A DNA stretch of 64,000 nt, taken from NCBI RefSeq assembly GCF_000143825.1, contig NZ_CM000961.1, positions 1,447,448 through 1,511,447 of the forward strand, given 5' to 3'. Both the position numbers and the translations under genes were made by a program. Shown in pieces: positions 1 to 64,000 of the stretch. How positions within the stretch are numbered: position 1 is the first letter of the stretch; every line of letters starts with the position of its first letter. Source of the stretch: Corynebacterium genitalium ATCC 33030 (GTDB lineage Bacteria > Actinomycetota > Actinomycetes > Mycobacteriales > Mycobacteriaceae). Under the pieces are notes generated by a model, which ran no database searches, was not told where the DNA came from, and worked only from the letters and a program-made list of their open reading frames with translations.

Positions 1-776
1 CCGAGGTTGCTCCGACCTTCGACGATTTCACCCTCATCGCCCTGCGCGGGTGGCTCGCCGACGCGATGCGGCAGGGCCTTGCGCGCTCCACAATGGCGCG
101 GCGTACCGCCGCAGCGCGAAGCTTTTCGACGTGGGCGTACGAGCGCGGCTACCTCGACTCCGATGTCGCAGCGCGGCTGGTGACTCCCCAGATCAACCGT
201 CACCTGCCTGATGTGGTGACTTCATCGCGTGCGGGCGAGCTCGTCGAGGCGGAAATCAATCCTGACTCCGACGGACCAGAAGCCGCACGTGACCGGGCCA
301 TGCTCGAGCTGATGTACGCGACAGGCATGCGTGTCGCGGAGCTGACGGGGCTGGATGTTGATGATGTCGATACCAAGCAGGGGCTCGCCCGCGTCACCGG
401 AAAAGGCAACAAACAGCGGGTTGTGCCGTTTGGGGAGCGTGCCACGGCAGCCATCGAGGAATGGAAGACCCGCCGCACGGAACTCGTGAGTGACAAGAGC
501 GGACACGCGCTGTTTCTCGGCTCCCGTGGCGGGCGGATTGATCAGCGGCAAGTCCGGCGCGTGGTGGAGCGCGCTGCGCAGCGCACCGGTGACACCGATC
601 TGAGCCCCCACGCCCTGCGCCACAGTGCGGCAACGCACATGCTCGAAGGCGGGGCGGACCTGCGTGTGGTGCAGGAGTTGCTGGGGCACTCGTCGCTGCA
701 GACGACGCAGATCTACACGCACGTTTCCGCGCAGCGGCTCAAGAACGTGTACGACCAGGCGCACCCGCGGGCGTGA
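1..776 (+). CDS. xerC: Tyrosine recombinase XerC, 5' end outside the window
   Basis: This is a tyrosine site-specific recombinase that, by family, acts with XerD at dif to resolve chromosome dimers. The reading frame is open from base 3 and codes for the end of the SAM-like N-terminal domain (VAPTFDDFTLIALRGWLADA), so the start lies upstream of the window. Numbering from the Met at 66, the catalytic set is complete: Arg89 (ATGMRVAEL), Lys113 (TGKGNK), His182 and Arg185 (PHALRH), His208 (LLGHSS) and the nucleophile Tyr217 (IYTHV). The gene order (recombinase, M23 peptidase, rpsB, tsf) matches other Corynebacteriales and favours XerC over XerD or a phage integrase. Its last 38 bp overlap the 3' end of the convergent peptidase gene. 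Confidence 0.93.
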   Translation, partial: EVAPTFDDFTLIALRGWLADAMRQGLARSTMARRTAAARSFSTWAYERGYLDSDVAARLVTPQINRHLPDVVTSSRAGELVEAEINPDSDGPEAARDRAMLELMYATGMRVAELTGLDVDDVDTKQGLARVTGKGNKQRVVPFGERATAAIEEWKTRRTELVSDKSGHALFLGSRGGRIDQRQVRRVVERAAQRTGDTDLSPHALRHSAATHMLEGGADLRVVQELLGHSSLQTTQIYTHVSAQRLKNVYDQAHPRA

Positions 777-1284
777 CACGCTGACCGGTGACGGGTTTGA
801 GCCGGATCGGCGGGGCGTCGAGCAAGCTCAGCGGGTTGATATAGGAGTCTTTGCCGGTGCGCGCACCCCAATGGAGGCCCGCATGGTCTGCCATGGGGTG
901 GGCCATTCTTCCGATCGGTTGGCCTTCGTGGACATGGTCGCCTACCTTCACGGTGGCGTGGACAGGCTGATAGGTGGTGCGGATTCCGTCGGGGTGGTCG
1001 ATGGAGACCGTCGGTACGCCGACGACAAGACCGGTGAAAGCGACCACTCCCTCTCCGGCAGCGAGGATGTCTTGGCCGGTGCGGGCAGCTAGGTCGACGC
1101 CGCGGTGGCCGGGCAGCCAGTTCTTCTCGGGTATGTCGGCGCTGCGGGTGACGCCAGTGGCGTGCGGGGTACCTGTTGTCGGGTCGACATAGGCGGCGGC
1201 CGGGGTGGCAGCGGCGATGCCCGTCACAAGCGTCATGAGCATCACAAGCGCGGCTAACGGGGGTGAAGCGGTGCGGGTGTTCAT
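739..1284 (-). CDS. Secreted M23 (LytM-type) peptidase-like protein
   Basis: The 181-residue product has an N-terminal signal peptide (hydrophobic stretch about residues 10-31, ending in an AAA-rich cleavage region) followed by an M23 fold. It is therefore exported and probably acts on, or regulates hydrolysis of, peptidoglycan. Zinc ligands His60 and Asp64 (GHRGVDLAA) and His138 (GLHWGAR) are visible. The first His of the usual HxH pair is replaced by Gly136; His134 is nearby. Some actinobacterial homologues also deviate there, so catalysis is uncertain. The gene is divergent from rpsB and overlaps the 3' end of xerC tail to tail by 38 bp. The start is ATG. Confidence 0.85.
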   Translation of the reverse strand: MNTRTASPPLAALVMLMTLVTGIAAATPAAAYVDPTTGTPHATGVTRSADIPEKNWLPGHRGVDLAARTGQDILAAGEGVVAFTGLVVGVPTVSIDHPDGIRTTYQPVHATVKVGDHVHEGQPIGRMAHPMADHAGLHWGARTGKDSYINPLSLLDAPPIRLKPVTGQRVTPAGAPGRTRS

Positions 1285-1338
1285 GGGGTTCAGTGTGGCG
1301 GGGATGGTGGGAGGATGCGTCGCTAAGCGAAATGCCCT

Positions 1339-1362
1339 GTGGAAAACCCGGAGTTGTCCACA
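1339..1362. promoter_or_regulatory. Inverted pair of DnaA-box-like sequences
   Basis: TTGTCCACA at 1354-1362 equals the DnaA box form known from mycobacteria. TGTGGAAAA at 1339-1347 is a box in the opposite orientation (TTTTCCACA) with one difference from TTATCCACA. They lie about 55-80 bp upstream of the peptidase start. Whether DnaA binds is inferred only. Confidence 0.35.
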
Positions 1363-1602
1363 ACCCCGATTCGTCCGCGTGCCGTGAATTGGCGCATACG
1401 CTGGAACGATGTAGACTCCACTACTAGCAGTGTGCCCTACGGGGTGTGCTGACTACGCGCGATGAAAATGCCTGGTAAGACCCTTGCGTCAAGGGCCTTG
1501 CGCAACACAGGTGCTATTACCCGCAACGGTCCCACGAACATGAGCACACGGGCGGTTCCCTGCCCGGTGAAAATTTTTGAGGGCGTGGGTGTGGCTCGTC
1601 GC

Positions 1603-1608
1603 TAGGGT
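1603..1608 (+). promoter_or_regulatory. Probable -10 box of rpsB
   Basis: TAGGGT lies 63 bp upstream of the rpsB start and would give a leader of about 57 nt that begins with a GCGGG/CCCGC stem-loop. An AT-rich tract lies upstream at 1569-1580. No convincing -35 hexamer is seen. Confidence 0.45.
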
Positions 1609-1671
1609 GCGGGCAAAACCCGCACAACAGACAAGTAACCGAACACGATTCACTCCCAAGGAGACATTCCC

Positions 1672-2652
1672 ATGGCAGTCGTAACCATGCGTGAACTCCT
1701 CGACGCCGGTGTGCACTTCGGCCACCAGACGCGTCGTTGGAACCCGAAGATGCGTCGTTTCATCTTCACCGACCGCAACGGCATCTACATCATCGACCTG
1801 CAGCAGACGCTGACCTACATCGACGAGGCATACGAGTTTGTCAAGGAGACCGTCGCACACGGCGGCACCATCCTCTTCGTCGGCACCAAGAAGCAGGCTC
1901 AGGAGCCTGTCCAGGAAGAAGCTGACCGCGTGGGCATGCCGTACGTCAACCACCGCTGGCTCGGTGGCATGCTGACCAACTTCCAGACCGTGTCCAAGCG
2001 CCTCGCCCGCATGAAGGAGCTGCAGGCCATGGACGCTGCCGAGGACGGTTACGCTGGCCGCGGCAAGAAGGAAATCCTCATGCTCAACCGCGAGCGCACC
2101 AAGCTCGAGCGCGTGCTGGGCGGCATTTCCGACATGACCAAGACCCCGTCCGCACTGTGGATCGTGGACACCAACAAGGAGCACATCGCTGTCGCCGAGG
2201 CAGAGAAGCTGCGCATCCCTGTTGTCGCCATCCTGGACACCAACTGCGACCCGGACACCGTCGACTACCCGATCCCGGGCAACGACGACGCGATCCGCTC
2301 CGTCAAGCTGCTCACCCACATCGTGGGCGAGGCTGTTGTTGCTGGTAAGCAGCAGCGCGAGGAGCGCCAGCTGGCAAAGGCTCGCGAGGCTGCTGGTGAC
2401 GCTCCGGCAGCTGGCACCACCCAGGACGCCGGCATCGCCGAGGTTCAGGCTGAGGCTCCGGCAAACGCTTCTGGCGAGAACGTTGCTGAGGCTGTCGCAG
2501 ACGTGGAGGCCACCGAGACCGGTGCGCCGCAGGGCACTCCGGCAACCCCGGCCGCTCAGGAGGCAGACGCTGCTTCCGCTCCGGCGCAGGAGGCTGCAGC
2601 TGAGGCTGTGGAGAACGTCGACAACCCGAACAACGACGTCGACCCGGTCTAA
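1672..2652 (+). CDS. rpsB: 30S ribosomal protein S2
   Basis: This is ribosomal protein S2 of the small subunit. The N-terminus [20 protein letters not shown] is diagnostic and the [10 protein letters not shown] segment is conserved. The 326-residue length exceeds the usual 230-270 because the last 75 or so residues form an Ala/Glu-rich, probably disordered tail typical of actinobacterial S2. An AAGGAG Shine-Dalgarno sequence stands just upstream of the ATG. It is followed by tsf in the usual rpsB-tsf pair, with a 192-bp gap that carries a hairpin and a second promoter. Confidence 0.98.
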
Positions 2653-2674
2653 AACACGTGACATCGCGAATGTG

Positions 2675-2741
2675 ACCCCCGCGCCCGCAGTGCGCCCTGT
2701 GAGCATAAAACGCCACGAAGGGTGCGGGACGCGGGGGTTTG
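2675..2741 (+). terminator. Hairpin between rpsB and tsf, possible terminator or attenuator
   Basis: ACCCCCGCG (2675-2683) pairs with CGCGGGGGT (2730-2738), and the interior GC-rich bases pair partly. A short T-rich stretch follows. It could lower readthrough from rpsB into tsf, which has its own putative -10 box. Confidence 0.5.
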
Positions 2742-2783
2742 TCGTGGTGTAAGACAGCTCCGGCAAACTCCGCGCGAGTCCAC

Positions 2784-2789
2784 TACGCT
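2784..2789 (+). promoter_or_regulatory. Probable -10 box of tsf
   Basis: TACGCT lies downstream of the rpsB hairpin and about 55 bp before the tsf start. Its position fits an independent tsf promoter. The -35 region is unclear. Confidence 0.35.
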
Positions 2790-2844
2790 GTCTAACGAAC
2801 TACATAAAGAACGAAGATCCAATAACGAGGAGGCTCGCCCCACT

Positions 2845-3663
2845 ATGGCGAACTACACCGCTGCAGACGTGAAGAAGCTGCGCGAAACCACCGGTTCCGG
2901 CATGCTCGACTGCAAGAAGGCCCTGGAAGAGGCCGGCGGAGACTTTGACAAGGCCGTTGAGATCCTGCGCGTCAAGGGCGCAAAGGACGTGGGCAAGCGC
3001 GCTGAGCGCAACGCCCTGGAGGGCTTGGTCGCCGTCTCCGGCAATACCATCGTTGAGATCAACTCTGAGACCGACTTCGTTGCCAAGAACGAGGAGTTCA
3101 AGCAGACCGCCGACCAGATTGCCCAGGCCGCGGCCGCTGTGAAGGCGAACACCCCGGAGGAGCTGGCCAACGCTGACGTCAACGGTCAGCCGGCTACCGA
3201 GGTGCTGCAGAACCTGTCCGCGAAGATCGGCGAGAAGCTGGAGCTGCGCCGCGCCGCCACCATCGAGGGCGACAACGTGGAGGTCTACCTGCACCAGAAG
3301 GCTGCCGACCTGCCGCCGGCAGTGGGCGTGCTCGTCGCCTACACCGGTGACAGCGCTGAGGCTGCTCACCAGGTTGCTCTGCAGATCGCCGCTATGAAGG
3401 CCCGCTACCTGGACAAGGACTCCGTCCCGGCTGATGTCGTGGAGAAGGAGCGCGCGGTCCAGGAGGAGATCACCCGCAACGAGGGCAAGCCGGAAGCTGC
3501 CATCGAGAAGATCGTCGAAGGCCGCTTGGGTGGCTTCTTCAAGGATGTTGCTTTGCTCGAGCAGCCGTCCCTGGCTGACTCCAAGAAGACTGTCCGTCAG
3601 TTCGCTGAGGAGTCCGGCATCACTGTGACTGACTTCATCCGTTTCGAGGTTGGCCAGCAGTAA
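2845..3663 (+). CDS. tsf: Elongation factor Ts
   Basis: EF-Ts is the nucleotide exchange factor that regenerates EF-Tu-GTP. The 272-residue protein begins [20 protein letters not shown], a UBA-like domain, and contains the EF-Tu contact motif [10 protein letters not shown]. The ATG at 2845 is chosen because the family N-terminus starts there; the frame is open further upstream, but that sequence belongs to the leader. A GAGG ribosome site lies at about 2827-2832. A clear terminator follows the stop codon. Confidence 0.98.
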
Positions 3664-3679
3664 GCTCACGCTTTCCGCG

Positions 3680-3724
3680 GACCCCGGTATCGTCGCTTGT
3701 CGACGGCACCGGGGTCTTGCTTTT
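3680..3724 (+). terminator. Rho-independent terminator after tsf
   Basis: GACCCCGGT (3680-3688) pairs with ACCGGGGTC (3708-3716). It is followed by TTGCTTTT. Confidence 0.85.
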
Positions 3725-3798
3725 GCAGCCTCCAGTGCGAGTAGACTGGGTCGGCGGAATAGCCCGCCCCCTGTCGAACCCCGTCGAAGGAGCTTTCG

Positions 3799-4539
3799 GT
3801 GACCGACCCGATCAACGAAGATCACGTCCAGTCTCGCCGCGGATACAACCGCGTCATGCTCAAGCTGGGAGGTGAGATGTTCGGCGGCGGCAAGGTCGGC
3901 ATCGACCCGGATGTGGTGGAGAACGTGGCCCGCCAGATCGCCGATATTGCTCAGAGCGGCACCGAGGTGGCGGTGGTCATCGGTGGCGGTAACTTCTTCC
4001 GCGGTGCGGAATTGCAGCAGCGCGGCATGGACCGCGCCCGCTCCGACTACATGGGCATGCTGGGCACGGTGATGAACTGCTTGGCGCTGCAGGACTTCTT
4101 GCAGCAGCTGGGCGTGGACTGCCGTGTGCAGACAGCCATTAACATGGCGCAGATCGCGGAGCCGTACCTGCCGCTGCGCGCATCCCGCCACCTGGAGAAG
4201 GGTCGCGTGGTCATCTTCGGCGCTGGCATGGGTATGCCGTACTTCTCCACCGACACGACTGCTGCTCAGCGCGCCCTCGAGATCGGGTGTGAGGTACTCC
4301 TCATGGCTAAGGCTGTCGACGGCGTGTACTCCGACGACCCGCGCACCAACCCGGACGCGGAACTCTACACCGAGATCACCCCGCGCGAGGCGATCGAGAA
4401 GGGTCTCAAGGTCGCCGACGCCACCGCGTTCAGCCTGTGCATGGACAACAACATGCCCATCTTGGTGTTCAACCTCCTCAAAGAGGGCAATATTGCGCGT
4501 GCTGTCGCCGGTGAGCGCATCGGCACCCTCGTCCAGTAG
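3799..4539 (+). CDS. pyrH: UMP kinase
   Basis: This cytoplasmic amino-acid-kinase-fold enzyme phosphorylates UMP to UDP, the committed step to UTP and CTP. Visible motifs are the phosphate-binding [10 protein letters not shown], the [11 protein letters not shown] loop and the late [11 protein letters not shown] segment. The length (246 aa) is normal. The GTG start is supported by AAGGAG at 3787-3792. The rpsB-tsf-pyrH-frr neighbourhood is a widely conserved bacterial arrangement, interrupted here by the DMT transporter and amidase genes. Confidence 0.97.
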
Positions 4540-4551
4540 GCGGCCCGGTAA

Positions 4552-5481
4552 TTGCTAGTTGGAGCCGCCCTCGGTGTCGGGTCAGTTGTTCCTGCCCAGA
4601 CTGCGGTGAACGCCCGGCTGCGTAGCAGCATCGGCGCACCGATCCCGGCATCGCTCATTTCCTTCTTCGTCGCGCTGTGCTGCGCCGCGGCGGTAGCCCT
4701 GGCCATTTCCGGGCCGAACGTCGATTTTGCGGCGGCTGCCGCGCAGCCGTGGTGGGTGTGGATCGGCGGCGCTATGGGCGTGGTTTTCCTCACCGGCAGC
4801 GTGGTTTTGTTCCCCATGCTGGGCGCGGTGGAAACGATCATCATCCCGATCCTGGGGCAAGTGATCATGGCCCTGGTCATCGACCACTTCGGGCTGTATA
4901 ACTCTCCCCAGAACGAGGCGACGTTCTGGCGCGTGCTCGGGGCGTTCGTCGTGGTGGCTGGCATTGTGACTGTTCATGTCCTGGGCACTCCCGGTTCGCA
5001 GCCGGGGCTCGGGGAGGGACGCGCTGACGCCGGTGCCGCCTGGGGATGGCGCGCCTTCGGAGTGCTCATGGGCATGTGCTCGGCTACGCAGACCGCCGTC
5101 AACGGCCACCTGGGCACTGTGCTGGGCAGTTCATTGCAGGCCGGCACGATCAGCTTGTTCGTCGGTGTTGTCCTGCTGCTTTTGCTCAGCATGCTCGAAC
5201 CGACCTCCCGCAAAGCCCTGCTCACCGGGATTGAGCCCGGGCCGTGGTGGATGTGGCTCGGGGGTGTCTTCGGCGCGATCTTCGTCGTGGGCATGGCCAC
5301 GCTCGCACCCATCTTGGGCACCGGAACGACGGTCATTGCTCAGCTGGCCGGCGCGATTATTTGCGGCCAGGTCATTGAGGCGCTCGGGTTGTTCGGCTCG
5401 GCCCGCACGCGCATCAACGGTGCGCGTATCGGGGGGCTTGTCCTCGTCTTCGCCGGCGTGGCGATGGTCAGACTCCTCTAG
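4552..5481 (+). CDS. DMT-superfamily transporter of the YdcZ (DUF606) type
   Basis: The 309-residue membrane protein contains two homologous five-helix halves. The first begins GAALGVGSVVPAQTAVNARL and the second repeats MCSATQTAVNGHLGTVLGSS, a pattern typical of DUF606 transporters. The substrate is unknown. An in-frame TAA ends directly before the first usable codon, TTG at 4552, and no good ribosome site is seen. The first helix is therefore a few residues shorter than usual, so either TTG is genuine or the 5' end has been trimmed. It follows pyrH by 12 bp and overlaps the convergent amidase by 14 bp. Confidence 0.75.
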   Translation: MLVGAALGVGSVVPAQTAVNARLRSSIGAPIPASLISFFVALCCAAAVALAISGPNVDFAAAAAQPWWVWIGGAMGVVFLTGSVVLFPMLGAVETIIIPILGQVIMALVIDHFGLYNSPQNEATFWRVLGAFVVVAGIVTVHVLGTPGSQPGLGEGRADAGAAWGWRAFGVLMGMCSATQTAVNGHLGTVLGSSLQAGTISLFVGVVLLLLLSMLEPTSRKALLTGIEPGPWWMWLGGVFGAIFVVGMATLAPILGTGTTVIAQLAGAIICGQVIEALGLFGSARTRINGARIGGLVLVFAGVAMVRLL

Positions 5482-6568
5482 CCGCCTTCCATTCCTGCCA
5501 CACGTCTTCGACTTCTGCGGCGAGCGCGAGCACCTCGCTGTCGCTGGCAGTAATACCGCCGATGTGGATGGGCCCGACAGCAATCGCCGGCCCGCCAGTG
5601 AGGTTGAAAAGAGAGCACCACGGCGACCACGCAGTCTGCGCGGCGAAGCTCTCCGCTGGGCTCATCGCGGAAAAGTGACCCACCGGCGGGGGATCTGTAG
5701 CGACGGTCGGGGTGAGCAGCACATCCACACCCCACTCACGCTGCAATGCCTGCGACAATCCGGCAATATGGCGCTGACCCTCCGCGAGCTGCGCGGCAGT
5801 CACGGCGATACCTTGCTCCTTCAACCAGGAAATGTAGGCACTGTCCAGCGGGTCCACCTTCACGAACGCCTGCTGGATACGGCGGGTGAAGTGCGTAAAC
5901 GTCTCTGCGGCCGCCTGATACGGGTGGAGCTTAACGACGTCGCAGCTGCCCCCGAGCACCTCCGCCGCCTGCTCAACGACTGCTATTCGGTCGGGGCTGA
6001 CCACCGATTCAGTGGAGAAGAGGGGAGTGGTGAGGAGGCCGACGCGCAGGCGTCGATAAGCATTGGGCGCGTTGTGCAAGAACTGCTGGTCCGCGACTGT
6101 CGCTGTGATGAAGCCGTCGGTGGACACGGTCTTGCTGGTACCCGCGGGCTTGAAACCGACAACCTCGCATGCGGCGGCCGGAACGCGCAAAGAGCCGCCC
6201 GCGTCGCTGCCGTGCGCCGCGCGGTGCAGGCCCTCGGCGACGACGACAGCAGCCCCGGTGGATGACCCGCCTGGAGTCGCGCCCGGATAGGCAGGTGAAG
6301 TGAGCACAGGAACGTCGGGACGCTCGGCATAGATCGTGGCGCCAAGCTCGGAGGTGGCTGTCTTGCCGTTGATCGTCGCGCCCTCGCGCTGGAGAGCAGC
6401 TAAAAAGGGGCTGGTGGTCCCCGCAACGTATGTGCGCTGCGGGTTTCCGCCGGTGGTGGGCATGCCTGCGACATCGGACAGATCTTTAGCAGGGATGACC
6501 CAGCCGCTCAAGCGGCCCGTAGTTACGGGCTGCGGATCCGGGGCAAGATACGCGAAGGCGGGGTGCAT
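5468..6568 (-). CDS. Amidase-signature hydrolase
   Basis: This is an amidase-signature family hydrolase of amide bonds with a Ser-cisSer-Lys triad. The catalytic residues are Lys28 (IPAKDLSDVAG), the cis-Ser in GGSSTG (101-102) and nucleophile Ser125 (HGSDAGGSLRVPA). At 366 residues it is shorter than the usual 450-500, mainly in the C-terminal half, so the substrate cannot be inferred. It is not the GatA subunit, because it is short and no gatB or gatC lies nearby. A possible -10 box (TAGACT, reverse strand, 6579-6584) sits 10 nt before the ATG. It contains one copy of the CGTCGATAAGC word (6051-6061). Confidence 0.85.
   Translation of the reverse strand: MHPAFAYLAPDPQPVTTGRLSGWVIPAKDLSDVAGMPTTGGNPQRTYVAGTTSPFLAALQREGATINGKTATSELGATIYAERPDVPVLTSPAYPGATPGGSSTGAAVVVAEGLHRAAHGSDAGGSLRVPAAACEVVGFKPAGTSKTVSTDGFITATVADQQFLHNAPNAYRRLRVGLLTTPLFSTESVVSPDRIAVVEQAAEVLGGSCDVVKLHPYQAAAETFTHFTRRIQQAFVKVDPLDSAYISWLKEQGIAVTAAQLAEGQRHIAGLSQALQREWGVDVLLTPTVATDPPPVGHFSAMSPAESFAAQTAWSPWCSLFNLTGGPAIAVGPIHIGGITASDSEVLALAAEVEDVWQEWKAARGV
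6051..6061 (+). repeat. CGTCGATAAGC word, copy 1
   Basis: Inside the amidase gene. On the coding strand it is read as Ala-Tyr-Arg-Arg. Confidence 0.8.
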
Positions 6569-6647
6569 AGTGTTCTACAGTCTATGACGGTAGCTGGCAC
6601 TGCTAAGTTGGTAGAGAACACAATCAGGATCAGTGAAGGATGAACCC

Positions 6648-7205
6648 ATGATCGATGACGTATTGCTCGACGCTGAAGAGCGCATGACCAACTCCGTGGA
6701 GCACACCCGCGGCGAGCTGGTGACCATCCGCACGGGCCGCGCGAACCCGGCGATGTTCAACAGCGTCATGGCGGAGTTCTACGGCGCACCCACGCCGATC
6801 AACCAGATGGCCACCATCTCCGTGCCGGAGCCGCGCATGCTGCTGATCAAGCCGTACGACCCGTCCACCATGGGTGAGATTGAAAACGCCATCCGTAACT
6901 CTGACCTGGGTGTCAACCCGACGGACGACGGCCAGGTCATCCGTGTGACCATCCCGCAGCTGACGGAGGAGCGTCGCCGTGACCTGGTCAAGCAGGCTAA
7001 GGGCAAGGGCGAAGACGGCAAGATTGCAATCCGCAACGTCCGCCGCTCCGGCATGGATGCGCTGAAGAAGATCCAGAAGGACGGCGACGCCGGCGAGGAC
7101 GAAGTCTCCGCTGCGGAGAAAGAGCTGGACAAGACCACTGCCAAGTACGTCGACATGATCGACGACCTGGTGAACAAGAAGGAAGCAGAACTGCTCGAGG
7201 TATAA
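6648..7205 (+). CDS. frr: Ribosome recycling factor
   Basis: RRF splits post-termination ribosomes together with EF-G. The 185-residue length and the N-terminus [13 protein letters not shown] are typical. Other family segments are the [10 protein letters not shown] region and the basic RRDLVKQAK stretch. The ATG at 6648 has AAGGA seven bases upstream and is preferred over an in-frame ATG five codons earlier, which overlaps that ribosome site. cdsA follows after four bases, so the two genes probably form one transcript. Confidence 0.97.
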
Positions 7206-7209
7206 GCCT

Positions 7210-8103
7210 GTGACAGACAGCGAGGCACCAGCAGCCGGCCATTCACGCCGGGTGCATTTGCCGAAGCCGAAGAACTCCGCAGGCCGTAACCTCCCCGCCG
7301 CCATCGCGACGGGTCTCGCGCTGATCGCCCTCGTGCTGGTGGCCACATGGGTGGGTCCCGTGATGTGGTACCCCGTGGTGTGTCTCGCCATGGCGTTGGC
7401 CATGTGGGAGGTGCTCACGCGCCTGCGCGAGCACGGTTTCGGGGTGTACAGGTTCACCATCATCGTGCTCGGTTTGAGCATGGTCGTGTCCACCTGGCCG
7501 TTCGGGTACCCGGGCCTGCTGGCCACGTTCACGGTCAGTGCGCTGGCCATCATGTTCTCCCGTCTGTTCTTCCACGGGAGGAACACTCCGCCGCAGAACT
7601 ACGTCCGCGATACTGCGGTGAGCATTTTCGTGCTCGTGTGGATCGGGCTGTTTGGCTCCTTCGCCGCGATGATTTCCCGGCTGGAGTCAGGGGATGTCAC
7701 CGGTAGCCATTTCATCCTCACATTCATCGCGTGTGTGGTGGCGAACGACGTGGGTGGCTACGTCGCTGGAGTTCTGTTCGGCTCCCATCCCATGGCACCG
7801 GCCGTCAGCCCCAAGAAGTCCTGGGAAGGCTTTGCGGGTTCAGTGCTGTTTGGCGCGGTGACAGGCGTGTTGACTGGCATGTTCATGCTGGCGAGCCCGT
7901 GGTGGACGGGACTCATCTTTGGCGTGGGGACCGTGCTCTGCGCCACCATGGGCGACCTGGTGGAAAGCCAGTTCAAGCGTGAGCTGGGCATCAAGGACAT
8001 GTCGGGGCTTTTGCCCGGCCATGGCGGCATGATGGACCGCGTCGATGGCATTCTGCCGGCCGCCGCTGCGACGTGGCTGCTGATGAGTGTCGTGGTGATC
8101 TAA
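7210..8103 (+). CDS. cdsA: Phosphatidate cytidylyltransferase
   Basis: This integral membrane enzyme makes CDP-diacylglycerol from phosphatidate and CTP, the precursor that PgsA (also in this window) and related enzymes use. The polypeptide has about seven or eight hydrophobic segments and the CDP-diglyceride synthase signature near the C-terminus ([12 protein letters not shown], then [18 protein letters not shown]). The length is 297 aa and the start is GTG. It lies four bases after frr, as in many Actinobacteria. Confidence 0.95.
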
Positions 8104-8161
8104 CGGCCGTCTCACCCGTGCCTCTGGTTGCTATTCGCTAACTGCGCTATCCCGTGCCACA

Positions 8162-9295
8162 ATGGGGCACGTCATGAGTGATTTTCCAAAGATCCAGTTG
8201 CTGTCGCCCAAGCGCGGCATGCCGCCGAAGCACTTCGCCGACCTGAGCGAGGAAGAGCGGATTGAAGCGCTCGGTGAACTCGGCCTGCCTAAGTTCCGCG
8301 CCGATCAGATCGCGCGCCACTACTACGGCCGCTTCGAGGCGGACCCGTCCACGATGACGGATTTGCCCGCCGCGCAGCGCGAGCTGGTCAAGGATTCCCT
8401 GTTCCCGCGTCTGCTCACCCCGGTGCGCAAGGTGGAGACCGACAACGGCGACACCACCAAGACGCTGTGGCGCTTGCACGACGGCATTCTTCTGGAGTCC
8501 GTCTTGATGCGCTATCCGGGCCGCGCCACCCTGTGCATCTCGTCGCAGGCAGGGTGCGGCATGGCGTGCCCGTTCTGCGCGACCGGCCAGGGCGGCCTCG
8601 ACCGCAATCTGTCCACTGCGGAGATCGTCGACCAGGTCCGTGAAGCCGCCGCGATGATGGAGGCCGAAGGCTCCCGCCTGACCAACGTCGTGTTCATGGG
8701 CATGGGCGAGCCGCTGGCCAACTACAACCGCGTCGTGTCCGCGGTGCGCCAGATTGTCAGCCCGGCCCCGCACGGTTTCGGCATCTCCCAGCGCAACGTG
8801 ACGGTGTCCACGGTCGGTCTCGCCCCGGCGATCCGCAAGCTTGCCGACGAAGGCCTTTCCGTCACTCTCGCTGTGTCCCTCCACACGCCCGACGATGAAC
8901 TGCGCGACGAACTCGTCCCGATGAACAACCGCTTCACCGTTCAGGACGTGCTGGATGCCGCCCGCTACTACGCGGACCAGACCGGGCGCCGTGTGTCGAT
9001 TGAGTACGCGCTCATCCGCGACATCAACGACCATGACTTCCGCGCGGACATGCTGGGCCAGAAGCTTCACGACGCGCTCGGCCCCCTCGTCCACGTCAAC
9101 CTCATCCCGCTCAACCCGACCCCAGGGTCGAAGTGGGATGCCTCCCCGCGTGAGCGCCAGGACGAGTTTGTTCGCCGCGTCATTGCCCAAGGCGTCACCT
9201 GCACGGTCCGCGATACCAAGGGTCAAGAGATCGCAGCTGCTTGTGGCCAGCTAGCTGCCGATGAAAAGCAGGCGGGGGAGAAGGCCGGCGCTTAG
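8162..9295 (+). CDS. rlmN: 23S rRNA/tRNA adenine C2-methyltransferase RlmN
   Basis: RlmN is a radical-SAM enzyme that methylates C2 of A2503 in 23S rRNA and A37 in several tRNAs. The 4Fe-4S cysteines are Cys132, Cys136 and Cys139 ([13 protein letters not shown]). Cys361 near the C-terminus (AACGQL) fits the methyl-carrying cysteine. The length is 377 aa from ATG 8162; ATG 8174 (MSDFPK) is an alternative start. A strong terminator follows. Confidence 0.95.
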
Positions 9296-9339
9296 TCCCA
9301 CCGGGTCTCACCCCCACGTTTCCTAGCGCTATAACAACA

Positions 9340-9363
9340 AAACCCCGCTGAAGCGGGGTTTTT
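9340..9363 (+). terminator. Rho-independent terminator after rlmN, probably bidirectional
   Basis: AAACCCCGCT pairs with AGCGGGGTTT across a GAA loop and runs into T residues. The A-rich 5' flank lets it also serve the convergent DUF2631 gene. Confidence 0.9.
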
Positions 9364-9388
9364 GCGTTGCGGCCGAAGGCTACGGGGA

Positions 9389-9919
9389 CTACTTGTCCTC
9401 GACGTGCAGGGTTTCGCGGCGGTTCGGGATCTCCGGTGCGGCAATGACCTCGTCGAAGGCCGCGCCAGAGTGAGTGGAGTGGCCTGCGCCCACGGCGGTG
9501 CGCTGGCCGGCCGGAGCCTGCTGGCGAACCGTTGCCGGGTCGATATTCAGAGCGCGCAGCTGGCTGTCCGTCAGCTCCGCGTAGGGGCCAGTCAGCGTCT
9601 TCTGCATGTAAGTCCAGTTCGGCTCGACGTGGCCGACCGGCTTGTTGTGGGATGTGACCGTGCGGGCGGTGGACAGCTCCGGGCGGATGGCGAAGAGGAT
9701 CAGGCCCAGCGCGATGAGCACAGCAAGGGAGATGAGCCAGATCGTTTCGACGTGGCCTTGGTGGTTACCGAAGTTGTAGGCGATGAGGAACGCCACAGAG
9801 ATCCAGCCGGCAATCTGGATGGTGGCCGGCTTCAGCTCGCTCCAGCCGAACTTGGCAGAGGGGACATCAGCCTCGGAAACACCGTTGTAGACCTGGGGTG
9901 CGTCATCCTTAGCGCTCAC
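9389..9919 (-). CDS. DUF2631 membrane protein
   Basis: The product is a 176-residue protein with two adjacent transmembrane helices (about residues 37-56 and 65-85) flanked by polar ends, matching the actinobacterial DUF2631 family of unknown function. The GTG at 9919 is chosen because AAGGAG lies seven bases before it; upstream codons in the same frame lack a ribosome site. A consensus TATAAT lies upstream. It converges on rlmN across a shared terminator and is divergent from dxr. Confidence 0.8.
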   Translation of the reverse strand: MSAKDDAPQVYNGVSEADVPSAKFGWSELKPATIQIAGWISVAFLIAYNFGNHQGHVETIWLISLAVLIALGLILFAIRPELSTARTVTSHNKPVGHVEPNWTYMQKTLTGPYAELTDSQLRALNIDPATVRQQAPAGQRTAVGAGHSTHSGAAFDEVIAAPEIPNRRETLHVEDK

Positions 9920-9967
9920 AGCAAACTCCTTGCACGGAAATAGCACGGTAAATAGAAGTACGTTCCT

Positions 9968-9973
9968 ATTATA
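9968..9973 (-). promoter_or_regulatory. -10 box of the DUF2631 gene
   Basis: The reverse strand reads TATAAT, a perfect match to the vegetative consensus, about 50 bp upstream of the GTG start. Confidence 0.6.
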
Positions 9974-10118
9974 TTGGCACATCGCACCCGGTTGGGACGA
10001 TTGGTCCCCCCGAATGATTGCGATCTTCAGCACGATCGGCCCGACCCGTTAACCGTTAGTTTGACCCCGCCTAGAAAGACCAGCGAAATGACCAGGGCAG
10101 CGGGGTAGAACGGTCGGC

Positions 10119-11285
10119 GTGTGTGAGAATGGTCGGGTGCGAAAGGTACTCATTCTCGGCTCGACAGGATCGATCGGCACCCAGGCGTTGGACGTCATCG
10201 GAGACAATCCGGAGGATTTCGAGGTAGCGGGCATCGCGGCAGCGGGATCGGATCCGCAGGCGATCATTGCTCAAGCCCGGCAGTTCGGCCTGTCGGCCGA
10301 ACAAGTAGCCGTGTCCAAGCCTGAGGCTGCGCAGGTCATCTCGGTGGCGCTGGGCGGCGAGGTTCTCACCTCCGCCGAGGAGCTGGTGACCAATACGAGC
10401 GCGGACGTCGTCCTGAACGCTCTCGTGGGCTCCCTCGGGCTTGCTGCCACGCTGGCGACGCTGGATACTGGGGCGATTCTGGCGCTAGCCAATAAGGAGT
10501 CCCTCGTCGCTGGCGGTGACCTCGTCCTGGAACGCGCGAAGAAAGGCCAGCTCGTGCCCGTCGATTCGGAGCACTCCGCGATGGCCCAGTGCCTCCGGGC
10601 AGGCCGCACGGAGGAAGTGTCCCGCTACGTCCTCACGGCCTCCGGTGGCCCTTTCCGCGGTTGGACGCGCGAGCAGATGTGGGATGTCACCCCGGAGCAG
10701 GCGGCCGCGCACCCGACATGGTCGATGGGGCAGATGAACACGCTCAACTCCGCAACGATGGTGAACAAGGGCTTGGAGCTGATTGAGGCGACGTTGCTGT
10801 TCGGCATCAGCCCCGACATCATCGACGTCACCGTTCACCCGCAGTCCATCGTCCACTCCATGGTCACGTTCTGCGACGGTGCCACCATCGCCCAGGCCTC
10901 CCCGCCGTCGATGAAGATGCCGATCGCCCATGCGCTGGCCTGGCCGGGCCGCGTGCCTAAGGCGCAGCACAGCCTCGACTTCACCCAGGCGATGGACTGG
11001 CGTTTTGAGCCCCTGGACGAAGACACTTTTCCCGCCGTCAAGCTCGCCCGCGAGGTCTCCCGCCTGCGCGGGACGTACCCCGCCGTCTATAACGCTGCCA
11101 ATGAGGAAGCTGCGGCCGCGTTCCTTGCCGGCCGGATCCGCTTCCCCCAGATCGTCGACGTGGTGAGCGAGGTGCTCGACTCCGCGTCCGATTTCGCGGT
11201 TCAGGCGGGGTCGTTCGGGGAGATAGTGGACGTCGAAAAGCAAGCGCGAGTGCACGCGAATGAGCTGGTGGACGCATGCTCCTAG
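10119..11285 (+). CDS. dxr: 1-deoxy-D-xylulose 5-phosphate reductoisomerase
   Basis: Dxr makes 2-C-methyl-D-erythritol 4-phosphate in the MEP isoprenoid pathway using NADPH. The Rossmann motif [11 protein letters not shown] lies at the N-terminus, with metal- and substrate-binding [10 protein letters not shown] and [10 protein letters not shown], and the [20 protein letters not shown] loop. GTG 10119 has TAGAAC seven bases upstream; GTG 10137 would start directly at the conserved core, so the start is uncertain by six codons. The gene overlaps the M50 protease gene by 10 bp, and ispG of the same pathway follows. Confidence 0.95.
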
Positions 11286-12478
11286 GCGTCGTTGTATTCG
11301 CGCTGTGCATTGCGCTGTCGATTGCGCTGCACGAGGCCGGGCACATGCTCACCGCGAAGGCATTCGGCATGCGCGTGCGCCGCTACTTCATCGGTTTCGG
11401 CCCGACGCTGGTGTCGAAGAAGGTGGGGGAGACCGAGTACGGTCTCGCCGCGCTGCCGTTCGGAGGGTTCTGCGACATCGCCGGGATGACGGCGATGGAT
11501 CCGCTCACGCCGGAGGAAGAACCGTACGCGATGTATCGCAAACCGTGGTGGCAGCGGGTGGCGGTGATGAGCGGCGGCATCATCATGAACCTGTTCCTCG
11601 GGTTCCTCGTGCTCTACATCGTCGCAGTGACAGCCGGTATCCCCAACCCGTACGCGGACCGCACGCCGACGGTGGGGGAGGTCAGCTGCACCTCCGACCA
11701 GGTAGATGCGGAAACGCTCGCTGACTGCACTGGCCCCGGCCCTGCTGGTGCCGCCGGCATCGAGCCGGGCGACAGGCTTCTTGCTGTCGATGGACAGGCG
11801 CTGGAAAGCTTCGTCGATCTGCGCGACTACGTGCTCGAGCGCCCGGGTGAGACCATTGAACTCACGGTAGGGCGCGGTGAGAGCGAGGTGCTTATTCGCG
11901 TCCTCCTCGCCACTGTCCAACGCCTGGACCCTGAAGGTCAGCCCTACACGGCGGGTGCAATCGGTCTCACCAGCGCGCCGGTGGAGGACGCAATGAAGCA
12001 GTTCGGGCCGGTCGAGGCTTTCCCCGCTGCGGTGAACCTGTCGGGGGAGATGCTCCAAGCTTCTGTTGAAGGCCTAATTGCGTTCCCGGCGAAGATCCCA
12101 GGCGTAGTCACCGCGATCTTCGGCGGCGAGCGTGACGTGGAGGGCCCGATCAGCGTCGTTGGTGCGTCGCGCACCGGTGGAGAGCTGGTGGAGCGGTCCA
12201 TGTGGGACGTGTTCTTCATGTTGCTGGTGTCGCTGAACTTCTTCCTCGCCCTGTTCAACTTGGTGCCGCTGCCGCCGCTGGACGGAGGTCACATTGCCGT
12301 CGTCCTGTTCGAGCAGGTGCGGGACGTCTTCCGCCGCCTTCGCGGCCTGCCTCCGGGTGGGCCGGTGAACTACGAGAAACTCATGCCGTTGACCTATTTC
12401 ATGGCGGCGTTGCTGCTCGGCGTGGGTGCGTTGGTCATGGTGGCGGACGTGGTTAATCCTGTCCGGCTCTTCGGCTAG
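11276..12478 (+). CDS. rip: Site-2 (M50) zinc metalloprotease, RseP/Rip1 type
   Basis: This membrane-embedded protease cuts transmembrane substrates such as anti-sigma factors. The zinc motif His19-Glu20-x-x-His23 (ALHEAGHML) lies in the first helix. A PDZ domain occupies roughly residues 140-215, and the second metal motif [12 protein letters not shown] lies near the C-terminus. The length (400 aa) fits Rip1 of M. tuberculosis, which also lies between dxr and ispG (gcpE). It overlaps dxr by 10 bp, and its TAG stop forms the first bases of the ispG -10 box. Confidence 0.93.
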
Positions 12479-12481
12479 GCT
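12476..12481 (+). promoter_or_regulatory. Leaderless -10 box of ispG
   Basis: TAGGCT lies seven bases before the ispG ATG. Its TAG is also the stop codon of the upstream protease gene. Confidence 0.55.
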
Positions 12482-12488
12482 GTAGACC

Positions 12489-13652
12489 ATGAATCAACCC
12501 ATCGGTTTGGGCATGCCCGAAGGCCCGCCTCCGACCCTCGCTCCGCGCCGTAAGACCCGCCAGCTCTTCGTCGGCGGTGTCGGTGTCGGTTCGGAGCACC
12601 CCATCACCGTGCAGTCGATGACCACCACGAAGACGCACGACATCAACGCCACGCTGCAGCAGATCGCGCAGCTGACCGCGTCCGGTTGCGACATTGTCCG
12701 TGTGGCCTGCCCGAAGACGGTGGACGCTGAAGCGCTGCCGGCCATCGCCCAGAAATCCCCGATCCCGGTCATCGCCGACATTCACTTCCAGCCGAAGTAC
12801 ATCTTCGCTGCGATTGAGGCAGGGTGTGCCGCCGTGCGCGTCAACCCCGGCAACATCAAAGAGTTCGACGGCCGCGTTAAAGAGGTGGCGCAGGCAGCCG
12901 GTGACGCTGGCATCCCGATCCGCATTGGTGTCAACGGTGGTTCCCTGGACCAGCGCCTGCTGCAGAAGTACGGCAAGGCCACCCCGGAAGCGCTCGTGGA
13001 GTCCGCCTTGTGGGAGGCGAGCCTGTTTGAGGAGCACGGGTTCGGCGACATTGCCATCTCGGTGAAGCACTCCGACCCGGTGCTCATGGTGGAGGCTTAC
13101 CGTCAACTGGCTGAGCAGTGTGATTACCCGCTGCACCTCGGCGTGACGGAGGCTGGCCCGGCTTTCATGGGCACGATCAAGTCCTCCGTGGCCTTCGGTG
13201 CGCTGCTTGCCGAGGGCATTGGTGACACCATCCGTGTCTCCCTGTCCGCTGACCCGGTCGAGGAGATCAAGGTCGGCGACCAGATCCTCCAGTCGCTCAA
13301 CCTGCGCCCCCGCAAGCTGGAGATCGTGTCCTGCCCGTCTTGTGGCCGCGCCCAGGTGGATGTTTACTCACTTGCCGAGGAGGTCACCGCCGGCCTCGAG
13401 GGCATGGAGTACCCGCTGCGCGTCGCCGTCATGGGCTGCGTTGTCAACGGTCCCGGTGAGGCACGCGACGCCGACCTCGGTGTGGCATCCGGTAACGGCA
13501 AGGGCCAGATCTTTGTCAAGGGCGAGGTGGTAGAGACCGTGCCCGAGTCCAAGATTGTGGAAACCCTCATCGCTCACGCAGAGCGCATCGCCGAAGAGGA
13601 AGGCCTTGAGGAGATCGAGGGCGCCAAGGCTGAGGTCAAGGTCACCAGGTAG
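12489..13652 (+). CDS. ispG: 4-hydroxy-3-methylbut-2-enyl diphosphate synthase
   Basis: IspG (GcpE) is a 4Fe-4S enzyme converting ME-cPP to HMBPP in the MEP pathway. The 387-residue protein has the TIM-barrel start ([18 protein letters not shown]) and the cluster cysteines in SCPSCGR and [14 protein letters not shown]. It lies 10 bp after the protease gene, giving the dxr-rip-ispG order known from mycobacteria. A strong terminator follows its stop. Confidence 0.97.
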
Positions 13653-13674
13653 ACCTTCACCCCGCTCAGAGTGG

Positions 13675-13708
13675 CAGCGCTGGAAAGCTTTCCGGCGCTG
13701 CTATTTTT
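13675..13708 (+). terminator. Rho-independent terminator after ispG
   Basis: CAGCGCTGGAAA (13675-13686) pairs with TTTCCGGCGCTG (13689-13700) with one G-T pair and is followed by CTATTTTT. Confidence 0.85.
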
Positions 13709-13715
13709 GAACCCC

Positions 13716-15569
13716 ATGGAATCCAGGCTGACAGTGCGTGTTGCGGGGATCCTCGCTGTGCTCGCACTCGCCTTCGGGGTGGTGGCCTGCACACCGAAAC
13801 CGAACCCCGCTCAGCCGGTGGCCAACGACTTCCTCGAAGCATTGCAGGAGCTCGATTACGACGCGATGTCGGAGCTTGTCGACGACCCCGACACCGCCAT
13901 CCCCTCTATCCAAGCCACCGTCGGTGGCCTGCAAATGGAGGGTGTCACCGCCACGTTGAACCACGTGAACCAGCAAGAGAACATCGCCACGGCGAACTAC
14001 ACCTTCGACTGGCATCTTCCGCGCGGCCGCAACGTGTCCTATGACGCGTCGATGACCTTGACCCAGTCCAACGATGATTGGACGATCCGCTGGCAGCCCT
14101 CGATCCTCCACCCGCGGCTCGGCGCCAGCCACCACTTGGAGCTGCGTACCGTACCCGCTGATCAAGCAAATGTGGTCTCCTCCGATGGTGTGGCGCTGCT
14201 CAGCCCCGGCATTGCCTACCGTCTGCTTGTGGACACCGAGGCAGTGCGCAACCACGCCGAGGTCGCCTCCGCCGTCTCCTCTGCGCTGGAGAAGGCCCAT
14301 GCCGAGGACCCGTCTGTGCCCACCCGGGACGCAGGTGAGCTGCAGAGTTCATTCGTGTCCGTCACCGGTGTCTACTCCGTGGCGATGATTCCGGCTGGCA
14401 CGCACAAGATCGTCCAAGACGCCGTCAAGGGCACCCCGGGTGTGCGGCTCAACGAAGAAGCCTCAATGGTCAACAACGACCCATCTTTTGCTCCCGACAT
14501 CATGGCCCGCGTTGGCGAAGTCGTCCGCGATGACCTTGAAGGCGACTCCGGGTGGAAGGTCTCCGTTGTCAACGACAACGGTAATGAGATGGAGGATGTG
14601 GAGTTTCATGAGGCGCGGCCGTCGCCGTCGATAAGCATCAGCTTGTCGCATGAAGTGCAGACGGCGGCGGAGAAAGCGCTCGAGCCGATCAACGGGCAGA
14701 AGGCGATGATCGTGGCCATTCGCCCGTCGACCGGGGAAATTCTCGCTGTGGCGCAGACGAAAGCCGCCGATGAAGACGGCAACCTGGCCATGATGGGGCA
14801 GTACCCGCCGGGCTCGACGTTCAAGATCATCACCTCCTTCGCCGGAATGGAGAAGCAGGGGCTCACGCCGGAGTCGGTCGTGCCGTGTCCGGGATCGATG
14901 GATATCTACGGGCGCGTGGTGAACAACTACGCCGGATTCGGCCTGGGCAACGTGCCGATGGACACTGCGTTTGCGCGTTCGTGCAACACCACTTTCGCCG
15001 ATATTTCCACGAAGCTCGAGTCGGGGGAGCTGCAGAGCGTGGGTAAGCAGTTCGGTCTGGGGATCGACTACGAGATTCCGGGGTTGGAATCCATGACTGG
15101 TTCCATCCCCGTCGGCGAGGAACCGCTCGACCGCACGGAAGCCGGGTACGGCCAGGGCCTCGACCTTGCCAGCCCCTTTGGAATGGCGCTTGTTTCCGCC
15201 ACCGCAGCGCGCGGGGAGACGCCGATGCCGTACCTGATCAAGGGGGAGGAGACCAAGGCCAGCGAGACGGCCGCGAAGCCGAACCCTCAGGCTATCGACG
15301 GTCTGCGCTCCATGATGCAGTCCGTGACCGGGCCGGGTGGTACCGCAGGCGGCATGGGTGCTGGCGGTGACATCCGCGGAAAGACCGGTGAGGCCGAGAT
15401 CAATGAAGGATCCCACTCCTGGTTCACCGGATACCGTGACGACGACATCGCCTTTGCCACCCTCATCGTTCTCGGGGGCGGGTCCGAGGCGGCGGTCGCA
15501 GTTACCGACGCGATGTTCCGCAACATTGATGAGCCGGGGCCGGAGGCGGGAGCGCCGAAGCCCGAGTAA
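13716..15569 (+). CDS. Penicillin-binding lipoprotein (transpeptidase)
   Basis: This is a D,D-transpeptidase that cross-links peptidoglycan at the outer face of the membrane. From ATG 13716 the 617-residue protein opens with a lipoprotein signal ending in the lipobox VVAC, then an NTF2-like MecA_N domain, a dimer domain and the transpeptidase domain. The active site is complete: Ser367-x-x-Lys370 (GSTFK), Ser422-Cys-Asn424 and Lys556-Thr-Gly. An earlier in-frame ATG at 13671 lies inside the ispG terminator and is rejected. The position after ispG matches Rv2864c of M. tuberculosis. It contains one CGTCGATAAGC word, using a rare ATA codon. Confidence 0.94.
   Translation: MESRLTVRVAGILAVLALAFGVVACTPKPNPAQPVANDFLEALQELDYDAMSELVDDPDTAIPSIQATVGGLQMEGVTATLNHVNQQENIATANYTFDWHLPRGRNVSYDASMTLTQSNDDWTIRWQPSILHPRLGASHHLELRTVPADQANVVSSDGVALLSPGIAYRLLVDTEAVRNHAEVASAVSSALEKAHAEDPSVPTRDAGELQSSFVSVTGVYSVAMIPAGTHKIVQDAVKGTPGVRLNEEASMVNNDPSFAPDIMARVGEVVRDDLEGDSGWKVSVVNDNGNEMEDVEFHEARPSPSISISLSHEVQTAAEKALEPINGQKAMIVAIRPSTGEILAVAQTKAADEDGNLAMMGQYPPGSTFKIITSFAGMEKQGLTPESVVPCPGSMDIYGRVVNNYAGFGLGNVPMDTAFARSCNTTFADISTKLESGELQSVGKQFGLGIDYEIPGLESMTGSIPVGEEPLDRTEAGYGQGLDLASPFGMALVSATAARGETPMPYLIKGEETKASETAAKPNPQAIDGLRSMMQSVTGPGGTAGGMGAGGDIRGKTGEAEINEGSHSWFTGYRDDDIAFATLIVLGGGSEAAVAVTDAMFRNIDEPGPEAGAPKPE
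14626..14636 (+). repeat. CGTCGATAAGC word, copy 2
   Basis: Inside the penicillin-binding protein gene, read as Pro-Ser-Ile-Ser with the rare codon ATA. Confidence 0.8.
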
Positions 15570-15611
15570 CTGCAGGGGCGGGCGCGGGTCTCGCCGGTTG
15601 TACATTTTCAG

Positions 15612-15635
15612 TGAAGTGTCCTGGGTTTAGTTCCG
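15612..15635 (+). repeat. Left terminal inverted repeat of the IS
   Basis: It begins TGAAGTGTCCTGG and matches the complement of 16891-16914 at 21 of 24 bases. Confidence 0.88.
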
Positions 15636-15660
15636 ATCGTTTCTAGAGGAGGATTGGATC

Positions 15661-15978
15661 ATGCCTAGGAAGTTCAGTGACGAGTTCAAGGACAAGGCGG
15701 TGCGGTTAGCCGAGGAGCTCGTTGAGCTTGAGGGGTGTTCGAAGTGGGCGGCGGCGGAGGAGATCGGCGAGAAGCTCGGCGTCTCGGCGCACACGCTCAA
15801 CAACTGGTTGAAACCTGTCAAAGCGTCCCCCGACGTTCAGCGGAGCACTGGCGAGTCGGTCGACGACGAACTGAAGCGTCTGCGGCAGGAGAACAAAGAG
15901 CTGCGCAGGTCAAACGAGATCTTAAAGACCGCTTCAGCTTTTTTCGCAGCGGAACTCGACCGTCCCACCAGAAGATGA
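15661..15978 (+). CDS. IS3-family transposase OrfA
   Basis: The 105-residue helix-turn-helix protein (MPRKFSDEFKDKAVRLAEEL, then GVSAHTLNNWLK) ends in a leucine-zipper-like segment (DDELKRLRQENKELRRSNEI). OrfA binds the IS ends and, through a -1 frameshift, supplies the N-terminus of the OrfAB transposase. A slippery heptamer T TTT TTC occurs in the OrfA frame at 15939-15945. A GAGGAGG ribosome site precedes the ATG. Confidence 0.92.
   Translation: MPRKFSDEFKDKAVRLAEELVELEGCSKWAAAEEIGEKLGVSAHTLNNWLKPVKASPDVQRSTGESVDDELKRLRQENKELRRSNEILKTASAFFAAELDRPTRR
15939..15945 (+). other. Programmed -1 frameshift site of the IS
   Basis: T TTT TTC is a canonical X XXY YYZ heptamer in the OrfA reading frame. 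Slipping back one base joins OrfA to the OrfB frame and gives a fused product through FFRSGTRPSHQKMIEYIDAY. Confidence 0.75.
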
Positions 15979-16889
15979 TCGAATACATCGATGCGTATCG
16001 CGGTCGCTTCGGGGTCGAGGCCATCTGTCGCACATTGAAAGAGACAGAGTGTGGGTTTATCACCTCTCGTGGCTACCGAGCAGCGAAAACACGAGCCCCG
16101 TCGGCCAGGAGCTTGTCAGATGCGCTGCTTATCCCCGAATTGGTGAAAGTCTTCGAGGACAACTTCAGCGTGTACGGGGTACGCAAGATGTGGAAGGCCA
16201 TGCAGCGCGCCGGCTGGGACATCGGTCGTGATCAGACGGCACGGTTGATGAAACTCGCCGGCATCCAAGGCCGCAGAAGGGGCCGCACTCCGATCACAAC
16301 GCTTCGGGCTGATGTCCCGGATTGTCGTCCTGATCTGGTCAATCGTGACTTCACCGCGTCAGCGCCGCACCGGCTGTGGGTCGCTGACATCACCTACGTG
16401 CGTACCCTGTCGGGGTTTGCGTACACCGCGTTCATCACCGATGCGTACTCCCGCAAGATTGTCGGGGTTGCCACCAGGGCGAGCATGCGCACCGATGAGC
16501 TGCCTTTGGAGGCTTTTGAGCACGCTGTTTATCACGCAGGTGATCTCCGTGCTGAAGGACTTGTCCACCACAGCGATCGCGGCTCGCAGTACGTGTCCAT
16601 TCGTTACAGTGAGGCACTTGCTCAAGCTGGGATCGATCCGTCCGTTGGCACCGTCGGCGATTCCTACGACAACGCGTTGGCGGAAACGGTCAACGGTCTC
16701 TACAAGACCGAGCTGATCTATCCCCACCGGCCGTGGGCGTCGGTTGGGGAAGTCGAGATCGCGACCCTTCGCTGGGTGTACTGGTGGAACAACCACCGCC
16801 TGCACGAGTCATTGGGATACATCACCCCACAAGAGATGGAAGACGCCTACTATCAACAATCACACGCCCACCCGTTGGGCGTTCAATAA
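15975..16889 (+). CDS. IS3-family transposase OrfB (DDE integrase domain)
   Basis: This is the catalytic part of the transposase, with an rve integrase core. The first Asp is in LWVADITYV, the second in VHHSDRGSQY and the Glu in YDNALAETVNGL; the HTH_21 segment precedes the core. The frame is open upstream back to 15735, and the natural product is probably the OrfAB fusion. ATG 15975 (MIEYIDAYRGRFG) is the first Met of the conserved OrfB part and is given as start. Confidence 0.92.
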   Translation: MIEYIDAYRGRFGVEAICRTLKETECGFITSRGYRAAKTRAPSARSLSDALLIPELVKVFEDNFSVYGVRKMWKAMQRAGWDIGRDQTARLMKLAGIQGRRRGRTPITTLRADVPDCRPDLVNRDFTASAPHRLWVADITYVRTLSGFAYTAFITDAYSRKIVGVATRASMRTDELPLEAFEHAVYHAGDLRAEGLVHHSDRGSQYVSIRYSEALAQAGIDPSVGTVGDSYDNALAETVNGLYKTELIYPHRPWASVGEVEIATLRWVYWWNNHRLHESLGYITPQEMEDAYYQQSHAHPLGVQ

Positions 16890-16890
16890 G

Positions 16891-16914
16891 CGGAACGAAA
16901 ACCAGGACGCTTCA
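16891..16914 (-). repeat. Right terminal inverted repeat of the IS
   Basis: Read on the reverse strand it begins TGAAGCGTCCTGG. It starts two bases after the OrfB stop. Confidence 0.88.
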
Positions 16915-17025
16915 CAGTATCGCCTTTCGGATCTTTTCCGGCCGGTTCTGGGCCAGTTTTCGGGCTGAAGGGCGGTACTAGAATGCTGCCTCGGACCCGC
17001 CCCGTTCGGTTTTGGTGCGCGGGAC

Positions 17026-17031
17026 TAACAT
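17026..17031 (+). promoter_or_regulatory. Leaderless -10 box of map
   Basis: TAACAT lies seven bases before ATG 17039. Confidence 0.5.
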
Positions 17032-17038
17032 GGCCCGC

Positions 17039-17911
17039 ATGAACCCACGTGGAAAACTCACTCCTGGTAAGCCGACCCCGCAACTCGAGGTGCCTGCGGA
17101 CATTGAACGCCCTGAATACGTCTGGAAGAACGAGGTCCAAGAGAATGTCGGCGAGCCGGTCATCCAAACCCCGGAGACCATCGAGGCGATGCGGGAGGCG
17201 TCCCGTATCGCGGCGAACGCTCTCGAAGCGGCTGGCGCTGCCGTTGCCCCCGGCGTGACGACGGATGAGATCGATCGCATCGCCCACCAATACATGATCG
17301 ACCACGGTGCTTACCCGTCAACGTTGGGCTACCGAGGCTACCCGAAATCCACCTGCATCTCGCTCAACGAGATCGTGTGCCACGGCATCCCGGATACGAC
17401 CGTGATCCAGGAAGGCGACATCGTCAACATCGACGTCACTGCCTTCAAGAACGGAGTCCACGGTGATACCAATGCGACCTTCCTCGCTGGCGAGGTTGCC
17501 GAGGAGCACCGCCACTTGGTCGAGCGCACTGAGGAAGCCATGATGCGCGGCATCAAGGCCGCCAAGCCTGGCCGTCAGATCAACGTCATCGGTCGAGTGA
17601 TTGAGGCCTATGCAAAGCGCTTCGGCTACAACGTGGTCACCGATTTCACCGGCCACGGTGTCGGCCCGACATTTCACAATGGTCTCGTTGTCCTGCACTA
17701 CGATTCCGATTCCTACACCGACATTCTCGAACCCGGCATGACCCTGACGATCGAGCCGATGATCAACCTGGGCGAGTTGCCGTACGACGTCTGGGACGAC
17801 GGCTGGACCGTCCAGAACCGCGACGGTGAGTACACCGCTCAGTTCGAGCACACCATCGTCATTACCGATGACGGCAACGAGATCCTGACCATTCCGGACT
17901 CGCAGCGCTAG
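17039..17911 (+). CDS. map: Methionine aminopeptidase, type I
   Basis: This cytoplasmic metallo-enzyme removes the initiator Met. The 290-residue protein has the pita-bread core with ligands in [16 protein letters not shown] (two Asp), [12 protein letters not shown] (His), TIEPMI (Glu) and AQFEHT (Glu). The N-terminal extension with [16 protein letters not shown] is typical of actinobacterial MapB and is proposed to aid ribosome contact. ATG 17039 is chosen from the leaderless -10 spacing; ATG 17030 is an alternative. In M. tuberculosis mapB is also near the penicillin-binding lipoprotein gene. Confidence 0.96.
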
Positions 17912-17944
17912 GTCGTAGATCTTCCGCCTGCTTGGCGTACGCAC

Positions 17945-17979
17945 GAAAAAAGGGAACCGCCGAAGCGGCTCCCCTTTCT
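17945..17979 (+). terminator. Bidirectional terminator between map and the small secreted protein genes
   Basis: GGGAACCGC (17952-17960) pairs with GCGGCTCCC (17965-17973), with A residues before and a T-rich run after, so it can serve both converging genes. Confidence 0.8.
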
Positions 17980-18012
17980 CTATGGGAATCTAGAGCGAAT
18001 CTAGAAGTCTAT

Positions 18013-18408
18013 TTACCACGGGATCTGCGGCAGCAGGCCCTGGTTCAGGGCGTAGTTGCCCAGACCGATCACAGCGCCGATGGCAGCCAGGACGGAAACG
18101 GCAGTGAAAGCCTCGTGCCAGATGCGCGCCCACTGCGGCATATCTTCCGGGTTCGTGAAGAAGTTGTTGATATCGGCAGGCTTGCCAGCATCGGTGGCCT
18201 TGCCGATCTCGTGACGCACGTTACCCCCGCCGAGCTTGCCGAGCAGGTCCTTCAGGGGGGTGTCACCCTCCTGGTTGTAACCGATGCTGGAGCCCGAGCT
18301 CTGTGTTTTGGTGTCTTGAGTCTCCTCTGCCATTGCGACGGAGGTACCACCGAAAGCGACAGCGGTAGCGGTTGCGGCTGCGAGGGCAGCGTTGCGGAAC
18401 TTGCGCAT
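18013..18408 (-). CDS. Small secreted protein with C-terminal hydrophobic helix (paralogue 1)
   Basis: The 131-residue protein starts MRKFRNAALAAATATAVAFG, a signal peptide with probable cleavage after SVAMA. A polar linker follows, then a hydrophobic helix near the C-terminus (about residues 100-120, VSVLAAIGAVIGLGNYAL). I do not recognise a characterised family. The signal peptide is nearly identical to that of the next gene. AAGGAA lies shortly before the ATG. The position between map and mtr matches unassigned secreted-protein genes in C. glutamicum (cg2195 region, from memory). Confidence 0.75.
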   Translation of the reverse strand: MRKFRNAALAAATATAVAFGGTSVAMAEETQDTKTQSSGSSIGYNQEGDTPLKDLLGKLGGGNVRHEIGKATDAGKPADINNFFTNPEDMPQWARIWHEAFTAVSVLAAIGAVIGLGNYALNQGLLPQIPW

Positions 18409-18459
18409 GATATTTCCTTACTACTGAAAGGTCGGGTGATTTTCGAAGCTCGAACGCAG

Positions 18460-18831
18460 TTACTTAGCGAACGGACCGTACTTGATGAAGTTGTCGATCG
18501 GGCCAGCGATCGCGCCAATCACAGCAGCGATGCCGAGAATCCAGGTTCCGACGTACAGGGCCTTCCAACCAGCCGGGACGTCCTTCCACTTCTTCTTGTC
18601 GCCGAAGATGTCCTCGCCCTTAGCCTCAGTCTGCTTCTCCGAGAGTTTCTCGCCTTCGGTAGCCTCTTCCTTCTTGTTCTCGTCGCCCTCAGGCTGGGTA
18701 TTGGCGTCTGCCGGAGCCTGCGCGGCCGGTTGTGTGTCGGTGTTCTCCTGGGCCATTGCAACGGAGGTGCTGCCGAATGCAACAGCAACGGCGGTAGCGC
18801 CGGCGAGTGCGGCGTTGCGGAACTTACGCAT
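18460..18831 (-). CDS. Small secreted protein with C-terminal hydrophobic helix (paralogue 2)
   Basis: The 123-residue product starts MRKFRNAALAGATAVAVAFG, with probable cleavage after SVAMA. A Glu/Lys-rich, likely disordered middle follows, then a hydrophobic helix (LYVGTWILGIAAVIGAIAG). Its architecture and signal peptide mark it as a tandem duplicate of the gene at 18013-18408, 51 bp apart. The ATG at 18831 is chosen because the signal peptide starts there and AAAGGGA lies upstream; the frame extends further upstream without signal character. The function is unknown. Confidence 0.75.
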   Translation of the reverse strand: MRKFRNAALAGATAVAVAFGSTSVAMAQENTDTQPAAQAPADANTQPEGDENKKEEATEGEKLSEKQTEAKGEDIFGDKKKWKDVPAGWKALYVGTWILGIAAVIGAIAGPIDNFIKYGPFAK

Positions 18832-18931
18832 AATACGAATCCCTTTCTGTGGATCTAGGTGGGGGCCAGCGGAACCAGGCTTCAAGCAAGATTGGAGTTT
18901 GCTGGAAGTCTGATCCACTTTCCAGAGAAAC

Positions 18932-18937
18932 ATACTA
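18932..18937 (-). promoter_or_regulatory. Probable -10 box of the secreted-protein pair
   Basis: The reverse strand reads TAGTAT about 100 bp before the first paralogue, so the pair would be transcribed with a leader of roughly 95 nt. Confidence 0.4.
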
Positions 18938-19058
18938 GCGCATGGCAGGCTGCTTTGCCTATATGACCTGGTAATTTTCAGGTTCTGATGTGTCTCTCAG
19001 GAACCTGGACGGCTGCCAGGGAGCGTACAGACTGCGCGGATTGAGCGGCGGTGGAACC

Positions 19059-20456
19059 TTAGACCGGCGGAAACTCGAAATCGAGACCCAGAATCGCGTT
19101 CTCCGTGACCTCCGCGAGGGCAGGGTGAATCCAATACTCGCGACGCGCCACGTCACGCAAATCTAATCCAAAACTTATGACGGTGATCATCTGTTGGATC
19201 AGAGTCGCGGCTTGTGGGCCCATGTAGTGAGCACCAAGGAGTTTGGCGGTCTTCTTGTCGGCAATGAGCTTGACGGCGCTGGTGGAATCCTCCAGGGCCC
19301 AGCCATAAGCGACGTCGCCGTAGGACTGGATCTTGGTGGTCACCTCGTACCCCTCGTCGCGCGCTTGCTGCTCGGTGAGACCGACAGATGCGATCTGCGG
19401 GTAGGTGAACACTGCGGACGGAACGTGGTCGTGGGGGAGTTTGACCAGGTCGTCGTTGAGAAGGTTGTGGCGCACTGCGCGCAGTTCCGCGTTGGCAACG
19501 TGCTTGAGCATGTGTGGGGAGGAGACATCGCCAATAGCCCACACGCCCTCGCAGGTCGTGCGGCCATACTCGTCAACTTTGATGCGGTGGTCGTCATGCA
19601 TCTCAATCCCGGTGGCATCCAGGTTGAGACGGTCGCCATTGGCCACGCGTCCGGTGGCAACGAGGAGAGCATCGGAGGTGAGGGTGGAGCCGTCGTCAAG
19701 CGTGAGCGTGACGCCGCTGTCATCGTGCGACGCGGAGGCGACCGTTCGACCCACGTGCGTTTCGTAGCGCGGAGCTGCCAGGGCGTTGAAGCGGTCGTGG
19801 ATGTCTTTGTCCAGGTGACGCATGAACGGAGAGCGGTTCACAATGCGCACGTGCGTGCCCAGCGACTGGAACACGTGGGCGAACTCCATCGCGATGTAGC
19901 CACCGCCGAGGATGGTAAGCGTTTTCGGCTGCTCCGGAAGACGCATGATGTCCTCGTTGGTGTGGAACGGCACACCAGAGTCGAGGATGACCTGTGGAAT
20001 GAACGGACGGGATCCGGCGGCGATGAGGATCGTGTCGCCGGTGATCGTGGCGGGCTCACCGTCGATGGAGGTGGTCAGCGTCTTCGGGCCGATGAACTCG
20101 GCGTGGCCGTTGTAGAGGGTGATGTTCGGGCACTCCTCACCGCGGCGGTACTCCTCGCCGGAACGGGAGATCACGTCGACGCGGTGGCCGAAGACACGGT
20201 CGACGATGGCCGGCCAATCCGCACCCTCGAAGGTGGTGTGGATGCCGAGCCGCTCTGAGTTCGCGGCAGAAGCGGCAGTGTCGGCGGCGACGACGTACAT
20301 CTTCGTCGGAATGCATCCGGCGTTAAGGCAAGTGCCGCCGAACTGCGGGTTCTCCTCAATCAGCGCAATGGATTTGTCGTCGAACTCCGGGCCGGGCAAT
20401 GAGTTGCCGGAGCCGGAACCGATGATGATCACGTCGTAGTGGGTCGGGTTTGTCAC
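19059..20456 (-). CDS. mtr: Mycothione reductase
   Basis: This FAD- and NADPH-dependent disulfide reductase regenerates mycothiol, the main thiol of Actinobacteria. The 465-residue protein has the dinucleotide fold VIIIGSGSGNS, the redox pair Cys43-x4-Cys48 (GGTCLNAGCIPTKM) and the C-terminal YWIHPALAEVTENAIL with the His-Glu base pair. Absence of lipoamide dehydrogenase neighbours and the Corynebacterium gene order favour Mtr. Its GTG start overlaps the stop of the upstream hydrolase gene as GTGA, implying translational coupling. Confidence 0.93.
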   Translation of the reverse strand: MTNPTHYDVIIIGSGSGNSLPGPEFDDKSIALIEENPQFGGTCLNAGCIPTKMYVVAADTAASAANSERLGIHTTFEGADWPAIVDRVFGHRVDVISRSGEEYRRGEECPNITLYNGHAEFIGPKTLTTSIDGEPATITGDTILIAAGSRPFIPQVILDSGVPFHTNEDIMRLPEQPKTLTILGGGYIAMEFAHVFQSLGTHVRIVNRSPFMRHLDKDIHDRFNALAAPRYETHVGRTVASASHDDSGVTLTLDDGSTLTSDALLVATGRVANGDRLNLDATGIEMHDDHRIKVDEYGRTTCEGVWAIGDVSSPHMLKHVANAELRAVRHNLLNDDLVKLPHDHVPSAVFTYPQIASVGLTEQQARDEGYEVTTKIQSYGDVAYGWALEDSTSAVKLIADKKTAKLLGAHYMGPQAATLIQQMITVISFGLDLRDVARREYWIHPALAEVTENAILGLDFEFPPV

Positions 20457-21448
20457 AGGTTCTCCAACCATTCGTCGAGAGTGTCGAACGCCTTTTGGCG
20501 TGCGTGCGGGAGGGATAGGAAGACATCGTGAAGGGCGCCGTCGATAGGCTTGGTCTCGTTGTGCTTGTCGGAGACAAACGGGGCCCAATGCTGGATCTGC
20601 TCGATGTCGAGAACCGTGTCAGCGGAGTCGGCGGCCGCCGAGTAAGACTTGCCCAAGTACGAGTGGGACGAGCACAGCGTCAGGGTGGGAACGCCGGCGT
20701 CGACAGAACCCTCGTGGATCCGGTCCTGGCCGACCATGACCGCACGTAGCCAACCGAGGTATTTGTCGTGGCCGCCGATAGCCTTCTTCTTTGTATCGAA
20801 GTCCCACTGGCCATGCAGGCCCTTGTAAATGGACTCGCCGTATGTGCCTTCGCCCACGGCGGGCAGACGGAGGTTGGGGAACGTCGCGCCGAGAACGTCG
20901 ACGACAGGCTTGAGCACCTTCACAGCCCAGCCCGGAAACTGCATGTCCAACCAGGGGCTGTTGAGCACTTGGCCGGCGATCTGCTGGTGCGTGCGCCAGT
21001 CGTGGCGGCGGACGTGGTCGATCCACAACGGGACGATAAGGCCGCCAGTGGAGTGGGCGAGCGGAATGACGGCACCGTGCTTGGCGGCGATGAGCTTCGT
21101 CGCTGCGGTCAGCTCGTCGTAGTAGTAACGCAGGTCGGTGGTGTAGTGCCAGCGTTGGCCCTCCTTGTGGGCGCGGCCGCACTTGCGCAGGTCGATCGCG
21201 TAGAAGGGATAGCCCAGCTCTTTGTAGTGCTGTGCGACGTGCTCTTGGAAGAAGTAATCCGACATCCCGTGCACCCACAGCAAAGCGGGTTTACCGTTCG
21301 GCTCATCGGGCTGGGATTGGACGAGGACCGCTGCGACCTCGCCCTCCCCGTCGGGGTCGCGGCCCAGGGGGAGAGTGGCGCGGAGGAAACCGTCAAGTTC
21401 ATCGTTGGTCCAGCTCAATGAGTTCAGGTCCGTTGTGTCGAAATCCAT
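20453..21448 (-). CDS. Alpha/beta hydrolase, lysophospholipase-like (S33 type)
   Basis: This alpha/beta-hydrolase is of the monoacylglycerol-lipase or lysophospholipase type. It has the oxyanion region LLWVHGMSDYFF, the nucleophile elbow LAHSTGGL (Ser) and a late His (GALHDVFLS). The substrate is not known. The length is 331 aa from ATG 21448, chosen because TAGAAT lies exactly seven bases upstream; ATG 21457 is an alternative. It is translationally coupled to mtr and divergent from mqo, an order known from C. glutamicum (cg2192-cg2194, from memory). Confidence 0.85.
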   Translation of the reverse strand: MDFDTTDLNSLSWTNDELDGFLRATLPLGRDPDGEGEVAAVLVQSQPDEPNGKPALLWVHGMSDYFFQEHVAQHYKELGYPFYAIDLRKCGRAHKEGQRWHYTTDLRYYYDELTAATKLIAAKHGAVIPLAHSTGGLIVPLWIDHVRRHDWRTHQQIAGQVLNSPWLDMQFPGWAVKVLKPVVDVLGATFPNLRLPAVGEGTYGESIYKGLHGQWDFDTKKKAIGGHDKYLGWLRAVMVGQDRIHEGSVDAGVPTLTLCSSHSYLGKSYSAAADSADTVLDIEQIQHWAPFVSDKHNETKPIDGALHDVFLSLPHARQKAFDTLDEWLENL

Positions 21449-21455
21449 GCCGCCC

Positions 21456-21461
21456 ATTCTA
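21456..21461 (-). promoter_or_regulatory. Leaderless -10 box of the hydrolase-mtr operon
   Basis: The reverse strand reads TAGAAT seven bases before ATG 21448. Confidence 0.55.
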
Positions 21462-21548
21462 GAGCGTGTCCTAGGTCTCTTCTTCGCGTCACTGTGTCCG
21501 CGAGCTGATTTGCTAAGGCGTTGTTACTCGCGTGGAATGGGGGAGGAG

Positions 21549-21554
21549 TAGAAT
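21549..21554 (+). promoter_or_regulatory. Probable -10 box of mqo
   Basis: TAGAAT lies 45 bp before the mqo GTG, leaving a leader of about 38 nt with a ribosome site, unlike the leaderless neighbours. The gap is shared with the divergent hydrolase-mtr operon. Confidence 0.5.
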
Positions 21555-21598
21555 GCGGAAAAGTATTCAGAGATGACAAGATCAAAGAGGTCATAAAG

Positions 21599-23146
21599 GT
21601 GTCAGCAACCCAGTCCCAGCAGTCCAAGAAGAACACCCAAGGGGACGAGGTTGACGTCCTGCTTATCGGTGCCGGAATCATGAGCGCCACGCTCGGCGCG
21701 ATGATCCGCCAGCTGGAGCCGAGCTGGTCCCAGCTGATCTACGAGCGTCTCGACGGCGCATCCCTGGAGTCCTCCTACCCGTGGAACAACGCGGGTACTG
21801 GCCACTCCGCGCTGTGCGAGCTCAACTACACGCCGGAGAAGAACGGCCGTATCGACGTCTCTAAGGCCATCAACATCAACGAGAAGTTCCAGGTGTCCCG
21901 CCAGTTCTGGTCTCACCAGGTTCTCGAAGGCGTGTTGACGGACCCCACCGCGTTCATTAACCCGGTCCCGCACGTCTCTTTCGCCCAGGGCGAAGATCAG
22001 ATCGATTATCTTCAGCGCCGTTACGACGCGTTGAAGGACAATTACATGTTCCCGGACATGGAATTCACGACCGACCGCGACAAGTTCGCCGAGGTGCTGC
22101 CGCTCATGGCCAAGGACCGCGACTTCGACAAGGAGCCAGTCGCGATCTCCTGGACCACGGCGGGTACCGATGTCAACTACGGTGCGCTCACTAACCAGTT
22201 CATCGACCACGCTGGGCAGGTAGGCACGGAGGTCCGTTACGGCCACGAAGTGACCAACATCAAGAAGAAGGGCAACTTCTGGCACGTCACCGCCAAGAAC
22301 CTGCACACCGGTGAGAAGGAGACCACCCGCGCACGCTTCGTCTTCGTCGGCGCCGGCGGTTACGCGCTGGACTTGCTGCGCAAGGCTGGCGTGCCCGAGG
22401 TCCGCGGTTACGCCGGTTTCCCGATCTCCGGTGCGTGGCTGCGTACCACCAACCAGGAACTGGTCAAGCAGCACCAGGCCAAGGTTTACGGCAAGGCGAA
22501 GGTCGGTGCTCCGCCGATGTCGGTACCGCACCTGGACCTGCGTGTTATCGATGGCAAGCAGTCCCTGCTGTTCGGGCCCTTCGGTGGCTGGACCCCGAAG
22601 TTCCTCAAGAAGGGGTCCTACCTGGATCTGTTCAAGTCCATCCGCGTCGACAACATTCCGTCCTACCTGGGCGTTGCCGGCTGGAACTTCGACTTGGTCA
22701 AGTACCTCGTCGAAGAGGTGTTCAAGCCGTTTGAAGGCCGCGTTGAGGATTTGCGCGAGTACATGCCGTCTGCTGACGGCAAGGACTGGGAAGAGGTCAT
22801 CGCTGGCCAGCGCGTCCAGATCATCAAACCGGCCACCCCGCCGCACTTCGGCTCGCTCGAGTTCGGTACCGCTCTGGTCAACGATCAGGACGGCACGATC
22901 GCCGGTATTCTCGGCGCTTCCCCGGGTGCGTCTATCGCCCCGGCTGCAATGCTCGAGCTGCTCGAGCGCTGCTTCGGTGAGCGCATGATCGACTGGAGCG
23001 AGAAGCTCTACGACATGATCCCGACCTACGGCAAGTCCCTCATGCGTGAGAAGAGCGTTTACGACGAGCAGTGGGCCTACACCCTGAAGACCTTGCGCCT
23101 CGACGAGCCTCGGGAGTTTTCCGGCACGACCAGCGCACACGACTAA
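21599..23146 (+). CDS. mqo: Malate:quinone oxidoreductase
   Basis: Mqo is a peripheral membrane FAD enzyme that oxidises malate to oxaloacetate and passes electrons to menaquinone, the main malate oxidation route in corynebacteria. The 515-residue protein has the FAD motif DVLLIGAGIMSATLGAM and family segments such as NNAGTGHSALCELNYTP and the C-terminal GILGASPGASIAPAAML. GTG 21599 is chosen because AGAGG lies eight bases upstream and the family N-terminus starts here; in-frame codons upstream encode leader sequence. Confidence 0.97.
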   Translation: MSATQSQQSKKNTQGDEVDVLLIGAGIMSATLGAMIRQLEPSWSQLIYERLDGASLESSYPWNNAGTGHSALCELNYTPEKNGRIDVSKAININEKFQVSRQFWSHQVLEGVLTDPTAFINPVPHVSFAQGEDQIDYLQRRYDALKDNYMFPDMEFTTDRDKFAEVLPLMAKDRDFDKEPVAISWTTAGTDVNYGALTNQFIDHAGQVGTEVRYGHEVTNIKKKGNFWHVTAKNLHTGEKETTRARFVFVGAGGYALDLLRKAGVPEVRGYAGFPISGAWLRTTNQELVKQHQAKVYGKAKVGAPPMSVPHLDLRVIDGKQSLLFGPFGGWTPKFLKKGSYLDLFKSIRVDNIPSYLGVAGWNFDLVKYLVEEVFKPFEGRVEDLREYMPSADGKDWEEVIAGQRVQIIKPATPPHFGSLEFGTALVNDQDGTIAGILGASPGASIAPAAMLELLERCFGERMIDWSEKLYDMIPTYGKSLMREKSVYDEQWAYTLKTLRLDEPREFSGTTSAHD

Positions 23147-23174
23147 GCTATCGGTAGGCGTGATCTAGCGCCGG

Positions 23175-24359
23175 CTACGTCCCGCAGAAGCTGACAAACG
23201 GGATGTCGCCCTGGGGCTCGGCCATCCAGGCCGGGCCCGCTTTGTCGTTATAGGGGTCAGTCACGGCGCCGAGCAGCTCAAGGTAGGGCTCGACTGTGCC
23301 TTCCTGCTCGGCAGCAGTGATAGCTCGCTCCAGCATCTGATTGCGGGGAATGAAGACTGGCCCATCGCGGTGCTCATGGTTGTAGGCGGTGATGTCCTCA
23401 GCGGCAGCGAGAGCGTCTGGATCGGGAATGTGCTTCGCCCAAGCGCTCTCCCAGGTCGGCTCAACTTCCGCGAGCACTTCGCGCAGTGCGTCCTCATTGC
23501 TCACGGGAAGCAGCGCCTCGGTGAGGCGTGCGAGGTTCCATGCCATGATGTTGGGCTGGTTGCCAAAGGCGTAGCGCCCACCCCGGTCAATCGAAGAGAA
23601 CACTGCGTCACCGCGGAACTTCTCAGTGAACGCGCACGGCCCGTAGTCGATGGTCTCGCCAGACAGGGCGGTGTTGTCGGTGTTCATCACACCGTGGACG
23701 AAGCCGATGCTCATCCACTGCGCCACAAGGTCGAGCTGGCGCTGCATGACGGTAGACAACAGGTCCTCCGGATCCTCGAATCCAGCAGCGGCAACCACGT
23801 CGCGCACTAGCTCGTGCGAGCGCATGGCCGCGTACTGCACGGAGCCGACACGAAGGTGGCTGCGCGCCACCCGCACCACGATGCCGCCCGGGACGTGCCC
23901 CTGCTGGCGCAGCACCGTCTCCCCAGTGTTCAGCACGGCCAGTGAGCGGGTGGTCGGGATGCCCACTGCATGCATGAACTCACTGACCAGGTACTCCCGC
24001 AGCATCGGGCCAATCGCACCGCGCCCGTCCGAACCGGGCCGTGAGAACGGAGTCGGGCCGGAGCCTTTGGCCTGGAACTCGTAACGTTCATTCGCGGGAT
24101 CGGGGTTGGGGAGGAGGAGGGCGCGGCCGTCGCCAAGCACGGGCACGAACTGGCTGAACTGATGCCCGGCGTACGCCATGGCGTGGCCGCCGCTCGCTCC
24201 AGTGAGCCACGCGATGCCGTCTGTGCTGCGCAGCCAGGTGGAATCTAAGCCGAGCTCCGCAGCGAGTGGCTCGTTGAGCACCACGATCTGCGGGTCAGGA
24301 AAGTCCGCGCCGCGCGCGGGGATGGCCATGTCGGGGAGTGCGTCGACAATGTGAGGCAT
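23175..24359 (-). CDS. selO: SelO-type protein AMPylase (YdiU family), internally shortened
   Basis: SelO pseudokinases transfer AMP to Ser, Thr or Tyr of partner proteins. Conserved parts are YAGHQFSQFVPVLGDGRA, the QAKGSGPTPFSRPGSDGRG loop, HGVMNTDNTALSGETIDYGP (metal and ATP site) and the terminal FVSFCGT, which resembles the redox-Cys tail of the family. The 394-residue length is about 80 short of the usual 470-480. The missing part falls between WESAWAKHI and the conserved IPRN segment. The start is ATG, with TAGGCT six bases upstream. It is divergent from cobA across 24 bp. Confidence 0.85.
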   Translation of the reverse strand: MPHIVDALPDMAIPARGADFPDPQIVVLNEPLAAELGLDSTWLRSTDGIAWLTGASGGHAMAYAGHQFSQFVPVLGDGRALLLPNPDPANERYEFQAKGSGPTPFSRPGSDGRGAIGPMLREYLVSEFMHAVGIPTTRSLAVLNTGETVLRQQGHVPGGIVVRVARSHLRVGSVQYAAMRSHELVRDVVAAAGFEDPEDLLSTVMQRQLDLVAQWMSIGFVHGVMNTDNTALSGETIDYGPCAFTEKFRGDAVFSSIDRGGRYAFGNQPNIMAWNLARLTEALLPVSNEDALREVLAEVEPTWESAWAKHIPDPDALAAAEDITAYNHEHRDGPVFIPRNQMLERAITAAEQEGTVEPYLELLGAVTDPYNDKAGPAWMAEPQGDIPFVSFCGT

Positions 24360-24365
24360 GGCCCT

Positions 24366-24371
24366 AGCCTA
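24366..24371 (-). promoter_or_regulatory. Leaderless -10 box of selO
   Basis: The reverse strand reads TAGGCT six bases before the ATG. It overlaps the cobA -10 box on the other strand by two bases. Confidence 0.5.
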
Positions 24372-24375
24372 GACT
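24370..24375 (+). promoter_or_regulatory. Leaderless -10 box of cobA
   Basis: TAGACT lies eight bases before ATG 24384 and overlaps the divergent selO -10 box. Confidence 0.5.
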
Positions 24376-24383
24376 TGATCGCC

Positions 24384-25124
24384 ATGACGAACGGACACGT
24401 GACCCTAGTCGGCGGCGGCCCGGGCGAGTGGGACCTGATCACTGTGCGCGGACTGCGTGCTCTTGAGGCGGCGGATGTGATTCTCACCGACCACTTGGGC
24501 CCCACGAATCAGCTTGACCAGTTTCTTGACCTCACCGGCAAAGAGGTCATTGACGTGGCCAAGCTGCCGTACAAAAAGCAGGTCGCACAGGAGCGCATCA
24601 ACGAGCTGCTGGTCACCCACGCCCAAGACGGCCAGTGCGTCGTGCGGCTCAAAGGCGGGGACCCGTATGTTTTCGGCCGCGGTTTTGAGGAGTTGCAGGC
24701 CTGTGCCGCCGCCGGCGTCCCGTGCTCAGTTGTTCCTGGCGTGACCAGCGCGACGTCTGTCCCCGCAGCCGCCGGCGTGCCTGTCACACAGCGCGGGGTC
24801 ACCCATTCCTTCACGGTTGTCTCCGGCCATCTCGCACCCGGTGACCCGCGCTCCCTGGTCGACTGGGACGCTCTCGGGCGCGTCGGCGGGACCATCGTGG
24901 TCATCATGGGCGTGCGCCAGGTGCGCCCCATCACGCGTGCGCTTATCGACGCAGGCCTGCCCCCTTCCACCCCCTCCACCGTCATCCAAGACGGCGAAAC
25001 CGCAGACCAGCGGCAATTCCGGGCGGCGCTCGGGGACTTAGCGGACGTCATGGAGCAAGAAGGCGTGACCAACCCGGCTGTGTACGTCATCGGGGAGGTG
25101 GCTGGCCTTGAGGTCCTTGGATAG
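24384..25124 (+). CDS. cobA: Uroporphyrinogen-III C-methyltransferase
   Basis: This SAM-dependent enzyme (SUMT) methylates uroporphyrinogen III twice to precorrin-2, the entry to siroheme and cobalamin. The tetrapyrrole methylase motifs are LVGGGPGEWDLITVRG, VVRLKGGDPYVFGRG and VPGVTSATSVPAAAGVPVTQRG. The 246-residue protein lacks CysG oxidase and UroS domains. ATG 24384 is chosen from the leaderless spacing and family N-terminus. It overlaps the downstream methyltransferase by 17 bp and carries one CGTCGATAAGC word in reverse orientation. Confidence 0.93.
   Translation: MTNGHVTLVGGGPGEWDLITVRGLRALEAADVILTDHLGPTNQLDQFLDLTGKEVIDVAKLPYKKQVAQERINELLVTHAQDGQCVVRLKGGDPYVFGRGFEELQACAAAGVPCSVVPGVTSATSVPAAAGVPVTQRGVTHSFTVVSGHLAPGDPRSLVDWDALGRVGGTIVVIMGVRQVRPITRALIDAGLPPSTPSTVIQDGETADQRQFRAALGDLADVMEQEGVTNPAVYVIGEVAGLEVLG
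24941..24951 (-). repeat. CGTCGATAAGC word, copy 3
   Basis: Inside cobA, read as Ala-Leu-Ile-Asp-Ala. Confidence 0.8.
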
Positions 25125-26091
25125 CCTCATCCTCGAAGTCGCCGATCTCTCTACGCCTGGGGCTGTGGTCGTGTGCGACGACCCGACAGGTGACCTTGTT
25201 GCTGCTGCCCTGGAGTTGGGGGTGCCGGTGTACTGCGTTGATTCCGACTACACCCGCGCCCACGCCGCCCACGCAGCTGGGGCCGTTGTCGCCGGCATCG
25301 ACGGCCCTTTGCGTGCCGATGAGTTCCTGGTCTCCTGCGCTCCTGCGGGAGCTGTGGCCGTCGGAGAGATGCCGAAGTCTTTGGGCCGGCTCGACTATCT
25401 CGCGCGCTCACTGGCTTCGGCTGGTGTCGGCCGAGTGGTGTTCGGAGGGAACAACAAGCACCTTGCTCGTTCCATGAACGACGTGCTTGCCTCCTCCTTT
25501 GCTGAGGTAGCTGCCTCGCGAGGCCGCGGCAAGTTTCGCTGCCTCGTCGCGTCAGGGCCGCGCGATGTTGCCTACTCGCCGGTGGAGGCAGGCGGGTTCA
25601 CTGCCGTCGGGGGAGTGTTCTCCGGTGCGCGGGAAGACTACGGCGGGGCGCTGCTCACGTCCACGCTCCTGGATTCCAGGGCGGAACTGGGGAAGGTGTT
25701 GGATGTGGGGTGCGGGAACGGGAGCGTCGTCAAGCGACTGCTCGAAGCGGGAGTCGATGCGACCGCGACGGACGCTGATGCTGACGCCGTCCTCTCCACG
25801 CGCGCGCTGGGGATCGAGGCGACGTGGGACGATGCAGGTTCGCAGTGGGAGGCGGGGACTTTTGACACAGTCGCCCTGAACCCGCCGTTTCATGACCGCG
25901 CAGGCGTAGACGCGACGCTGGTCCAACACCTGCTTGATGCCTCCGTGCGTCTGCTAGCGCCTGGCGGTCAGCTATTCATGGTGCATAACTCGCACCTGCG
26001 CTACCGCGGCGAGGTCGAGGCGCGGTTGAAGTCCGTGGAGCAGGTGGCGAGGAATCAGAAGTTCACCGTCCTGCGTGGCACTCGGGGCTGA
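25108..26091 (+). CDS. Class I SAM methyltransferase, RsmC/RlmG-like
   Basis: The 327-residue protein has a degenerate N-terminal methyltransferase-like half and a C-terminal catalytic half with the SAM motif VLDVGCGNGSV and the N6/N2-amine motif LNPPFHDR. This two-domain layout is that of RsmC and RlmG, which make m2G in 16S or 23S rRNA; which target applies cannot be told. TTG 25108 has GGAGG about eight bases upstream, inside cobA, so translation is probably coupled. The 3' end overlaps the convergent nuclease gene by 29 bp. Confidence 0.85.
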   Translation: MRSLDSLILEVADLSTPGAVVVCDDPTGDLVAAALELGVPVYCVDSDYTRAHAAHAAGAVVAGIDGPLRADEFLVSCAPAGAVAVGEMPKSLGRLDYLARSLASAGVGRVVFGGNNKHLARSMNDVLASSFAEVAASRGRGKFRCLVASGPRDVAYSPVEAGGFTAVGGVFSGAREDYGGALLTSTLLDSRAELGKVLDVGCGNGSVVKRLLEAGVDATATDADADAVLSTRALGIEATWDDAGSQWEAGTFDTVALNPPFHDRAGVDATLVQHLLDASVRLLAPGGQLFMVHNSHLRYRGEVEARLKSVEQVARNQKFTVLRGTRG

Positions 26092-26584
26092 ACATCCCCA
26101 ACTGCGCTTGGCGGGCGGCGGCCTCCGCCGACTGCATGCGCGAATAGTAGGTGTCATTCGACTGATAGACCACAGCGCACGCTAGCCCCTCTTCGACCAG
26201 GAGCTCGTTGATGAAGACGTCCCCGTCGAACACCGCGGCGAGGTCGCGTCCGTACTGGTCCTGGCGCTCCTTATCGTAGACAAGGGTGACTGTTGAGCCG
26301 ACGGGAGCCAGTTCCTCGAGACGGTGCGCGGCCGCGCTGCCCATGCACTCCTCTGGCTGGCCGTCACGGGCGAGCTCCGGGGCATCGATGTTGAGCAGGC
26401 GGAGCCGCAGCCGCTCACCGCTGGAGTGGACGATAAGGGTGTCGCCATCGACAACCCGCTCCACCTGTGCGGTTTCGCCATCGGCCAGAGCCGGGGGCGG
26501 AGCGTCTTCCTGCAGCGTCATCTCGAGGACGATGCCAAAGACAATCAACAAGGCGGCGAGAAAACCGAGAGCAGTTTTGCGCAT
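26063..26584 (-). CDS. Exported or membrane-anchored thermonuclease-like (SNase-fold) protein
   Basis: The 173-residue product has an N-terminal hydrophobic segment (residues 6-24), either a signal anchor or an uncleaved signal peptide, followed by a staphylococcal-nuclease fold. Active-site positions are recognisable: VVDGDTL (Asp), LRLRLLNIDAPEL (Arg and Asp) and DQYGRDLA (Arg). It is predicted to be an extracytoplasmic nuclease. It follows the DUF1648 gene by eight bases and probably shares its transcript. Its end overlaps the methyltransferase gene by 29 bp. Confidence 0.85.
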   Translation of the reverse strand: MRKTALGFLAALLIVFGIVLEMTLQEDAPPPALADGETAQVERVVDGDTLIVHSSGERLRLRLLNIDAPELARDGQPEECMGSAAAHRLEELAPVGSTVTLVYDKERQDQYGRDLAAVFDGDVFINELLVEEGLACAVVYQSNDTYYSRMQSAEAAARQAQLGMFSPECHAGR

Positions 26585-26592
26585 GCTTACCC

Positions 26593-27312
26593 TTAGATGA
26601 ACACTGCCACGAAGACGACTACGAATGCAGCCAGCATCAGGAAGGTGCGCTGCCGCACCGGCTTATGAGCCCAGTTCATCTCCACGTTCGCGTTATTGAA
26701 CGGCGAAATCTGCATCACCATCGGGTCGTTCGGCTCCTTGTACACACCCATTGCGCTGCCATAGCCGAAGTGCTTCTTGCGCTCCACTTCGTCCTCATCG
26801 GTAGGCATTTCAGCCAGGACGTTTTGCCATTGCAGCATGCTACGGAAGAGGTTGACCATTGCTGCGCCGATGGCCACGATGAGCACCACAATGCCGACCC
26901 CTTCAGGAACCCGGAAAGCGGGCAGGCTCATCGTGATCTGCAGGAAAGCACTCGAGACGGCCACCGCGAGGGCCATCCACGCCATCGCCCGGTCCTGACT
27001 TGCCAGGAAACGCGCCGTCTTGTCCGCCGCCGTCTGAGAGAACGGGATGTCGGAACTGTCGGGGACAGGCATGCGTCGATAAGCAAAGGGCGCTTTGGGG
27101 CCCGACACCCACAGTGCGAACGTCAACAACGCGGCGAACCACACACCGAACGTCGCCGACTTCACCGATTTCAGTTCCGTGCGGTTGACCGTGCCATCAA
27201 ATCCAGTCTGCATGGGAACCTGGTTGGGAACCTGGTCGAACTGCAGCATGATGAACACGAACGCAGCCAATGAAACCAGCAGAGACGCGATGTAAATGTG
27301 CCGGGTGCGCAT
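26593..27312 (-). CDS. DUF1648-like multi-pass membrane protein
   Basis: The 239-residue protein has about five hydrophobic segments. Its N-terminal helix plus FDQVPNQVPMQTGFDGTVNR resembles the DUF1648 motif found in SdpI-like membrane proteins. The function is unknown. A cytosolic-type loop with charged residues (TDEDEVERKKHFGYG) lies before the last helix. It is upstream of and probably co-transcribed with the SNase-like gene. One CGTCGATAAGC word lies in it at 27074-27084. Confidence 0.7.
   Translation of the reverse strand: MRTRHIYIASLLVSLAAFVFIMLQFDQVPNQVPMQTGFDGTVNRTELKSVKSATFGVWFAALLTFALWVSGPKAPFAYRRMPVPDSSDIPFSQTAADKTARFLASQDRAMAWMALAVAVSSAFLQITMSLPAFRVPEGVGIVVLIVAIGAAMVNLFRSMLQWQNVLAEMPTDEDEVERKKHFGYGSAMGVYKEPNDPMVMQISPFNNANVEMNWAHKPVRQRTFLMLAAFVVVFVAVFI
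27074..27084 (+). repeat. CGTCGATAAGC word, copy 4
   Basis: Inside the DUF1648 gene, read on the coding strand as Ala-Tyr-Arg-Arg. Confidence 0.8.
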
Positions 27313-27372
27313 TGTTTCAGGTTAACAGGGAACCGAAAGGGGGTCGGGAGCGGTCTAACGAGGTAAGGCTAA

Positions 27373-28308
27373 GTGTTAGGCGGAACCTTGAAGAAGAATC
27401 GTGCGGAAGAATTGTTGTGGATGCTCGTGGATGTGCGCGAGGCGTCCCGGGGGAACACAGAGTTGCTGCAGCGGCTGGTGGACGGGGAACTTATCGCGCT
27501 CTCCCGCCAGTACGCCATCGAAAGAACAGTCCTTACCAAGCTCAAATACCACGAAAAGCAATGGCTCCGAGCAGTAGCGGTGGGAAAAACTATGAAGAAG
27601 GCTGTCCTGAGCGGAAGGACATCTGCGCGGGTTCTTGGGATGTGGGTAGTCGCAACCAGCACGGAACAAGCCGAGTTGATGCTGCCGTCCGGAGCAGTGC
27701 CGGGGAAGCACAAATGGGGAAGAGGGATCGTATACAGAAAAGGGGCTCCATGCGACACCGAAGTGCTAGACATCGACGGGGTGCGGGTAACCGACCACGT
27801 GCGGACCGCCTTCGACATTGCAGTGACTCATGGGTTCAAAGAAGGACTCGTCGCGTTCGACTGGTTGCTAATGACCGGCACAGTAACCAAACGCGAACTC
27901 AAACGGCGCATACAGATGATGCGCGGCCGACGAGGAGTACCAGTCCTACGGCAGATCCTGGCCTACGCAGTAGACAACTCGCAATCAGCCTACGAGAGCT
28001 ACGCTCGAGCACTTCTCATCGAGGACGGGATTACTTGCATCCAAACCCAGGTGCAGATCGGACCGTTCACGGTGGACATGATGATAGGCCGCTTGGGCGT
28101 CGAAGTGGACGGTGAGGAGAAGTACGACGGCGTCACCTACAAACCGCTAGATGAGACCCTGCGCAGAGAAAGAGATCGAGCCGTTTACATCCAGAATCAA
28201 GGCTATCCACTACGGCGGGTTCAGCCAGCTGAGCTCCTCCAGGATCCCGGCGGGTTTGTGAGGATGGTCAGGGAAGCACTGATGGGGATCGAGAACGGTG
28301 CTGCGTAG
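27373..28308 (+). CDS. Putative DUF559/Vsr-like endonuclease-domain protein
   Basis: The 311-residue protein has an N-terminal part reminiscent of AbiEi-type antitoxin or HTH domains and a C-terminal PD-(D/E)XK-like domain: SAYESYARALLIEDG (Glu), TVDMMIG (Asp), GVEVDGEEKY (Glu-x-Lys region), then RERDRAVYIQNQGYPLRRV. This pattern fits DUF559 proteins common in Actinobacteria; activity is not established. Codon use looks more A-rich than in neighbours, which suggests accessory origin. GTG 27373 has a GAGGTAAGG sequence before it. A repeat cluster follows directly downstream. Confidence 0.65.
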   Translation: MLGGTLKKNRAEELLWMLVDVREASRGNTELLQRLVDGELIALSRQYAIERTVLTKLKYHEKQWLRAVAVGKTMKKAVLSGRTSARVLGMWVVATSTEQAELMLPSGAVPGKHKWGRGIVYRKGAPCDTEVLDIDGVRVTDHVRTAFDIAVTHGFKEGLVAFDWLLMTGTVTKRELKRRIQMMRGRRGVPVLRQILAYAVDNSQSAYESYARALLIEDGITCIQTQVQIGPFTVDMMIGRLGVEVDGEEKYDGVTYKPLDETLRRERDRAVYIQNQGYPLRRVQPAELLQDPGGFVRMVREALMGIENGAA

Positions 28309-28323
28309 CGGTCTGCGGTCGGT

Positions 28324-28410
28324 GGTTCGCCGTTGGTGGTTCGCCTTCGATGGTTCGCCGTTCCGCAAAACCCCTGGTCGCGCTAGAAGGCGAACCATGA
28401 TCGGCGAACC
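28324..28410. repeat. Five-copy GGTTCGCC cluster with 14-bp spacing in both orientations
   Basis: GGTTCGCC occurs at 28324, 28338 and 28352, and its complement GGCGAACC at 28389 and 28403, each step exactly 14 bp. The outer copies are symmetric about 28367, so 22-bp arms (28324-28345 and 28389-28410) can pair, with a 5-bp mismatch in the middle. It lies between the DUF559-like gene and the end of proS. Confidence 0.8.
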
Positions 28411-28420
28411 ATGCGAGGCT

Positions 28421-28457
28421 CGCTGGCCGGGCCAGCGTGCGGGCGGCCGGGCCAGCG
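28421..28457. repeat. Direct repeats GGCCGGGCCAGCG with a hairpin, after proS
   Basis: The 13-mer occurs at 28425-28437 and 28445-28457 (20-bp period). CGCTGGC/GCCAGCG (28421-28437) forms a 7-bp hairpin just downstream of the proS stop. There is no T run, so it is only a weak terminator candidate. Confidence 0.5.
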
Positions 28458-28458
28458 G

Positions 28459-30255
28459 CTAGCGGGCCGCCGCGATGAGCTCCTGGACGCGGGAAACAAT
28501 CTCGTCAGCCGGCACCTCGAGGATCTCCCCGCCATTCTCGCCGCCGCGGATGCGCAGCTCGATGATGCCGTCGGCAAACGAGCGCCCAAGGATGACGATG
28601 AACGGCATGCCCAGCAGCTCGGCGTCTTTGAACTTGACGCCGGGGGAGACTTTGGGGCGGTCGTCGACAAGCACGTCGATACCGGCGGCCTCGAACTCGC
28701 CGACGAGGCGCTCGCTAGCTTCCATCGCAGCGGCGTCCTTGTTCGCCACCGCCAGGTGTACCTGGTAGGGGGCGATTTCGACAGGCCAGACCAGGCCTTT
28801 GTCGTCGTGAAGCTGCTCAGCGATCACGGCGAGCATGCGGGTCACGCCGATGCCGTAGGAGCCCATCGTGGGCACGGCGCGCTTGCCGTTCTCGTCGAGG
28901 ATCTGCACATCCATGGCTTCGGTGTACTTGCGGCCGAGCTGGAAGATGTGGCCGAGCTCGATACCGCGCGCCAGGCGAAGGGTGCCGTTGCCGGTCGGGG
29001 AGGGGTCGCCCTCTTTGATCTCTGCGGCTTCGATGTAGCCGTCGATCTCGAAGTCACGTCCGGCGACGAGGCCGACGACGTGCTGCTGCGCAGCATCGGC
29101 ACCCGTGATCCACGAAGAGCCAGCCACCACTCGCGGGTCGGCGAGCACGCGCACGCCGTTAGCGTTGAGGCCGCGCGGGCCGACATAGCCCTTGACCAGG
29201 AAGGACGACTTCGCGAAGTCCTCGTCGGAGGCAAGCTCAAACGCCGCGGGCTCGAGCGAGGCTTCAAGGCGCTTCTCGTCCAAAGCGCGGTCACCGGGCA
29301 TGAGGATGCCGGTCAGCTGCGGTCCGACAGGCGTGCCATCCTCAGAAACAACGCGCGGGTCATCGATCTTGACCACCATGCACTTGAGCGTGTCAGCGGC
29401 GGTGACTTCACGGTCTTCGACGTTCACACCGGCCGAGTTGGCCCAATCCACGAGCGACTCGATCGTTTCGGACGCCGGGGTTTCGTGGACAACCGCCTCC
29501 GGCAGCCCCTCGACCGGACGGTCTGCAGGGGCGATCGTCTGCACAGCCTCCACATTGGCAGCGAAGTCGCCTGCAGTGGACACCACGAAGGTGTCTTCAC
29601 CGTTGTCGGAGTAGGCGAGGAACTCCTCGGACGCGGAACCGCCCATGGCGCCCGACGTAGCCTGGCAGATCTCGTACTTCAGGCCGACACGGTCGAAAAT
29701 CGCCTGGTAAGCACGACGGTGAGCAGCGTAGGACTCGGACAGTCCCTCGTCGGTCATGTCGAAAGAGTAGGAGTCCTTCATCACGAATTCACGGCCGCGC
29801 AGGATTCCGGCGCGCGGGCGCGCCTCGTCGCGGTACTTGGTTTGGATTTGGTACAGCGTGACCGGGAAATCCTTGTAGGAGGAGTAAAGATCCTTCACAG
29901 CGAGGGTGAACATCTCCTCGTGCGTCGGCCCGAGCAGCATGTCCGTTCCCTTGCGGTCCTGCAAGCGGAACAGGTCGTCGCCGTATTCGGTCCAGCGGTT
30001 GGTCGCCTCGTAGGGTTCGCGCGGTAGCAACGCGGGGAAGAGCAGCTCCTGGGCGCCGATGGCGTTCATCTCTTCGCGCACAATCTCCTCGATGTTGCGC
30101 ACGGCCTTCAACCCCAGCGGCAGCCAGGAGTACACGCCCGGCGCGGCGCGGCGAATGTACCCAGCGCGCACCAGCAGCTTGTGGCTGGGCACTTCGGCGT
30201 CGGCGGGGTCTTCGCGCAGCGTGCGCAGGAACAGGGTGGAGAGGCGTGTGATCAT
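28459..30255 (-). CDS. proS: Prolyl-tRNA synthetase (bacterial type, with editing insertion)
   Basis: ProS charges tRNA-Pro. The 598-residue protein is the class II bacterial type. Motif 2 region is [23 protein letters not shown] in part, motif 3 is [11 protein letters not shown], and a YbaK-like editing domain is inserted between about residues 225 and 410. The anticodon-binding domain ends the protein. ATG 30255 begins the conserved [23 protein letters not shown] eight bases upstream fits a leaderless start. It is divergent from yaaA across 31 bp. Confidence 0.97.
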
Positions 30256-30263
30256 AAGCTGCA

Positions 30264-30269
30264 AGTTTA
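30264..30269 (-). promoter_or_regulatory. Leaderless -10 box of proS
   Basis: The reverse strand reads TAAACT eight bases before the ATG. Confidence 0.5.
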
Positions 30270-30273
30270 GCGC

Positions 30274-30279
30274 TAGGGT
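30274..30279 (+). promoter_or_regulatory. Leaderless -10 box of yaaA
   Basis: TAGGGT lies seven bases before ATG 30287, back to back with the proS box. Confidence 0.5.
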
Positions 30280-30286
30280 GTGGGCC

Positions 30287-31030
30287 ATGCTCATCGTGCT
30301 CCCACCGTCTGAAACGAAGGCCCCCGGCGGCGAGTCGGACGGCCTCGACGTGTCATTTTCCAGCCTCGATCCGATCCGCCAGGAGATCATGGAGGATCTG
30401 GCTGCGCTCGATGTCGACGAGATGATGGCCGCGCTCAAACTGCCCGCGACCAAGCGTGAAGAGGCCGAGGAGAACAGAGCGCTTTTGCGCGCCCCTGTCA
30501 TGCCGGCCATCTACCGCTACACCGGGGTGCTTTACGACGCCCTCGACGCCGCCACCCTGACCGACCCCGCCGTCTCGCGGATCGCGATCGGTTCAGCACT
30601 CTTCGGCGTGGTGATGGGGTCGGACACGATTCCGCGCTACCGACTCTCGGGCGGGTCGAAGTTGCCTGTACGGAAAACTGATGCTGCCGCACAGAAGAAC
30701 TCGATCCCCACCATGAAGAAGCGCTGGGGCAGCGCGATCACGGATGTCTTACAGGAGCAGGGCTTCGTCGTGGACATGCGCTCCGGTGCGTACCAGCAGC
30801 TCGGGCCGGTGCTCGGCGCGGTGACGGTGCGGGTGGAGTCGGTGCAGGAGGACGGCAGCCGAAAGGTCGTCAGCCACTTCAACAAGCACTACAAAGGCGA
30901 GCTGGCCCGCGTGCTGGCATCGGCACCGGATGCGGATTCGGTGACGGGTATTCAAGGAGTTGCCGCGATCGCTGAGGCTGCGGGGATGACTGTCGAGATC
31001 AGCGACAGAGAGCTCACACTGGTGGTCTGA
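30287..31030 (+). CDS. yaaA: YaaA (UPF0246) family peroxide-stress protein
   Basis: The 247-residue protein begins [15 protein letters not shown] and contains [11 protein letters not shown] and the late [13 protein letters not shown] region, all diagnostic of YaaA. In E. coli the protein lowers free iron under peroxide stress and has a DNA-binding helix-hairpin-helix. The role in corynebacteria is not established. ATG 30287 is chosen by family N-terminus and leaderless spacing. It converges on the lipoprotein gene at 31055. Confidence 0.9.
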
Positions 31031-31054
31031 GCCACTCCGCCACTGTTAAGCCGG

Positions 31055-31900
31055 TTAAGCGGTGTTGGCGGCGCGCTGGGCGTGCGCCGCCAAATGGATC
31101 ACCAGTGTGCGCCACTCGGCCGGGGCATCCTCGGTGAACGCGTCGGAGGCAGCTGTGCGCCACCGGTCAACAAGGGTGGCTTCGATGTTGTCCACAAATG
31201 CGGCAGCTTCGCCGGGGTTGGTGGGGCCTCCGCCGTCGACCTCATAACCGGGCGCACGCGGGGGAAGCTCGGGGAAGGCGTCGCGCATGGCGTCGATGCG
31301 CATGTCGTGAAGCGGACGCAGATTGTCGATGCGTGCCTGGAGATTGTCGTCGGCATACGCAGAGGCGAGATCGAGGCCGAACTGAACGGCATACTCTTCT
31401 TTGATCAGCTCGGCGGCGGTCTCTGCCACGGACTCGTCGGCGATGGGTTCCTCCGGCACCGGGAAATCCCAGTCGTCGGATTCGGGAGCGTCCAGGCTGG
31501 CAGTGAGGTCGACCGCCTGCGCCACGACCAACGGAACGGACTCGTCGGGAAGCTTGCCGCTCTGGGTGACGAGTGCGTCGGTCAAGGCGACCGCCGCTGC
31601 CACATCGTCCTTGGCGCCGGTCGTCTCGCCGGGGCCGCGCTCCACGTCACAGGATGAGGGAGGAAGACCTGCGGAGTCGGTGCCGCAGAGGCGGGTGATT
31701 TCGTCGAAAAGCTGGCGGGCGTGGAACTCGCGCATTCCTGCAGCATCCCCATCGAGCGTTCCCGCGTCCGCCTCCGCTTGGCGCGCCAGGGTGAGCAGGT
31801 CTCCGTCGGGGTGGGGGCCGAAGACGTAGATAGGCGAGCAGGCGGTCAAGGGCGCCGCCGCGGTGAGAGCTACTGCGGCAAGAGTGCGGGAAAACTTCAC
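31055..31900 (-). CDS. Putative lipoprotein, DUF4439 (ferritin-like) type
   Basis: The 281-residue protein has a lipoprotein signal peptide ending in LTACS, an acidic middle, and a C-terminal helical domain (about 145-281) that resembles actinobacterial DUF4439 ferritin-like proteins. The function is unknown. Its place between proS and rimP matches the Rv2843-Rv2844 region of M. tuberculosis. The GTG start has TACAGT seven bases upstream, the same hexamer that serves rimP on the other strand. Confidence 0.75.
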   Translation of the reverse strand: MKFSRTLAAVALTAAAPLTACSPIYVFGPHPDGDLLTLARQAEADAGTLDGDAAGMREFHARQLFDEITRLCGTDSAGLPPSSCDVERGPGETTGAKDDVAAAVALTDALVTQSGKLPDESVPLVVAQAVDLTASLDAPESDDWDFPVPEEPIADESVAETAAELIKEEYAVQFGLDLASAYADDNLQARIDNLRPLHDMRIDAMRDAFPELPPRAPGYEVDGGGPTNPGEAAAFVDNIEATLVDRWRTAASDAFTEDAPAEWRTLVIHLAAHAQRAANTA

Positions 31901-31907
31901 GTGGAAG

Positions 31908-31913
31908 ACTGTA
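31908..31913 (-). promoter_or_regulatory. Leaderless -10 box of the DUF4439-type lipoprotein gene
   Basis: The reverse strand reads TACAGT seven bases before the GTG start. Confidence 0.5.
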
Positions 31914-31925
31914 CCGGCCCGCCCG

Positions 31926-31931
31926 TACAGT
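31926..31931 (+). promoter_or_regulatory. Leaderless -10 box of the rimP-nusA operon
   Basis: TACAGT lies seven bases before ATG 31939, mirror-imaging the box of the divergent gene. Confidence 0.55.
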
Positions 31932-31938
31932 GGTTCTC

Positions 31939-32520
31939 ATGGCATTTCCGGAAGTCGAAGAACTGAAAGAGCTCATCCGCCCCGTCACAGACGCGCGCGG
32001 GCTGGACATAGAGGCTGTGCGCACCGTCAAGGCCGGCAAGAAATCGCAGGTGGTCGTCGCTCTCGCGGCTGACGAAGCACCGACGTTGGACCAGCTCGAG
32101 GAAGTCTCGGGCGAGCTCAGCGAGCTTTTCGACGCCGCAGAAGCCGCCGGCACCGTCAATTTCGGCGCGGGATACACCCTGGAGGTGACCACTCCGGGCG
32201 TGGATCTTCCGCTGACGCAGCCGCGTCACTGGCGGCGCAACCGGGGGCGCCGCGTGAAGCTAGGTGGTGACATCTACCGTGTTGGCCCGCTCGATGACGC
32301 GGAGGAAAATGTCGCGTTGATCAGCCCAGCAGCTAAGAAGTCCGACGAACCGGGCGTGCGGGTCGCTCCCATTTCGGATGTGTCGGGTGCGGTGGTAGAA
32401 ATTGAGTTCAACGCAGCGCCGGAGGCAGAAGTTGAACTGTCCAACATGAGCTTTGCCGACGTGGAGGGCCGTGCGGAGCAATCCGGTGCAGAAGCTGAAG
32501 TCAGGAAGGACGACAAGTGA
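31939..32520 (+). CDS. rimP: Ribosome maturation factor RimP
   Basis: RimP assists 30S assembly around S12. The 193-residue protein has the N-terminal alpha/beta domain ([20 protein letters not shown], then [13 protein letters not shown]) and [15 protein letters not shown], followed by the SH3-like C-terminal domain. The C-terminal tail is Glu/Ala rich. It heads the conserved rimP-nusA-ylxR-infB-rbfA order. Its TGA overlaps the nusA GTG, indicating coupling. Confidence 0.95.
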
Positions 32521-33542
32521 ATATCGACATTGCCGCGCTGAAGCAGATCGAGTCGGAGGCAGGAATCCCCGTCGATGACCTGCTGGGAACGATCGCCAGC
32601 GCGCTGCTCTTCGCCTACCGCGAGGGCAAAGATGAATTCGGCACTGGCGCAGCGGGGGAGGGCACGAAGGCTCGTGTCGACATTGATACGCAGACCGGTG
32701 CCGTGGCCGTCATGGTCAGCGAGCTCGACGACGACGGCAACGTCATCTCCGAGTATGACGACACCCCGGTGAACTTTTCCCGCGTGGGTGCGCAAGCGGT
32801 GCGCGACGCGATCCTCAAGCGCATGCGCACGGCCGCCGACAACCGTGCTTACAGTGCGTACTCGGAGCTGGAAGGTCAGGTCGTCTCCGGTGTCGTCCAG
32901 CGCGACGCCAGCGCGAACGAGCGCGGCATCGTCGTGGTGCAACTGGGTACGGAATCTGACCCCCAAGACGGCATTCTTTTGCCTGCGGAGCAGATTCCGG
33001 GCGAGAAGCTGGAGCACGGCGACCGCGTGAAGTGCTATGTCGTCGGTGTCTCCGGCGGTGACCGCAGGACCACCGTCAACCTCTCGCGGACGCACCCGGA
33101 GCTCGTGCGCGGCCTGTTTGCCCTTGAGGTCCCTGAGGTCGCTGACGGCTCTGTCGAGATCGTCGCGATTGCCCGCGAGGCCGGTCACCGCTCAAAGGTG
33201 GCTGTCAAGGGTGTGGCCAAGGGCATCAACGCCAAGGGCGCATGTATTGGGCCGCGCGGCGCCCGGGTCACCAACATCATGGAGTCCCTCGGTGGGGAGA
33301 AGATCGATATCGTCGACTACTCCGACGACCCGGCTGTGTACGTCGGTAACTCGCTTGCACCATCGAAGGTCGTGCGGGTGGACGTGGTCGACCACGACGC
33401 GCAAACAGCCCGCGTGGTCGTGCCGGATTACCAGCTCTCGCTCGCCATCGGCCGCGAGGGCCAGAACGCACGCCTGGCGGCCCGACTGACGGGGTGGAAG
33501 ATCGACATTCACTCCGATGCAGACCTCAGCGCTGGGCAATAG
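32517..33542 (+). CDS. nusA: Transcription termination/antitermination factor NusA
   Basis: NusA binds RNA polymerase and RNA in pausing, termination and rRNA antitermination. The 341-residue actinobacterial form has an N-terminal RNAP-binding domain (1-105), an S1 domain (about 110-180) and two KH domains including [22 protein letters not shown] and [20 protein letters not shown] in parts. It lacks the C-terminal acidic repeats of E. coli NusA. The GTG start overlaps the rimP stop (GTGA). Confidence 0.97.
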
Positions 33543-33597
33543 CGGCTGAGTAACAGTTTTCTGCCTGGGTGGCGTAAGGTAGGACACTGGCTTCTTT

Positions 33598-33615
33598 CCC
33601 GCACGCCCGTGCGGG
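33598..33615 (+). other. GC-rich hairpin upstream of ylxR
   Basis: CCCGCACG (33598-33605) pairs perfectly with CGTGCGGG (33608-33615) in the nusA-ylxR gap. No T run follows. It may act as a pause or processing site. Confidence 0.4.
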
Positions 33616-33636
33616 GTCGGGGCCGCACAAGGGAGT

Positions 33637-33909
33637 ATGAGCGAAAAACATGTACCTATCCGGACGTGCATTGGCACACGCCGTGCACTGCCGGATGCTC
33701 GCCTTCTCCGTGTGGTCGTCGCCCCGGATGATCCGTCGCGGATCGTCCCGGACCCGAAGCGGTCCATGCCGGGCCGCGGTGCGTGGCTGACCCCCACGCT
33801 GGAAGCGTTTGAGCTGGCGGAGAAACGCCGCGCCTTCGGGCGGGCTCTCCGCGTGTCCGCGCAAGTGGACACAAGCGATGTACGGAAGTACGTAAGTGAA
33901 AAGGACTAA
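33637..33909 (+). CDS. ylxR: YlxR (RnpM, DUF448) RNA-binding protein
   Basis: The 90-residue basic protein shows the YlxR signature PIRTCIGTRRALPDARLLRVV, then GRGAWL and AFGRALR. Bacillus homologues bind RNase P RNA and modulate it. Its position between nusA and infB is conserved across bacteria. ATG 33637 has AAGGGAG a few bases upstream. Confidence 0.9.
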   Translation: MSEKHVPIRTCIGTRRALPDARLLRVVVAPDDPSRIVPDPKRSMPGRGAWLTPTLEAFELAEKRRAFGRALRVSAQVDTSDVRKYVSEKD

Positions 33910-34028
33910 AGAACTGATGAGTCTTCAACCATGAAGCAGAAAATGCATCAGCGATGAACGTCATGACCATCGTCTAGAGTCCGGTCGCGTAGCAGCGGCC
34001 CGTCTCTAGCCCAACCACGAGGAGACAC

Positions 34029-36893
34029 GTGCCCGGAAAGCTACGCGTTCACGAGCTTGCGAAGCAGCTCGGCGTAACAAGTAAGGAATTGCTCGCCACC
34101 CTGAAGGAGGAAGGCGAGTTCGTCAAAACCGCTTCCTCCACCATCGAACCGCCGGTGGTGAAGAAGATGAAGGCGGTTTATGAGGCCCGCGGCGGCGCAG
34201 ACAGCGGCGACGCGAAGAATGCTAAGGACACCAAGGCCGATTCGGCTGCGAAGAAACCGGCTGCTAAGCCGGCGGCGAAGCCTGCCGCCAAGACGCCTGC
34301 CGCGAAGAAACCGGCTGCCCCGAAGTCTGACAGCGCTCAGGCTGAATCTGCCGCGCCGAAGCCGGCAGCTGCAAAGCCCGCCGCGAAGCCGGGGCCGAAG
34401 CCCGCGGCACCCAAGCCCGCGTCCAAGCCGGCTGCTGAGAAACCTGCGGACAAGCCCGCTCCGAAGCCGGCAGCGGCGAAGCCTGGCGCACCGAAGCCGG
34501 CTGCGAAGCCCGGCCCGAAGCCGGGCGCAAAGCCTGGTGAGGGCGATGCTGGATCCGCCATGCCGCGTCCGATGCCGAAGCCGGGTGGCCGCCCCCGCGT
34601 GGCCAATAACCCGTTCTCCTCGAATGCAGGCGGTCCGCGCCCGCAGCCGCGTCCGGGCGGTGGCCCCGGCGGCCAGCAGAAGCGCGGCGGTGGCCAGGGC
34701 CAGCGCAGCGGCGGCCAAGGCGCACCGCGCCCGGGCGCACGTCCCGGTGGCGGCGGAGGAGCTCCGAGCCCCGCAGATATGGCGAACCACCCGAACCCGG
34801 CACAGATGCCGTCCCGCGCCGCAGGTAAGCGCGGCGGCGGTGCGGGCGGCCGCGGTGGACAAGGCGCCGGTGGTCGTGGCCGCGGTGGCGGCTTCGGCGG
34901 TCCCGGTGGCGGACCTGGTGGTCCCGGTGGTCCCGGCGGCGGTTTCCGCGGTCGCGGTGGGCGCCGTGGCGGTACCGCCGGTGCATTCGGTCGTCCCGGT
35001 GGTGCACCGGGCAAGCGCCGTAAGTCCAAGGGCCAGAAGCGGGCCGAGTACGAGGAGATGCACGCACCGAACGTCATTGGTGGCGTTCGCCTGCCCGACG
35101 GCGGCGGCAAGACCGTCCGCTTGCGTCAGGGTGCGACTCTGACCGACCTGGCTGAGAAGATCGGCACCGAGGCATCGAGCCTCGTGCAGGCTCTGTTCAA
35201 CCTCGGTGAGATGGTCACCGCGACCCAGTCTGTGTCTGAGGAGACACTGCAGCTGCTGGGTGCGGAGATCAACTACGAGGTGCAGATCGTCTCCCCGGAG
35301 GACGAGGACCGCGAGCTTCTCGAGTCCTTCGACCTGCAGTTCGGGGAGGACGAAGGTGGCGAGGAAGCTCTCGAGCAGCGCCCGCCGGTGGTCTCCGTCA
35401 TGGGTCACGTCGACCACGGTAAGACCCGCCTGTTGGACTCCATCCGCCAGGCCAATGTTGGTAAGGGTGAGGCCGGCGGCATCACCCAGGGCATCGGTGC
35501 TTATCAGACCGAGGTCACCCTGGAAGACGAGCCGCGCAAGATCACCTTCCTGGATACCCCGGGTCACGAGGCCTTCACGGCGATGCGTGCCCGCGGTGCG
35601 AAGTCGACCGACTTGGCCATCCTGGTGGTCGCAGCCGACGACGGTGTCATGCCGCAGACGGTGGAGGCCATCAACCACGCCAAGGCAGCGGAGCTGCCGA
35701 TCGTGGTGGCTGTGAACAAGGTGGATAAGGAAGACGCCCAGCCGGACAAGATCCGTGGCCAGCTCACCGAGTACGAGCTGGTTCCGGAAGAGTACGGCGG
35801 CGACACGATGTTCATCGACATCTCGGCAAAGCAGGGCACGGGCATCGACGAGCTTCTCGAAGCCGTCCTGCTCACCGCCGATGCAGCGCTCGAGCTGACT
35901 GCGAACCCGGACATGGACGCTCAGGGTCTGGCCATCGAGTCCCACCTGGACCGCGGCCGCGGCCCTGTCTCCACGGTGATCATTCAGCGCGGTACCCTGC
36001 GCGTCGGCGACTCCATCGTCGTCGGCGGCAACTTCGGCCGCGTGCGCCGCATGGTCGACGAGTGGGGCAATGACGTTGAGGAGGCTGGCCCGTCCCGTCC
36101 GGTTCAGGTCCAGGGTCTCAACGGCGTTCCCGGCCCCGGCGACAACCTGCTCGTGGTGGAAGACGACCGTGTCGCGCGCCAGATCGCTGCACAGCGTGAC
36201 GCACGTCAGCGCGCCGCGATGCAGGCCCGCCGCAAGAAGCGCGTCTCCCTGGAGAACCTGGACCAGGCGCTCAAGGAGACCAGCACCCTCAACCTCATCC
36301 TCAAGGGCGACAACGCCGGTTCGGTGGAAGCCCTCGAGGAGGCTCTGCTCAAGATCGAGGTGGACGACGAGGTGGAGGTCAACATCATCGACCGCGGTGT
36401 CGGTGCTGTGACCCAGACCAACGTCTCGCTGGCTGCGGCGTCCGACGCTGTCATCGTGGCCTTCAACGTCCGCTCCGAAGGCAAGGCCACCGAGGAAGCC
36501 AACGACGAGGGCGTGGAGATCCGCTACTACTCCGTTATCTACCAGGTCATCGACGATGTCGAGGCCGCTCTCAAGGGCATGCTCAAGCCCATCTACGAGG
36601 AGCGCGACCTGGGTGCGGCGGAGATCCGCCAGATCTTCAAGGCCTCCGCTGTCGGCCTCATCGCCGGTTGCATGGTCACCGAGGGTTCGGTCAAGCGCGG
36701 TGCCAAGGTCCGTCTGGTCCGCGACGGCAACGTCATCACACCGGACGCGACAATCGATTCGCTGCGCCGCGAGAAGGACGATGTCACCGAGGTGGCCAGG
36801 GGCTACGAGTGCGGTATGGTCCTGTCCTACCCGGACATTCAGGTCGACGACATCATCCAGACCTACGAGATGGTCGAGGTGCCGCGCACGTAA
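34029..36893 (+). CDS. infB: Translation initiation factor IF-2
   Basis: IF-2 is the GTPase that delivers initiator tRNA to the 30S subunit. The 954-residue protein starts with an IF2_N domain ([20 protein letters not shown]). Then come a Lys/Ala/Pro-rich stretch (about 55-185), a Gly/Arg-rich stretch (about 195-335), a second IF2_N (about 355-410) and the G domain with [20 protein letters not shown] and NKVDKE. Domains II-IV follow. The GTG start has GAGGAG upstream. Directly after the stop is a hairpin built from two copies of the recurrent 11-mer. Confidence 0.98.
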
Positions 36894-36922
36894 CGTCGAA
36901 AAGCAATAATTGCTTATCGACG
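36894..36922 (+). other. Hairpin formed by an inverted pair of the 11-bp word after infB
   Basis: CGTCGAAAAGCAAT (36894-36907) faces ATTGCTTATCGACG (36909-36922). The 14-bp arms pair except for one A-A position, the base that varies in the word. It begins one base after the infB stop codon. Confidence 0.75.
36912..36922 (-). repeat. CGTCGATAAGC word, copy 5
   Basis: Intergenic, right arm of the hairpin after infB. Confidence 0.8.
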
Positions 36923-36934
36923 ATTCCCCGGCAG

Positions 36935-36973
36935 CGCCCCGCGACGAGAGAGACCCCTCTCGCGCGGGGCGTT
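36935..36973 (+). terminator. Probable terminator after infB
   Basis: CGCCCCGCG plus CGAGAG pairs with CTCTCG plus CGCGGGGCG, with a single bulged A. Only two T residues follow, so termination may be partial before rbfA. Confidence 0.6.
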
Positions 36974-37041
36974 GTGCATGCGCGGGGTAGAGTGGTGGCT
37001 TGAATTGACGGCAGCTCAACGTGAGTCAAGGAGTGGTTACT

Positions 37042-37482
37042 GTGGCGGATAACACGCGCGCACAACGACTAGCTAAAAGGATCCAGACGATTGTCGCTAG
37101 CGCTATTGAGCGCCAGATCAAGGATCGCCGGCTGGAGCTTGTCACAGTGACCGATGTCCGTGTGACCGGTGACCTCCACGACGCGACGGTGTACTACACG
37201 GTGCGCGGCGAGGGCATTGATGATGAGCCTGATTACGACGCTGCTGCAGAGGCACTCACCCGCCACAAGGGACAGCTACGCAAGATTGTCGGTGAGGAGC
37301 TGGGCGTTCGGTTCACTCCGACGTTGACGTTTGAGCTGGACACGGTTCCGGAGGCGTCGGCACGCATGGAAGAGCTGCTGGCCCGTGCCCGCGCGCGCGA
37401 CGAAGAGCTCGCGGAGCTGAAAAAGAACGCGCAGCCTGCTGGTGCCGCTGACCCCTACAAGACCCGAGCGGGGGACGAGTAA
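37042..37482 (+). CDS. rbfA: Ribosome-binding factor A
   Basis: RbfA is a KH-fold factor for late 30S maturation. The 146-residue protein begins [20 protein letters not shown] and contains [20 protein letters not shown] 37042 is preferred over GTG 37021 because AAGGAG lies eight bases before it. Its stop codon overlaps the next start by one base (TAATG). Confidence 0.94.
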
Positions 37483-38480
37483 TGGCCGCAATGCCCGGTT
37501 TGTTCGCGCCGGGTGAAGGCCAGTTCGCCGCGGTTGCGCAGCGCCTGAGCGAAGCTCCCGTCGTGCACGTGGTGACCCATATCCGCCCGGACGCAGACGC
37601 CATCGGGTCCGCATCGGCGCTCGCTCTCGGTCTGCAGTCGATCGGCGTGGAGGCGACGGTGCGCATTGGCCAGCACGAGGAGATCCCGGAGAACTTGGCG
37701 ACGATCCCGGGTGTCACCGATGTCATCCTCGGCGAGCCACTGCCCGCAGACGGCTTGGTGGTGACCACTGATTGCGCTTCAATTGACCGCACTGGGTCTT
37801 ACCGCTCGGTGATCCAGCAGGAGCGTGACCGGGTCGTGGTCATTGACCACCACGAGTCCAACCCAGGCTTTGGAAGTATGAACTTGGTCTTGCCCTCGGA
37901 GTCCACGACCGTGATCATCCGCGAGCTGTTCGGGCATTTGGGTGTGGAGATCACCCCGGAGATGGCTTACTGTCTGTACGCCGGTTTGGTGACCGACACG
38001 GGCAGTTTCCGCTGGGGCACCCCGCGGATGCACCTGCTCGCCGCTGAGCTGATGGGACTGGGCGTGGAACCGCGCTCTGCCGCGATGGCGCTCATGGATG
38101 CGGTCTCTGCTGAGGATCTGCGCTTGATGGGTGCTGTCATGGCCGGAATGGAGACCCGTGTGGCCGGCCACCACACCATGTCGGTGCTGGCTATTGATGA
38201 CGAGCATCTGCACGGCATGAACCAGACCGCTGTGGAATCCATCATCGAGTACTCCCGCGCGCTGACCGGCAGCGACATCGGTGTGGTGTTCAAGGAGCTC
38301 CACCCCGGTTATTGGTCGGTGTCGCTGCGCTCCAGCGTGGTGAATGTCGCCGAGATCGCTGCAGTGCACGGCGGCGGCGGACATATCCCGGCGGCCGGTT
38401 ATTCGGCCCGCGGTCCTGTCGCAGACGCTATCGATGCGCTGCACGCGACCGTGGCTGCCCTCGACGCGACGGCGCTGTGA
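37482..38480 (+). CDS. nrnA: DHH-family oligoribonuclease / pAp phosphatase (NrnA-like)
   Basis: This DHH-DHHA1 phosphoesterase degrades nanoRNAs and 3'-phosphoadenosine 5'-phosphate in related bacteria. Motifs are VTHIRPDADAIGSA, VVTTDCASIDR, VVIDHHES and GLVTDTGSFRW, with the DHHA1 motif HGGGGHIPAAGYS at the C-terminus. The length is 332 aa. It overlaps rbfA by one base and is followed within three bases by the MATE gene; the order matches Rv2838c-Rv2836c. Confidence 0.93.
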   Translation: MAAMPGLFAPGEGQFAAVAQRLSEAPVVHVVTHIRPDADAIGSASALALGLQSIGVEATVRIGQHEEIPENLATIPGVTDVILGEPLPADGLVVTTDCASIDRTGSYRSVIQQERDRVVVIDHHESNPGFGSMNLVLPSESTTVIIRELFGHLGVEITPEMAYCLYAGLVTDTGSFRWGTPRMHLLAAELMGLGVEPRSAAMALMDAVSAEDLRLMGAVMAGMETRVAGHHTMSVLAIDDEHLHGMNQTAVESIIEYSRALTGSDIGVVFKELHPGYWSVSLRSSVVNVAEIAAVHGGGGHIPAAGYSARGPVADAIDALHATVAALDATAL

Positions 38481-38483
38481 CCT

Positions 38484-39779
38484 GTGGTTGAATCGCCTGC
38501 TGAAACTGTCACTGCGCGCCGAGTTCTCGCTTTGGCGCTGCCTGCGCTTGGTGTGCTTGCGGCCAACCCGCTGTATCTCTTGCTGGACACAGCCGTCATC
38601 GGCCGGCTGGGAGCAGGTGAGCTCGCTGCGCTTGCCGCCGGCGCGACCGTGCAGTCGACGGTGACCACGCAGCTGACGTTCCTCTCTTACGGAACCACGG
38701 CGCGTTCCTCCCGGTTCTACGGTGCGGGGAAGAAGGAAGATGCCGTGGCCGAAGGCGTCCAGGCGACGTGGGTGGCCATGGGGGTCGGGTTGTTGCTGGC
38801 CACCATCGTGTGGCTGTTCGCCCGCCCGATCGCGCTGTTCCTCACCAACGACTCCGCCACCGCAGACCTTGCTGCGAACTGGATGCACGTCGCCGCCATC
38901 GCGATCCCGCTGACGTTGATCATCATGGCGGGCAACGGCTGGCTGCGCGGGATCCAGAACACCAAGCTGCCGTTCTATCTGACCCTGTGCGGACTCATCC
39001 CCGGCGCGGCGGCGCTGCCGCTGCTGGTCAACCGCTTCGGGCTCGTGGGGTCGGCGTGGGCGAATGTGATCGGCATGGGCATTACGGCCGCAGGATTCCT
39101 TATTGCGCTGACCCGGTCCCACAACGGCGGGTGGGCTCCCGACTTCGCGGTCATCCGCCGCCAGCTGGTGCTCGGACGTGACCTGATCCTGCGGTCTCTG
39201 TCGTTCCAGGTGGCTTTCGTCTCCGCAGCGGCGGTGGCAGGGCGCGTGGGTGTCGCTGCGTTGGCGGCGCACCAGATCATGCTGCAGTTGTGGAACTTCC
39301 TCACCCTGGTGCTCGACTCGCTGGCGATTGCCGCCCAGACAATGACGGGGTCCGCGCTGGGCACCGGCCGGGTGCAGGACGCGCGCCGGGTGGGGGAGCA
39401 GGTGACCAAACTCTCCGCCGGGTTCGCGTTCCTCCTCGCCGCTGTCTTCGCCATCGGTGGGCCGCTGATCCGCGGGCTATTCACCACGGACGCTTCTGTT
39501 CTCGACGTCATGGCCACACCGTGGTGGCTGCTCATCGCCATGATCGTGGCAGGCGGAGTGCTCTTCGCGCTCGACGGCGTGCTGCTCGGCGCCAGCGATG
39601 CGGCGTTCCTACGCAACCTCACCATCGGTTCGGTGCTCCTTGGATTCCTGCCCGGCGTACTCATCGCCTACTGGGCTGGCACTGGTCTGACAGGAATCTG
39701 GGCGGGGTTGGCCGCGATGATCGCGATCCGGCTCGCTGGTGTCATCTGGCGTTTCACGTCGATGCGGTGGGCGCAGTGA
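38484..39779 (+). CDS. MATE-family efflux transporter (DinF-like)
   Basis: The 431-residue protein has about 12 hydrophobic segments and MATE family sequences such as ALPALGVLAANPLYLLLDTA and the second-half start with AALAAHQIMLQLWNF. MATE proteins export organic cations using a proton or sodium gradient; the substrate is unknown. The GTG start follows nrnA by three bases, so it belongs to the rimP-to-dinF cluster. Confidence 0.88.
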   Translation: MVESPAETVTARRVLALALPALGVLAANPLYLLLDTAVIGRLGAGELAALAAGATVQSTVTTQLTFLSYGTTARSSRFYGAGKKEDAVAEGVQATWVAMGVGLLLATIVWLFARPIALFLTNDSATADLAANWMHVAAIAIPLTLIIMAGNGWLRGIQNTKLPFYLTLCGLIPGAAALPLLVNRFGLVGSAWANVIGMGITAAGFLIALTRSHNGGWAPDFAVIRRQLVLGRDLILRSLSFQVAFVSAAAVAGRVGVAALAAHQIMLQLWNFLTLVLDSLAIAAQTMTGSALGTGRVQDARRVGEQVTKLSAGFAFLLAAVFAIGGPLIRGLFTTDASVLDVMATPWWLLIAMIVAGGVLFALDGVLLGASDAAFLRNLTIGSVLLGFLPGVLIAYWAGTGLTGIWAGLAAMIAIRLAGVIWRFTSMRWAQ

Positions 39780-39787
39780 GCAGCGGT

Positions 39788-39793
39788 TAGAGT
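39788..39793 (+). promoter_or_regulatory. -10 box of the phosphoesterase-pptT operon
   Basis: TAGAGT lies nine bases before ATG 39803. Confidence 0.4.
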
Positions 39794-39802
39794 GAACTCA
39801 CC

Positions 39803-40621
39803 ATGACTACCGCGACCAGCACGACCAGCACGCTGTGGGCAGTTTCGGACCTTCACCTCACTGTGAAAGCGAACCGGCCATGGCTAGATGAAATCCAGCC
39901 GCAGGATCCCTCCGACTGGCTCATCGTTGCCGGCGACGTCGCCGAGCGCACTGACCTGGTGGTTCGTGTCATGGCGAAACTCGCTGAGAGGTTCGACACT
40001 GTCGTATGGGTTCCGGGAAACCATGAACTCTTCAGCCGCAGTATGGATAGGTACAAGGGGAGGGAGAAGTACGCGGATCTCGTCGCAAAGCTGCGTGCTT
40101 TAGGTGTGATCACCCCGGAGGACCCGTACCCCGTTTTCGGGGGCGTGACCATCGTGCCTTTGTTCACGCTGTATGACTACTCGTTCCGCATGCCCACCAT
40201 GACTGTGGAGGAAGCGCTCGAGTCGGCGCACGCGCAGCAGATCGTACTGACTGACGAAGTGGCTATCGCGCCGTTTGTCGACATTCGTGCGTGGTGCTGG
40301 GACCGCTTGGCGTACTCCACCCGCCGGCTGTCGCGCATTGAAGGCGAGACCATCCTGGTCAACCACTGGCCCCTGGTGCAGGAACCGACGAACTACATGA
40401 TGTTCCGTGAGATCGCGCTGTGGTGCGGCACCCGGCACACGCGCGGCTGGGCCAAGCGCTACAACGCGCGCGCTGTCATTTACGGTCACCTGCACATGCC
40501 CGGCGTGCAGCGGATCGACGACGTCGACCACATCGAGGTCTCTCTCGGCTACCCCGAAGAATGGAAGCGTCAGACCAACCGTCCCACGTGGCCGTACCCG
40601 GTGATGGAGGTGCAGCAGTGA
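39803..40621 (+). CDS. Calcineurin-like metallophosphoesterase
   Basis: The 272-residue protein carries the binuclear metal motifs AVSDLHL (Asp, His), VAGDVAE (Asp), VPGNHELF (Asn, His), VNHWPL (His) and YGHLHMPGV (His). The substrate is unknown; in M. tuberculosis the homologue Rv2795c also precedes pptT. Its TGA overlaps the pptT GTG as GTGA, so the two are coupled. Confidence 0.92.
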   Translation: MTTATSTTSTLWAVSDLHLTVKANRPWLDEIQPQDPSDWLIVAGDVAERTDLVVRVMAKLAERFDTVVWVPGNHELFSRSMDRYKGREKYADLVAKLRALGVITPEDPYPVFGGVTIVPLFTLYDYSFRMPTMTVEEALESAHAQQIVLTDEVAIAPFVDIRAWCWDRLAYSTRRLSRIEGETILVNHWPLVQEPTNYMMFREIALWCGTRHTRGWAKRYNARAVIYGHLHMPGVQRIDDVDHIEVSLGYPEEWKRQTNRPTWPYPVMEVQQ

Positions 40622-41319
40622 TCGACAAAGAGCTGTTCCCTGACCCGGCGCGGGTGGTGTACATGCGGATCGACGACACCGCAGAGACCACCGACCTGAC
40701 CAACTACAACGACCTGCATCCAGAGGAGAGGGTGGTGGTCAGCCGGGCCGTCGACATTCGGAAGAGTGAGTTCGGCGATGCCCGCTGGTGCGCTCACCGC
40801 GCGCTGCAGGAGCTCGGGTTGGAATCGGCGGGCTCGATCCTGAAGGGTGAGAAGGGAATGCCGCTGTGGCCAGACGGTTACACAGGCTCCCTTACCCACA
40901 CGGAAGGTTTGCGCGTTGCCGTCGCCGCCCCGTCGAGCGAGTTGCTCTCCGTCGGCATTGACGCTGAGCCCGCCGAGCCGTTGCCCGAAGGCGTGCTCGA
41001 CCAGATCGCACGCTCAACCGAACGCCACTGGGTGGATAAGCAAAAGTCTGCGGGCATTGCGTGGGCAGACCGCCTGTTGTTCTGCGCGAAGGAAGCGACC
41101 TATAAGGCGTGGTTCCCCATGGCGCGGCAGTGGCTCGGTTTCGAAGATGCCGAGATCGAAATCCGCTCCGACGGCACCTTCATCGCGTACCTCCTGGTGC
41201 GGCCCACTCCGGTCCCGTATATCCGCGGCCGGTGGGTCGTGCGCGGAGGGTACGTCTACGCCTCGACGTTCGTGCCGGCGTTACAGCGTCGAGGGACGGG
41301 CGACAAAGAGCGTCGATAA
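40618..41319 (+). CDS. pptT: 4'-phosphopantetheinyl transferase PptT
   Basis: This Sfp-type transferase activates carrier proteins of mycolate (Pks13) and other synthases by adding phosphopantetheine from CoA. The 233-residue protein shows GSLTHTEGLRVAVAA, the magnesium motif VGIDAEPAEPL and FCAKEATYKAWFP. The GTG start overlaps the phosphoesterase stop. The stop TAA lies inside a CGTCGATAAGC word, and the last 39 bp overlap the convergent truB. Confidence 0.93.
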   Translation: MIDKELFPDPARVVYMRIDDTAETTDLTNYNDLHPEERVVVSRAVDIRKSEFGDARWCAHRALQELGLESAGSILKGEKGMPLWPDGYTGSLTHTEGLRVAVAAPSSELLSVGIDAEPAEPLPEGVLDQIARSTERHWVDKQKSAGIAWADRLLFCAKEATYKAWFPMARQWLGFEDAEIEIRSDGTFIAYLLVRPTPVPYIRGRWVVRGGYVYASTFVPALQRRGTGDKERR

Positions 41320-42201
41320 GCGCTTGCCCTTTTCGCGGACAAGCGCCACGGCGCGGCCATCCGGTCCCACAGCGGCGTGAACGCCGTCGAGCCCGCGCGG
41401 CTCGAGCCACTTGCCCATGGCCAGCGCAGCGAATTCGTCAGCGGTGACGTTCAGGACAGGCCACGCAGCGGTGAGTGCTTCATCGAGCGAGAGCGACAAC
41501 GCGGGGGAGTCCTCGAGCCGCTCGAGCGTGCGCGCGTGCTCCAACGTGAAAGGGCCGACTGCTTCACGGCGCAGCGCCGTCAGGTGCCCACCCACTCCGA
41601 GCGTCTCGCCCATGTCCCGGGCGAGCGAGCGGATATACGTTCCCGAAGAGCAGTGCACCCGTGCATCCACGTCGACGAAGGAACCCTCGCGGCGGATGCC
41701 GGCGACGTCGAAAGAGAACACTGTCACCGGCCGCGCCGGGATGTTCACCTCTTTGCCTTCGCGGACGAGCTCGTGGGCGCGCTTGCCGTCGATTTTGATG
41801 GCGGAGACTTTCGACGGCACCTGCATGATCTCCCCGGTGAGTGCAGTGACCTGTTCCATGATCTGTTCGTCGGTGAGCGTGGACGCGTCGGTCTCAGCGA
41901 GGACGTCGCCCTCGGCATCGTCGGTCGTGGTGGACGCACCGAGGCGGATCGTGGTCGCATAGACCTTGTCATCGGCCACCAGGTGCGCAAGCAGCTTCGT
42001 GCCGCGCTCAATGCCCGCGACCAGCACACCAGTGGCCATCGGGTCGAGCGTTCCCGCATGTCCCACCTTGCGCGTTCCGAAGAACCTGCGTAGCTGCGCG
42101 ACCACATCGTGGCTGGTCATTCCTGCCGGTTTATCCACGACGACAATGCCGGAATTCGCCAGCGGATCGGTGTGGTTGGCGGTCTGCGCATCAGAGTTCA
42201 T
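41281..42201 (-). CDS. truB: tRNA pseudouridine-55 synthase TruB
   Basis: TruB makes pseudouridine 55 in the T arm of tRNA. The 306-residue protein has GIVVVDKPAGMTSHDVV and the catalytic GHAGTLDPMATGVL with Asp53, plus a C-terminal domain typical of actinobacterial TruB. ATG 42201 has TAGGGT seven bases upstream. It is divergent from ribF across 31 bp and overlaps pptT at its 3' end by 39 bp. Confidence 0.96.
   Translation of the reverse strand: MNSDAQTANHTDPLANSGIVVVDKPAGMTSHDVVAQLRRFFGTRKVGHAGTLDPMATGVLVAGIERGTKLLAHLVADDKVYATTIRLGASTTTDDAEGDVLAETDASTLTDEQIMEQVTALTGEIMQVPSKVSAIKIDGKRAHELVREGKEVNIPARPVTVFSFDVAGIRREGSFVDVDARVHCSSGTYIRSLARDMGETLGVGGHLTALRREAVGPFTLEHARTLERLEDSPALSLSLDEALTAAWPVLNVTADEFAALAMGKWLEPRGLDGVHAAVGPDGRAVALVREKGKRLSTLFVARPSTL
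41311..41321 (+). repeat. CGTCGATAAGC word, copy 6
   Basis: Contains the pptT stop codon and lies in the pptT/truB overlap. Confidence 0.8.
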
Positions 42202-42208
42202 GGATCCA

Positions 42209-42214
42209 ACCCTA
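42209..42214 (-). promoter_or_regulatory. Leaderless -10 box of truB
   Basis: The reverse strand reads TAGGGT seven bases before the ATG. Confidence 0.5.
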
Positions 42215-42219
42215 TGCAC

Positions 42220-42225
42220 TACTCT
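42220..42225 (+). promoter_or_regulatory. Leaderless -10 box of ribF
   Basis: TACTCT lies seven bases before GTG 42233. Confidence 0.5.
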
Positions 42226-42232
42226 GGCGCGG

Positions 42233-43192
42233 GTGGATATTTTGTCTGGGCTCGAGGACATTCCCGCTGATCTTAAGGACCCGGTAGTCACCATCGGCGT
42301 GTTCGACGGTGTGCACCGCGGCCACCAGATGCTGATCAACCGGGCGGTCGAGCACGCCCAAGCGGCCGGAGTGCCCAGCGTGGTCATGACGTTCGACCCG
42401 CACCCCGTCGCCGTGTTCGCGCCCGACCAGACACCGCCTGTATTGCTTCCGCTCGCCGAGCGCGCTCGTCTCATCGCGGACCTCGGAGTGGACTACATGC
42501 TCGTCATCGACTTCACCCGGGAGCTCGCAGGAGAGAGCCCGGAGGAGTACTTCGAGTCGGTGATCGTCAATAAGCTGCACGCCTCCCGCGTTGTCGTCGG
42601 CGAGAATTTCACATTCGGCGCAGGCGCCTCCGGTACCGCGCAGACCATGCTGGCGCTCGGTGAAAAGTACCGCGTCGACGTCGATGTCGTTTCCTTGCTT
42701 TTCGACGGATCCGCCCGCATCTGCTCCACCTCCATCCGCTCCGCCTTGCGCGACGGTGACGTCGCCGGGGCAGCCGAATTCCTGGGGAGGGAATTCTCCA
42801 TCACCGCCCCGGTGGAGCGCGGTGCCGGCCGCGGCGGGCGCGAACTGGGCTACCCGACAGCGAACCAGTACGTCGCCGATACCGGTGCTGTGCCTGGTGA
42901 CGGGGTCTACGCCGGCTGGTTCACTGTCCTCGACTCCTCACCTCTCGACGGGGACATGGAACCTGGAATCCGCTATGCGGCTGCGATTTCGGTGGGCACT
43001 AACCCGACCTTCGGCGACGATCGCCGCAGCGTCGAATCGTTCGTCCTCGACCGCGATGCCGACCTTTATGACCGTCTCGCCCGCGTGGAGTTCATTGCCA
43101 AGGTGCGCGACATGGTCAAGTTCGACTCTGTCGACGAACTACTGGAGAACATGGCCCGCGATGTCGCACGGGTCCGCGACATTCTTTCCTAG
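42233..43192 (+). CDS. ribF: Bifunctional riboflavin kinase / FAD synthetase
   Basis: RibF converts riboflavin to FMN and then FAD. The 319-residue protein has the N-terminal nucleotidyltransferase domain (IGVFDGVHRGHQ, FDPHPVAVF) and the C-terminal flavokinase domain (GRELGYPTANQ, GDGVYAGW, VGTNPTFGD). GTG 42233 starts the family N-terminus and fits the leaderless spacing; the frame is open further upstream but that region is truB antisense. Confidence 0.96.
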   Translation: MDILSGLEDIPADLKDPVVTIGVFDGVHRGHQMLINRAVEHAQAAGVPSVVMTFDPHPVAVFAPDQTPPVLLPLAERARLIADLGVDYMLVIDFTRELAGESPEEYFESVIVNKLHASRVVVGENFTFGAGASGTAQTMLALGEKYRVDVDVVSLLFDGSARICSTSIRSALRDGDVAGAAEFLGREFSITAPVERGAGRGGRELGYPTANQYVADTGAVPGDGVYAGWFTVLDSSPLDGDMEPGIRYAAAISVGTNPTFGDDRRSVESFVLDRDADLYDRLARVEFIAKVRDMVKFDSVDELLENMARDVARVRDILS

Positions 43193-43211
43193 CTCGCCTG
43201 CGCCTAACGGC

Positions 43212-43217
43212 TAGTGT
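43212..43217 (+). promoter_or_regulatory. Leaderless -10 box of the nucleoside hydrolase gene
   Basis: TAGTGT lies eight bases before ATG 43226. Confidence 0.45.
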
Positions 43218-43225
43218 GGTGTCCC

Positions 43226-44194
43226 ATGAGCAAAAAGATGATTCTGGATCTGGACACCGGCATCGACGACGCGCTCGCCTTGGCGTACGCCCTCGGTTCC
43301 GAGGAAGTCGACCTCATCGGTGTGACCGGCACTTATGGCAACGTGCTGGTGGACACCGGTGTGCGCAACTCCCTTGCCATCCTCGAATTGTTCGGCCGCA
43401 CCGGCGTGCCGGTCTTTGCGGGACCGGACCACGCGCGTGTGAAGGACTCCTTTGAGGTGCTGGAGATCTCCGAGTTCATCCACGGAGTCAACGGCGTGGG
43501 CGAGGCTCAGCTGCCGGAGCCGACTCGCTCGGTGGAGGAAAAGTCCGCGGTGGACTTCCTCGTGGAGTCGGTGGAACAGTACGGAGACGACCTGGTCATT
43601 GTCCCGACAGGCCCGTCGACGACGATTGCCGCAGCGATTGAGGCGAGTGAGACCTTCGCTGAGAAAGCCCACATTGTCATGATGGGCGGTGCGCTGACCG
43701 TCCCCGGCAACGTGGCACCGTGGGCCGAGGCGAACGTCAACCAGGACCCCGAAGCTACTGATTTGCTCTTCCGCCGGGCGAAGGACGTCACCATGATCGG
43801 CCTGGACGTCACCCTGCAGACGTTGCTCACCTACGAAGAGACCGCGAAGTGGGAAGCACTGGGCACCCCGGGCGGAGACTTCTTAGCCGCTGCCACGAAC
43901 TACTACATCAAGGCCTACGACACCACGGCCCCGCACCTGGGTGGCTGCGGCCTGCACGACCCGCTGGCTGTCGGTGTGGCGATTGACCCGTCGCTGGTGA
44001 CCACCATCGACATCAACCTCAAGGTCGACACAGAAGGGGAGACCCGCGGCCGCACAATCGGCGACGAGACCCGGCTGAATGACGAGGAGAAGACGGCGCG
44101 GGTTGCTGTTGGCGTCGATAAGCAGCGCTTCTTGGATGAGTTCATGCGGCGCATTACCGCGCTTGCCGCGAACTCCTCGCGCAGTGGCGATTAG
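43226..44194 (+). CDS. Inosine/uridine-preferring nucleoside hydrolase
   Basis: This calcium-dependent hydrolase cleaves ribonucleosides to base and ribose for salvage. The N-terminal calcium motif LDLDTGIDDALAL (Asp10, Asp14, Asp15), the MMGGALTVPGN segment and the late HDPLAVGVAIDP are diagnostic of the IunH/Rih family. The length is 322 aa. The exact base preference cannot be read. It lies between ribF and rpsO and contains one CGTCGATAAGC word. Confidence 0.92.
   Translation: MSKKMILDLDTGIDDALALAYALGSEEVDLIGVTGTYGNVLVDTGVRNSLAILELFGRTGVPVFAGPDHARVKDSFEVLEISEFIHGVNGVGEAQLPEPTRSVEEKSAVDFLVESVEQYGDDLVIVPTGPSTTIAAAIEASETFAEKAHIVMMGGALTVPGNVAPWAEANVNQDPEATDLLFRRAKDVTMIGLDVTLQTLLTYEETAKWEALGTPGGDFLAAATNYYIKAYDTTAPHLGGCGLHDPLAVGVAIDPSLVTTIDINLKVDTEGETRGRTIGDETRLNDEEKTARVAVGVDKQRFLDEFMRRITALAANSSRSGD
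44113..44123 (+). repeat. CGTCGATAAGC word, copy 7
   Basis: Inside the nucleoside hydrolase gene, read as Gly-Val-Asp-Lys. Confidence 0.8.
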
Positions 44195-44319
44195 GATCTC
44201 GCGCGGCACGTGCGTTAACATGCTCATTCGGCCGTGAAACCAACGACTGTGGTCCGCAGCAGTCCTTCCCACGGCTAGATCCGATGATTGCGGACTGAAA
44301 CAAACAAGGAGAAACACTC

Positions 44320-44589
44320 ATGGCTCTTTCCACTGAGAAGAAGACTGAAATCCTCAAGGAGTACGGCGTCCACGAGACCGACACCGGCTCCCCGGAGGCT
44401 CAGGTCGCACTGCTGACCGAGCGCATCAACAACCTGACCGAGCACCTGAAGACCCACAAGCACGACCACCACTCCCGTCGTGGCCTGCTGCTGCTCGTCG
44501 GTCGCCGCCGCGGTCTGCTGAAGTACCTGCGCGAGAACAACGTTGAGCGTTACCGTGACCTCATCGCTCGCCTGGGGCTGCGCCGCTAA
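44320..44589 (+). CDS. rpsO: 30S ribosomal protein S15
   Basis: S15 is a primary 16S rRNA binder. The 89-residue length and the segments [21 protein letters not shown] and [20 protein letters not shown] (in part) are standard. AAGGAG precedes the ATG. A strong terminator separates it from pnp, the usual partner gene. Confidence 0.98.
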
Positions 44590-44619
44590 GCCCACGCGCT
44601 GAAGTGCACAGCGCCTCGT

Positions 44620-44648
44620 GCCCAGTTCGTCTGAACTGGGCATTTTTC
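44620..44648 (+). terminator. Rho-independent terminator after rpsO
   Basis: GCCCAGTTC pairs with GAACTGGGC across a GTCT loop and is followed by ATTTTT. Confidence 0.92.
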
Positions 44649-44737
44649 ATGCCCACCTGGTAGTATGCCGGGGTGTTGCAAGTCAAACATGCGGCGGCAC
44701 CGATGATCGCCGAATCAACCCCCCAGAAAGGGATCTT

Positions 44738-47017
44738 TTGAGCAAGAACAAGCACACCCCGGACAACGCTGTTGAGGTCAATGTCGACGAGGAGTTCGGG
44801 ATCACCGAATCCGTCGCTGTTCTGGACAACGGTGACTTCGGTGAGCGCACCATCCGTTTTGAGACGGGCCAGCTGGCACGCCAGGCTGGCGGGTCGGTGA
44901 CGACCTACCTCGACGATGACACGATGCTGCTGTCCACTGTGACCGCATCTAATCAGCCGCGCGAGGGTTTTGACTTCTTCCCGCTGACCGTCGACGTGGA
45001 AGAGCGCATGTACGCCGCGGGCAAGATCCCGGGCTCCTTCTTCCGCCGCGAGGGCCGTCCCTCCACCGAGGCTATTCTGGCCTGCCGCCTGATCGACCGC
45101 CCACTGCGCCCGACGTTTGTGAAGGGTCTGCGCAACGAGGTGCAGGTTGTGGTCACGGTCATGAGCTGGAACCCGGAGGAGTACTACGACGTCGTTGCCA
45201 TCAACGGTGCATCCGCCGCAACGCAGCTGTCCGGCCTGCCGGTCTCGGGCGCTGTCGGTGGTGTGCGCATGGCGCTCATCGCCGACGACCAGCACCCGGA
45301 GGGCCAGTGGGTCGCGTTCCCGAACCACGAGCAGCACGAAGCCGCTGTGTTTGAGATGGTCGTTGCCGGCCGCATTGTGGAAAAGAAGAAGGGCCGGAAG
45401 AAGGTCCAGGATGTCGCGATCATGATGGTCGAGGCAGGTGCGGGCGCTAACGCCGTGAAGCTTATCGACGGTGGCGCTCCCGCCCCGACCGAGCGCACCG
45501 TCGCCGAGGGCCTGGAGGCTGCTAAGCCCTTCATCCAGACTCTGTGCGAGGCGCAGAACGCTCTGGCAGACAAGTCCGCGAAGGAAACCCAGGACTTCCC
45601 GCTGTTCCCGCCGTACTCCGACGAGGTCTTCGACGCTGTGGAGAAGAAGGCGTCCAAGAAGCTGTCGAAGCTCTTGACCATCCCGGGCAAGCACGAGCGC
45701 GATGACGCGACCAACGAGTACATGGAAGAGATCGAGGCAGATCTGCTCGAGACTTTCGCTGGCGAGGACGCCAGCAAGGAGATTCGCGCCGCGTACAACG
45801 CGGTGATGAAGCAGATCGTCCGCGACAAGATCCTCTCCGAGGGCTTCCGTATTGACGGCCGCGGTGTCACCGACATCCGCGACCTCGAGGTCGAGGTCGA
45901 GCTCATTCCGCGTGCGCACGGCTCCTCCCTGTTCGAGCGCGGCGAGACCCAGATCCTCGGTGTGACCACCCTGGACATGCTGAAGATGGAGCAGCAGCTG
46001 GACTCCCTCCACCCGGAGACATCCAAGCACTACATCCACCACTACAACTTCCCGCCGTACTCCACCGGTGAGACTGGCCGGGTTGGCTCTCCGAAGCGCC
46101 GCGAGATCGGCCACGGTGCTCTCGCCGAGCGCGCCCTGATTCCGGTCATTCCGTCGAAGGAGGACTTCCCGTACACGATCCGCCAGGTCTCCGAGGCTCT
46201 CGGCTCAAACGGATCGACCTCCATGGGTTCTGTTTGTGCCTCCACGCTGTCGCTGTACAACGCTGGTGTGCCGCTGGCTGCTCCGGTGGCCGGCATCGCC
46301 ATGGGCCTTGTTTCTGGCGAGGTCGACGGTGAGACCAAGTACGTGGCACTGACCGACATCCTCGGTGCTGAGGACGCGTTCGGCGACATGGACTTCAAGG
46401 TCGCTGGTACGTCCGAGTTCATCACTGCTTTGCAGCTGGACACCAAGCTCGACGGTATCCCGTCCGACGTTTTGGCCAGCGCTCTGGATCAGGCGAAGGA
46501 AGCCCGCGAGACCATCCTGGACACCATGGCTGAGGTCATCGAAGGCCCGGATGAGATGAGCGCGCTCGCCCCGAAGATCACCACGGTGCGCGTCCCCGTT
46601 TCCAAGATCGGTGAGGTCATCGGCCCGAAGGGCAAGACCATCAACCAGATCACCGAGGACACCGGCGCTGACGTCTCCATCGAGGATGACGGCACGATCT
46701 ACGTGTCCGCCGCTACCGGTGAGGCTGCTGACGCTGCGATCGAACAGATCAACTCGATTGCCAACCCGCAGCAGCCGAAGGTGGGGGAGCGCTACCTGGG
46801 CACTGTGGTCAAGACGGTCGCGTTCGGCGCGTTCGTCTCGCTCACCCCGGGCCGCGACGGCCTGGTGCACATCTCCAAGCTCGGCGGCGATAAGCGCATT
46901 GAGAACGTCGAGGATGTGGTCAACGTCGGCGACAAGATCGAGGTGGAGATCGCGGACATCGACAACCGCGGCAAGATCTCGCTCGTCCCGGTCTCTGAGG
47001 ACGAAGACGAGAACTAA
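44738..47017 (+). CDS. pnp: Polynucleotide phosphorylase
   Basis: PNPase is a phosphorolytic 3'-5' exoribonuclease (GpsI in mycobacteria). The 759-residue protein has two RNase PH domains, an alpha-helical linker, a KH domain ([18 protein letters not shown]) and an S1 domain ([20 protein letters not shown] in part). The TTG start at 44738 has AAAGGGA upstream and begins the family N-terminal region; upstream in-frame codons fall within the rpsO terminator. It carries one CGTCGATAAGC word in reverse orientation. Confidence 0.97.
45460..45470 (-). repeat. CGTCGATAAGC word, copy 8
   Basis: Inside pnp, read as Lys-Leu-Ile-Asp-Gly. Confidence 0.8.
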
Positions 47018-47030
47018 GCCGAAAACAAAG

Positions 47031-47064
47031 TCCCTCCGATCCGGCTGATAACCGGGTCGGAGGG
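47031..47064 (+). terminator. Hairpin after pnp (first of two)
   Basis: TCCCTCCGATCCGG pairs with CCGGGTCGGAGGGA with wobble pairs. It has no T run itself but stands 13 bp before a classical terminator. Confidence 0.6.
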
Positions 47065-47077
47065 AATCGCGGAGAAG

Positions 47078-47096
47078 CGCCCCACGGGGCGTTTTT
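47078..47096 (+). terminator. Rho-independent terminator after pnp (second)
   Basis: CGCCCC (47078-47083) pairs with GGGGCG (47086-47091) and is followed by TTTTT. The convergent lipoprotein gene ends at the next base. Confidence 0.8.
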
Positions 47097-47774
47097 CTAT
47101 TTCTCGAAGTCGACGACTAGGCGCGTTGGGTTCTCCAGGATGCTCACCTTGTACGGGCGGGTGTCCTTCAGGCCCACGAAGTACTGGGATGCGCCCTCGA
47201 ACGTGCCTTGGTTCACGACATCTACGACCGCACCGCTAGCCAAACCCAGGTTGGTCTTGCCCGCGTACTTGTGGTCCGGGGTCATATCCAGCGAGGTGCC
47301 GTGGATGAGCAATTCGAAGTGCGCATCGCCGGGCACCTCGACCGGATTGCCCGACGTATGCTGGCGCGGATCATCCGTGTATCCAGCGTGGAACCTCGGT
47401 TGACCGGTTCCTTCGAACTCGAAGACAAGGCGGTCGTAATTCTCGTGGCTACCCACGCGGATATCGGTCGTGCGCAGTTCCGCGGGGTCGCCGTCGAACT
47501 GCTCTGTGGGTTCAGTGCTGAAGTCGCCGTCAGCGCCGGGTTGCATGTCTGCGGCCCCCAGTGTGTTCTGCTGGCCATCTTCCGTTCCTGTCGGCTTCGT
47601 CGCAGAGTTCTCCGCGTCCTTATCGGCAGCGTCGGCATCAGGGTTTGTGGAGGTGCTCATCTGGGGTTCTGGAACGGTCTCGCCGGTGTCGCAGGCAGAA
47701 AGAGCAAGACCAGCCGCCGCGAGGACAGCGACAGCCGCTGAGGCATGTGTCTTCTTCTGTGGTGTGTGTTTCAT
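47097..47774 (-). CDS. AMIN-like domain lipoprotein
   Basis: The 225-residue protein has a lipoprotein signal (AAAGLALSAC lipobox), a disordered Asp/Thr/Glu-rich linker (about 40-105) and a C-terminal beta domain (DIRVGSHENYDRLVFEFEG to the end, LVVDFEK) resembling AMIN-like domains of actinobacterial envelope proteins. It is probably surface-anchored; the ligand is unknown. ATG 47774 begins the signal peptide MKHTPQKKTHAS. It is divergent from dapB. Confidence 0.78.
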   Translation of the reverse strand: MKHTPQKKTHASAAVAVLAAAGLALSACDTGETVPEPQMSTSTNPDADAADKDAENSATKPTGTEDGQQNTLGAADMQPGADGDFSTEPTEQFDGDPAELRTTDIRVGSHENYDRLVFEFEGTGQPRFHAGYTDDPRQHTSGNPVEVPGDAHFELLIHGTSLDMTPDHKYAGKTNLGLASGAVVDVVNQGTFEGASQYFVGLKDTRPYKVSILENPTRLVVDFEK

Positions 47775-47780
47775 ATGTGA

Positions 47781-48667
<887 letters not shown>

Positions 48668-48668
<1 letters not shown>

Positions 48669-49420
48669 TGACGCAAAGCAGGAATCTCGATGTCCAACTG
48701 ATCGCCGCAACTTCGTTTGCGGCGCCAGCGGATGTCGCGTGGGAGCAGGATGGGCAGGCCACGGATGCCGAAGCACTCGTGGAGTTCGCGGGCCGGGCGT
48801 GTTACGAGACCTTCGACAAGCCCAACCCGCACACCGCTGCCAACGACGCGTACCTGCGACACATCCTCGAAGTGGGGCACGACGCGTTGCTCGAGCACGC
48901 CACCGCGACGCTGTACATCCGCGGGCTGTCGCGTTCTGCAGGCAACGAGTTGCTGCGCCACCGCCACCTGTCGTTTTCGCAATTGAGCCAGCGCTTTGTG
49001 CCTGCCGCTGAAGCAGATGTGGTCATCCCGGACGCCATCGCGGACGACGCGGATCTCAAACGCATCTTCCTCGCCGCTGTCGATGAATCGCGCTTCGTCT
49101 ACGAGGAGCTTTTGGGCGCGCTGGAGGAGAACACTGAGGACGAGCCGAACGCGCTGCTGCGCAAGAAGAAGGCCCGCCAGGCCGCGCGCGCGATCCTGCC
49201 GAATGCCACTGAGACGCGCTTCGTGGTCACCGGCAACTACCGCGCCTGGCGCGGCTTCATTGCGGCGCGCGCCAGTGAACACGCTGACGTGGAAATCCGC
49301 GCGCTCGCCATCGCGTGCTTAGAGATTCTTAAAAAGCAAGCACCAGCGCTTTTCGACGACTTCCTCATCAGTACGCTTGCCGACGGTTCCGTCATGGCCA
49401 CCAGCCCGTACGCCGGATAG
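48668..49420 (+). CDS. thyX: FAD-dependent thymidylate synthase
   Basis: ThyX makes dTMP from dUMP with methylene-THF, FAD and NADPH. The 250-residue protein carries the RHR-x7-S signature ([16 protein letters not shown]) and [16 protein letters not shown]. It overlaps dapB by one base, and dapA follows, the dapB-thyX-dapA arrangement seen in Corynebacterium and close to that of mycobacteria. Confidence 0.97.
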
Positions 49421-49426
49421 TAACCT
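49421..49426 (+). promoter_or_regulatory. Leaderless -10 box of dapA
   Basis: TAACCT lies eight bases before ATG 49435, directly after the thyX stop. Confidence 0.45.
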
Positions 49427-49434
49427 GTTGAGCT

Positions 49435-50325
49435 ATGGGCATTACTAAGAATGAATTAGGAACCGTCGGCGTCGCCATGGCCACCCCGTTCGACAGCAAC
49501 GGTGACCTGGATCTCGAGACAGGCCGGAGGTTGGCGGCCCACCTCGTAGACAACGGGGTCGACCTGCTGATCTTGGGTGGCACGACCGGAGAATCGCCGA
49601 CCACGTCCGCCGATGAGAAGCTCCAGTTGATCACAGCGGTGCGTGAGGAGCTCGGCGACCGCGTCAAGATCATGGCCGGCTCGGGCACGAACGACACCCG
49701 CTCCTCGATCGAGCTGTCGCGGGCCTCCCGCGATGCCGGGGCAGACTCCCTGCTGGTTGTCACCCCGTACTACTCCAAGCCGTCCCAAGCGGGACTTCTC
49801 GCTCACTTCAGCGCTGTGGCGGAGGCGACGGAACTACCGATCTGCCTCTACGACATTCCCGGCCGCTCCGCGATCCCCATCGCCGGCGACACCATCCGCG
49901 CGTTGGCGGAACTGCCTACCGTCAAAGCCGTGAAGGATGCGAAGGGCGACATGCTGGAGGCCACCGCGATTATCAATGACACGGGGCTGGACTGGTACTC
50001 TGGCGACGACGTTCTCAACCTGCCGTGGTTCTCCCTCGGCGCGATCGGTGTGATCTCCGTGATTGCGCACGCCGCACCAGGGTTGATGAGAGAAATGGTG
50101 ACAAGCTTCGAGGAAGGCGACCTCGCCCGAGCTCGGGAAATCAACGCCAACACCATGTGCGTGCTTGCTGGACAGCAGGCCGTGCTTGGTGGAGTGACAT
50201 TTGCAAAGGCAGCCCTGCGCTTGCAGGGCATCGAGGTCGGAGACCCCCGTCTGCCCATCGTCGCACCCGACGAGAAGCAGCTGGAGGCGCTGCGACGTGA
50301 CATGGAAAAGGCTGGAGTCCTTTAA
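49435..50325 (+). CDS. dapA: 4-hydroxy-tetrahydrodipicolinate synthase
   Basis: DapA condenses pyruvate and aspartate semialdehyde, the first committed lysine/DAP step. The 296-residue TIM-barrel protein shows [31 protein letters not shown] with the catalytic Tyr, and the Schiff-base Lys in [10 protein letters not shown]. rnj follows after two bases. Confidence 0.97.
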
Positions 50326-50327
50326 GT

Positions 50328-52451
50328 ATGAATGAATCCCGTAACCGCTCCCGCAAGGTGTCCCGCAAGGCGGGCCCGCCAGAGGCTGGCGACCAGCAAC
50401 CGGTGTTCCAGACCCCGGACACCCCGCCCGCCGACAACAATGCCGATGCCGGCAACGACCGTGGGGGCCGGGATAACCAGGGCTCCAACAATAACGGCGG
50501 CGGCAACGGCAAGAACGACAACGGCGGCAACGGTGGCGGTTCGAACAACGGCGGTAACCGCTCTGGCAACAACCGCGGCGGAAACGGTGGCAACGGCGGA
50601 AATGGCGGCGGTGGCAACAACCGTGGCCGTGGACGCGGACGTGGCGGCCGTGGGGGAGGCCGCGGTGACAACCGCCGTAACCCAATGAAGTCGATGCAGG
50701 GTGCGGACCTGACGAAGCGTCTGCCCGCCCCGCAGAAGCCGGCAAACGGTGCGCTGCGTATTTACGCGCTCGGCGGCATCTCTGAGATTGGCCGCAACAT
50801 GACCGTGTTCGAGTACAACGGTCGCCTGCTCATTGTGGACTGCGGTGTGCTCTTCCCGTCTTCGGACGAGCCGGGTGTGGATCTCATCCTGCCGGACTTC
50901 GGTCCGATCGAGAACAAGCTGGATAAGGTTGACGCGCTCGTGGTCACGCACGGGCACGAGGACCACATCGGCGCGATTCCGTGGCTGCTCAAGCTGCGCC
51001 CGGACATCCCGATTTACTCCGCGCGCTTCACCAACGCGCTCATCGCGGCCAAGACCCGCGAACACCGCCAGAAGCCGAAGCTGCACGAGGTCAACGAGAA
51101 GTCGGAGATCACAGCAGGCCCGTTCAACCTGCGCTTCTGGCGCGTAGGCCACTCGATTCCGGACTGCCTCGGTGTGGTGATCAAGACCGGTGCCGGCACC
51201 GTATGCATGACCGGTGACATCAAGCTGGACATGACCCCGTACGACAACAAGCCGACGGACCTGCCCGCGCTGGCCCGCTACGGCGACGAGGGCATCGACC
51301 TGTTCCTCTGCGACTCCACGAACGCCACCATTCCGGGCATCTCCAGTTCGGAGGCTGGCATCGAGGAGACACTGATCCGCCTAGTCCAGGGTGCGAAGCA
51401 GCGCGTCGTCCTCGCATCCTTCGCCTCGAACGTGTCCCGCGTGCAAATGGCGATCAACGCTGCGGTGGCGTCGGGCCGCAAGGTCGCCTTCAACGGCCGC
51501 TCCATGATCCGCAACATGGAGATCGCGGAGAAGATGAGCATGCTCAAGGCTCCACGCGGCACGATCATCCCGATCGAAGAGGCCGCGAAGATGGCCCCGC
51601 ACCGCGTCATGCTCATCACCACCGGTACGCAGGGTGAGCCGATGGCGGCGCTGTCGCGCATGTCGCGCCGCGAACACCGCCAGATCACGGTACGTGACGG
51701 CGACCTGATCATCCTGTCCTCCTCGCTCATTCCGGGCAACGAGGAAGCGGTCTTCGCTGTGATCAACAACCTCGCTCAGATCGGTGCGACGGTGGTGACC
51801 AACGAGGATGCTCACGTCCACGCGTCCGGTCACGGTTACGCCGGCGAGCTACTGTTCCTCTACAACATTGCTCGCCCGCGTAATGCCATGCCGGTCCACG
51901 GTGAGTGGCGCCACCTGCGTGCCAACAAGGAGCTGGCAATTGCGACTGGCGTGAAGCCAGAGAACACTGTTCTGGCGCAGAACGGTGTGGTCGTGGACAT
52001 GGTCGACGGCAAGATCACGGTCGCTGGCCAGTACCAGGTTGGTCACCTCTACGTTGATGGCACCACCATGGGCGATGTCGACCCGGATGTTCTGGCAGAC
52101 CGCACTTCACTGGCGTCCGGCGGTGTCATCTCCATTACCTGTCTGATCGACGACCGCACAGGCAGCCTCATCGAGAAGCCGAAGGTGTCTACCACAGGTC
52201 TCATCGACGATGATCGTGGTGTCGTCCCGGTCATCCAGGAGCTGGTGGAGACCACCATGTCTGACCTGGCTGCCGAGGGTGAGAATGACCCGTACCGCAT
52301 GGTGCAGCAGCTGCGCCGGCGCATTTCCCGCACCATCGAGCAGAAGTACAAGCGCGAGCCAGTCATTCTGCCGACCGTGGTGCCGATGAACACCGACGAC
52401 ATCACCCCGGCGTCGCCCGAGGAGATCGCGGAGTCCCGCGAGTCGCTGTAG
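50328..52451 (+). CDS. rnj: Ribonuclease J
   Basis: RNase J is a metallo-beta-lactamase/beta-CASP nuclease with endo- and 5'-3' exonuclease activity. The first 140 or so residues form an unusual Asn/Gly-rich and then Arg/Gly-rich low-complexity tail (RGRGRGRGGRGGGRGDNRR). The catalytic region follows with ALGGISEIGRNM, the metal motif THGHEDHIGA and HASGHGYAGE. The 707-residue total reflects the tail; the core matches other RNase J. It lies directly behind dapA, as in mycobacteria (Rv2753c-Rv2752c). Confidence 0.96.
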   Translation: MNESRNRSRKVSRKAGPPEAGDQQPVFQTPDTPPADNNADAGNDRGGRDNQGSNNNGGGNGKNDNGGNGGGSNNGGNRSGNNRGGNGGNGGNGGGGNNRGRGRGRGGRGGGRGDNRRNPMKSMQGADLTKRLPAPQKPANGALRIYALGGISEIGRNMTVFEYNGRLLIVDCGVLFPSSDEPGVDLILPDFGPIENKLDKVDALVVTHGHEDHIGAIPWLLKLRPDIPIYSARFTNALIAAKTREHRQKPKLHEVNEKSEITAGPFNLRFWRVGHSIPDCLGVVIKTGAGTVCMTGDIKLDMTPYDNKPTDLPALARYGDEGIDLFLCDSTNATIPGISSSEAGIEETLIRLVQGAKQRVVLASFASNVSRVQMAINAAVASGRKVAFNGRSMIRNMEIAEKMSMLKAPRGTIIPIEEAAKMAPHRVMLITTGTQGEPMAALSRMSRREHRQITVRDGDLIILSSSLIPGNEEAVFAVINNLAQIGATVVTNEDAHVHASGHGYAGELLFLYNIARPRNAMPVHGEWRHLRANKELAIATGVKPENTVLAQNGVVVDMVDGKITVAGQYQVGHLYVDGTTMGDVDPDVLADRTSLASGGVISITCLIDDRTGSLIEKPKVSTTGLIDDDRGVVPVIQELVETTMSDLAAEGENDPYRMVQQLRRRISRTIEQKYKREPVILPTVVPMNTDDITPASPEEIAESRESL

Positions 52452-52460
52452 ACGAGCATT

Positions 52461-52471
52461 GCTTATCGACG
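52461..52471 (-). repeat. CGTCGATAAGC word, copy 10
   Basis: Intergenic, between the rnj stop and its terminator. Confidence 0.8.
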
Positions 52472-52502
52472 CGCCCTGCCGTAGTAACGGCAGGGCGTTT
52501 CC
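52472..52502 (+). terminator. Rho-independent terminator after rnj
   Basis: CGCCCTGCCG pairs with CGGCAGGGCG around TAGTAA and is followed by TTTCCTT. A CGTCGATAAGC word (reverse) abuts its 5' arm at 52461-52471. Confidence 0.85.
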
Positions 52503-52551
52503 TTGTCATCTGGGCGGTAGATGCGCACAGACTCGCTCGCCCCAGCCGCGC

Positions 52552-52557
52552 TAGGCT
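52552..52557 (+). promoter_or_regulatory. Leaderless -10 box of the TIGR03085 gene
   Basis: TAGGCT lies seven bases before ATG 52565. Confidence 0.55.
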
Positions 52558-52564
52558 GGGGCTC

Positions 52565-53194
52565 ATGTCGTTTCAGCAAAAAGAACGCGAGAAGCTCGCC
52601 GAACTCATGCTCGAGGTCGGCCCCGACGCCCCGACTTTGTGCGAGGGCTGGACTACCTATGACCTAGCAGCCCACCTGTTCATCCGCGAGCACCGCACGC
52701 ACCTCGCGGGTGGGTACGTCGTATCGGCCCTCAAGGACCTGACTCGATCTGCGCAGGAGAAAGCCAAGCAGCAAGAGTCGTATGAGCACTTGGTCAACGA
52801 GTGGGCGGCGGGACCACCGCTGCACATCAAGCCTCTGGACAGCTTCATGAACGTCTCCGAGAACTTCATCCACCATGAGGACGTGCGTCGCGGTTCCGGC
52901 ACCGTAGAACCGCGCGAGTTCTCTCGCGCTGTCGAGACGAAGCTGATGGGCGCAGCCAAGATGATGGGGAAGATGGCCTTGACGTCCTCCGACGTGCCGG
53001 TGGTGCTCACTCCACCGAACCACCCTCCCGTCACGCTCGGCGGCAAGCGCGGTCTGGCTGAGCAAGGCGACCGTGTCGTGCGCGTGAAAGGCGAGCCGGG
53101 CGAGTTGCTGCTCTGGGTCACCGGCCGCGACGCTGTCCAGGTCGAAATCGAGGGCAACGAGGCGGACATCCAGGAAGTGAAGCGCCAGTTCTAG
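52565..53194 (+). CDS. TIGR03085-type DinB-like metal-binding protein
   Basis: The 209-residue protein has the DinB/mycothiol-dependent maleylpyruvate isomerase-like helical bundle. The N-terminal LCEGWTTYDLAAHLFIREHR and FIHHEDVRRGSG supply the putative metal-binding histidines. Many actinobacterial relatives are annotated TIGR03085 with no known reaction; a mycothiol-linked role is only inferred. It is monocistronic between rnj and ftsK. Confidence 0.8.
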   Translation: MSFQQKEREKLAELMLEVGPDAPTLCEGWTTYDLAAHLFIREHRTHLAGGYVVSALKDLTRSAQEKAKQQESYEHLVNEWAAGPPLHIKPLDSFMNVSENFIHHEDVRRGSGTVEPREFSRAVETKLMGAAKMMGKMALTSSDVPVVLTPPNHPPVTLGGKRGLAEQGDRVVRVKGEPGELLLWVTGRDAVQVEIEGNEADIQEVKRQF

Positions 53195-53274
53195 TCTTTA
53201 GGCTTGACGCGCATTCTCAATCATTGAACCACTGAAACCGGTGTGGCGTATGTGACTTGAGGTGTGCTGGCCAT

Positions 53275-53280
53275 TAACAT
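53275..53280 (+). promoter_or_regulatory. Leaderless -10 box of ftsK
   Basis: TAACAT lies seven bases before ATG 53288. Confidence 0.5.
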
Positions 53281-53287
53281 GGTGGCC

Positions 53288-56200
53288 ATGTCTGTCACCA
53301 GTACCCAGCGCCGCGGCGGCGCGCGCGACACCGGCGGAACTCGCCCGTACCGTGGCCGCTCTACGTCCGATTCCACCGGCTCCACACGTGCAGCCGACAC
53401 CGCCAACGAGCGTGTCGGCTCTGCTGTCGGCGCCGTCGGGCGCGGGCTGGGCAACGCCGCTCGCGGGGCCACCAGCTCATTCCGGGCCGTTGGTGGGGGA
53501 GCCAGCGGTGGGCGCGGCCGTAAGCGCCGCGACGAAAACTTGCTTGACGACGATCAGCCCACCACTGGCCGCGGATCCCGCGCCTTGACCCCTGAAGAGG
53601 CCTACGCCGACGAGACCACCCCGAAGTCGACACGGCGCAAGCGGACGACGCGCGACACTTCTCCCGCAACGGAACCGGCAGCTGATTCCCGTTCTGCTGA
53701 CGCTGATTATGCCGACGCCGCCGTGGGGCTCAACGGCCGACGCGTTGACGCGGTCGGCCTTGTGCTCATCGGCCTAGCGGCGATCCTTGGCGCTTCGGTG
53801 TGGTTGGATATTGCCGGCCCGGTCGGGGCGGCCATTGCGAACGGGACCCACTGGGTCATTGGTGCCGGCGCTCTCGTGCTGCCCGTGATCCTCGTCTGCG
53901 TTGCCATCGCGATCATGCTCCGCCTGGGGTCGAACGCGTCCGAGCGCGCGCACAGCGGTTTGGGTCTGACCATCATCGGCATCTGCATGCTCGGTCTGAT
54001 CCACATCTTCGCCGGAACGCCCGAAACATGGGAAGGCCGACGCGTCGCCGGGGGTGCGATCGGCGCTTTCGTCGGTGGCCCGCTCAGCGCAGGCTTTAGC
54101 CCGTACGTCGCTGTGCCGCTGCTGATTCTCGTCATCGTCTACGCTGCGCTGTTGGCTACGGGTATTACCGTGCGTGAATCCTTCGACTACATCCGCGCAC
54201 TGTTCCGCAGCATCGCTGACAATGCGCGCACGCCCGACCCGGAGGACGACCTCGCCGACGATGACATGTACGGCCATGTCGAAGACGACCTCGATAACAT
54301 CGCCGAGGGTCGCTCACGCCGCCCGCGCGGGTCCAGCGCTCGCGTAGAGCCCACGCTTTTCGACGTCCCCACCGACAGCAACTACGACGACTACGACGAC
54401 TACGACCAGGTCGACCGTGGCGGTGGCGCTAACCGCACCCAAGTGCTGGACCCGCAGGCAGAACCACCGCGGAAGAAGCGTTCGACCCGCAAGAAGGTCG
54501 CTGTCGCACCGACCACCGTGGACGACGACATCGACGGCACTGACATTGACGGTGCCGACACCCACGCAACGGACACCGCTGACGCTGCTGACTCTGCAGA
54601 CCCTGTCGCGCAGTCGCGTGAGCAGATGCGCCAGGCGATCATCGCTCGCTCCGGCATTGACGCATCGGCTGTGCCCGCATCTACTCCGAACTCGGAGAAG
54701 GAGAAGGCGAAGTCCGGCCAGGCCGACAAGGGTGACGCCGCTGACCAACCTCAGGCGCGTGAGCCGGAGACGTGGTCGCAGACGGATTACACGGTGCCGT
54801 CGACAAGCTTGCTCGTGGCTGGCCAAGCGCCGAAGACACGCACTGAGGCCAATGACCGGATGATCGAGGCGATCACCGATGTCTTCGAGGAGTTCAATGT
54901 CGACGCCCGCGTGACCGGGTTCTCGCGCGGACCGACAGTCACGCGTTATGAGGTCGAGCTCGGCCCTGGTGTGAAGGTCTCCAAGATCACGAACTTGCAG
55001 TCCAACCTGGCCTACGCTGTGGCAACCGACAACGTCCGTCTGCTCACCCCGATTCCCGGCAAGTCCGCTGTGGGTATTGAGGTCCCCAACGCCGACCGTG
55101 AGATGGTCCGCCTGCGCGACGTGCTCGAAGCGCCGAATGTGCGTGGCGACCATGACCCGATGCTCATCGGCCTGGGCAAGAACATCGAAGGCGATTTCGT
55201 GTCCGCGTCGGTGCAGAAGATGCCGCACCTGCTGGTGGCGGGTTCGACCGGTTCCGGTAAGTCGGCGTTTGTGAACTCGATGCTGGTGTCACTGCTGACG
55301 CGTGCGACGCCGGAAGAGGTGCGCCTGATCCTCGTTGACCCGAAGATGGTCGAGCTCACCCCGTACGAAGGCATCCCGCACCTGATCACCCCGATCATTA
55401 CGCAGCCGAAGAAGGCCGCGGCCGCCCTGCAGTGGCTGGTTGAAGAGATGGAGCAGCGCTACATGGACATGAAGTCCGCGCGCGTGCGCCACATCAAGGA
55501 CTTCAACAAGAAGGTCCGCTCCGGCGAGCTGCAGGCACCTCCGGGGTCCGAGCGTGAAATGCGTCCGTACCCGCTCATCATCTGCGTTGTCGACGAGCTC
55601 GCGGACCTGATGATGACCGCGCCGAAGGAGATCGAGGATTCGATTGTCCGCATCACCCAGAAGGCCCGCGCGGCGGGCATCCACCTGGTGCTGGCCACGC
55701 AGCGCCCGTCTGTCGACGTGGTCACCGGCCTGATCAAGACGAACGTGCCGTCACGTCTCGCCTTTGCGACGTCCTCTCTCACGGACTCCCGCGTCATCCT
55801 GGATCAGGGCGGCGCCGAGAAGCTCATCGGTATGGGTGACGGCCTGTTCATCCCGCAGGGCGCTGGCAAACCGCAGCGTCTGCAAGGCGCGTTCGTGTCC
55901 GATGAGGAAATCCAGGCCGTTGTGGACGCCGTCAAGGAGCAGGGCGAGCCGCACTACACCGAGGGTGTCACCGAGGAGAAAGCTGCCGAGAAGAAGGACA
56001 TTGACGAGGAGATCGGCAAGGACATGGACGACCTCCTCGAGGCCGTCGAACTCGTGGTCACCTCCCAGCTCGGCTCCACGTCCATGCTGCAGCGCAAGCT
56101 GCGCATCGGCTTTGCCAAGGCCGGCCGCTTGATGGACCTGATGGAAACCCGCGGCGTCGTCGGCCCGTCCGAAGGCTCAAAGGCCCGCGAGGTGCTGGTC

Positions 56201-56398
56201 AAGCCGGAAGAGCTGGACACCATCTTGTGGATGATCAAGGGTGCAGATCCGGCAGACGCGCCCAAGGAAGTGCTTGACGACGCCTCCGATGCCACCGACG
56301 GTGCCGCCGACGACGGCGATGCGACTCCGTCGTCGGATGCCGAAGGCGACACGAAAACTGTCAAGGCCACGTACAACCCATCCGGCGGAGCGTTCTAG
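53288..56398 (+). CDS. ftsK: DNA translocase FtsK
   Basis: FtsK pumps DNA at the division septum and activates XerCD at dif. The 1036-residue protein has a polar N-terminus, four or five transmembrane helices (about residues 145-300), an acidic low-complexity linker, and the RecA-like motor with Walker A LVAGSTGSGKSAFVNSM and Walker B LIICVVDELADLMM. It ends with the gamma winged-helix domain (SMLQRKLRIGFAKAGRLMDLME in part). ATG 53288 is preferred by the leaderless spacing; GTG 53264 and ATG 53279 are in frame upstream. Confidence 0.96.
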   Translation: MSVTSTQRRGGARDTGGTRPYRGRSTSDSTGSTRAADTANERVGSAVGAVGRGLGNAARGATSSFRAVGGGASGGRGRKRRDENLLDDDQPTTGRGSRALTPEEAYADETTPKSTRRKRTTRDTSPATEPAADSRSADADYADAAVGLNGRRVDAVGLVLIGLAAILGASVWLDIAGPVGAAIANGTHWVIGAGALVLPVILVCVAIAIMLRLGSNASERAHSGLGLTIIGICMLGLIHIFAGTPETWEGRRVAGGAIGAFVGGPLSAGFSPYVAVPLLILVIVYAALLATGITVRESFDYIRALFRSIADNARTPDPEDDLADDDMYGHVEDDLDNIAEGRSRRPRGSSARVEPTLFDVPTDSNYDDYDDYDQVDRGGGANRTQVLDPQAEPPRKKRSTRKKVAVAPTTVDDDIDGTDIDGADTHATDTADAADSADPVAQSREQMRQAIIARSGIDASAVPASTPNSEKEKAKSGQADKGDAADQPQAREPETWSQTDYTVPSTSLLVAGQAPKTRTEANDRMIEAITDVFEEFNVDARVTGFSRGPTVTRYEVELGPGVKVSKITNLQSNLAYAVATDNVRLLTPIPGKSAVGIEVPNADREMVRLRDVLEAPNVRGDHDPMLIGLGKNIEGDFVSASVQKMPHLLVAGSTGSGKSAFVNSMLVSLLTRATPEEVRLILVDPKMVELTPYEGIPHLITPIITQPKKAAAALQWLVEEMEQRYMDMKSARVRHIKDFNKKVRSGELQAPPGSEREMRPYPLIICVVDELADLMMTAPKEIEDSIVRITQKARAAGIHLVLATQRPSVDVVTGLIKTNVPSRLAFATSSLTDSRVILDQGGAEKLIGMGDGLFIPQGAGKPQRLQGAFVSDEEIQAVVDAVKEQGEPHYTEGVTEEKAAEKKDIDEEIGKDMDDLLEAVELVVTSQLGSTSMLQRKLRIGFAKAGRLMDLMETRGVVGPSEGSKAREVLVKPEELDTILWMIKGADPADAPKEVLDDASDATDGAADDGDATPSSDAEGDTKTVKATYNPSGGAF

Positions 56399-56445
56399 GT
56401 AGCACACCGCCGCGCGCCGATGGTGCGTGTTCAAGCTGGGCGGTG

Positions 56446-56451
56446 TAGTAT
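56446..56451 (+). promoter_or_regulatory. -10 box of the terC-family transcript
   Basis: TAGTAT lies just upstream of the riboswitch, so the transcript would start near 56458 and include the whole aptamer. Confidence 0.5.
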
Positions 56452-56457
56452 TGCCAT

Positions 56458-56588
56458 CCGTTGGAGGGGAGTACCCCGAAAGCGCCTTGGATCGTCAACA
56501 CGGTTCGACGGGCGGCCGCATGGTCGCGCGTTGCCCGGTCCAGGCGGCCCGCCGTCGCAACGCGCAGGTGGGGGAGACCTCCGGTCCG
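56458..56588 (+). promoter_or_regulatory. yybP-ykoY-type manganese riboswitch
   Basis: The leader has the conserved GGGGAGTA loop (56466-56473) and, further 3', GTCAACACGG, separated by stems. The flanks (GGAGG near 56463 and CCTCC near 56578) can close the basal helix, and a GC-rich variable arm lies between. This matches the yybP-ykoY layout, whose members sense Mn2+ and often precede TerC/Alx family genes, as here. The switching mode (translation or termination) is not clear; no obvious T-run terminator is present. Confidence 0.65.
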
Positions 56589-56614
56589 TACCCGTTTTGA
56601 CCGGAGGTCACATC

Positions 56615-57790
56615 ATGCACGTCCCTTTGTGGATCTGGCTTGTCACGTCGGCAGTCATCCTCGGCTTCTTCATCTTTGACTTCGTCTCCCACGTCCGCAC
56701 TCCGCACGAGCCCTCCATGAAGGAATCCGGTGGTTGGGCAGCGTTCTACATGACCATGGCGGCGATCTTCGGCGGCATTGTCTGGTGGCAGTGGGACGCG
56801 GAGCACGGTGTGCAATTCTTCACCGGTTACATCACCGAGCTGTCGCTGTCGGTGGATAACCTCTTCGTCTTCGCGCTGATCATGGGCGCCTTCAAGATTC
56901 CGCGCGCGTACCAGCAGAAGGTGCTGCTCATCGGTATCGTCATGGCGCTCGTGTTCCGTCTGATCTTCATTCTGCTGGGCGCTGTGATCATCTCGGCGTG
57001 GTCGTGGGTGTTCTACATCTTCGCCGCGTTCCTGCTCTACACGGCGATCAAGCTGGTGTACGACGAGGCCACCGATCAACCTGAGACCGACCCGAACGAC
57101 ATGCTGGTGGTCAAGACGCTGCGCAAGGCTATTCCGGTGACGCAGTCCTACCACGGCGACAAGCTCATGTCTGTCACCGAAGCAGGCAAGAAGGCCGTCA
57201 CCCCGCTGTTCGTGGCCTTGCTGGCAATCGGCTTCATCGACGTGATGTTCGCCTTCGATTCCATCCCAGCCATCTTCGGTATCACCACCGAACCGTTCCT
57301 CGTCTTCACCGCAAACGCATTCGCGCTGCTCGGCCTGCGCCAGCTGTACTTCCTGCTCAACGGTTTGCTGGACAAGCTGGTGTACCTGCCATACGGCCTG
57401 GCCGTGGTACTGGTATTCATCGGAATCAAGCTTTTGCTCCACGCCCTGCATGAGAACAACCTGCCGTTCATCAACGGCGGCGAAGGCTTTGCAGTGCCTG
57501 AGATTGGCACGGTCACCTCGCTCGTTGTGATTGTCGGCGTGCTGGCCATTACCGCCATCGCCTCTCTGATCAAAGAACGCCAGATGGTCAAGAACGGCGA
57601 AAAGGACCCGAACGGCCCGCAGTTCCACATCGATTACGACGACCACGGCAACCGCCGCAAGGTCGACCCAGACGGCAACCACCTCGAGTGGATTGATGAT
57701 CCTGCGACGTCCGGCAAGGGCGACCACACCGCCACTGGATCGCGCGACACCGGCCACCTCGACGTCTCACGCGGCGGCCAGCAAGCGTAA
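56615..57790 (+). CDS. TerC/Alx-family membrane protein, probable Mn2+ exporter
   Basis: The 391-residue protein has about nine transmembrane helices and the TerC signatures ITELSLSVDNLFVFALIM and DVMFAFDSIPAIFGIT, with acidic residues in the membrane. TerC/Alx proteins export Mn2+ in characterised bacteria, and the upstream Mn-type riboswitch supports this role. The C-terminal 50 or so residues are polar. ATG 56615 has GGAGG upstream; the long open stretch before it is the riboswitch leader. Confidence 0.88.
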   Translation: MHVPLWIWLVTSAVILGFFIFDFVSHVRTPHEPSMKESGGWAAFYMTMAAIFGGIVWWQWDAEHGVQFFTGYITELSLSVDNLFVFALIMGAFKIPRAYQQKVLLIGIVMALVFRLIFILLGAVIISAWSWVFYIFAAFLLYTAIKLVYDEATDQPETDPNDMLVVKTLRKAIPVTQSYHGDKLMSVTEAGKKAVTPLFVALLAIGFIDVMFAFDSIPAIFGITTEPFLVFTANAFALLGLRQLYFLLNGLLDKLVYLPYGLAVVLVFIGIKLLLHALHENNLPFINGGEGFAVPEIGTVTSLVVIVGVLAITAIASLIKERQMVKNGEKDPNGPQFHIDYDDHGNRRKVDPDGNHLEWIDDPATSGKGDHTATGSRDTGHLDVSRGGQQA

Positions 57791-57805
57791 CCGCCGGAGG
57801 CGGAG

Positions 57806-58078
57806 CTAGAACGCGTTGATCACCGGGTTCCACTCGCGGATTTCGCGGTCCGCGAGCGCGCCCGCCTCGGTGTAGGGGTCCGCGGCGAGAATCTCCTCGA
57901 GCGCCGCTCGGTCCGCCACGCGGAAGAGAATAAGCGACTGGGCGTCGCCCTCGAACGGCCCGGCCGCGACCACGATGCCATCGTCCTTCAGGGCGGTCAT
58001 GTAGTCGCGGTGGCGGGGGCGGGTGGCGCTGATGAGCGAGCGCTCACCATAGGTGTAGGTCACTGCGTAGTACGTCAT
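57806..58078 (-). CDS. YciI-like protein
   Basis: The 90-residue protein has the ferredoxin-like YciI fold: AVTYTYGERSLISATRPRHRDYM, AAGPFEGDAQSLILFRVAD and DPYTEAGALADREIREWNPV, with the conserved His and Asp. The biochemical role is unknown. It is divergent from pgsA across 33 bp. The ATG has TAGACT eight bases upstream on the same strand. Confidence 0.85.
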   Translation of the reverse strand: MTYYAVTYTYGERSLISATRPRHRDYMTALKDDGIVVAAGPFEGDAQSLILFRVADRAALEEILAADPYTEAGALADREIREWNPVINAF

Positions 58079-58086
58079 GGACCCCG

Positions 58087-58092
58087 AGTCTA
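58087..58092 (-). promoter_or_regulatory. Leaderless -10 box of the yciI-like gene
   Basis: The reverse strand reads TAGACT eight bases before the ATG. Confidence 0.5.
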
Positions 58093-58098
58093 GGGATG

Positions 58099-58104
58099 TA
58101 GGGT
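58099..58104 (+). promoter_or_regulatory. Leaderless -10 box of pgsA
   Basis: TAGGGT lies seven bases before GTG 58112. Confidence 0.5.
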
Positions 58105-58111
58105 TAGAACT

Positions 58112-58675
58112 GTGACCGAACCAGCACCCAAACAGTCCAACTGGAACCTGCCCAACATTCTGACCTCGCTGCGTATCCTGTTCACGCCAGTTTTCGCGTG
58201 GCTGGTGCTTTCCCAGCAGTGGTGGTGGGCGTTCGGGGTGTTTGTCGCACTCATGATCACCGACAAGCTCGACGGGGACATCGCGCGTTCACGGGGGCTG
58301 ATCACGGACTTCGGCAAGATCGCCGACCCCATCGCCGACAAGGCGCTGATGATCACGGCGCTGGTCACCTTGAACATCGCCAGCAACCTGCCGGTGTGGA
58401 TCACCGTGGTCATCTTGGTCCGCGAACTGGGGATCACGTTCTGGCGGATGTGGATGCTCCGGCAAGGCAAGGTGGTCCCAGCGTCGAAAGGCGGAAAGCT
58501 CAAGACCGTCCTGCAGACCGTCGGTGTGGCTATGTACCTGTGCCCGCTGCCTGGCTGGATGGACATTCCGACGCTGGCGGTAATGCTCATCGCGGTCGCG
58601 GTCACCGTGGTCACGGGCGTGCAATATCTTGTCGACGGTGCGCGGGCCAACGCAGCAGGTAAGGCCTCCGCATGA
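58112..58675 (+). CDS. pgsA: CDP-diacylglycerol-glycerol-3-phosphate 3-phosphatidyltransferase
   Basis: PgsA makes phosphatidylglycerol phosphate from CDP-diacylglycerol. The 187-residue membrane protein contains the CDP-alcohol phosphotransferase signature KLDGDIARSRG...FGKIADPIADK. The genomic context (ftsK, cinA, clgR, pspA) matches pgsA3 (Rv2746c). Its TGA overlaps the cinA ATG as ATGA. Confidence 0.93.
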   Translation: MTEPAPKQSNWNLPNILTSLRILFTPVFAWLVLSQQWWWAFGVFVALMITDKLDGDIARSRGLITDFGKIADPIADKALMITALVTLNIASNLPVWITVVILVRELGITFWRMWMLRQGKVVPASKGGKLKTVLQTVGVAMYLCPLPGWMDIPTLAVMLIAVAVTVVTGVQYLVDGARANAAGKASA

Positions 58676-59295
58676 CCCGCTCCCTAGTCCCCCGGATCGA
58701 ACAGGTCGATGTCGAGCGCAGCGTCCAGATTCGTGTCGCGGAGGCACTCGCAGCCGACATTATCGACGCGCTGCGTCGGCGGAAAGAAACTCTGGCGCTT
58801 TGCGAATCTCTCACGGCCGGGCTGGCCACCGCCACCGTTGCCTCCGTGCCGGGCGCGTCCGATGTGCTGCGCGGCGGCCTGGTCACCTACGCGACAGACC
58901 TGAAGGAAACACTCGCCGGTGTGCCCGAGGCGGTGCTGGATCTGCACGGCCCGATCCACTCGGCGACGGCACGCCACATGGCGCGCGGAGCGAGAACAGC
59001 GTGCGGTGCCAACTGGGGCGTAGCGCTGACCGGCGTCGCAGGACCCGACAGCCAGGACGATCACCCCGTGGGAGAGGTGTACATCGGGGTATCGGGGCCG
59101 CGGCGTACCGCCGCGACGAGAGCCGCCGGCATTCTCGCGCTCGACTACCCGAACGCGGTGCGGTACTCGCTCGTCCCGTGGTCTGCGACCCCGCAGCGGG
59201 TCGTGGCAGGGAACCGTCAACAAATTCGCGAGAACGCTGTGCTCGCCGCCATGTTCGCCCTGCGCTATGAAATCGAGGGTGTGAGCAGGCGCTAG
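58672..59295 (+). CDS. CinA C-terminal domain nicotinamide-nucleotide amidase (PncC type)
   Basis: The 207-residue protein corresponds to the CinA C-terminal domain, which deamidates NMN to NaMN. Family segments are LALCESLTAGLATATVASVPGAS and VALTGVAGPDSQDDHPVG. The N-terminal MoaB-like domain of full CinA is absent. About 30 extra residues precede the domain. It is coupled to pgsA by a 4-bp overlap and followed by clgR. Confidence 0.9.
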   Translation: MTRSLVPRIEQVDVERSVQIRVAEALAADIIDALRRRKETLALCESLTAGLATATVASVPGASDVLRGGLVTYATDLKETLAGVPEAVLDLHGPIHSATARHMARGARTACGANWGVALTGVAGPDSQDDHPVGEVYIGVSGPRRTAATRAAGILALDYPNAVRYSLVPWSATPQRVVAGNRQQIRENAVLAAMFALRYEIEGVSRR

Positions 59296-59349
59296 ACTGT
59301 CGGGAACACGACGGGAACAATATCTGCCGACCAACCGTTGAATAACACG

Positions 59350-59712
59350 ATGGCAACTACAACAACGCTCAAATACCAGCCCGCACATGCTGCTCCGGTG
59401 GAGCAGCCGGCGACGTCGACACGCATTCGTGAACCGCTGCTGCGTGAGGCGCTCGGCATGTCCCTGCGCGCTTTCCGTGCAGATAAGGGAGTGACCCTGC
59501 GCGAACTGGCCACGCAGGCGCGCGTGTCGCCGGGCTACCTCTCCGAGCTCGAACGCGGCCGGAAGGAAGTCTCCTCCGAGCTGCTCGCCTCCGTGTGCCT
59601 GGCGCTTGATACCACCGTGTCCGATCTGCTGCTCGAGGCAGCAGCGAACCTGTCGCTGCAGGCGATGGCCGACGAACTGGCTCACACCCCGCCGGCAGCC
59701 GCCGAGGTCTAA
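59350..59712 (+). CDS. clgR: Xre-family transcriptional regulator ClgR
   Basis: The 120-residue protein has an HTH_3 domain (about residues 40-100) with LREALGMSLRAFRADKGVTL in part and VSPGYLSELERGRKEVSSEL, the ClgR pattern. In Corynebacterium, ClgR activates clp protease and other stress genes and is itself a Clp substrate. Location next to cinA and pspA supports the assignment. ATG 59350 is chosen; TTG 59338 is in frame upstream and neither has a clear ribosome site. Confidence 0.9.
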   Translation: MATTTTLKYQPAHAAPVEQPATSTRIREPLLREALGMSLRAFRADKGVTLRELATQARVSPGYLSELERGRKEVSSELLASVCLALDTTVSDLLLEAAANLSLQAMADELAHTPPAAAEV

Positions 59713-59748
59713 GCGCTGCCTGTTCGCCGCGTTCTCCCGCGCACGGCT

Positions 59749-59776
59749 GGCACCACTCGGCTACCATGTAGGCGTT
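59749..59776 (+). promoter_or_regulatory. Possible ECF-sigma (SigE-like) promoter of pspA
   Basis: GGCAC (59749-59753) and CGTT (59773-59776) are 19 bp apart, loosely resembling the GGAAC/CGTT form used by SigE/SigH-type factors. A vegetative-type TACCAT lies at 59762-59767. Both readings are weak. Confidence 0.2.
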
Positions 59777-59817
59777 AAAGATTCTTTAGACATCGCCGCA
59801 GAAAGGCTCGAACACTC

Positions 59818-60696
59818 ATGGCTAACCCGTTCACCAAGTTCTGGAACTACCTCATGGCCCTCTTCGATAACAAGATCGAGGAGAACGCAGACCCGAAGAT
59901 CCAGATCGAGCAGGCGATTGGCCAAGCCCAGCGCCAGCACCAGGCCCTGAGCCAGCAGGCAGCTGCCGTGATCGGCAACCAGCGCCAGCTGGAGATGCAG
60001 CTCAACCGCCGTCTGGCGGATGTCGAGAAGCTGCAGGCGAACACCAAGCAGGCGCTGCAGCTGTCCGACAAGGCACGGTCCGAGGGCGACATGCAGAAGG
60101 CCACCGAGTACGAAAACGCGGCCGAGGCTTTCGCCGCCCAGCTGGTCACCGCGGAGCAGGGCGTGGAGGACACCAAGGTTCTGCACGATCAGGCGCTGCA
60201 GCAGGCACAGCAGGCTAAGCAGGCCGTCGAGCGCAACTCCATGCAGCTCCAGCAGCAGGTCGCTGAGCGCTCCAAGCTTCTGTCCCAGCTGGAGCAGGCC
60301 AAGATGCAGGAGAAGGTCGCCGAGTCCCTGCAGTCCATGAACTCCATCACCGGCGGCAACCAGCCGAACCTGGACCAGGTCCGCGAGAAGATCGAGCGCC
60401 GCTACTCCAACGCACTCGGCCAGGCTGAACTGGCACAGAACTCCGTCCAGGGCCGCATGGCTGAGGTGGAGCAGGCAGGCATCCAGATGGCCGGCCACTC
60501 CCGTCTCGAGCAGATCCGCGCAGAAATGGGCGGTGGCGCTCTCGAGTCCGGTCAGCAGCAGGCTCTGCCGCAGGCCAACCAGGCGCCGAGCCAGCAGCCG
60601 CAGATTCAGGGTGGCTACCAGTCCAACACCGATGCGCCGGACGTGTCTAGCGATGCTGTCGCAGAGCGCATGCGTGAGCTGCGCGGCGATCACTAA
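59818..60696 (+). CDS. pspA: PspA/IM30 family envelope-stress protein
   Basis: PspA forms oligomers on the inner membrane and protects it under stress. The 292-residue protein begins [20 protein letters not shown], an amphipathic membrane-binding helix. A long Gln/Glu/Ala-rich coiled coil follows (about 25-215), then a flexible Gln/Pro-rich tail. The match to the 35-kDa antigen Rv2744c and to its clgR neighbour (Rv2745c) is clear. GAAAGG precedes the ATG. Confidence 0.94.
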
Positions 60697-60716
60697 AAAC
60701 CCCTGCGGCGAAGCCG

Positions 60717-61334
60717 CTAATCGACGGCTCCTCGCGCCATGAGCGCCTCACCCGTGAGCTGAGCGCGGCGAACGCTGCGGATCACCAGCGGAGTCCCGAA
60801 AGCCAGGAGCGACGTATTCGCGCCCCTGGCTTTTCGCGCGTCTAGGGACTCATTGGCGGTGTTGAACAGCAGCGGGATCTGACGGATGGTCAGGGCGATA
60901 GCCAGGCTGATCGTGTCCACCGGCACCCCGATGCGTGCGAGCGGCGCCATGTTCGACTCGAGGGCCTCCATGAGTTCCTCGATGGTGGTCGTCAGGGTCA
61001 GCAACGTGGCCGCCATGAAGGTGGCAATCAGCCCGACCAAGGTGGTGAGCATGTTCATCCACCCGTTCTGCCACCACATGAATGCGCCGAGGAACGCCAT
61101 GATCGGCAGGACCGGGGCGACTTGCCGCCATGCTGTGTCCACCGGAATGCCGGCAATGGCGTAGAAGCCGAAGATGCCAGCAAGGACACCCAGCGCATGC
61201 CACGGCTGGGTGGGCAGCCACACCACGAGGATGATGAACACGACGAGCGCGACGAACTTCGCAGTTGGGGACGCGCGGTGCAGCAGTGTGTCGCCGGGCA
61301 CGTAAACACCGAGCGGGAGTTCTCGCAGGCTCAT
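60717..61334 (-). CDS. bioN: Biotin ECF transporter permease BioN (EcfT type)
   Basis: This is the T component of the biotin energy-coupling-factor transporter. The 205-residue protein has five or so transmembrane segments, and the coupling motifs ESLDARKARGAN and GEALMARGAVD are EcfT Ala-Arg-Gly signatures. It is the last gene of bioYMN; its ATG overlaps the bioM stop by four bases. Confidence 0.92.
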   Translation of the reverse strand: MSLRELPLGVYVPGDTLLHRASPTAKFVALVVFIILVVWLPTQPWHALGVLAGIFGFYAIAGIPVDTAWRQVAPVLPIMAFLGAFMWWQNGWMNMLTTLVGLIATFMAATLLTLTTTIEELMEALESNMAPLARIGVPVDTISLAIALTIRQIPLLFNTANESLDARKARGANTSLLAFGTPLVIRSVRRAQLTGEALMARGAVD

Positions 61335-62020
61335 GGCGTGCGCTTCATCAAATCGCGGTAGAACGCGACCGCGTCAGCGGGAGGGCCGTCGTAGACGAGC
61401 TCACTGTCGTTGATGCACAGCACGCGGTCGAAGTTGTCGAGCATCTCCAGGTCATGCGTGACGACGATCAACTGCTGGTCCAACCCCTCCAACTCCTGAA
61501 TAATCCGGCGCCGGTTACGCAGGTCCAGAAGGGTGGTTGGTTCGTCCGCAATGATCGTCTCCGGTTCGATGACGAGCACGGCGGCTAGCGCGAGCATCTG
61601 CTTTTCGCCGCCGGAGAGGGTGTGGGGCGAGTTTTCGGCGCGGTCGCCGAGCTGGAAACGTTCCAGCATCTCGTCGACTCGGGCGTTGACCTCCTGTTTG
61701 GGCAGTTTGAACCGGCGCAGAGAGAAGGCGATGTCGTCGCGGACCCGCGGCATGACGATCTGGGCTTCGGCATCGGAGAAGATGAACCCTACCCGGCGGC
61801 GGATGTCTTTGCCGTGGGAGTGGGTGGCTAGTCCGTCGTAACGCACGGCGCCCGACGTCGGCTCAATGAGACCGTTGACCATGCGCACCAACGTCGACTT
61901 GCCTGAACCGTTGGAGCCGATGATGCCGATGCGCTGCTCAGACAGCTCGAAGGACAGCGGCTGGAGAATGACCGAGCCGTCGTAGGCGACGCACGCGCGG
62001 TCGAACGTGATTGTGGGCAC
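61331..62020 (-). CDS. bioM: Biotin ECF transporter ATP-binding protein BioM (EcfA type)
   Basis: The 229-residue ABC ATPase has Walker A GIIGSNGSGKST, the Q-loop region GFIFSDAEAQIVMP, the signature HTLSGGEKQML and Walker B TIIADEPTT. It powers biotin uptake with BioN and BioY. The GTG start lies nine bases after the bioY stop. Confidence 0.94.
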   Translation of the reverse strand: MPTITFDRACVAYDGSVILQPLSFELSEQRIGIIGSNGSGKSTLVRMVNGLIEPTSGAVRYDGLATHSHGKDIRRRVGFIFSDAEAQIVMPRVRDDIAFSLRRFKLPKQEVNARVDEMLERFQLGDRAENSPHTLSGGEKQMLALAAVLVIEPETIIADEPTTLLDLRNRRRIIQELEGLDQQLIVVTHDLEMLDNFDRVLCINDSELVYDGPPADAVAFYRDLMKRTP

Positions 62021-62029
62021 GGTGCACGC

Positions 62030-62620
62030 CTAGCTGCGGCGCAGTTGCGGGAATGCCGCGTGGACAGCAAGCGCGATGGCGATCATGACGGCGAGCTTGC
62101 CCAAATCGGGGAGAACGAACGCGCCCTGGGCGGCGATCGCCGCGCCGAAGCTCATGTCCGCGCGCCACATCATGCCCAGCGAACCGAAGAGGTACTGCAA
62201 AGCGAGGGCGACCACGCCGGCGAGAATGAATATGGCCACGGTCGCGCCCTTCTTCACCCAGGGGGAGCGGTAGGCGATCAGACCAGCGATGAAGGCACCG
62301 ATGAGGTAACCGACCAGATATCCGATTGTCACGCCCGCGAAAGCTTGAATGACGGTGCGGCCGCCGGCGAGAACCGGAAGAAAAAGTCCCACGAGAAGGA
62401 ACAGGCCGGTGGCAAGGAACCCCCGACGGGCACCGAGGACGAGGCCGGCGAGGATGGTGGCGGCGTTCTGTAAGACAATCGGCACACCGGCAGCGCCGAC
62501 CGGGATGGCCAAGAAACCGAGCACGGCGATCAGGGCGGCGAAGACTGCGACGTAGGCGATATCGAGCGCGGTACTAGAGCTGCCGTTGCCGCGGGCAGTG
62601 GTGTCAGTCGTTGTCGTCAT
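62030..62620 (-). CDS. bioY: Biotin ECF transporter S component BioY
   Basis: BioY is the biotin-binding membrane subunit. The 196-residue protein has six hydrophobic segments and family residues PIVLQNAATILAGLVLGARRG and QAFAGVTIGYLVGYLIGAF. ATG 62620 is chosen because TATTGT lies exactly seven bases upstream; an ATG three codons earlier overlaps that box. The operon is preceded by a BioQ-type operator. Corynebacteria are biotin auxotrophs, so this uptake system is probably essential on low biotin. Confidence 0.93.
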   Translation of the reverse strand: MTTTTDTTARGNGSSSTALDIAYVAVFAALIAVLGFLAIPVGAAGVPIVLQNAATILAGLVLGARRGFLATGLFLLVGLFLPVLAGGRTVIQAFAGVTIGYLVGYLIGAFIAGLIAYRSPWVKKGATVAIFILAGVVALALQYLFGSLGMMWRADMSFGAAIAAQGAFVLPDLGKLAVMIAIALAVHAAFPQLRRS

Positions 62621-62627
62621 GGACAAC

Positions 62628-62633
62628 ACAATA
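62628..62633 (-). promoter_or_regulatory. Leaderless -10 box of bioYMN
   Basis: The reverse strand reads TATTGT seven bases before ATG 62620. Confidence 0.55.
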
Positions 62634-62643
62634 GCGGACCCAA

Positions 62644-62658
62644 TTGAACACCGTTCAA
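62644..62658. promoter_or_regulatory. BioQ-type operator of bioYMN
   Basis: TTGAACACCGTTCAA is a perfect 6-bp inverted repeat with a 3-bp spacer. It resembles the TGAAC-N3-GTTAC site described for the TetR-type repressor BioQ of C. glutamicum. It lies 24-38 bp before the bioY start, where the -35 region of the promoter should be, so bound repressor would block transcription. Confidence 0.7.
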
Positions 62659-62683
62659 GAGGTGCTGCGCGGGGAACCCTGCG

Positions 62684-63793
62684 TTAGCTCGCTGCGGCGT
62701 ACTGCACGGTGCCGAAGAGCGCGTCCATTGCTCCGTACGGATGCTTCGTGTTCGTCCGCGGGTAGCCCCTCGGTGAGACGTACACCGGGCGGCCCGCGCG
62801 GATCTCGATGCGGCCGCGCTTGCTGATGTGGGGATCATCGTCGTTGACGCGGTTGTGGTACTCGCAGACGATGGCCAAGTTGTCAATGTTGGTGACACCG
62901 CCGTTTTTCCACGGGTCGACGTGGTGGACTTGGCAGAGGTCGGCGGGCATCCGGCAATCCGGGTTCGCGCAGATAGGCTGAGTGATTTTGGCCAGGGTGC
63001 GCTGCTTCTCCGACGCGAAACGCAGGTCCCGGTAATGGTTGAGCGGGCCCTCGGTTGGGTGGAACAGGGCGGCCTCAAGGCCGTAGGCGGGATTCTGGAA
63101 GTACTGTGCCAGGAAGTCCTTGCCAGTGATGGTGGTGCCGTCGGTCAAGCCTAGGAGGACGTCATCACCCTTGCCGGCGTGAATCTGCGCCAGGTCAGGG
63201 GCGGGGACGATGATGGTCGGCCGCGGTGCCGCCTCGGGGACTCCTGCGCCTGAGCGCATCAGCTCTTCGAAGGCGTCGGCCATCTGCGGCGCGGCCGGCA
63301 AATCGCGAGAAATGTTCGAGCGCAGCGTCGCTTCGAGCGCCGCCATGACGTGCTCGCAGGCGGTGATGACTGCCGTGCGCATCCCCTTGACCGATGCGCC
63401 GAATGACACGCCCTTGCGCGGGTTGACTTCTTTCGCCGGAAGAATCGCCTTGGCGTAGCGCGCCAGCCCCGCACACGTTGTTACGGTGCTGGCAGCCGCA
63501 GCGATGAGCTTTGCCCGGAACCCGGCGCGCTCGACGTCGGAGGTGACGTGCTTGATGGAGCGTTCGATCTGGGCGAGCATGTCGACGCACACCCCGCCCG
63601 ACCGGGCGGCGTCGGCGGCGTCGCGCTGCGCCACGGCTAACGACGACGACCGTGCTGGCCCGTAGTAGGCCGCATGCACCAAGGTCAGCTCGGCTACCCG
63701 GGCTGGTGCAAGGCCGGCCGCGAGGAAGGCATCGCGGTCGAAACCCGCGAGGTCGTCCACCCCGATGCTGGTGAGGAAGTCAAGTAAGTTCAC
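62684..63793 (-). CDS. DUF222 / HNH endonuclease-domain protein
   Basis: The 369-residue protein has a helical DUF222 region (about 20-230) and a C-terminal HNH domain with CANPDCRMPADLCQVHHVDP, NGGVTNIDNLAIVCEYHNRV and the paired cysteines that bind zinc. Such proteins occur in many copies in Actinobacteria, often near mobile DNA. The role is unknown. The GTG start has TAGCGT six bases upstream. It is divergent from the DUF3046 gene. Confidence 0.85.
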   Translation of the reverse strand: MNLLDFLTSIGVDDLAGFDRDAFLAAGLAPARVAELTLVHAAYYGPARSSSLAVAQRDAADAARSGGVCVDMLAQIERSIKHVTSDVERAGFRAKLIAAAASTVTTCAGLARYAKAILPAKEVNPRKGVSFGASVKGMRTAVITACEHVMAALEATLRSNISRDLPAAPQMADAFEELMRSGAGVPEAAPRPTIIVPAPDLAQIHAGKGDDVLLGLTDGTTITGKDFLAQYFQNPAYGLEAALFHPTEGPLNHYRDLRFASEKQRTLAKITQPICANPDCRMPADLCQVHHVDPWKNGGVTNIDNLAIVCEYHNRVNDDDPHISKRGRIEIRAGRPVYVSPRGYPRTNTKHPYGAMDALFGTVQYAAAS

Positions 63794-63834
63794 GCCCTCA
63801 CGCTAAGTGGGCCTCACCATGGCTGGCAAGGGAT

Positions 63835-63858
63835 GTTTGCGCACTACAGTGAGCAAAC
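63835..63858. repeat. Inverted repeat in the HNH-DUF3046 gap
   Basis: GTTTGCGCAC (63835-63844) faces GTGAGCAAAC (63849-63858) around TACA, with one mismatch. It could be an operator for either divergent gene. The remainder of the 156-bp gap holds a CGTCGATAAGC word and the DUF3046 promoter. Confidence 0.4.
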
Positions 63859-63910
63859 TCAAAGAACGTGTCCCGTTGCCGGGCAGTCTTATATGGGGTT
63901 GGGCAATGGC

Positions 63911-63921
63911 CGTCGATAAGC
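63911..63921 (+). repeat. CGTCGATAAGC word, copy 11
   Basis: Intergenic, upstream of the DUF3046 gene. Confidence 0.8.
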
Positions 63922-63936
63922 GAACGGCGGTGCGCG

Positions 63937-63942
63937 TATCCT
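63937..63942 (+). promoter_or_regulatory. Leaderless -10 box of the DUF3046 gene
   Basis: TATCCT lies seven bases before ATG 63950. Confidence 0.5.
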
Positions 63943-63949
63943 TGGCCGC

Positions 63950-64000
63950 ATGCGCTTGACGGAATTCCAACAGCTAATCCACGACGAGTTCGGTGACGCG
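63950..64000 (+). CDS. DUF3046 protein, 3' end outside the window
   Basis: Only the first 17 codons are present (MRLTEFQQLIHDEFGDA), which match the start of the DUF3046 family, small actinobacterial proteins usually encoded next to recA and recX (Rv2738c). The function is unknown. The start is supported by the leaderless -10 spacing. Confidence 0.7.
   Translation, partial: MRLTEFQQLIHDEFGDA

What the first reader, a model, noticed from the sequence alone, without database searches (positions are those of the whole stretch)
6051..63921. An 11-bp word, CGTCGATAAGC, recurs 11 times and looks like a genome-wide DNA signal
Exact copies lie at 6051, 14626, 24941(-), 27074, 36912(-), 41311, 44113, 45460(-), 48614, 52461(-) and 63911, about one per 6 kb. 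With roughly 60% GC, chance gives far fewer than one copy in 64 kb on both strands. Copies occur in both orientations, in four different coding contexts (Tyr-Arg-Arg, Leu-Ile-Asp, Val-Asp-Lys, Ser-Ile-Ser) and in noncoding DNA or across a stop codon, so protein sequence does not explain them. Rare codons (ATA, TAT-CGA) are used to keep it. A variant with A at position 7 (CGTCGAAAAGC) occurs at 121(-), 11231, 32124(-), 36894, 42697(-), 49348(-) and 54355(-), though several of these read Leu-Phe-Asp and may be codon driven. The pattern is like uptake sequences of Neisseria and Haemophilus, or a recombination, segregation or nucleoid-protein site. I know of no such word described for Corynebacterium.
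Basis: partly seen in the sequence, partly recalled or inferred. Interest (0 to 1): 0.8.

Follow-up and report, generated by a model that had tools for sequence, protein, structure and literature searches.

The report
Corynebacterium genome-wide DNA uptake-like word
A short DNA word repeated about 1,500 times in this Corynebacterium chromosome, and present in several spelling 'dialects' across much of the genus, looks like a self-recognition tag for DNA uptake, a kind of signal so far reported only from two families of Gram-negative bacteria.

Summary
All 11 copies are confirmed (0.03 expected); the chromosome holds 527. The true motif is gapped, CGTCG-N2-AAGC: 37 copies in the window, 1,514 in the genome, balanced between strands, against 89 for the reversed control. 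Protein sequence does not explain it: 483 coding copies against 45 after synonymous shuffling. It is not polar to replication. Of 242 Corynebacterium genomes 167 carry it at 6 or more times control; in 120 genomes of other genera of the order the highest ratio is 1.64. Some 'negative' species use other dialects: CATCG-N2-AAGC, or TGGCGTCG before an A-rich tract. A G-rich upstream tract recurs in the three dialects. Sites are conserved in place. ComEC, ComEA, DprA and Tad genes are present, but also in species without the motif. A ComEA residue beside its first DNA-binding hairpin follows raised CATCG counts (26 of 26 against 1 of 32), mostly within one clade. Best reading: a DNA uptake sequence system, the first I know of outside Neisseriaceae and Pasteurellaceae. 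Uptake is untested.

The parts
121..131 (-). CGTCG-AA-AAGC
1318..1328 (+). CGTCG-CT-AAGC
3695..3705 (-). CGTCG-AC-AAGC
5929..5939 (-). CGTCG-TT-AAGC
6051..6061 (+). exact word CGTCGATAAGC
8839..8849 (-). CGTCG-GC-AAGC
9064..9074 (-). CGTCG-TG-AAGC
11231..11241 (+). CGTCG-AA-AAGC
13874..13884 (-). CGTCG-AC-AAGC
14626..14636 (+). exact word CGTCGATAAGC
19691..19701 (+). CGTCG-TC-AAGC
24128..24138 (+). CGTCG-CC-AAGC
24941..24951 (-). exact word CGTCGATAAGC
25725..25735 (+). CGTCG-TC-AAGC
27074..27084 (+). exact word CGTCGATAAGC
28662..28672 (+). CGTCG-AC-AAGC
28803..28813 (+). CGTCG-TG-AAGC
30529..30539 (-). CGTCG-TA-AAGC
31543..31553 (+). CGTCG-GG-AAGC
31702..31712 (+).
32124..32134 (-). CGTCG-AA-AAGC
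36894..36904 (+). CGTCG-AA-AAGC, first arm of an inverted pair (hairpin) that starts right after the infB-like frame 34029-36893
36912..36922 (-). exact word, second arm of the inverted pair
40081..40091 (+). CGTCG-CA-AAGC
41311..41321 (+). exact word CGTCGATAAGC
42697..42707 (-). CGTCG-AA-AAGC
44113..44123 (+). exact word CGTCGATAAGC
45460..45470 (-). exact word CGTCGATAAGC
48614..48624 (+). exact word CGTCGATAAGC
49348..49358 (-). CGTCG-AA-AAGC
49375..49385 (-). CGTCG-GC-AAGC
52461..52471 (-). exact word CGTCGATAAGC
53542..53552 (-). CGTCG-TC-AAGC
54355..54365 (-). CGTCG-AA-AAGC
54798..54808 (+). CGTCG-AC-AAGC
56272..56282 (-). CGTCG-TC-AAGC
63911..63921 (+). exact word CGTCGATAAGC

Best explanation
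CGTCG-N2-AAGC, with a G-rich upstream tract of about 30 bp and a short A-rich downstream end, is a DNA uptake sequence (DUS/USS-like self-recognition tag) of Corynebacterium. Inferred mechanism: free DNA carrying the tag is bound preferentially on or behind the mycolate outer membrane by a sequence-reading receptor of a Tad-pilus/ComEA/ComEC transformation machine, is taken in as single strands, and recombines by DprA/RecA. Preferential uptake and recombination of tagged DNA, plus selection for exchange with kin, keep hundreds to two thousand copies per genome. Species differ in dialect because receptor and tag co-evolve. Shown here: over-representation, gap structure, strand balance, DNA-level (not protein-level) maintenance, positional conservation, restriction to the genus among genomes searched, dialects with similar architecture, presence of the machinery. 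Inferred: uptake itself and the identity of the receptor; ComEA is the best candidate so far.
For: Copies: 1,514 against 89 control, both strands equal. Spacer strictly 2 nt (535 copies against 6-34 for spacers of 0, 1, 3, 4, 5). Coding copies 10.75 times the synonymous shuffle; of 27 one-mismatch forms only 9A>C is clearly enriched (113 against 24.0). Not polar: 260 leading, 275 lagging. Same motif in a 46.5% GC species. 167 of 242 genus members at ratio 6 or more; highest ratio 1.64 in 120 genomes of other genera. Dialect B CATCG-N2-AAGC: 490-1,337 copies in 14 of 242 genomes. Dialect C TGGCGTCG + A-rich tail; its 9-mer GTGGCGTCG is at 2.5 times control or more in 11 of the 62 genomes given. 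G-rich 5' flank in A, B and C. Sites kept in place 32 of 69 against 13% for other 11-mers. comEA-comEC, dprA and a Tad locus in the same genome. ComEA: the two of 238 columns that best follow raised dialect B sit beside its two HhH hairpins; forecast written beforehand: Val in 9 of 9 predicted and 0 of 9 predicted-low genomes. Two Corynebacterium phages: 1 copy in 42 kb, 0 in 40 kb.
Against: No uptake or transformation data; my searches of the held library listed no report of natural transformation in Corynebacterium. Presence of ComEC, TadA, the DUF4244 pilin, DprA and ComEA does not separate species with and without the motif. The ComEA correlation has few independent changes (parsimony 3-4) and one discordant genome, G107; one TadA column separated equally well in the first screen; other ComEA columns reach 0.88-0.92 balanced accuracy, and for strong-B genomes alone the Val column ranks only fourth. 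Many one-mismatch forms are at or below expectation, a stricter picture than I recall for Haemophilus. The G-rich flank is hardly seen in low-GC G137. Inverted terminator pairs are few: 18 of 27 pairs within 100 bp are inverted.
Confidence: 0.72

Rival explanations
1. The word is the binding site of a cytoplasmic chromosome-organising, nucleoid or segregation protein specific to Corynebacterium, spread evenly for compaction or occlusion.
For: Wide spread and strict bipartite 5+4 bp core with fixed 2-bp gap fit a protein binding site; positional conservation; found in one genus only among those searched.
Against: No orientation bias to the replichores; absence in several separate branches and change of dialect among relatives would be odd for an essential chromosome factor; G-rich asymmetric flank; co-variation with ComEA residues.
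Confidence: 0.15
2. A recombination hotspot (Chi-like) read by a RecBCD/AddAB/AdnAB-type nuclease.
For: G-rich flanks recall Chi; density of about 1 per 1.6 kb is not impossible for Chi; could also be genus-specific.
Against: Balanced orientation (260 leading against 275 lagging), whereas known Chi words are leading-strand biased (recalled); a 9-base specified core with a 2-base gap is longer than any Chi I recall; a changed core base between related species.
Confidence: 0.06
3. A self-marking signal for a defence system: a nuclease or modification enzyme spares or recognises DNA by the density of the word.
For: Genome-wide tag, scarce in two Corynebacterium phages, patchy across species.
Against: No candidate gene was found (none was searched for); presence in the deepest genus branch and most others is unlike mobile defence islands; restriction sites are normally avoided, not enriched (recalled).
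Confidence: 0.04
4. Codon usage, tripeptide repeats, a dispersed mobile repeat or chance.
For: About two thirds of coding copies read Leu-X-Asp on the gene strand (325 of 483).
Against: Synonymous shuffles keep all proteins yet give only 45-48 of 483 copies; that frame uses the rare Leu codon CTT (2,182 of 23,272 Leu codons); copies in every frame and between genes; no conserved flank beyond composition.
Confidence: 0.01

Closest known systems
DNA uptake sequence (DUS) of Neisseriaceae with its dialects (PMC3630211, passages seen)
   Same: Short word, highly abundant in the genome; related species use dialects that differ by few bases around a constant core; a genome with two dialects is described there, as G080 here.
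   Different: Different phylum and word; core split by a 2-bp spacer; long G-rich 5' flank; pilus genes are of the Tad/Flp kind and no ComP-like receptor is known; uptake not demonstrated; few inverted pairs.
Uptake signal sequence (USS) of Pasteurellaceae
   Same: Core plus flanking tracts of biased composition (recalled); genome-wide; lineage-specific variants (recalled).
   Different: USS flanks are A/T tracts (recalled); here G-rich upstream plus a short A-rich end; one-mismatch forms not in excess.
KOPS and Chi oligonucleotides
   Same: Over-represented short words across a chromosome.
   Different: Those are strand-polarised relative to replication (recalled); this one is not.
Natural transformation of Micrococcus luteus with TadA and ComEA (PMC6667448, passages seen)
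   Same: Actinobacterial transformation with TadA ATPases and ComEA; the window's genome has a Tad locus and comEA-comEC.
   Different: The term 'uptake sequence' does not occur in its main text; different family.

Membership tests
DNA uptake sequence (DUS/USS) | Short non-palindromic word far above expectation across the genome | tested here: met
   1,514 against 89 reversed control; 483 against 45 synonymous shuffle
DNA uptake sequence (DUS/USS) | Both orientations, in genes and between them, no replication polarity | tested here: met
   743/771; 260/275; 49 of 535 intergenic, with 13% of the sample predicted non-coding
DNA uptake sequence (DUS/USS) | Dialects in related species with a conserved core | tested here: met
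   A, B and C dialects
DNA uptake sequence (DUS/USS) | Competence machinery in the same genome | tested here: met
   comEA, comEC, Tad locus, dprA; but also present in species without the motif
DNA uptake sequence (DUS/USS) | Scarce in phage DNA | tested here: inconclusive
   1 copy in 82 kb of two Corynebacterium phages; small sample
DNA uptake sequence (DUS/USS) | Inverted pairs serving as terminators | tested here: inconclusive
   One clear hairpin in the window (z -4.1); 18 of 27 pairs within 100 bp inverted
DNA uptake sequence (DUS/USS) | DNA with the word is bound, taken up or transforms better | not testable with these tools
   needs an experiment
DNA uptake sequence (DUS/USS) | Receptor whose variation matches the dialect | tested here: inconclusive
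   ComEA hairpin residue: 26 of 26 against 1 of 32, few independent changes
KOPS / Chi | Strand polarity relative to origin and terminus | tested here: not met
   260 leading, 275 lagging
Dispersed repeat element (REP/MITE) | Conserved flanking sequence beyond the word | tested here: not met
   only a composition bias in flanks

The most novel reading that the evidence does not exclude
Corynebacterium runs a DNA self-recognition transformation system of independent origin in a mycolate-bilayer Actinobacterium, in which the conserved competence protein ComEA, through its two helix-hairpin-helix hairpins, is itself the sequence-specific reader of a gapped word with a G-rich lead; the genus has split into dialect groups that limit gene exchange.
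Probability: 0.35. Interest if true: 0.95.

Novelty: new variant of a known kind. Interest (0 to 1): 0.9.

Why it matters
Sequence-specific DNA uptake is stated to be known only from Neisseriaceae and Pasteurellaceae (PMC12616744, passage seen). A third, unrelated lineage would show that self-tagging of genomes evolved again, in bacteria that also have an outer membrane. It predicts hidden natural competence in a genus of industrial and medical weight, could help genetic work in C. glutamicum, and offers 242 genomes with several dialects to study how tag and reader evolve together.

Tried and rejected
DnaE2 as a gene found only in motif-negative species: suggested by weak HHH_3 hits, rejected because 33 of 40 motif-positive and 40 of 40 A-negative genomes have two or more DnaE proteins. 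Loss of the Tad locus: TadA, TadB, TadC and Flp were found in all 40 loci; but TadE was below threshold in 9 of 20 A-negative against 1 of 20 A-positive loci, TadG in 7 against 2, SsdA in 4 against 0, mostly in a divergent A-negative clade, which I read as sequence divergence and did not test further. Presence of ComEC (241 of 242), T2SSE (80 of 80, with weaker matches in part of the A-negatives), DUF4244 (79 of 80), DprA (40 of 40) and HHH_3/ComEA (40 of 40): none separates. A first Markov word scan of five A-negatives showed nothing as strong as the motif; the dialects came out with the codon-shuffle control. An iterative matrix for dialect C drifted into codon periodicity and was discarded. 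The 3-nt G periodicity upstream is mostly codon phase, but a real G excess remains after phase control. The 68 'negatives' were first taken as losses; 17 turned out to use dialect B, 4 of these weakly. In one search my pattern printed Val for G029 wrongly (Ala, corrected). A plasmid search with IF-2 told nothing. PMC5217627 (passages seen), a spaced-motif scan that included three Corynebacterium species, lists only CRISPR pairs for them in the passages seen.
Full report
Observation. All 11 exact copies of CGTCGATAAGC are at the stated places (0.03 expected). In the whole 2,349,853-base contig the word occurs 265 times forward and 262 times in reverse, the reversed word never. The window is C1:1447448-1511447.

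What the motif is. I took 864 kb (36.8%) of the chromosome in 40 spaced stretches plus the window. Single-base changes of the 11-mer were rare except at positions 6 and 7, where every base occurs, and A9>C. The motif is CGTCG-NN-AAGC: 535 copies in the sample, against 19, 16, 34, 6 and 28 for spacers of 0, 1, 3, 4 and 5, and 22 for the reversed motif; the spacer is AT in 184, AA 65, AC 62, TC 56, AG 40, the rest fewer. Genome-wide it has 743 + 771 copies against 42 + 47 reversed, about one per 1.6 kb. The window has 37.

Not protein, not chance. With a crude gene prediction (87% coding), 483 coding copies were compared with shuffles of synonymous codons inside each gene: mean 48.2, maximum 56 in 10 shuffles; the exact word 161 against 7.1; a second run of 12 gave 44.9. 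The main frame (325 copies) reads Leu-X-Asp with Leu as CTT, a codon used for 2,182 of 23,272 Leu. Of 27 one-mismatch forms at the nine fixed positions only A9>C stands out (113 against 24.0); all together 571 against 588 expected, several clearly below expectation. Recognition looks strict, and mutated copies do not pile up.

Orientation and spacing. By GC skew the origin is near 630 kb and the terminus near 1.72 Mb; copies are 260 leading, 275 lagging. Spacing is slightly more even than random (coefficient of variation 0.90; 49 gaps under 200 bp against 63 expected).

Extended architecture. After correction for codon phase, G is in excess at nearly all of positions -1 to -25 (z up to 12.5 at -11), C is mostly depleted there, and A is in excess at motif positions 13 and 14; 47 intergenic copies look alike. 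Against one-mismatch controls the G excess fades by about -30 to -40 and after position 16; it is seen in dialects A, B and C, weaker in the pooled G064, G092 and G029, and hardly in low-GC G137.

Across species. Of 242 Corynebacterium genomes searched with the gapped motif, 167 have at least 6 times the reversed control (195 to 1,964 copies, median 1,094), 7 lie between, and 68 are below 2.5. Of 120 genomes of other genera in the order the highest ratio is 1.64; 50 loci not named Corynebacterium hold 17 copies in 942 kb against 48 control. Named carriers among the 30 Corynebacterium loci include C. glaucum, C. senegalense, C. riegelii, C. mucifaciens, C. pilosum, C. lipophiloflavum, C. tuscaniense, C. 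lubricantis and C. meitnerae; C. pygosceleis, C. meridianum and C. dentalis have no dialect-A copy in about 23 kb each, though C. dentalis (L143) has TGGCGTCG 7 times against 0 reversed. In a TadA+helicase tree of 66 taxa, carriers include the deepest Corynebacterium branch and A-negative taxa fall in several separate places, so the signal looks ancestral and repeatedly lost or altered.

Dialects. A codon-shuffle word scan of A-negative genomes gave CATCG-2-AAGC in a pooled group around G006 (18 against 2.8), confirmed in G006 (37 against 5.0) and G063 (40 against 2.0). Genus-wide, CATCG-N2-AAGC reaches 490 to 1,337 copies in 14 of 242 genomes, 159 to 223 in four more A-poor genomes (G084, G088, G190, G214), and is raised to 118-165 in 16 A-rich genomes; elsewhere it is mostly 20-100. 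G080 carries both (352 A; 1,337 B). G010, G015 and G066 instead carry TGGCGTCG followed by an A-rich tract; a separate scan for 7-mers that precede A-rich 10-mers returns TGGCGTC or GGCGTCG first in those three, and nothing in G265 and G030. GTGGCGTCG, part of this dialect, is at least 2.5 times its control in 11 of the 62 genomes given, one of which (G136) also has dialect A and one (G233, 78% GC in the Tad stretch) gave no clear word in the scan. No word of comparable strength was found in G070 and G171 (98 kb each), G030 (98 kb) and G265 (80 kb). Most of the remaining 51 genomes without A or B were not scanned for new words.

Conservation of sites. Comparing the 18-kb TopA-Tad region with seven relatives (72-78% identity), aligned sites were kept intact in 32 of 69 cases, against 13.4% for all other 11-mers at the same nine positions (the relatives share ancestry, so the cases are not independent).

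Machinery. The genome has comEA-comEC (L079), a DprA match that ends 1.4 kb before the window, and next to topA a Tad/Flp-like locus: TadA, two T2SSF proteins, a DUF4244 protein with a pilin-like start and a weak TadE/G-like match. These are found in species with and without the motif, and in C. glutamicum, a named control, so presence alone is no test. Weak hint the other way: the one genome of 242 without a ComEC match (G214, 90% complete) and the one of 80 without a DUF4244 match (G190) are both weak dialect-B genomes.

Receptor search. Nine Tad and Com proteins were screened for columns that separate five dialect-B genomes from up to 17 dialect-A genomes (10 for ComEA, 9 for ComEC); only two columns did so fully, one in TadA and one in ComEA. 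The ComEA residue follows its first HhH hairpin: GVGx-Val-TA in B, Ala or Lys in A, including G073 and G012, dialect-A genomes placed beside G006 in the tree. In 38 genomes all 12 strong-B ones and weak-B G088 had Val, as did five A genomes (G004, G005, G036, G091, G107), four of them with raised B counts. I wrote down a forecast for 20 further genomes: Val in 9 of 9 predicted, none in 9 of 9 predicted-low (8 Ala or Lys, G089 Ser), the two uncertain ones Ala and Ser. Over 58 genomes, Val is in 26 of 26 with B count 124 or more and in 1 of 32 below (G107); ComEA was not fetched for several other B-raised genomes, such as G080, G169, G011, G190. The next best ComEA column, 25 residues on, lies just before the second hairpin (Ser 25 of 26 against 4 of 32). 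Caution: other ComEA columns reach 0.88-0.92 balanced accuracy by shared ancestry, and with strong-B genomes alone the Val column ranks fourth; Val and raised B change only 3-4 times on a weak tree; many held-out genomes are close kin. Solved ComEA structures exist (8dfk, 8dss); that these hairpins contact DNA is recalled knowledge of the HhH motif.

Interpretation. A strict, non-polar, strand-balanced, gapped word kept at DNA level in and between genes, confined to one genus among those searched, absent from several branches, and changing dialect while keeping its architecture matches what is known of uptake sequences better than any other class I know. [quoted passage not shown] PMC3630211 (passages seen) describes eight DUS dialects. 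I found no report of this word or of natural transformation in Corynebacterium (search listings of a held library without preprints; one search listed 20 of 25 papers holding one of the strings, none on Corynebacterium by title). Corynebacterium phages BFK20 (host given as Brevibacterium flavum) and phi673 (host C. glutamicum) hold 1 and 0 copies in 42 and 40 kb; if G117, whose contig length equals the recalled length of C. glutamicum ATCC 13032, is that species, about 15 and 14 would be host-like.

Noticed in passing
36880-36935: An inverted pair of the motif right after the infB-like frame folds into a hairpin (-20.7 kcal/mol, z -4.1), like uptake-sequence terminators.
   Followed up: partly
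own genome sample: CGTCGNNACGC (A9>C) is the only clearly enriched one-mismatch form: 113 against 24.0; also 11 against 0.0 in G137. A tolerated second-rank form.
   Followed up: partly
242 Corynebacterium genomes: Strand counts in motif-rich genomes are closer to equality than random: z has sd 0.79 over 167 genomes.
   Followed up: no
G000, G068, G069: These three of 40 genomes lack the 754-924 aa frame with a strong HHH_3 match (looks like Tex) that the other 37 have.
   Followed up: no
G137, G144, G153, G165, G177, G185, G197: Only one DnaE-type polymerase match, against two or more in the other 73 of 80: apparent loss of DnaE2; all seven are motif-positive.
   Followed up: no
G136 (contig length equals that recalled for C. 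kroppenstedtii): Few A copies (301) yet GTGGCGTCG also enriched (207 against 67) and CGTCGATAA without the final GC: perhaps a mixed or fourth dialect.
   Followed up: partly
G166:C1:543012-543797, G214, G190: Genomes with few copies and a doubtful machine: G166 (102 A copies, ratio 2.3) has a TGA inside its ComEC match, G214 no ComEC match, G190 no DUF4244 match. Places were listed only in part, so other broken copies may exist.
   Followed up: no
window and G000:C1:1445506-1446060: The DprA match ends about 1.4 kb before the window starts; by Pfam the window carries rpsB, infB, nusA, pnp, RNase J, ftsK, a proS-like and an mqo gene.
   Followed up: no
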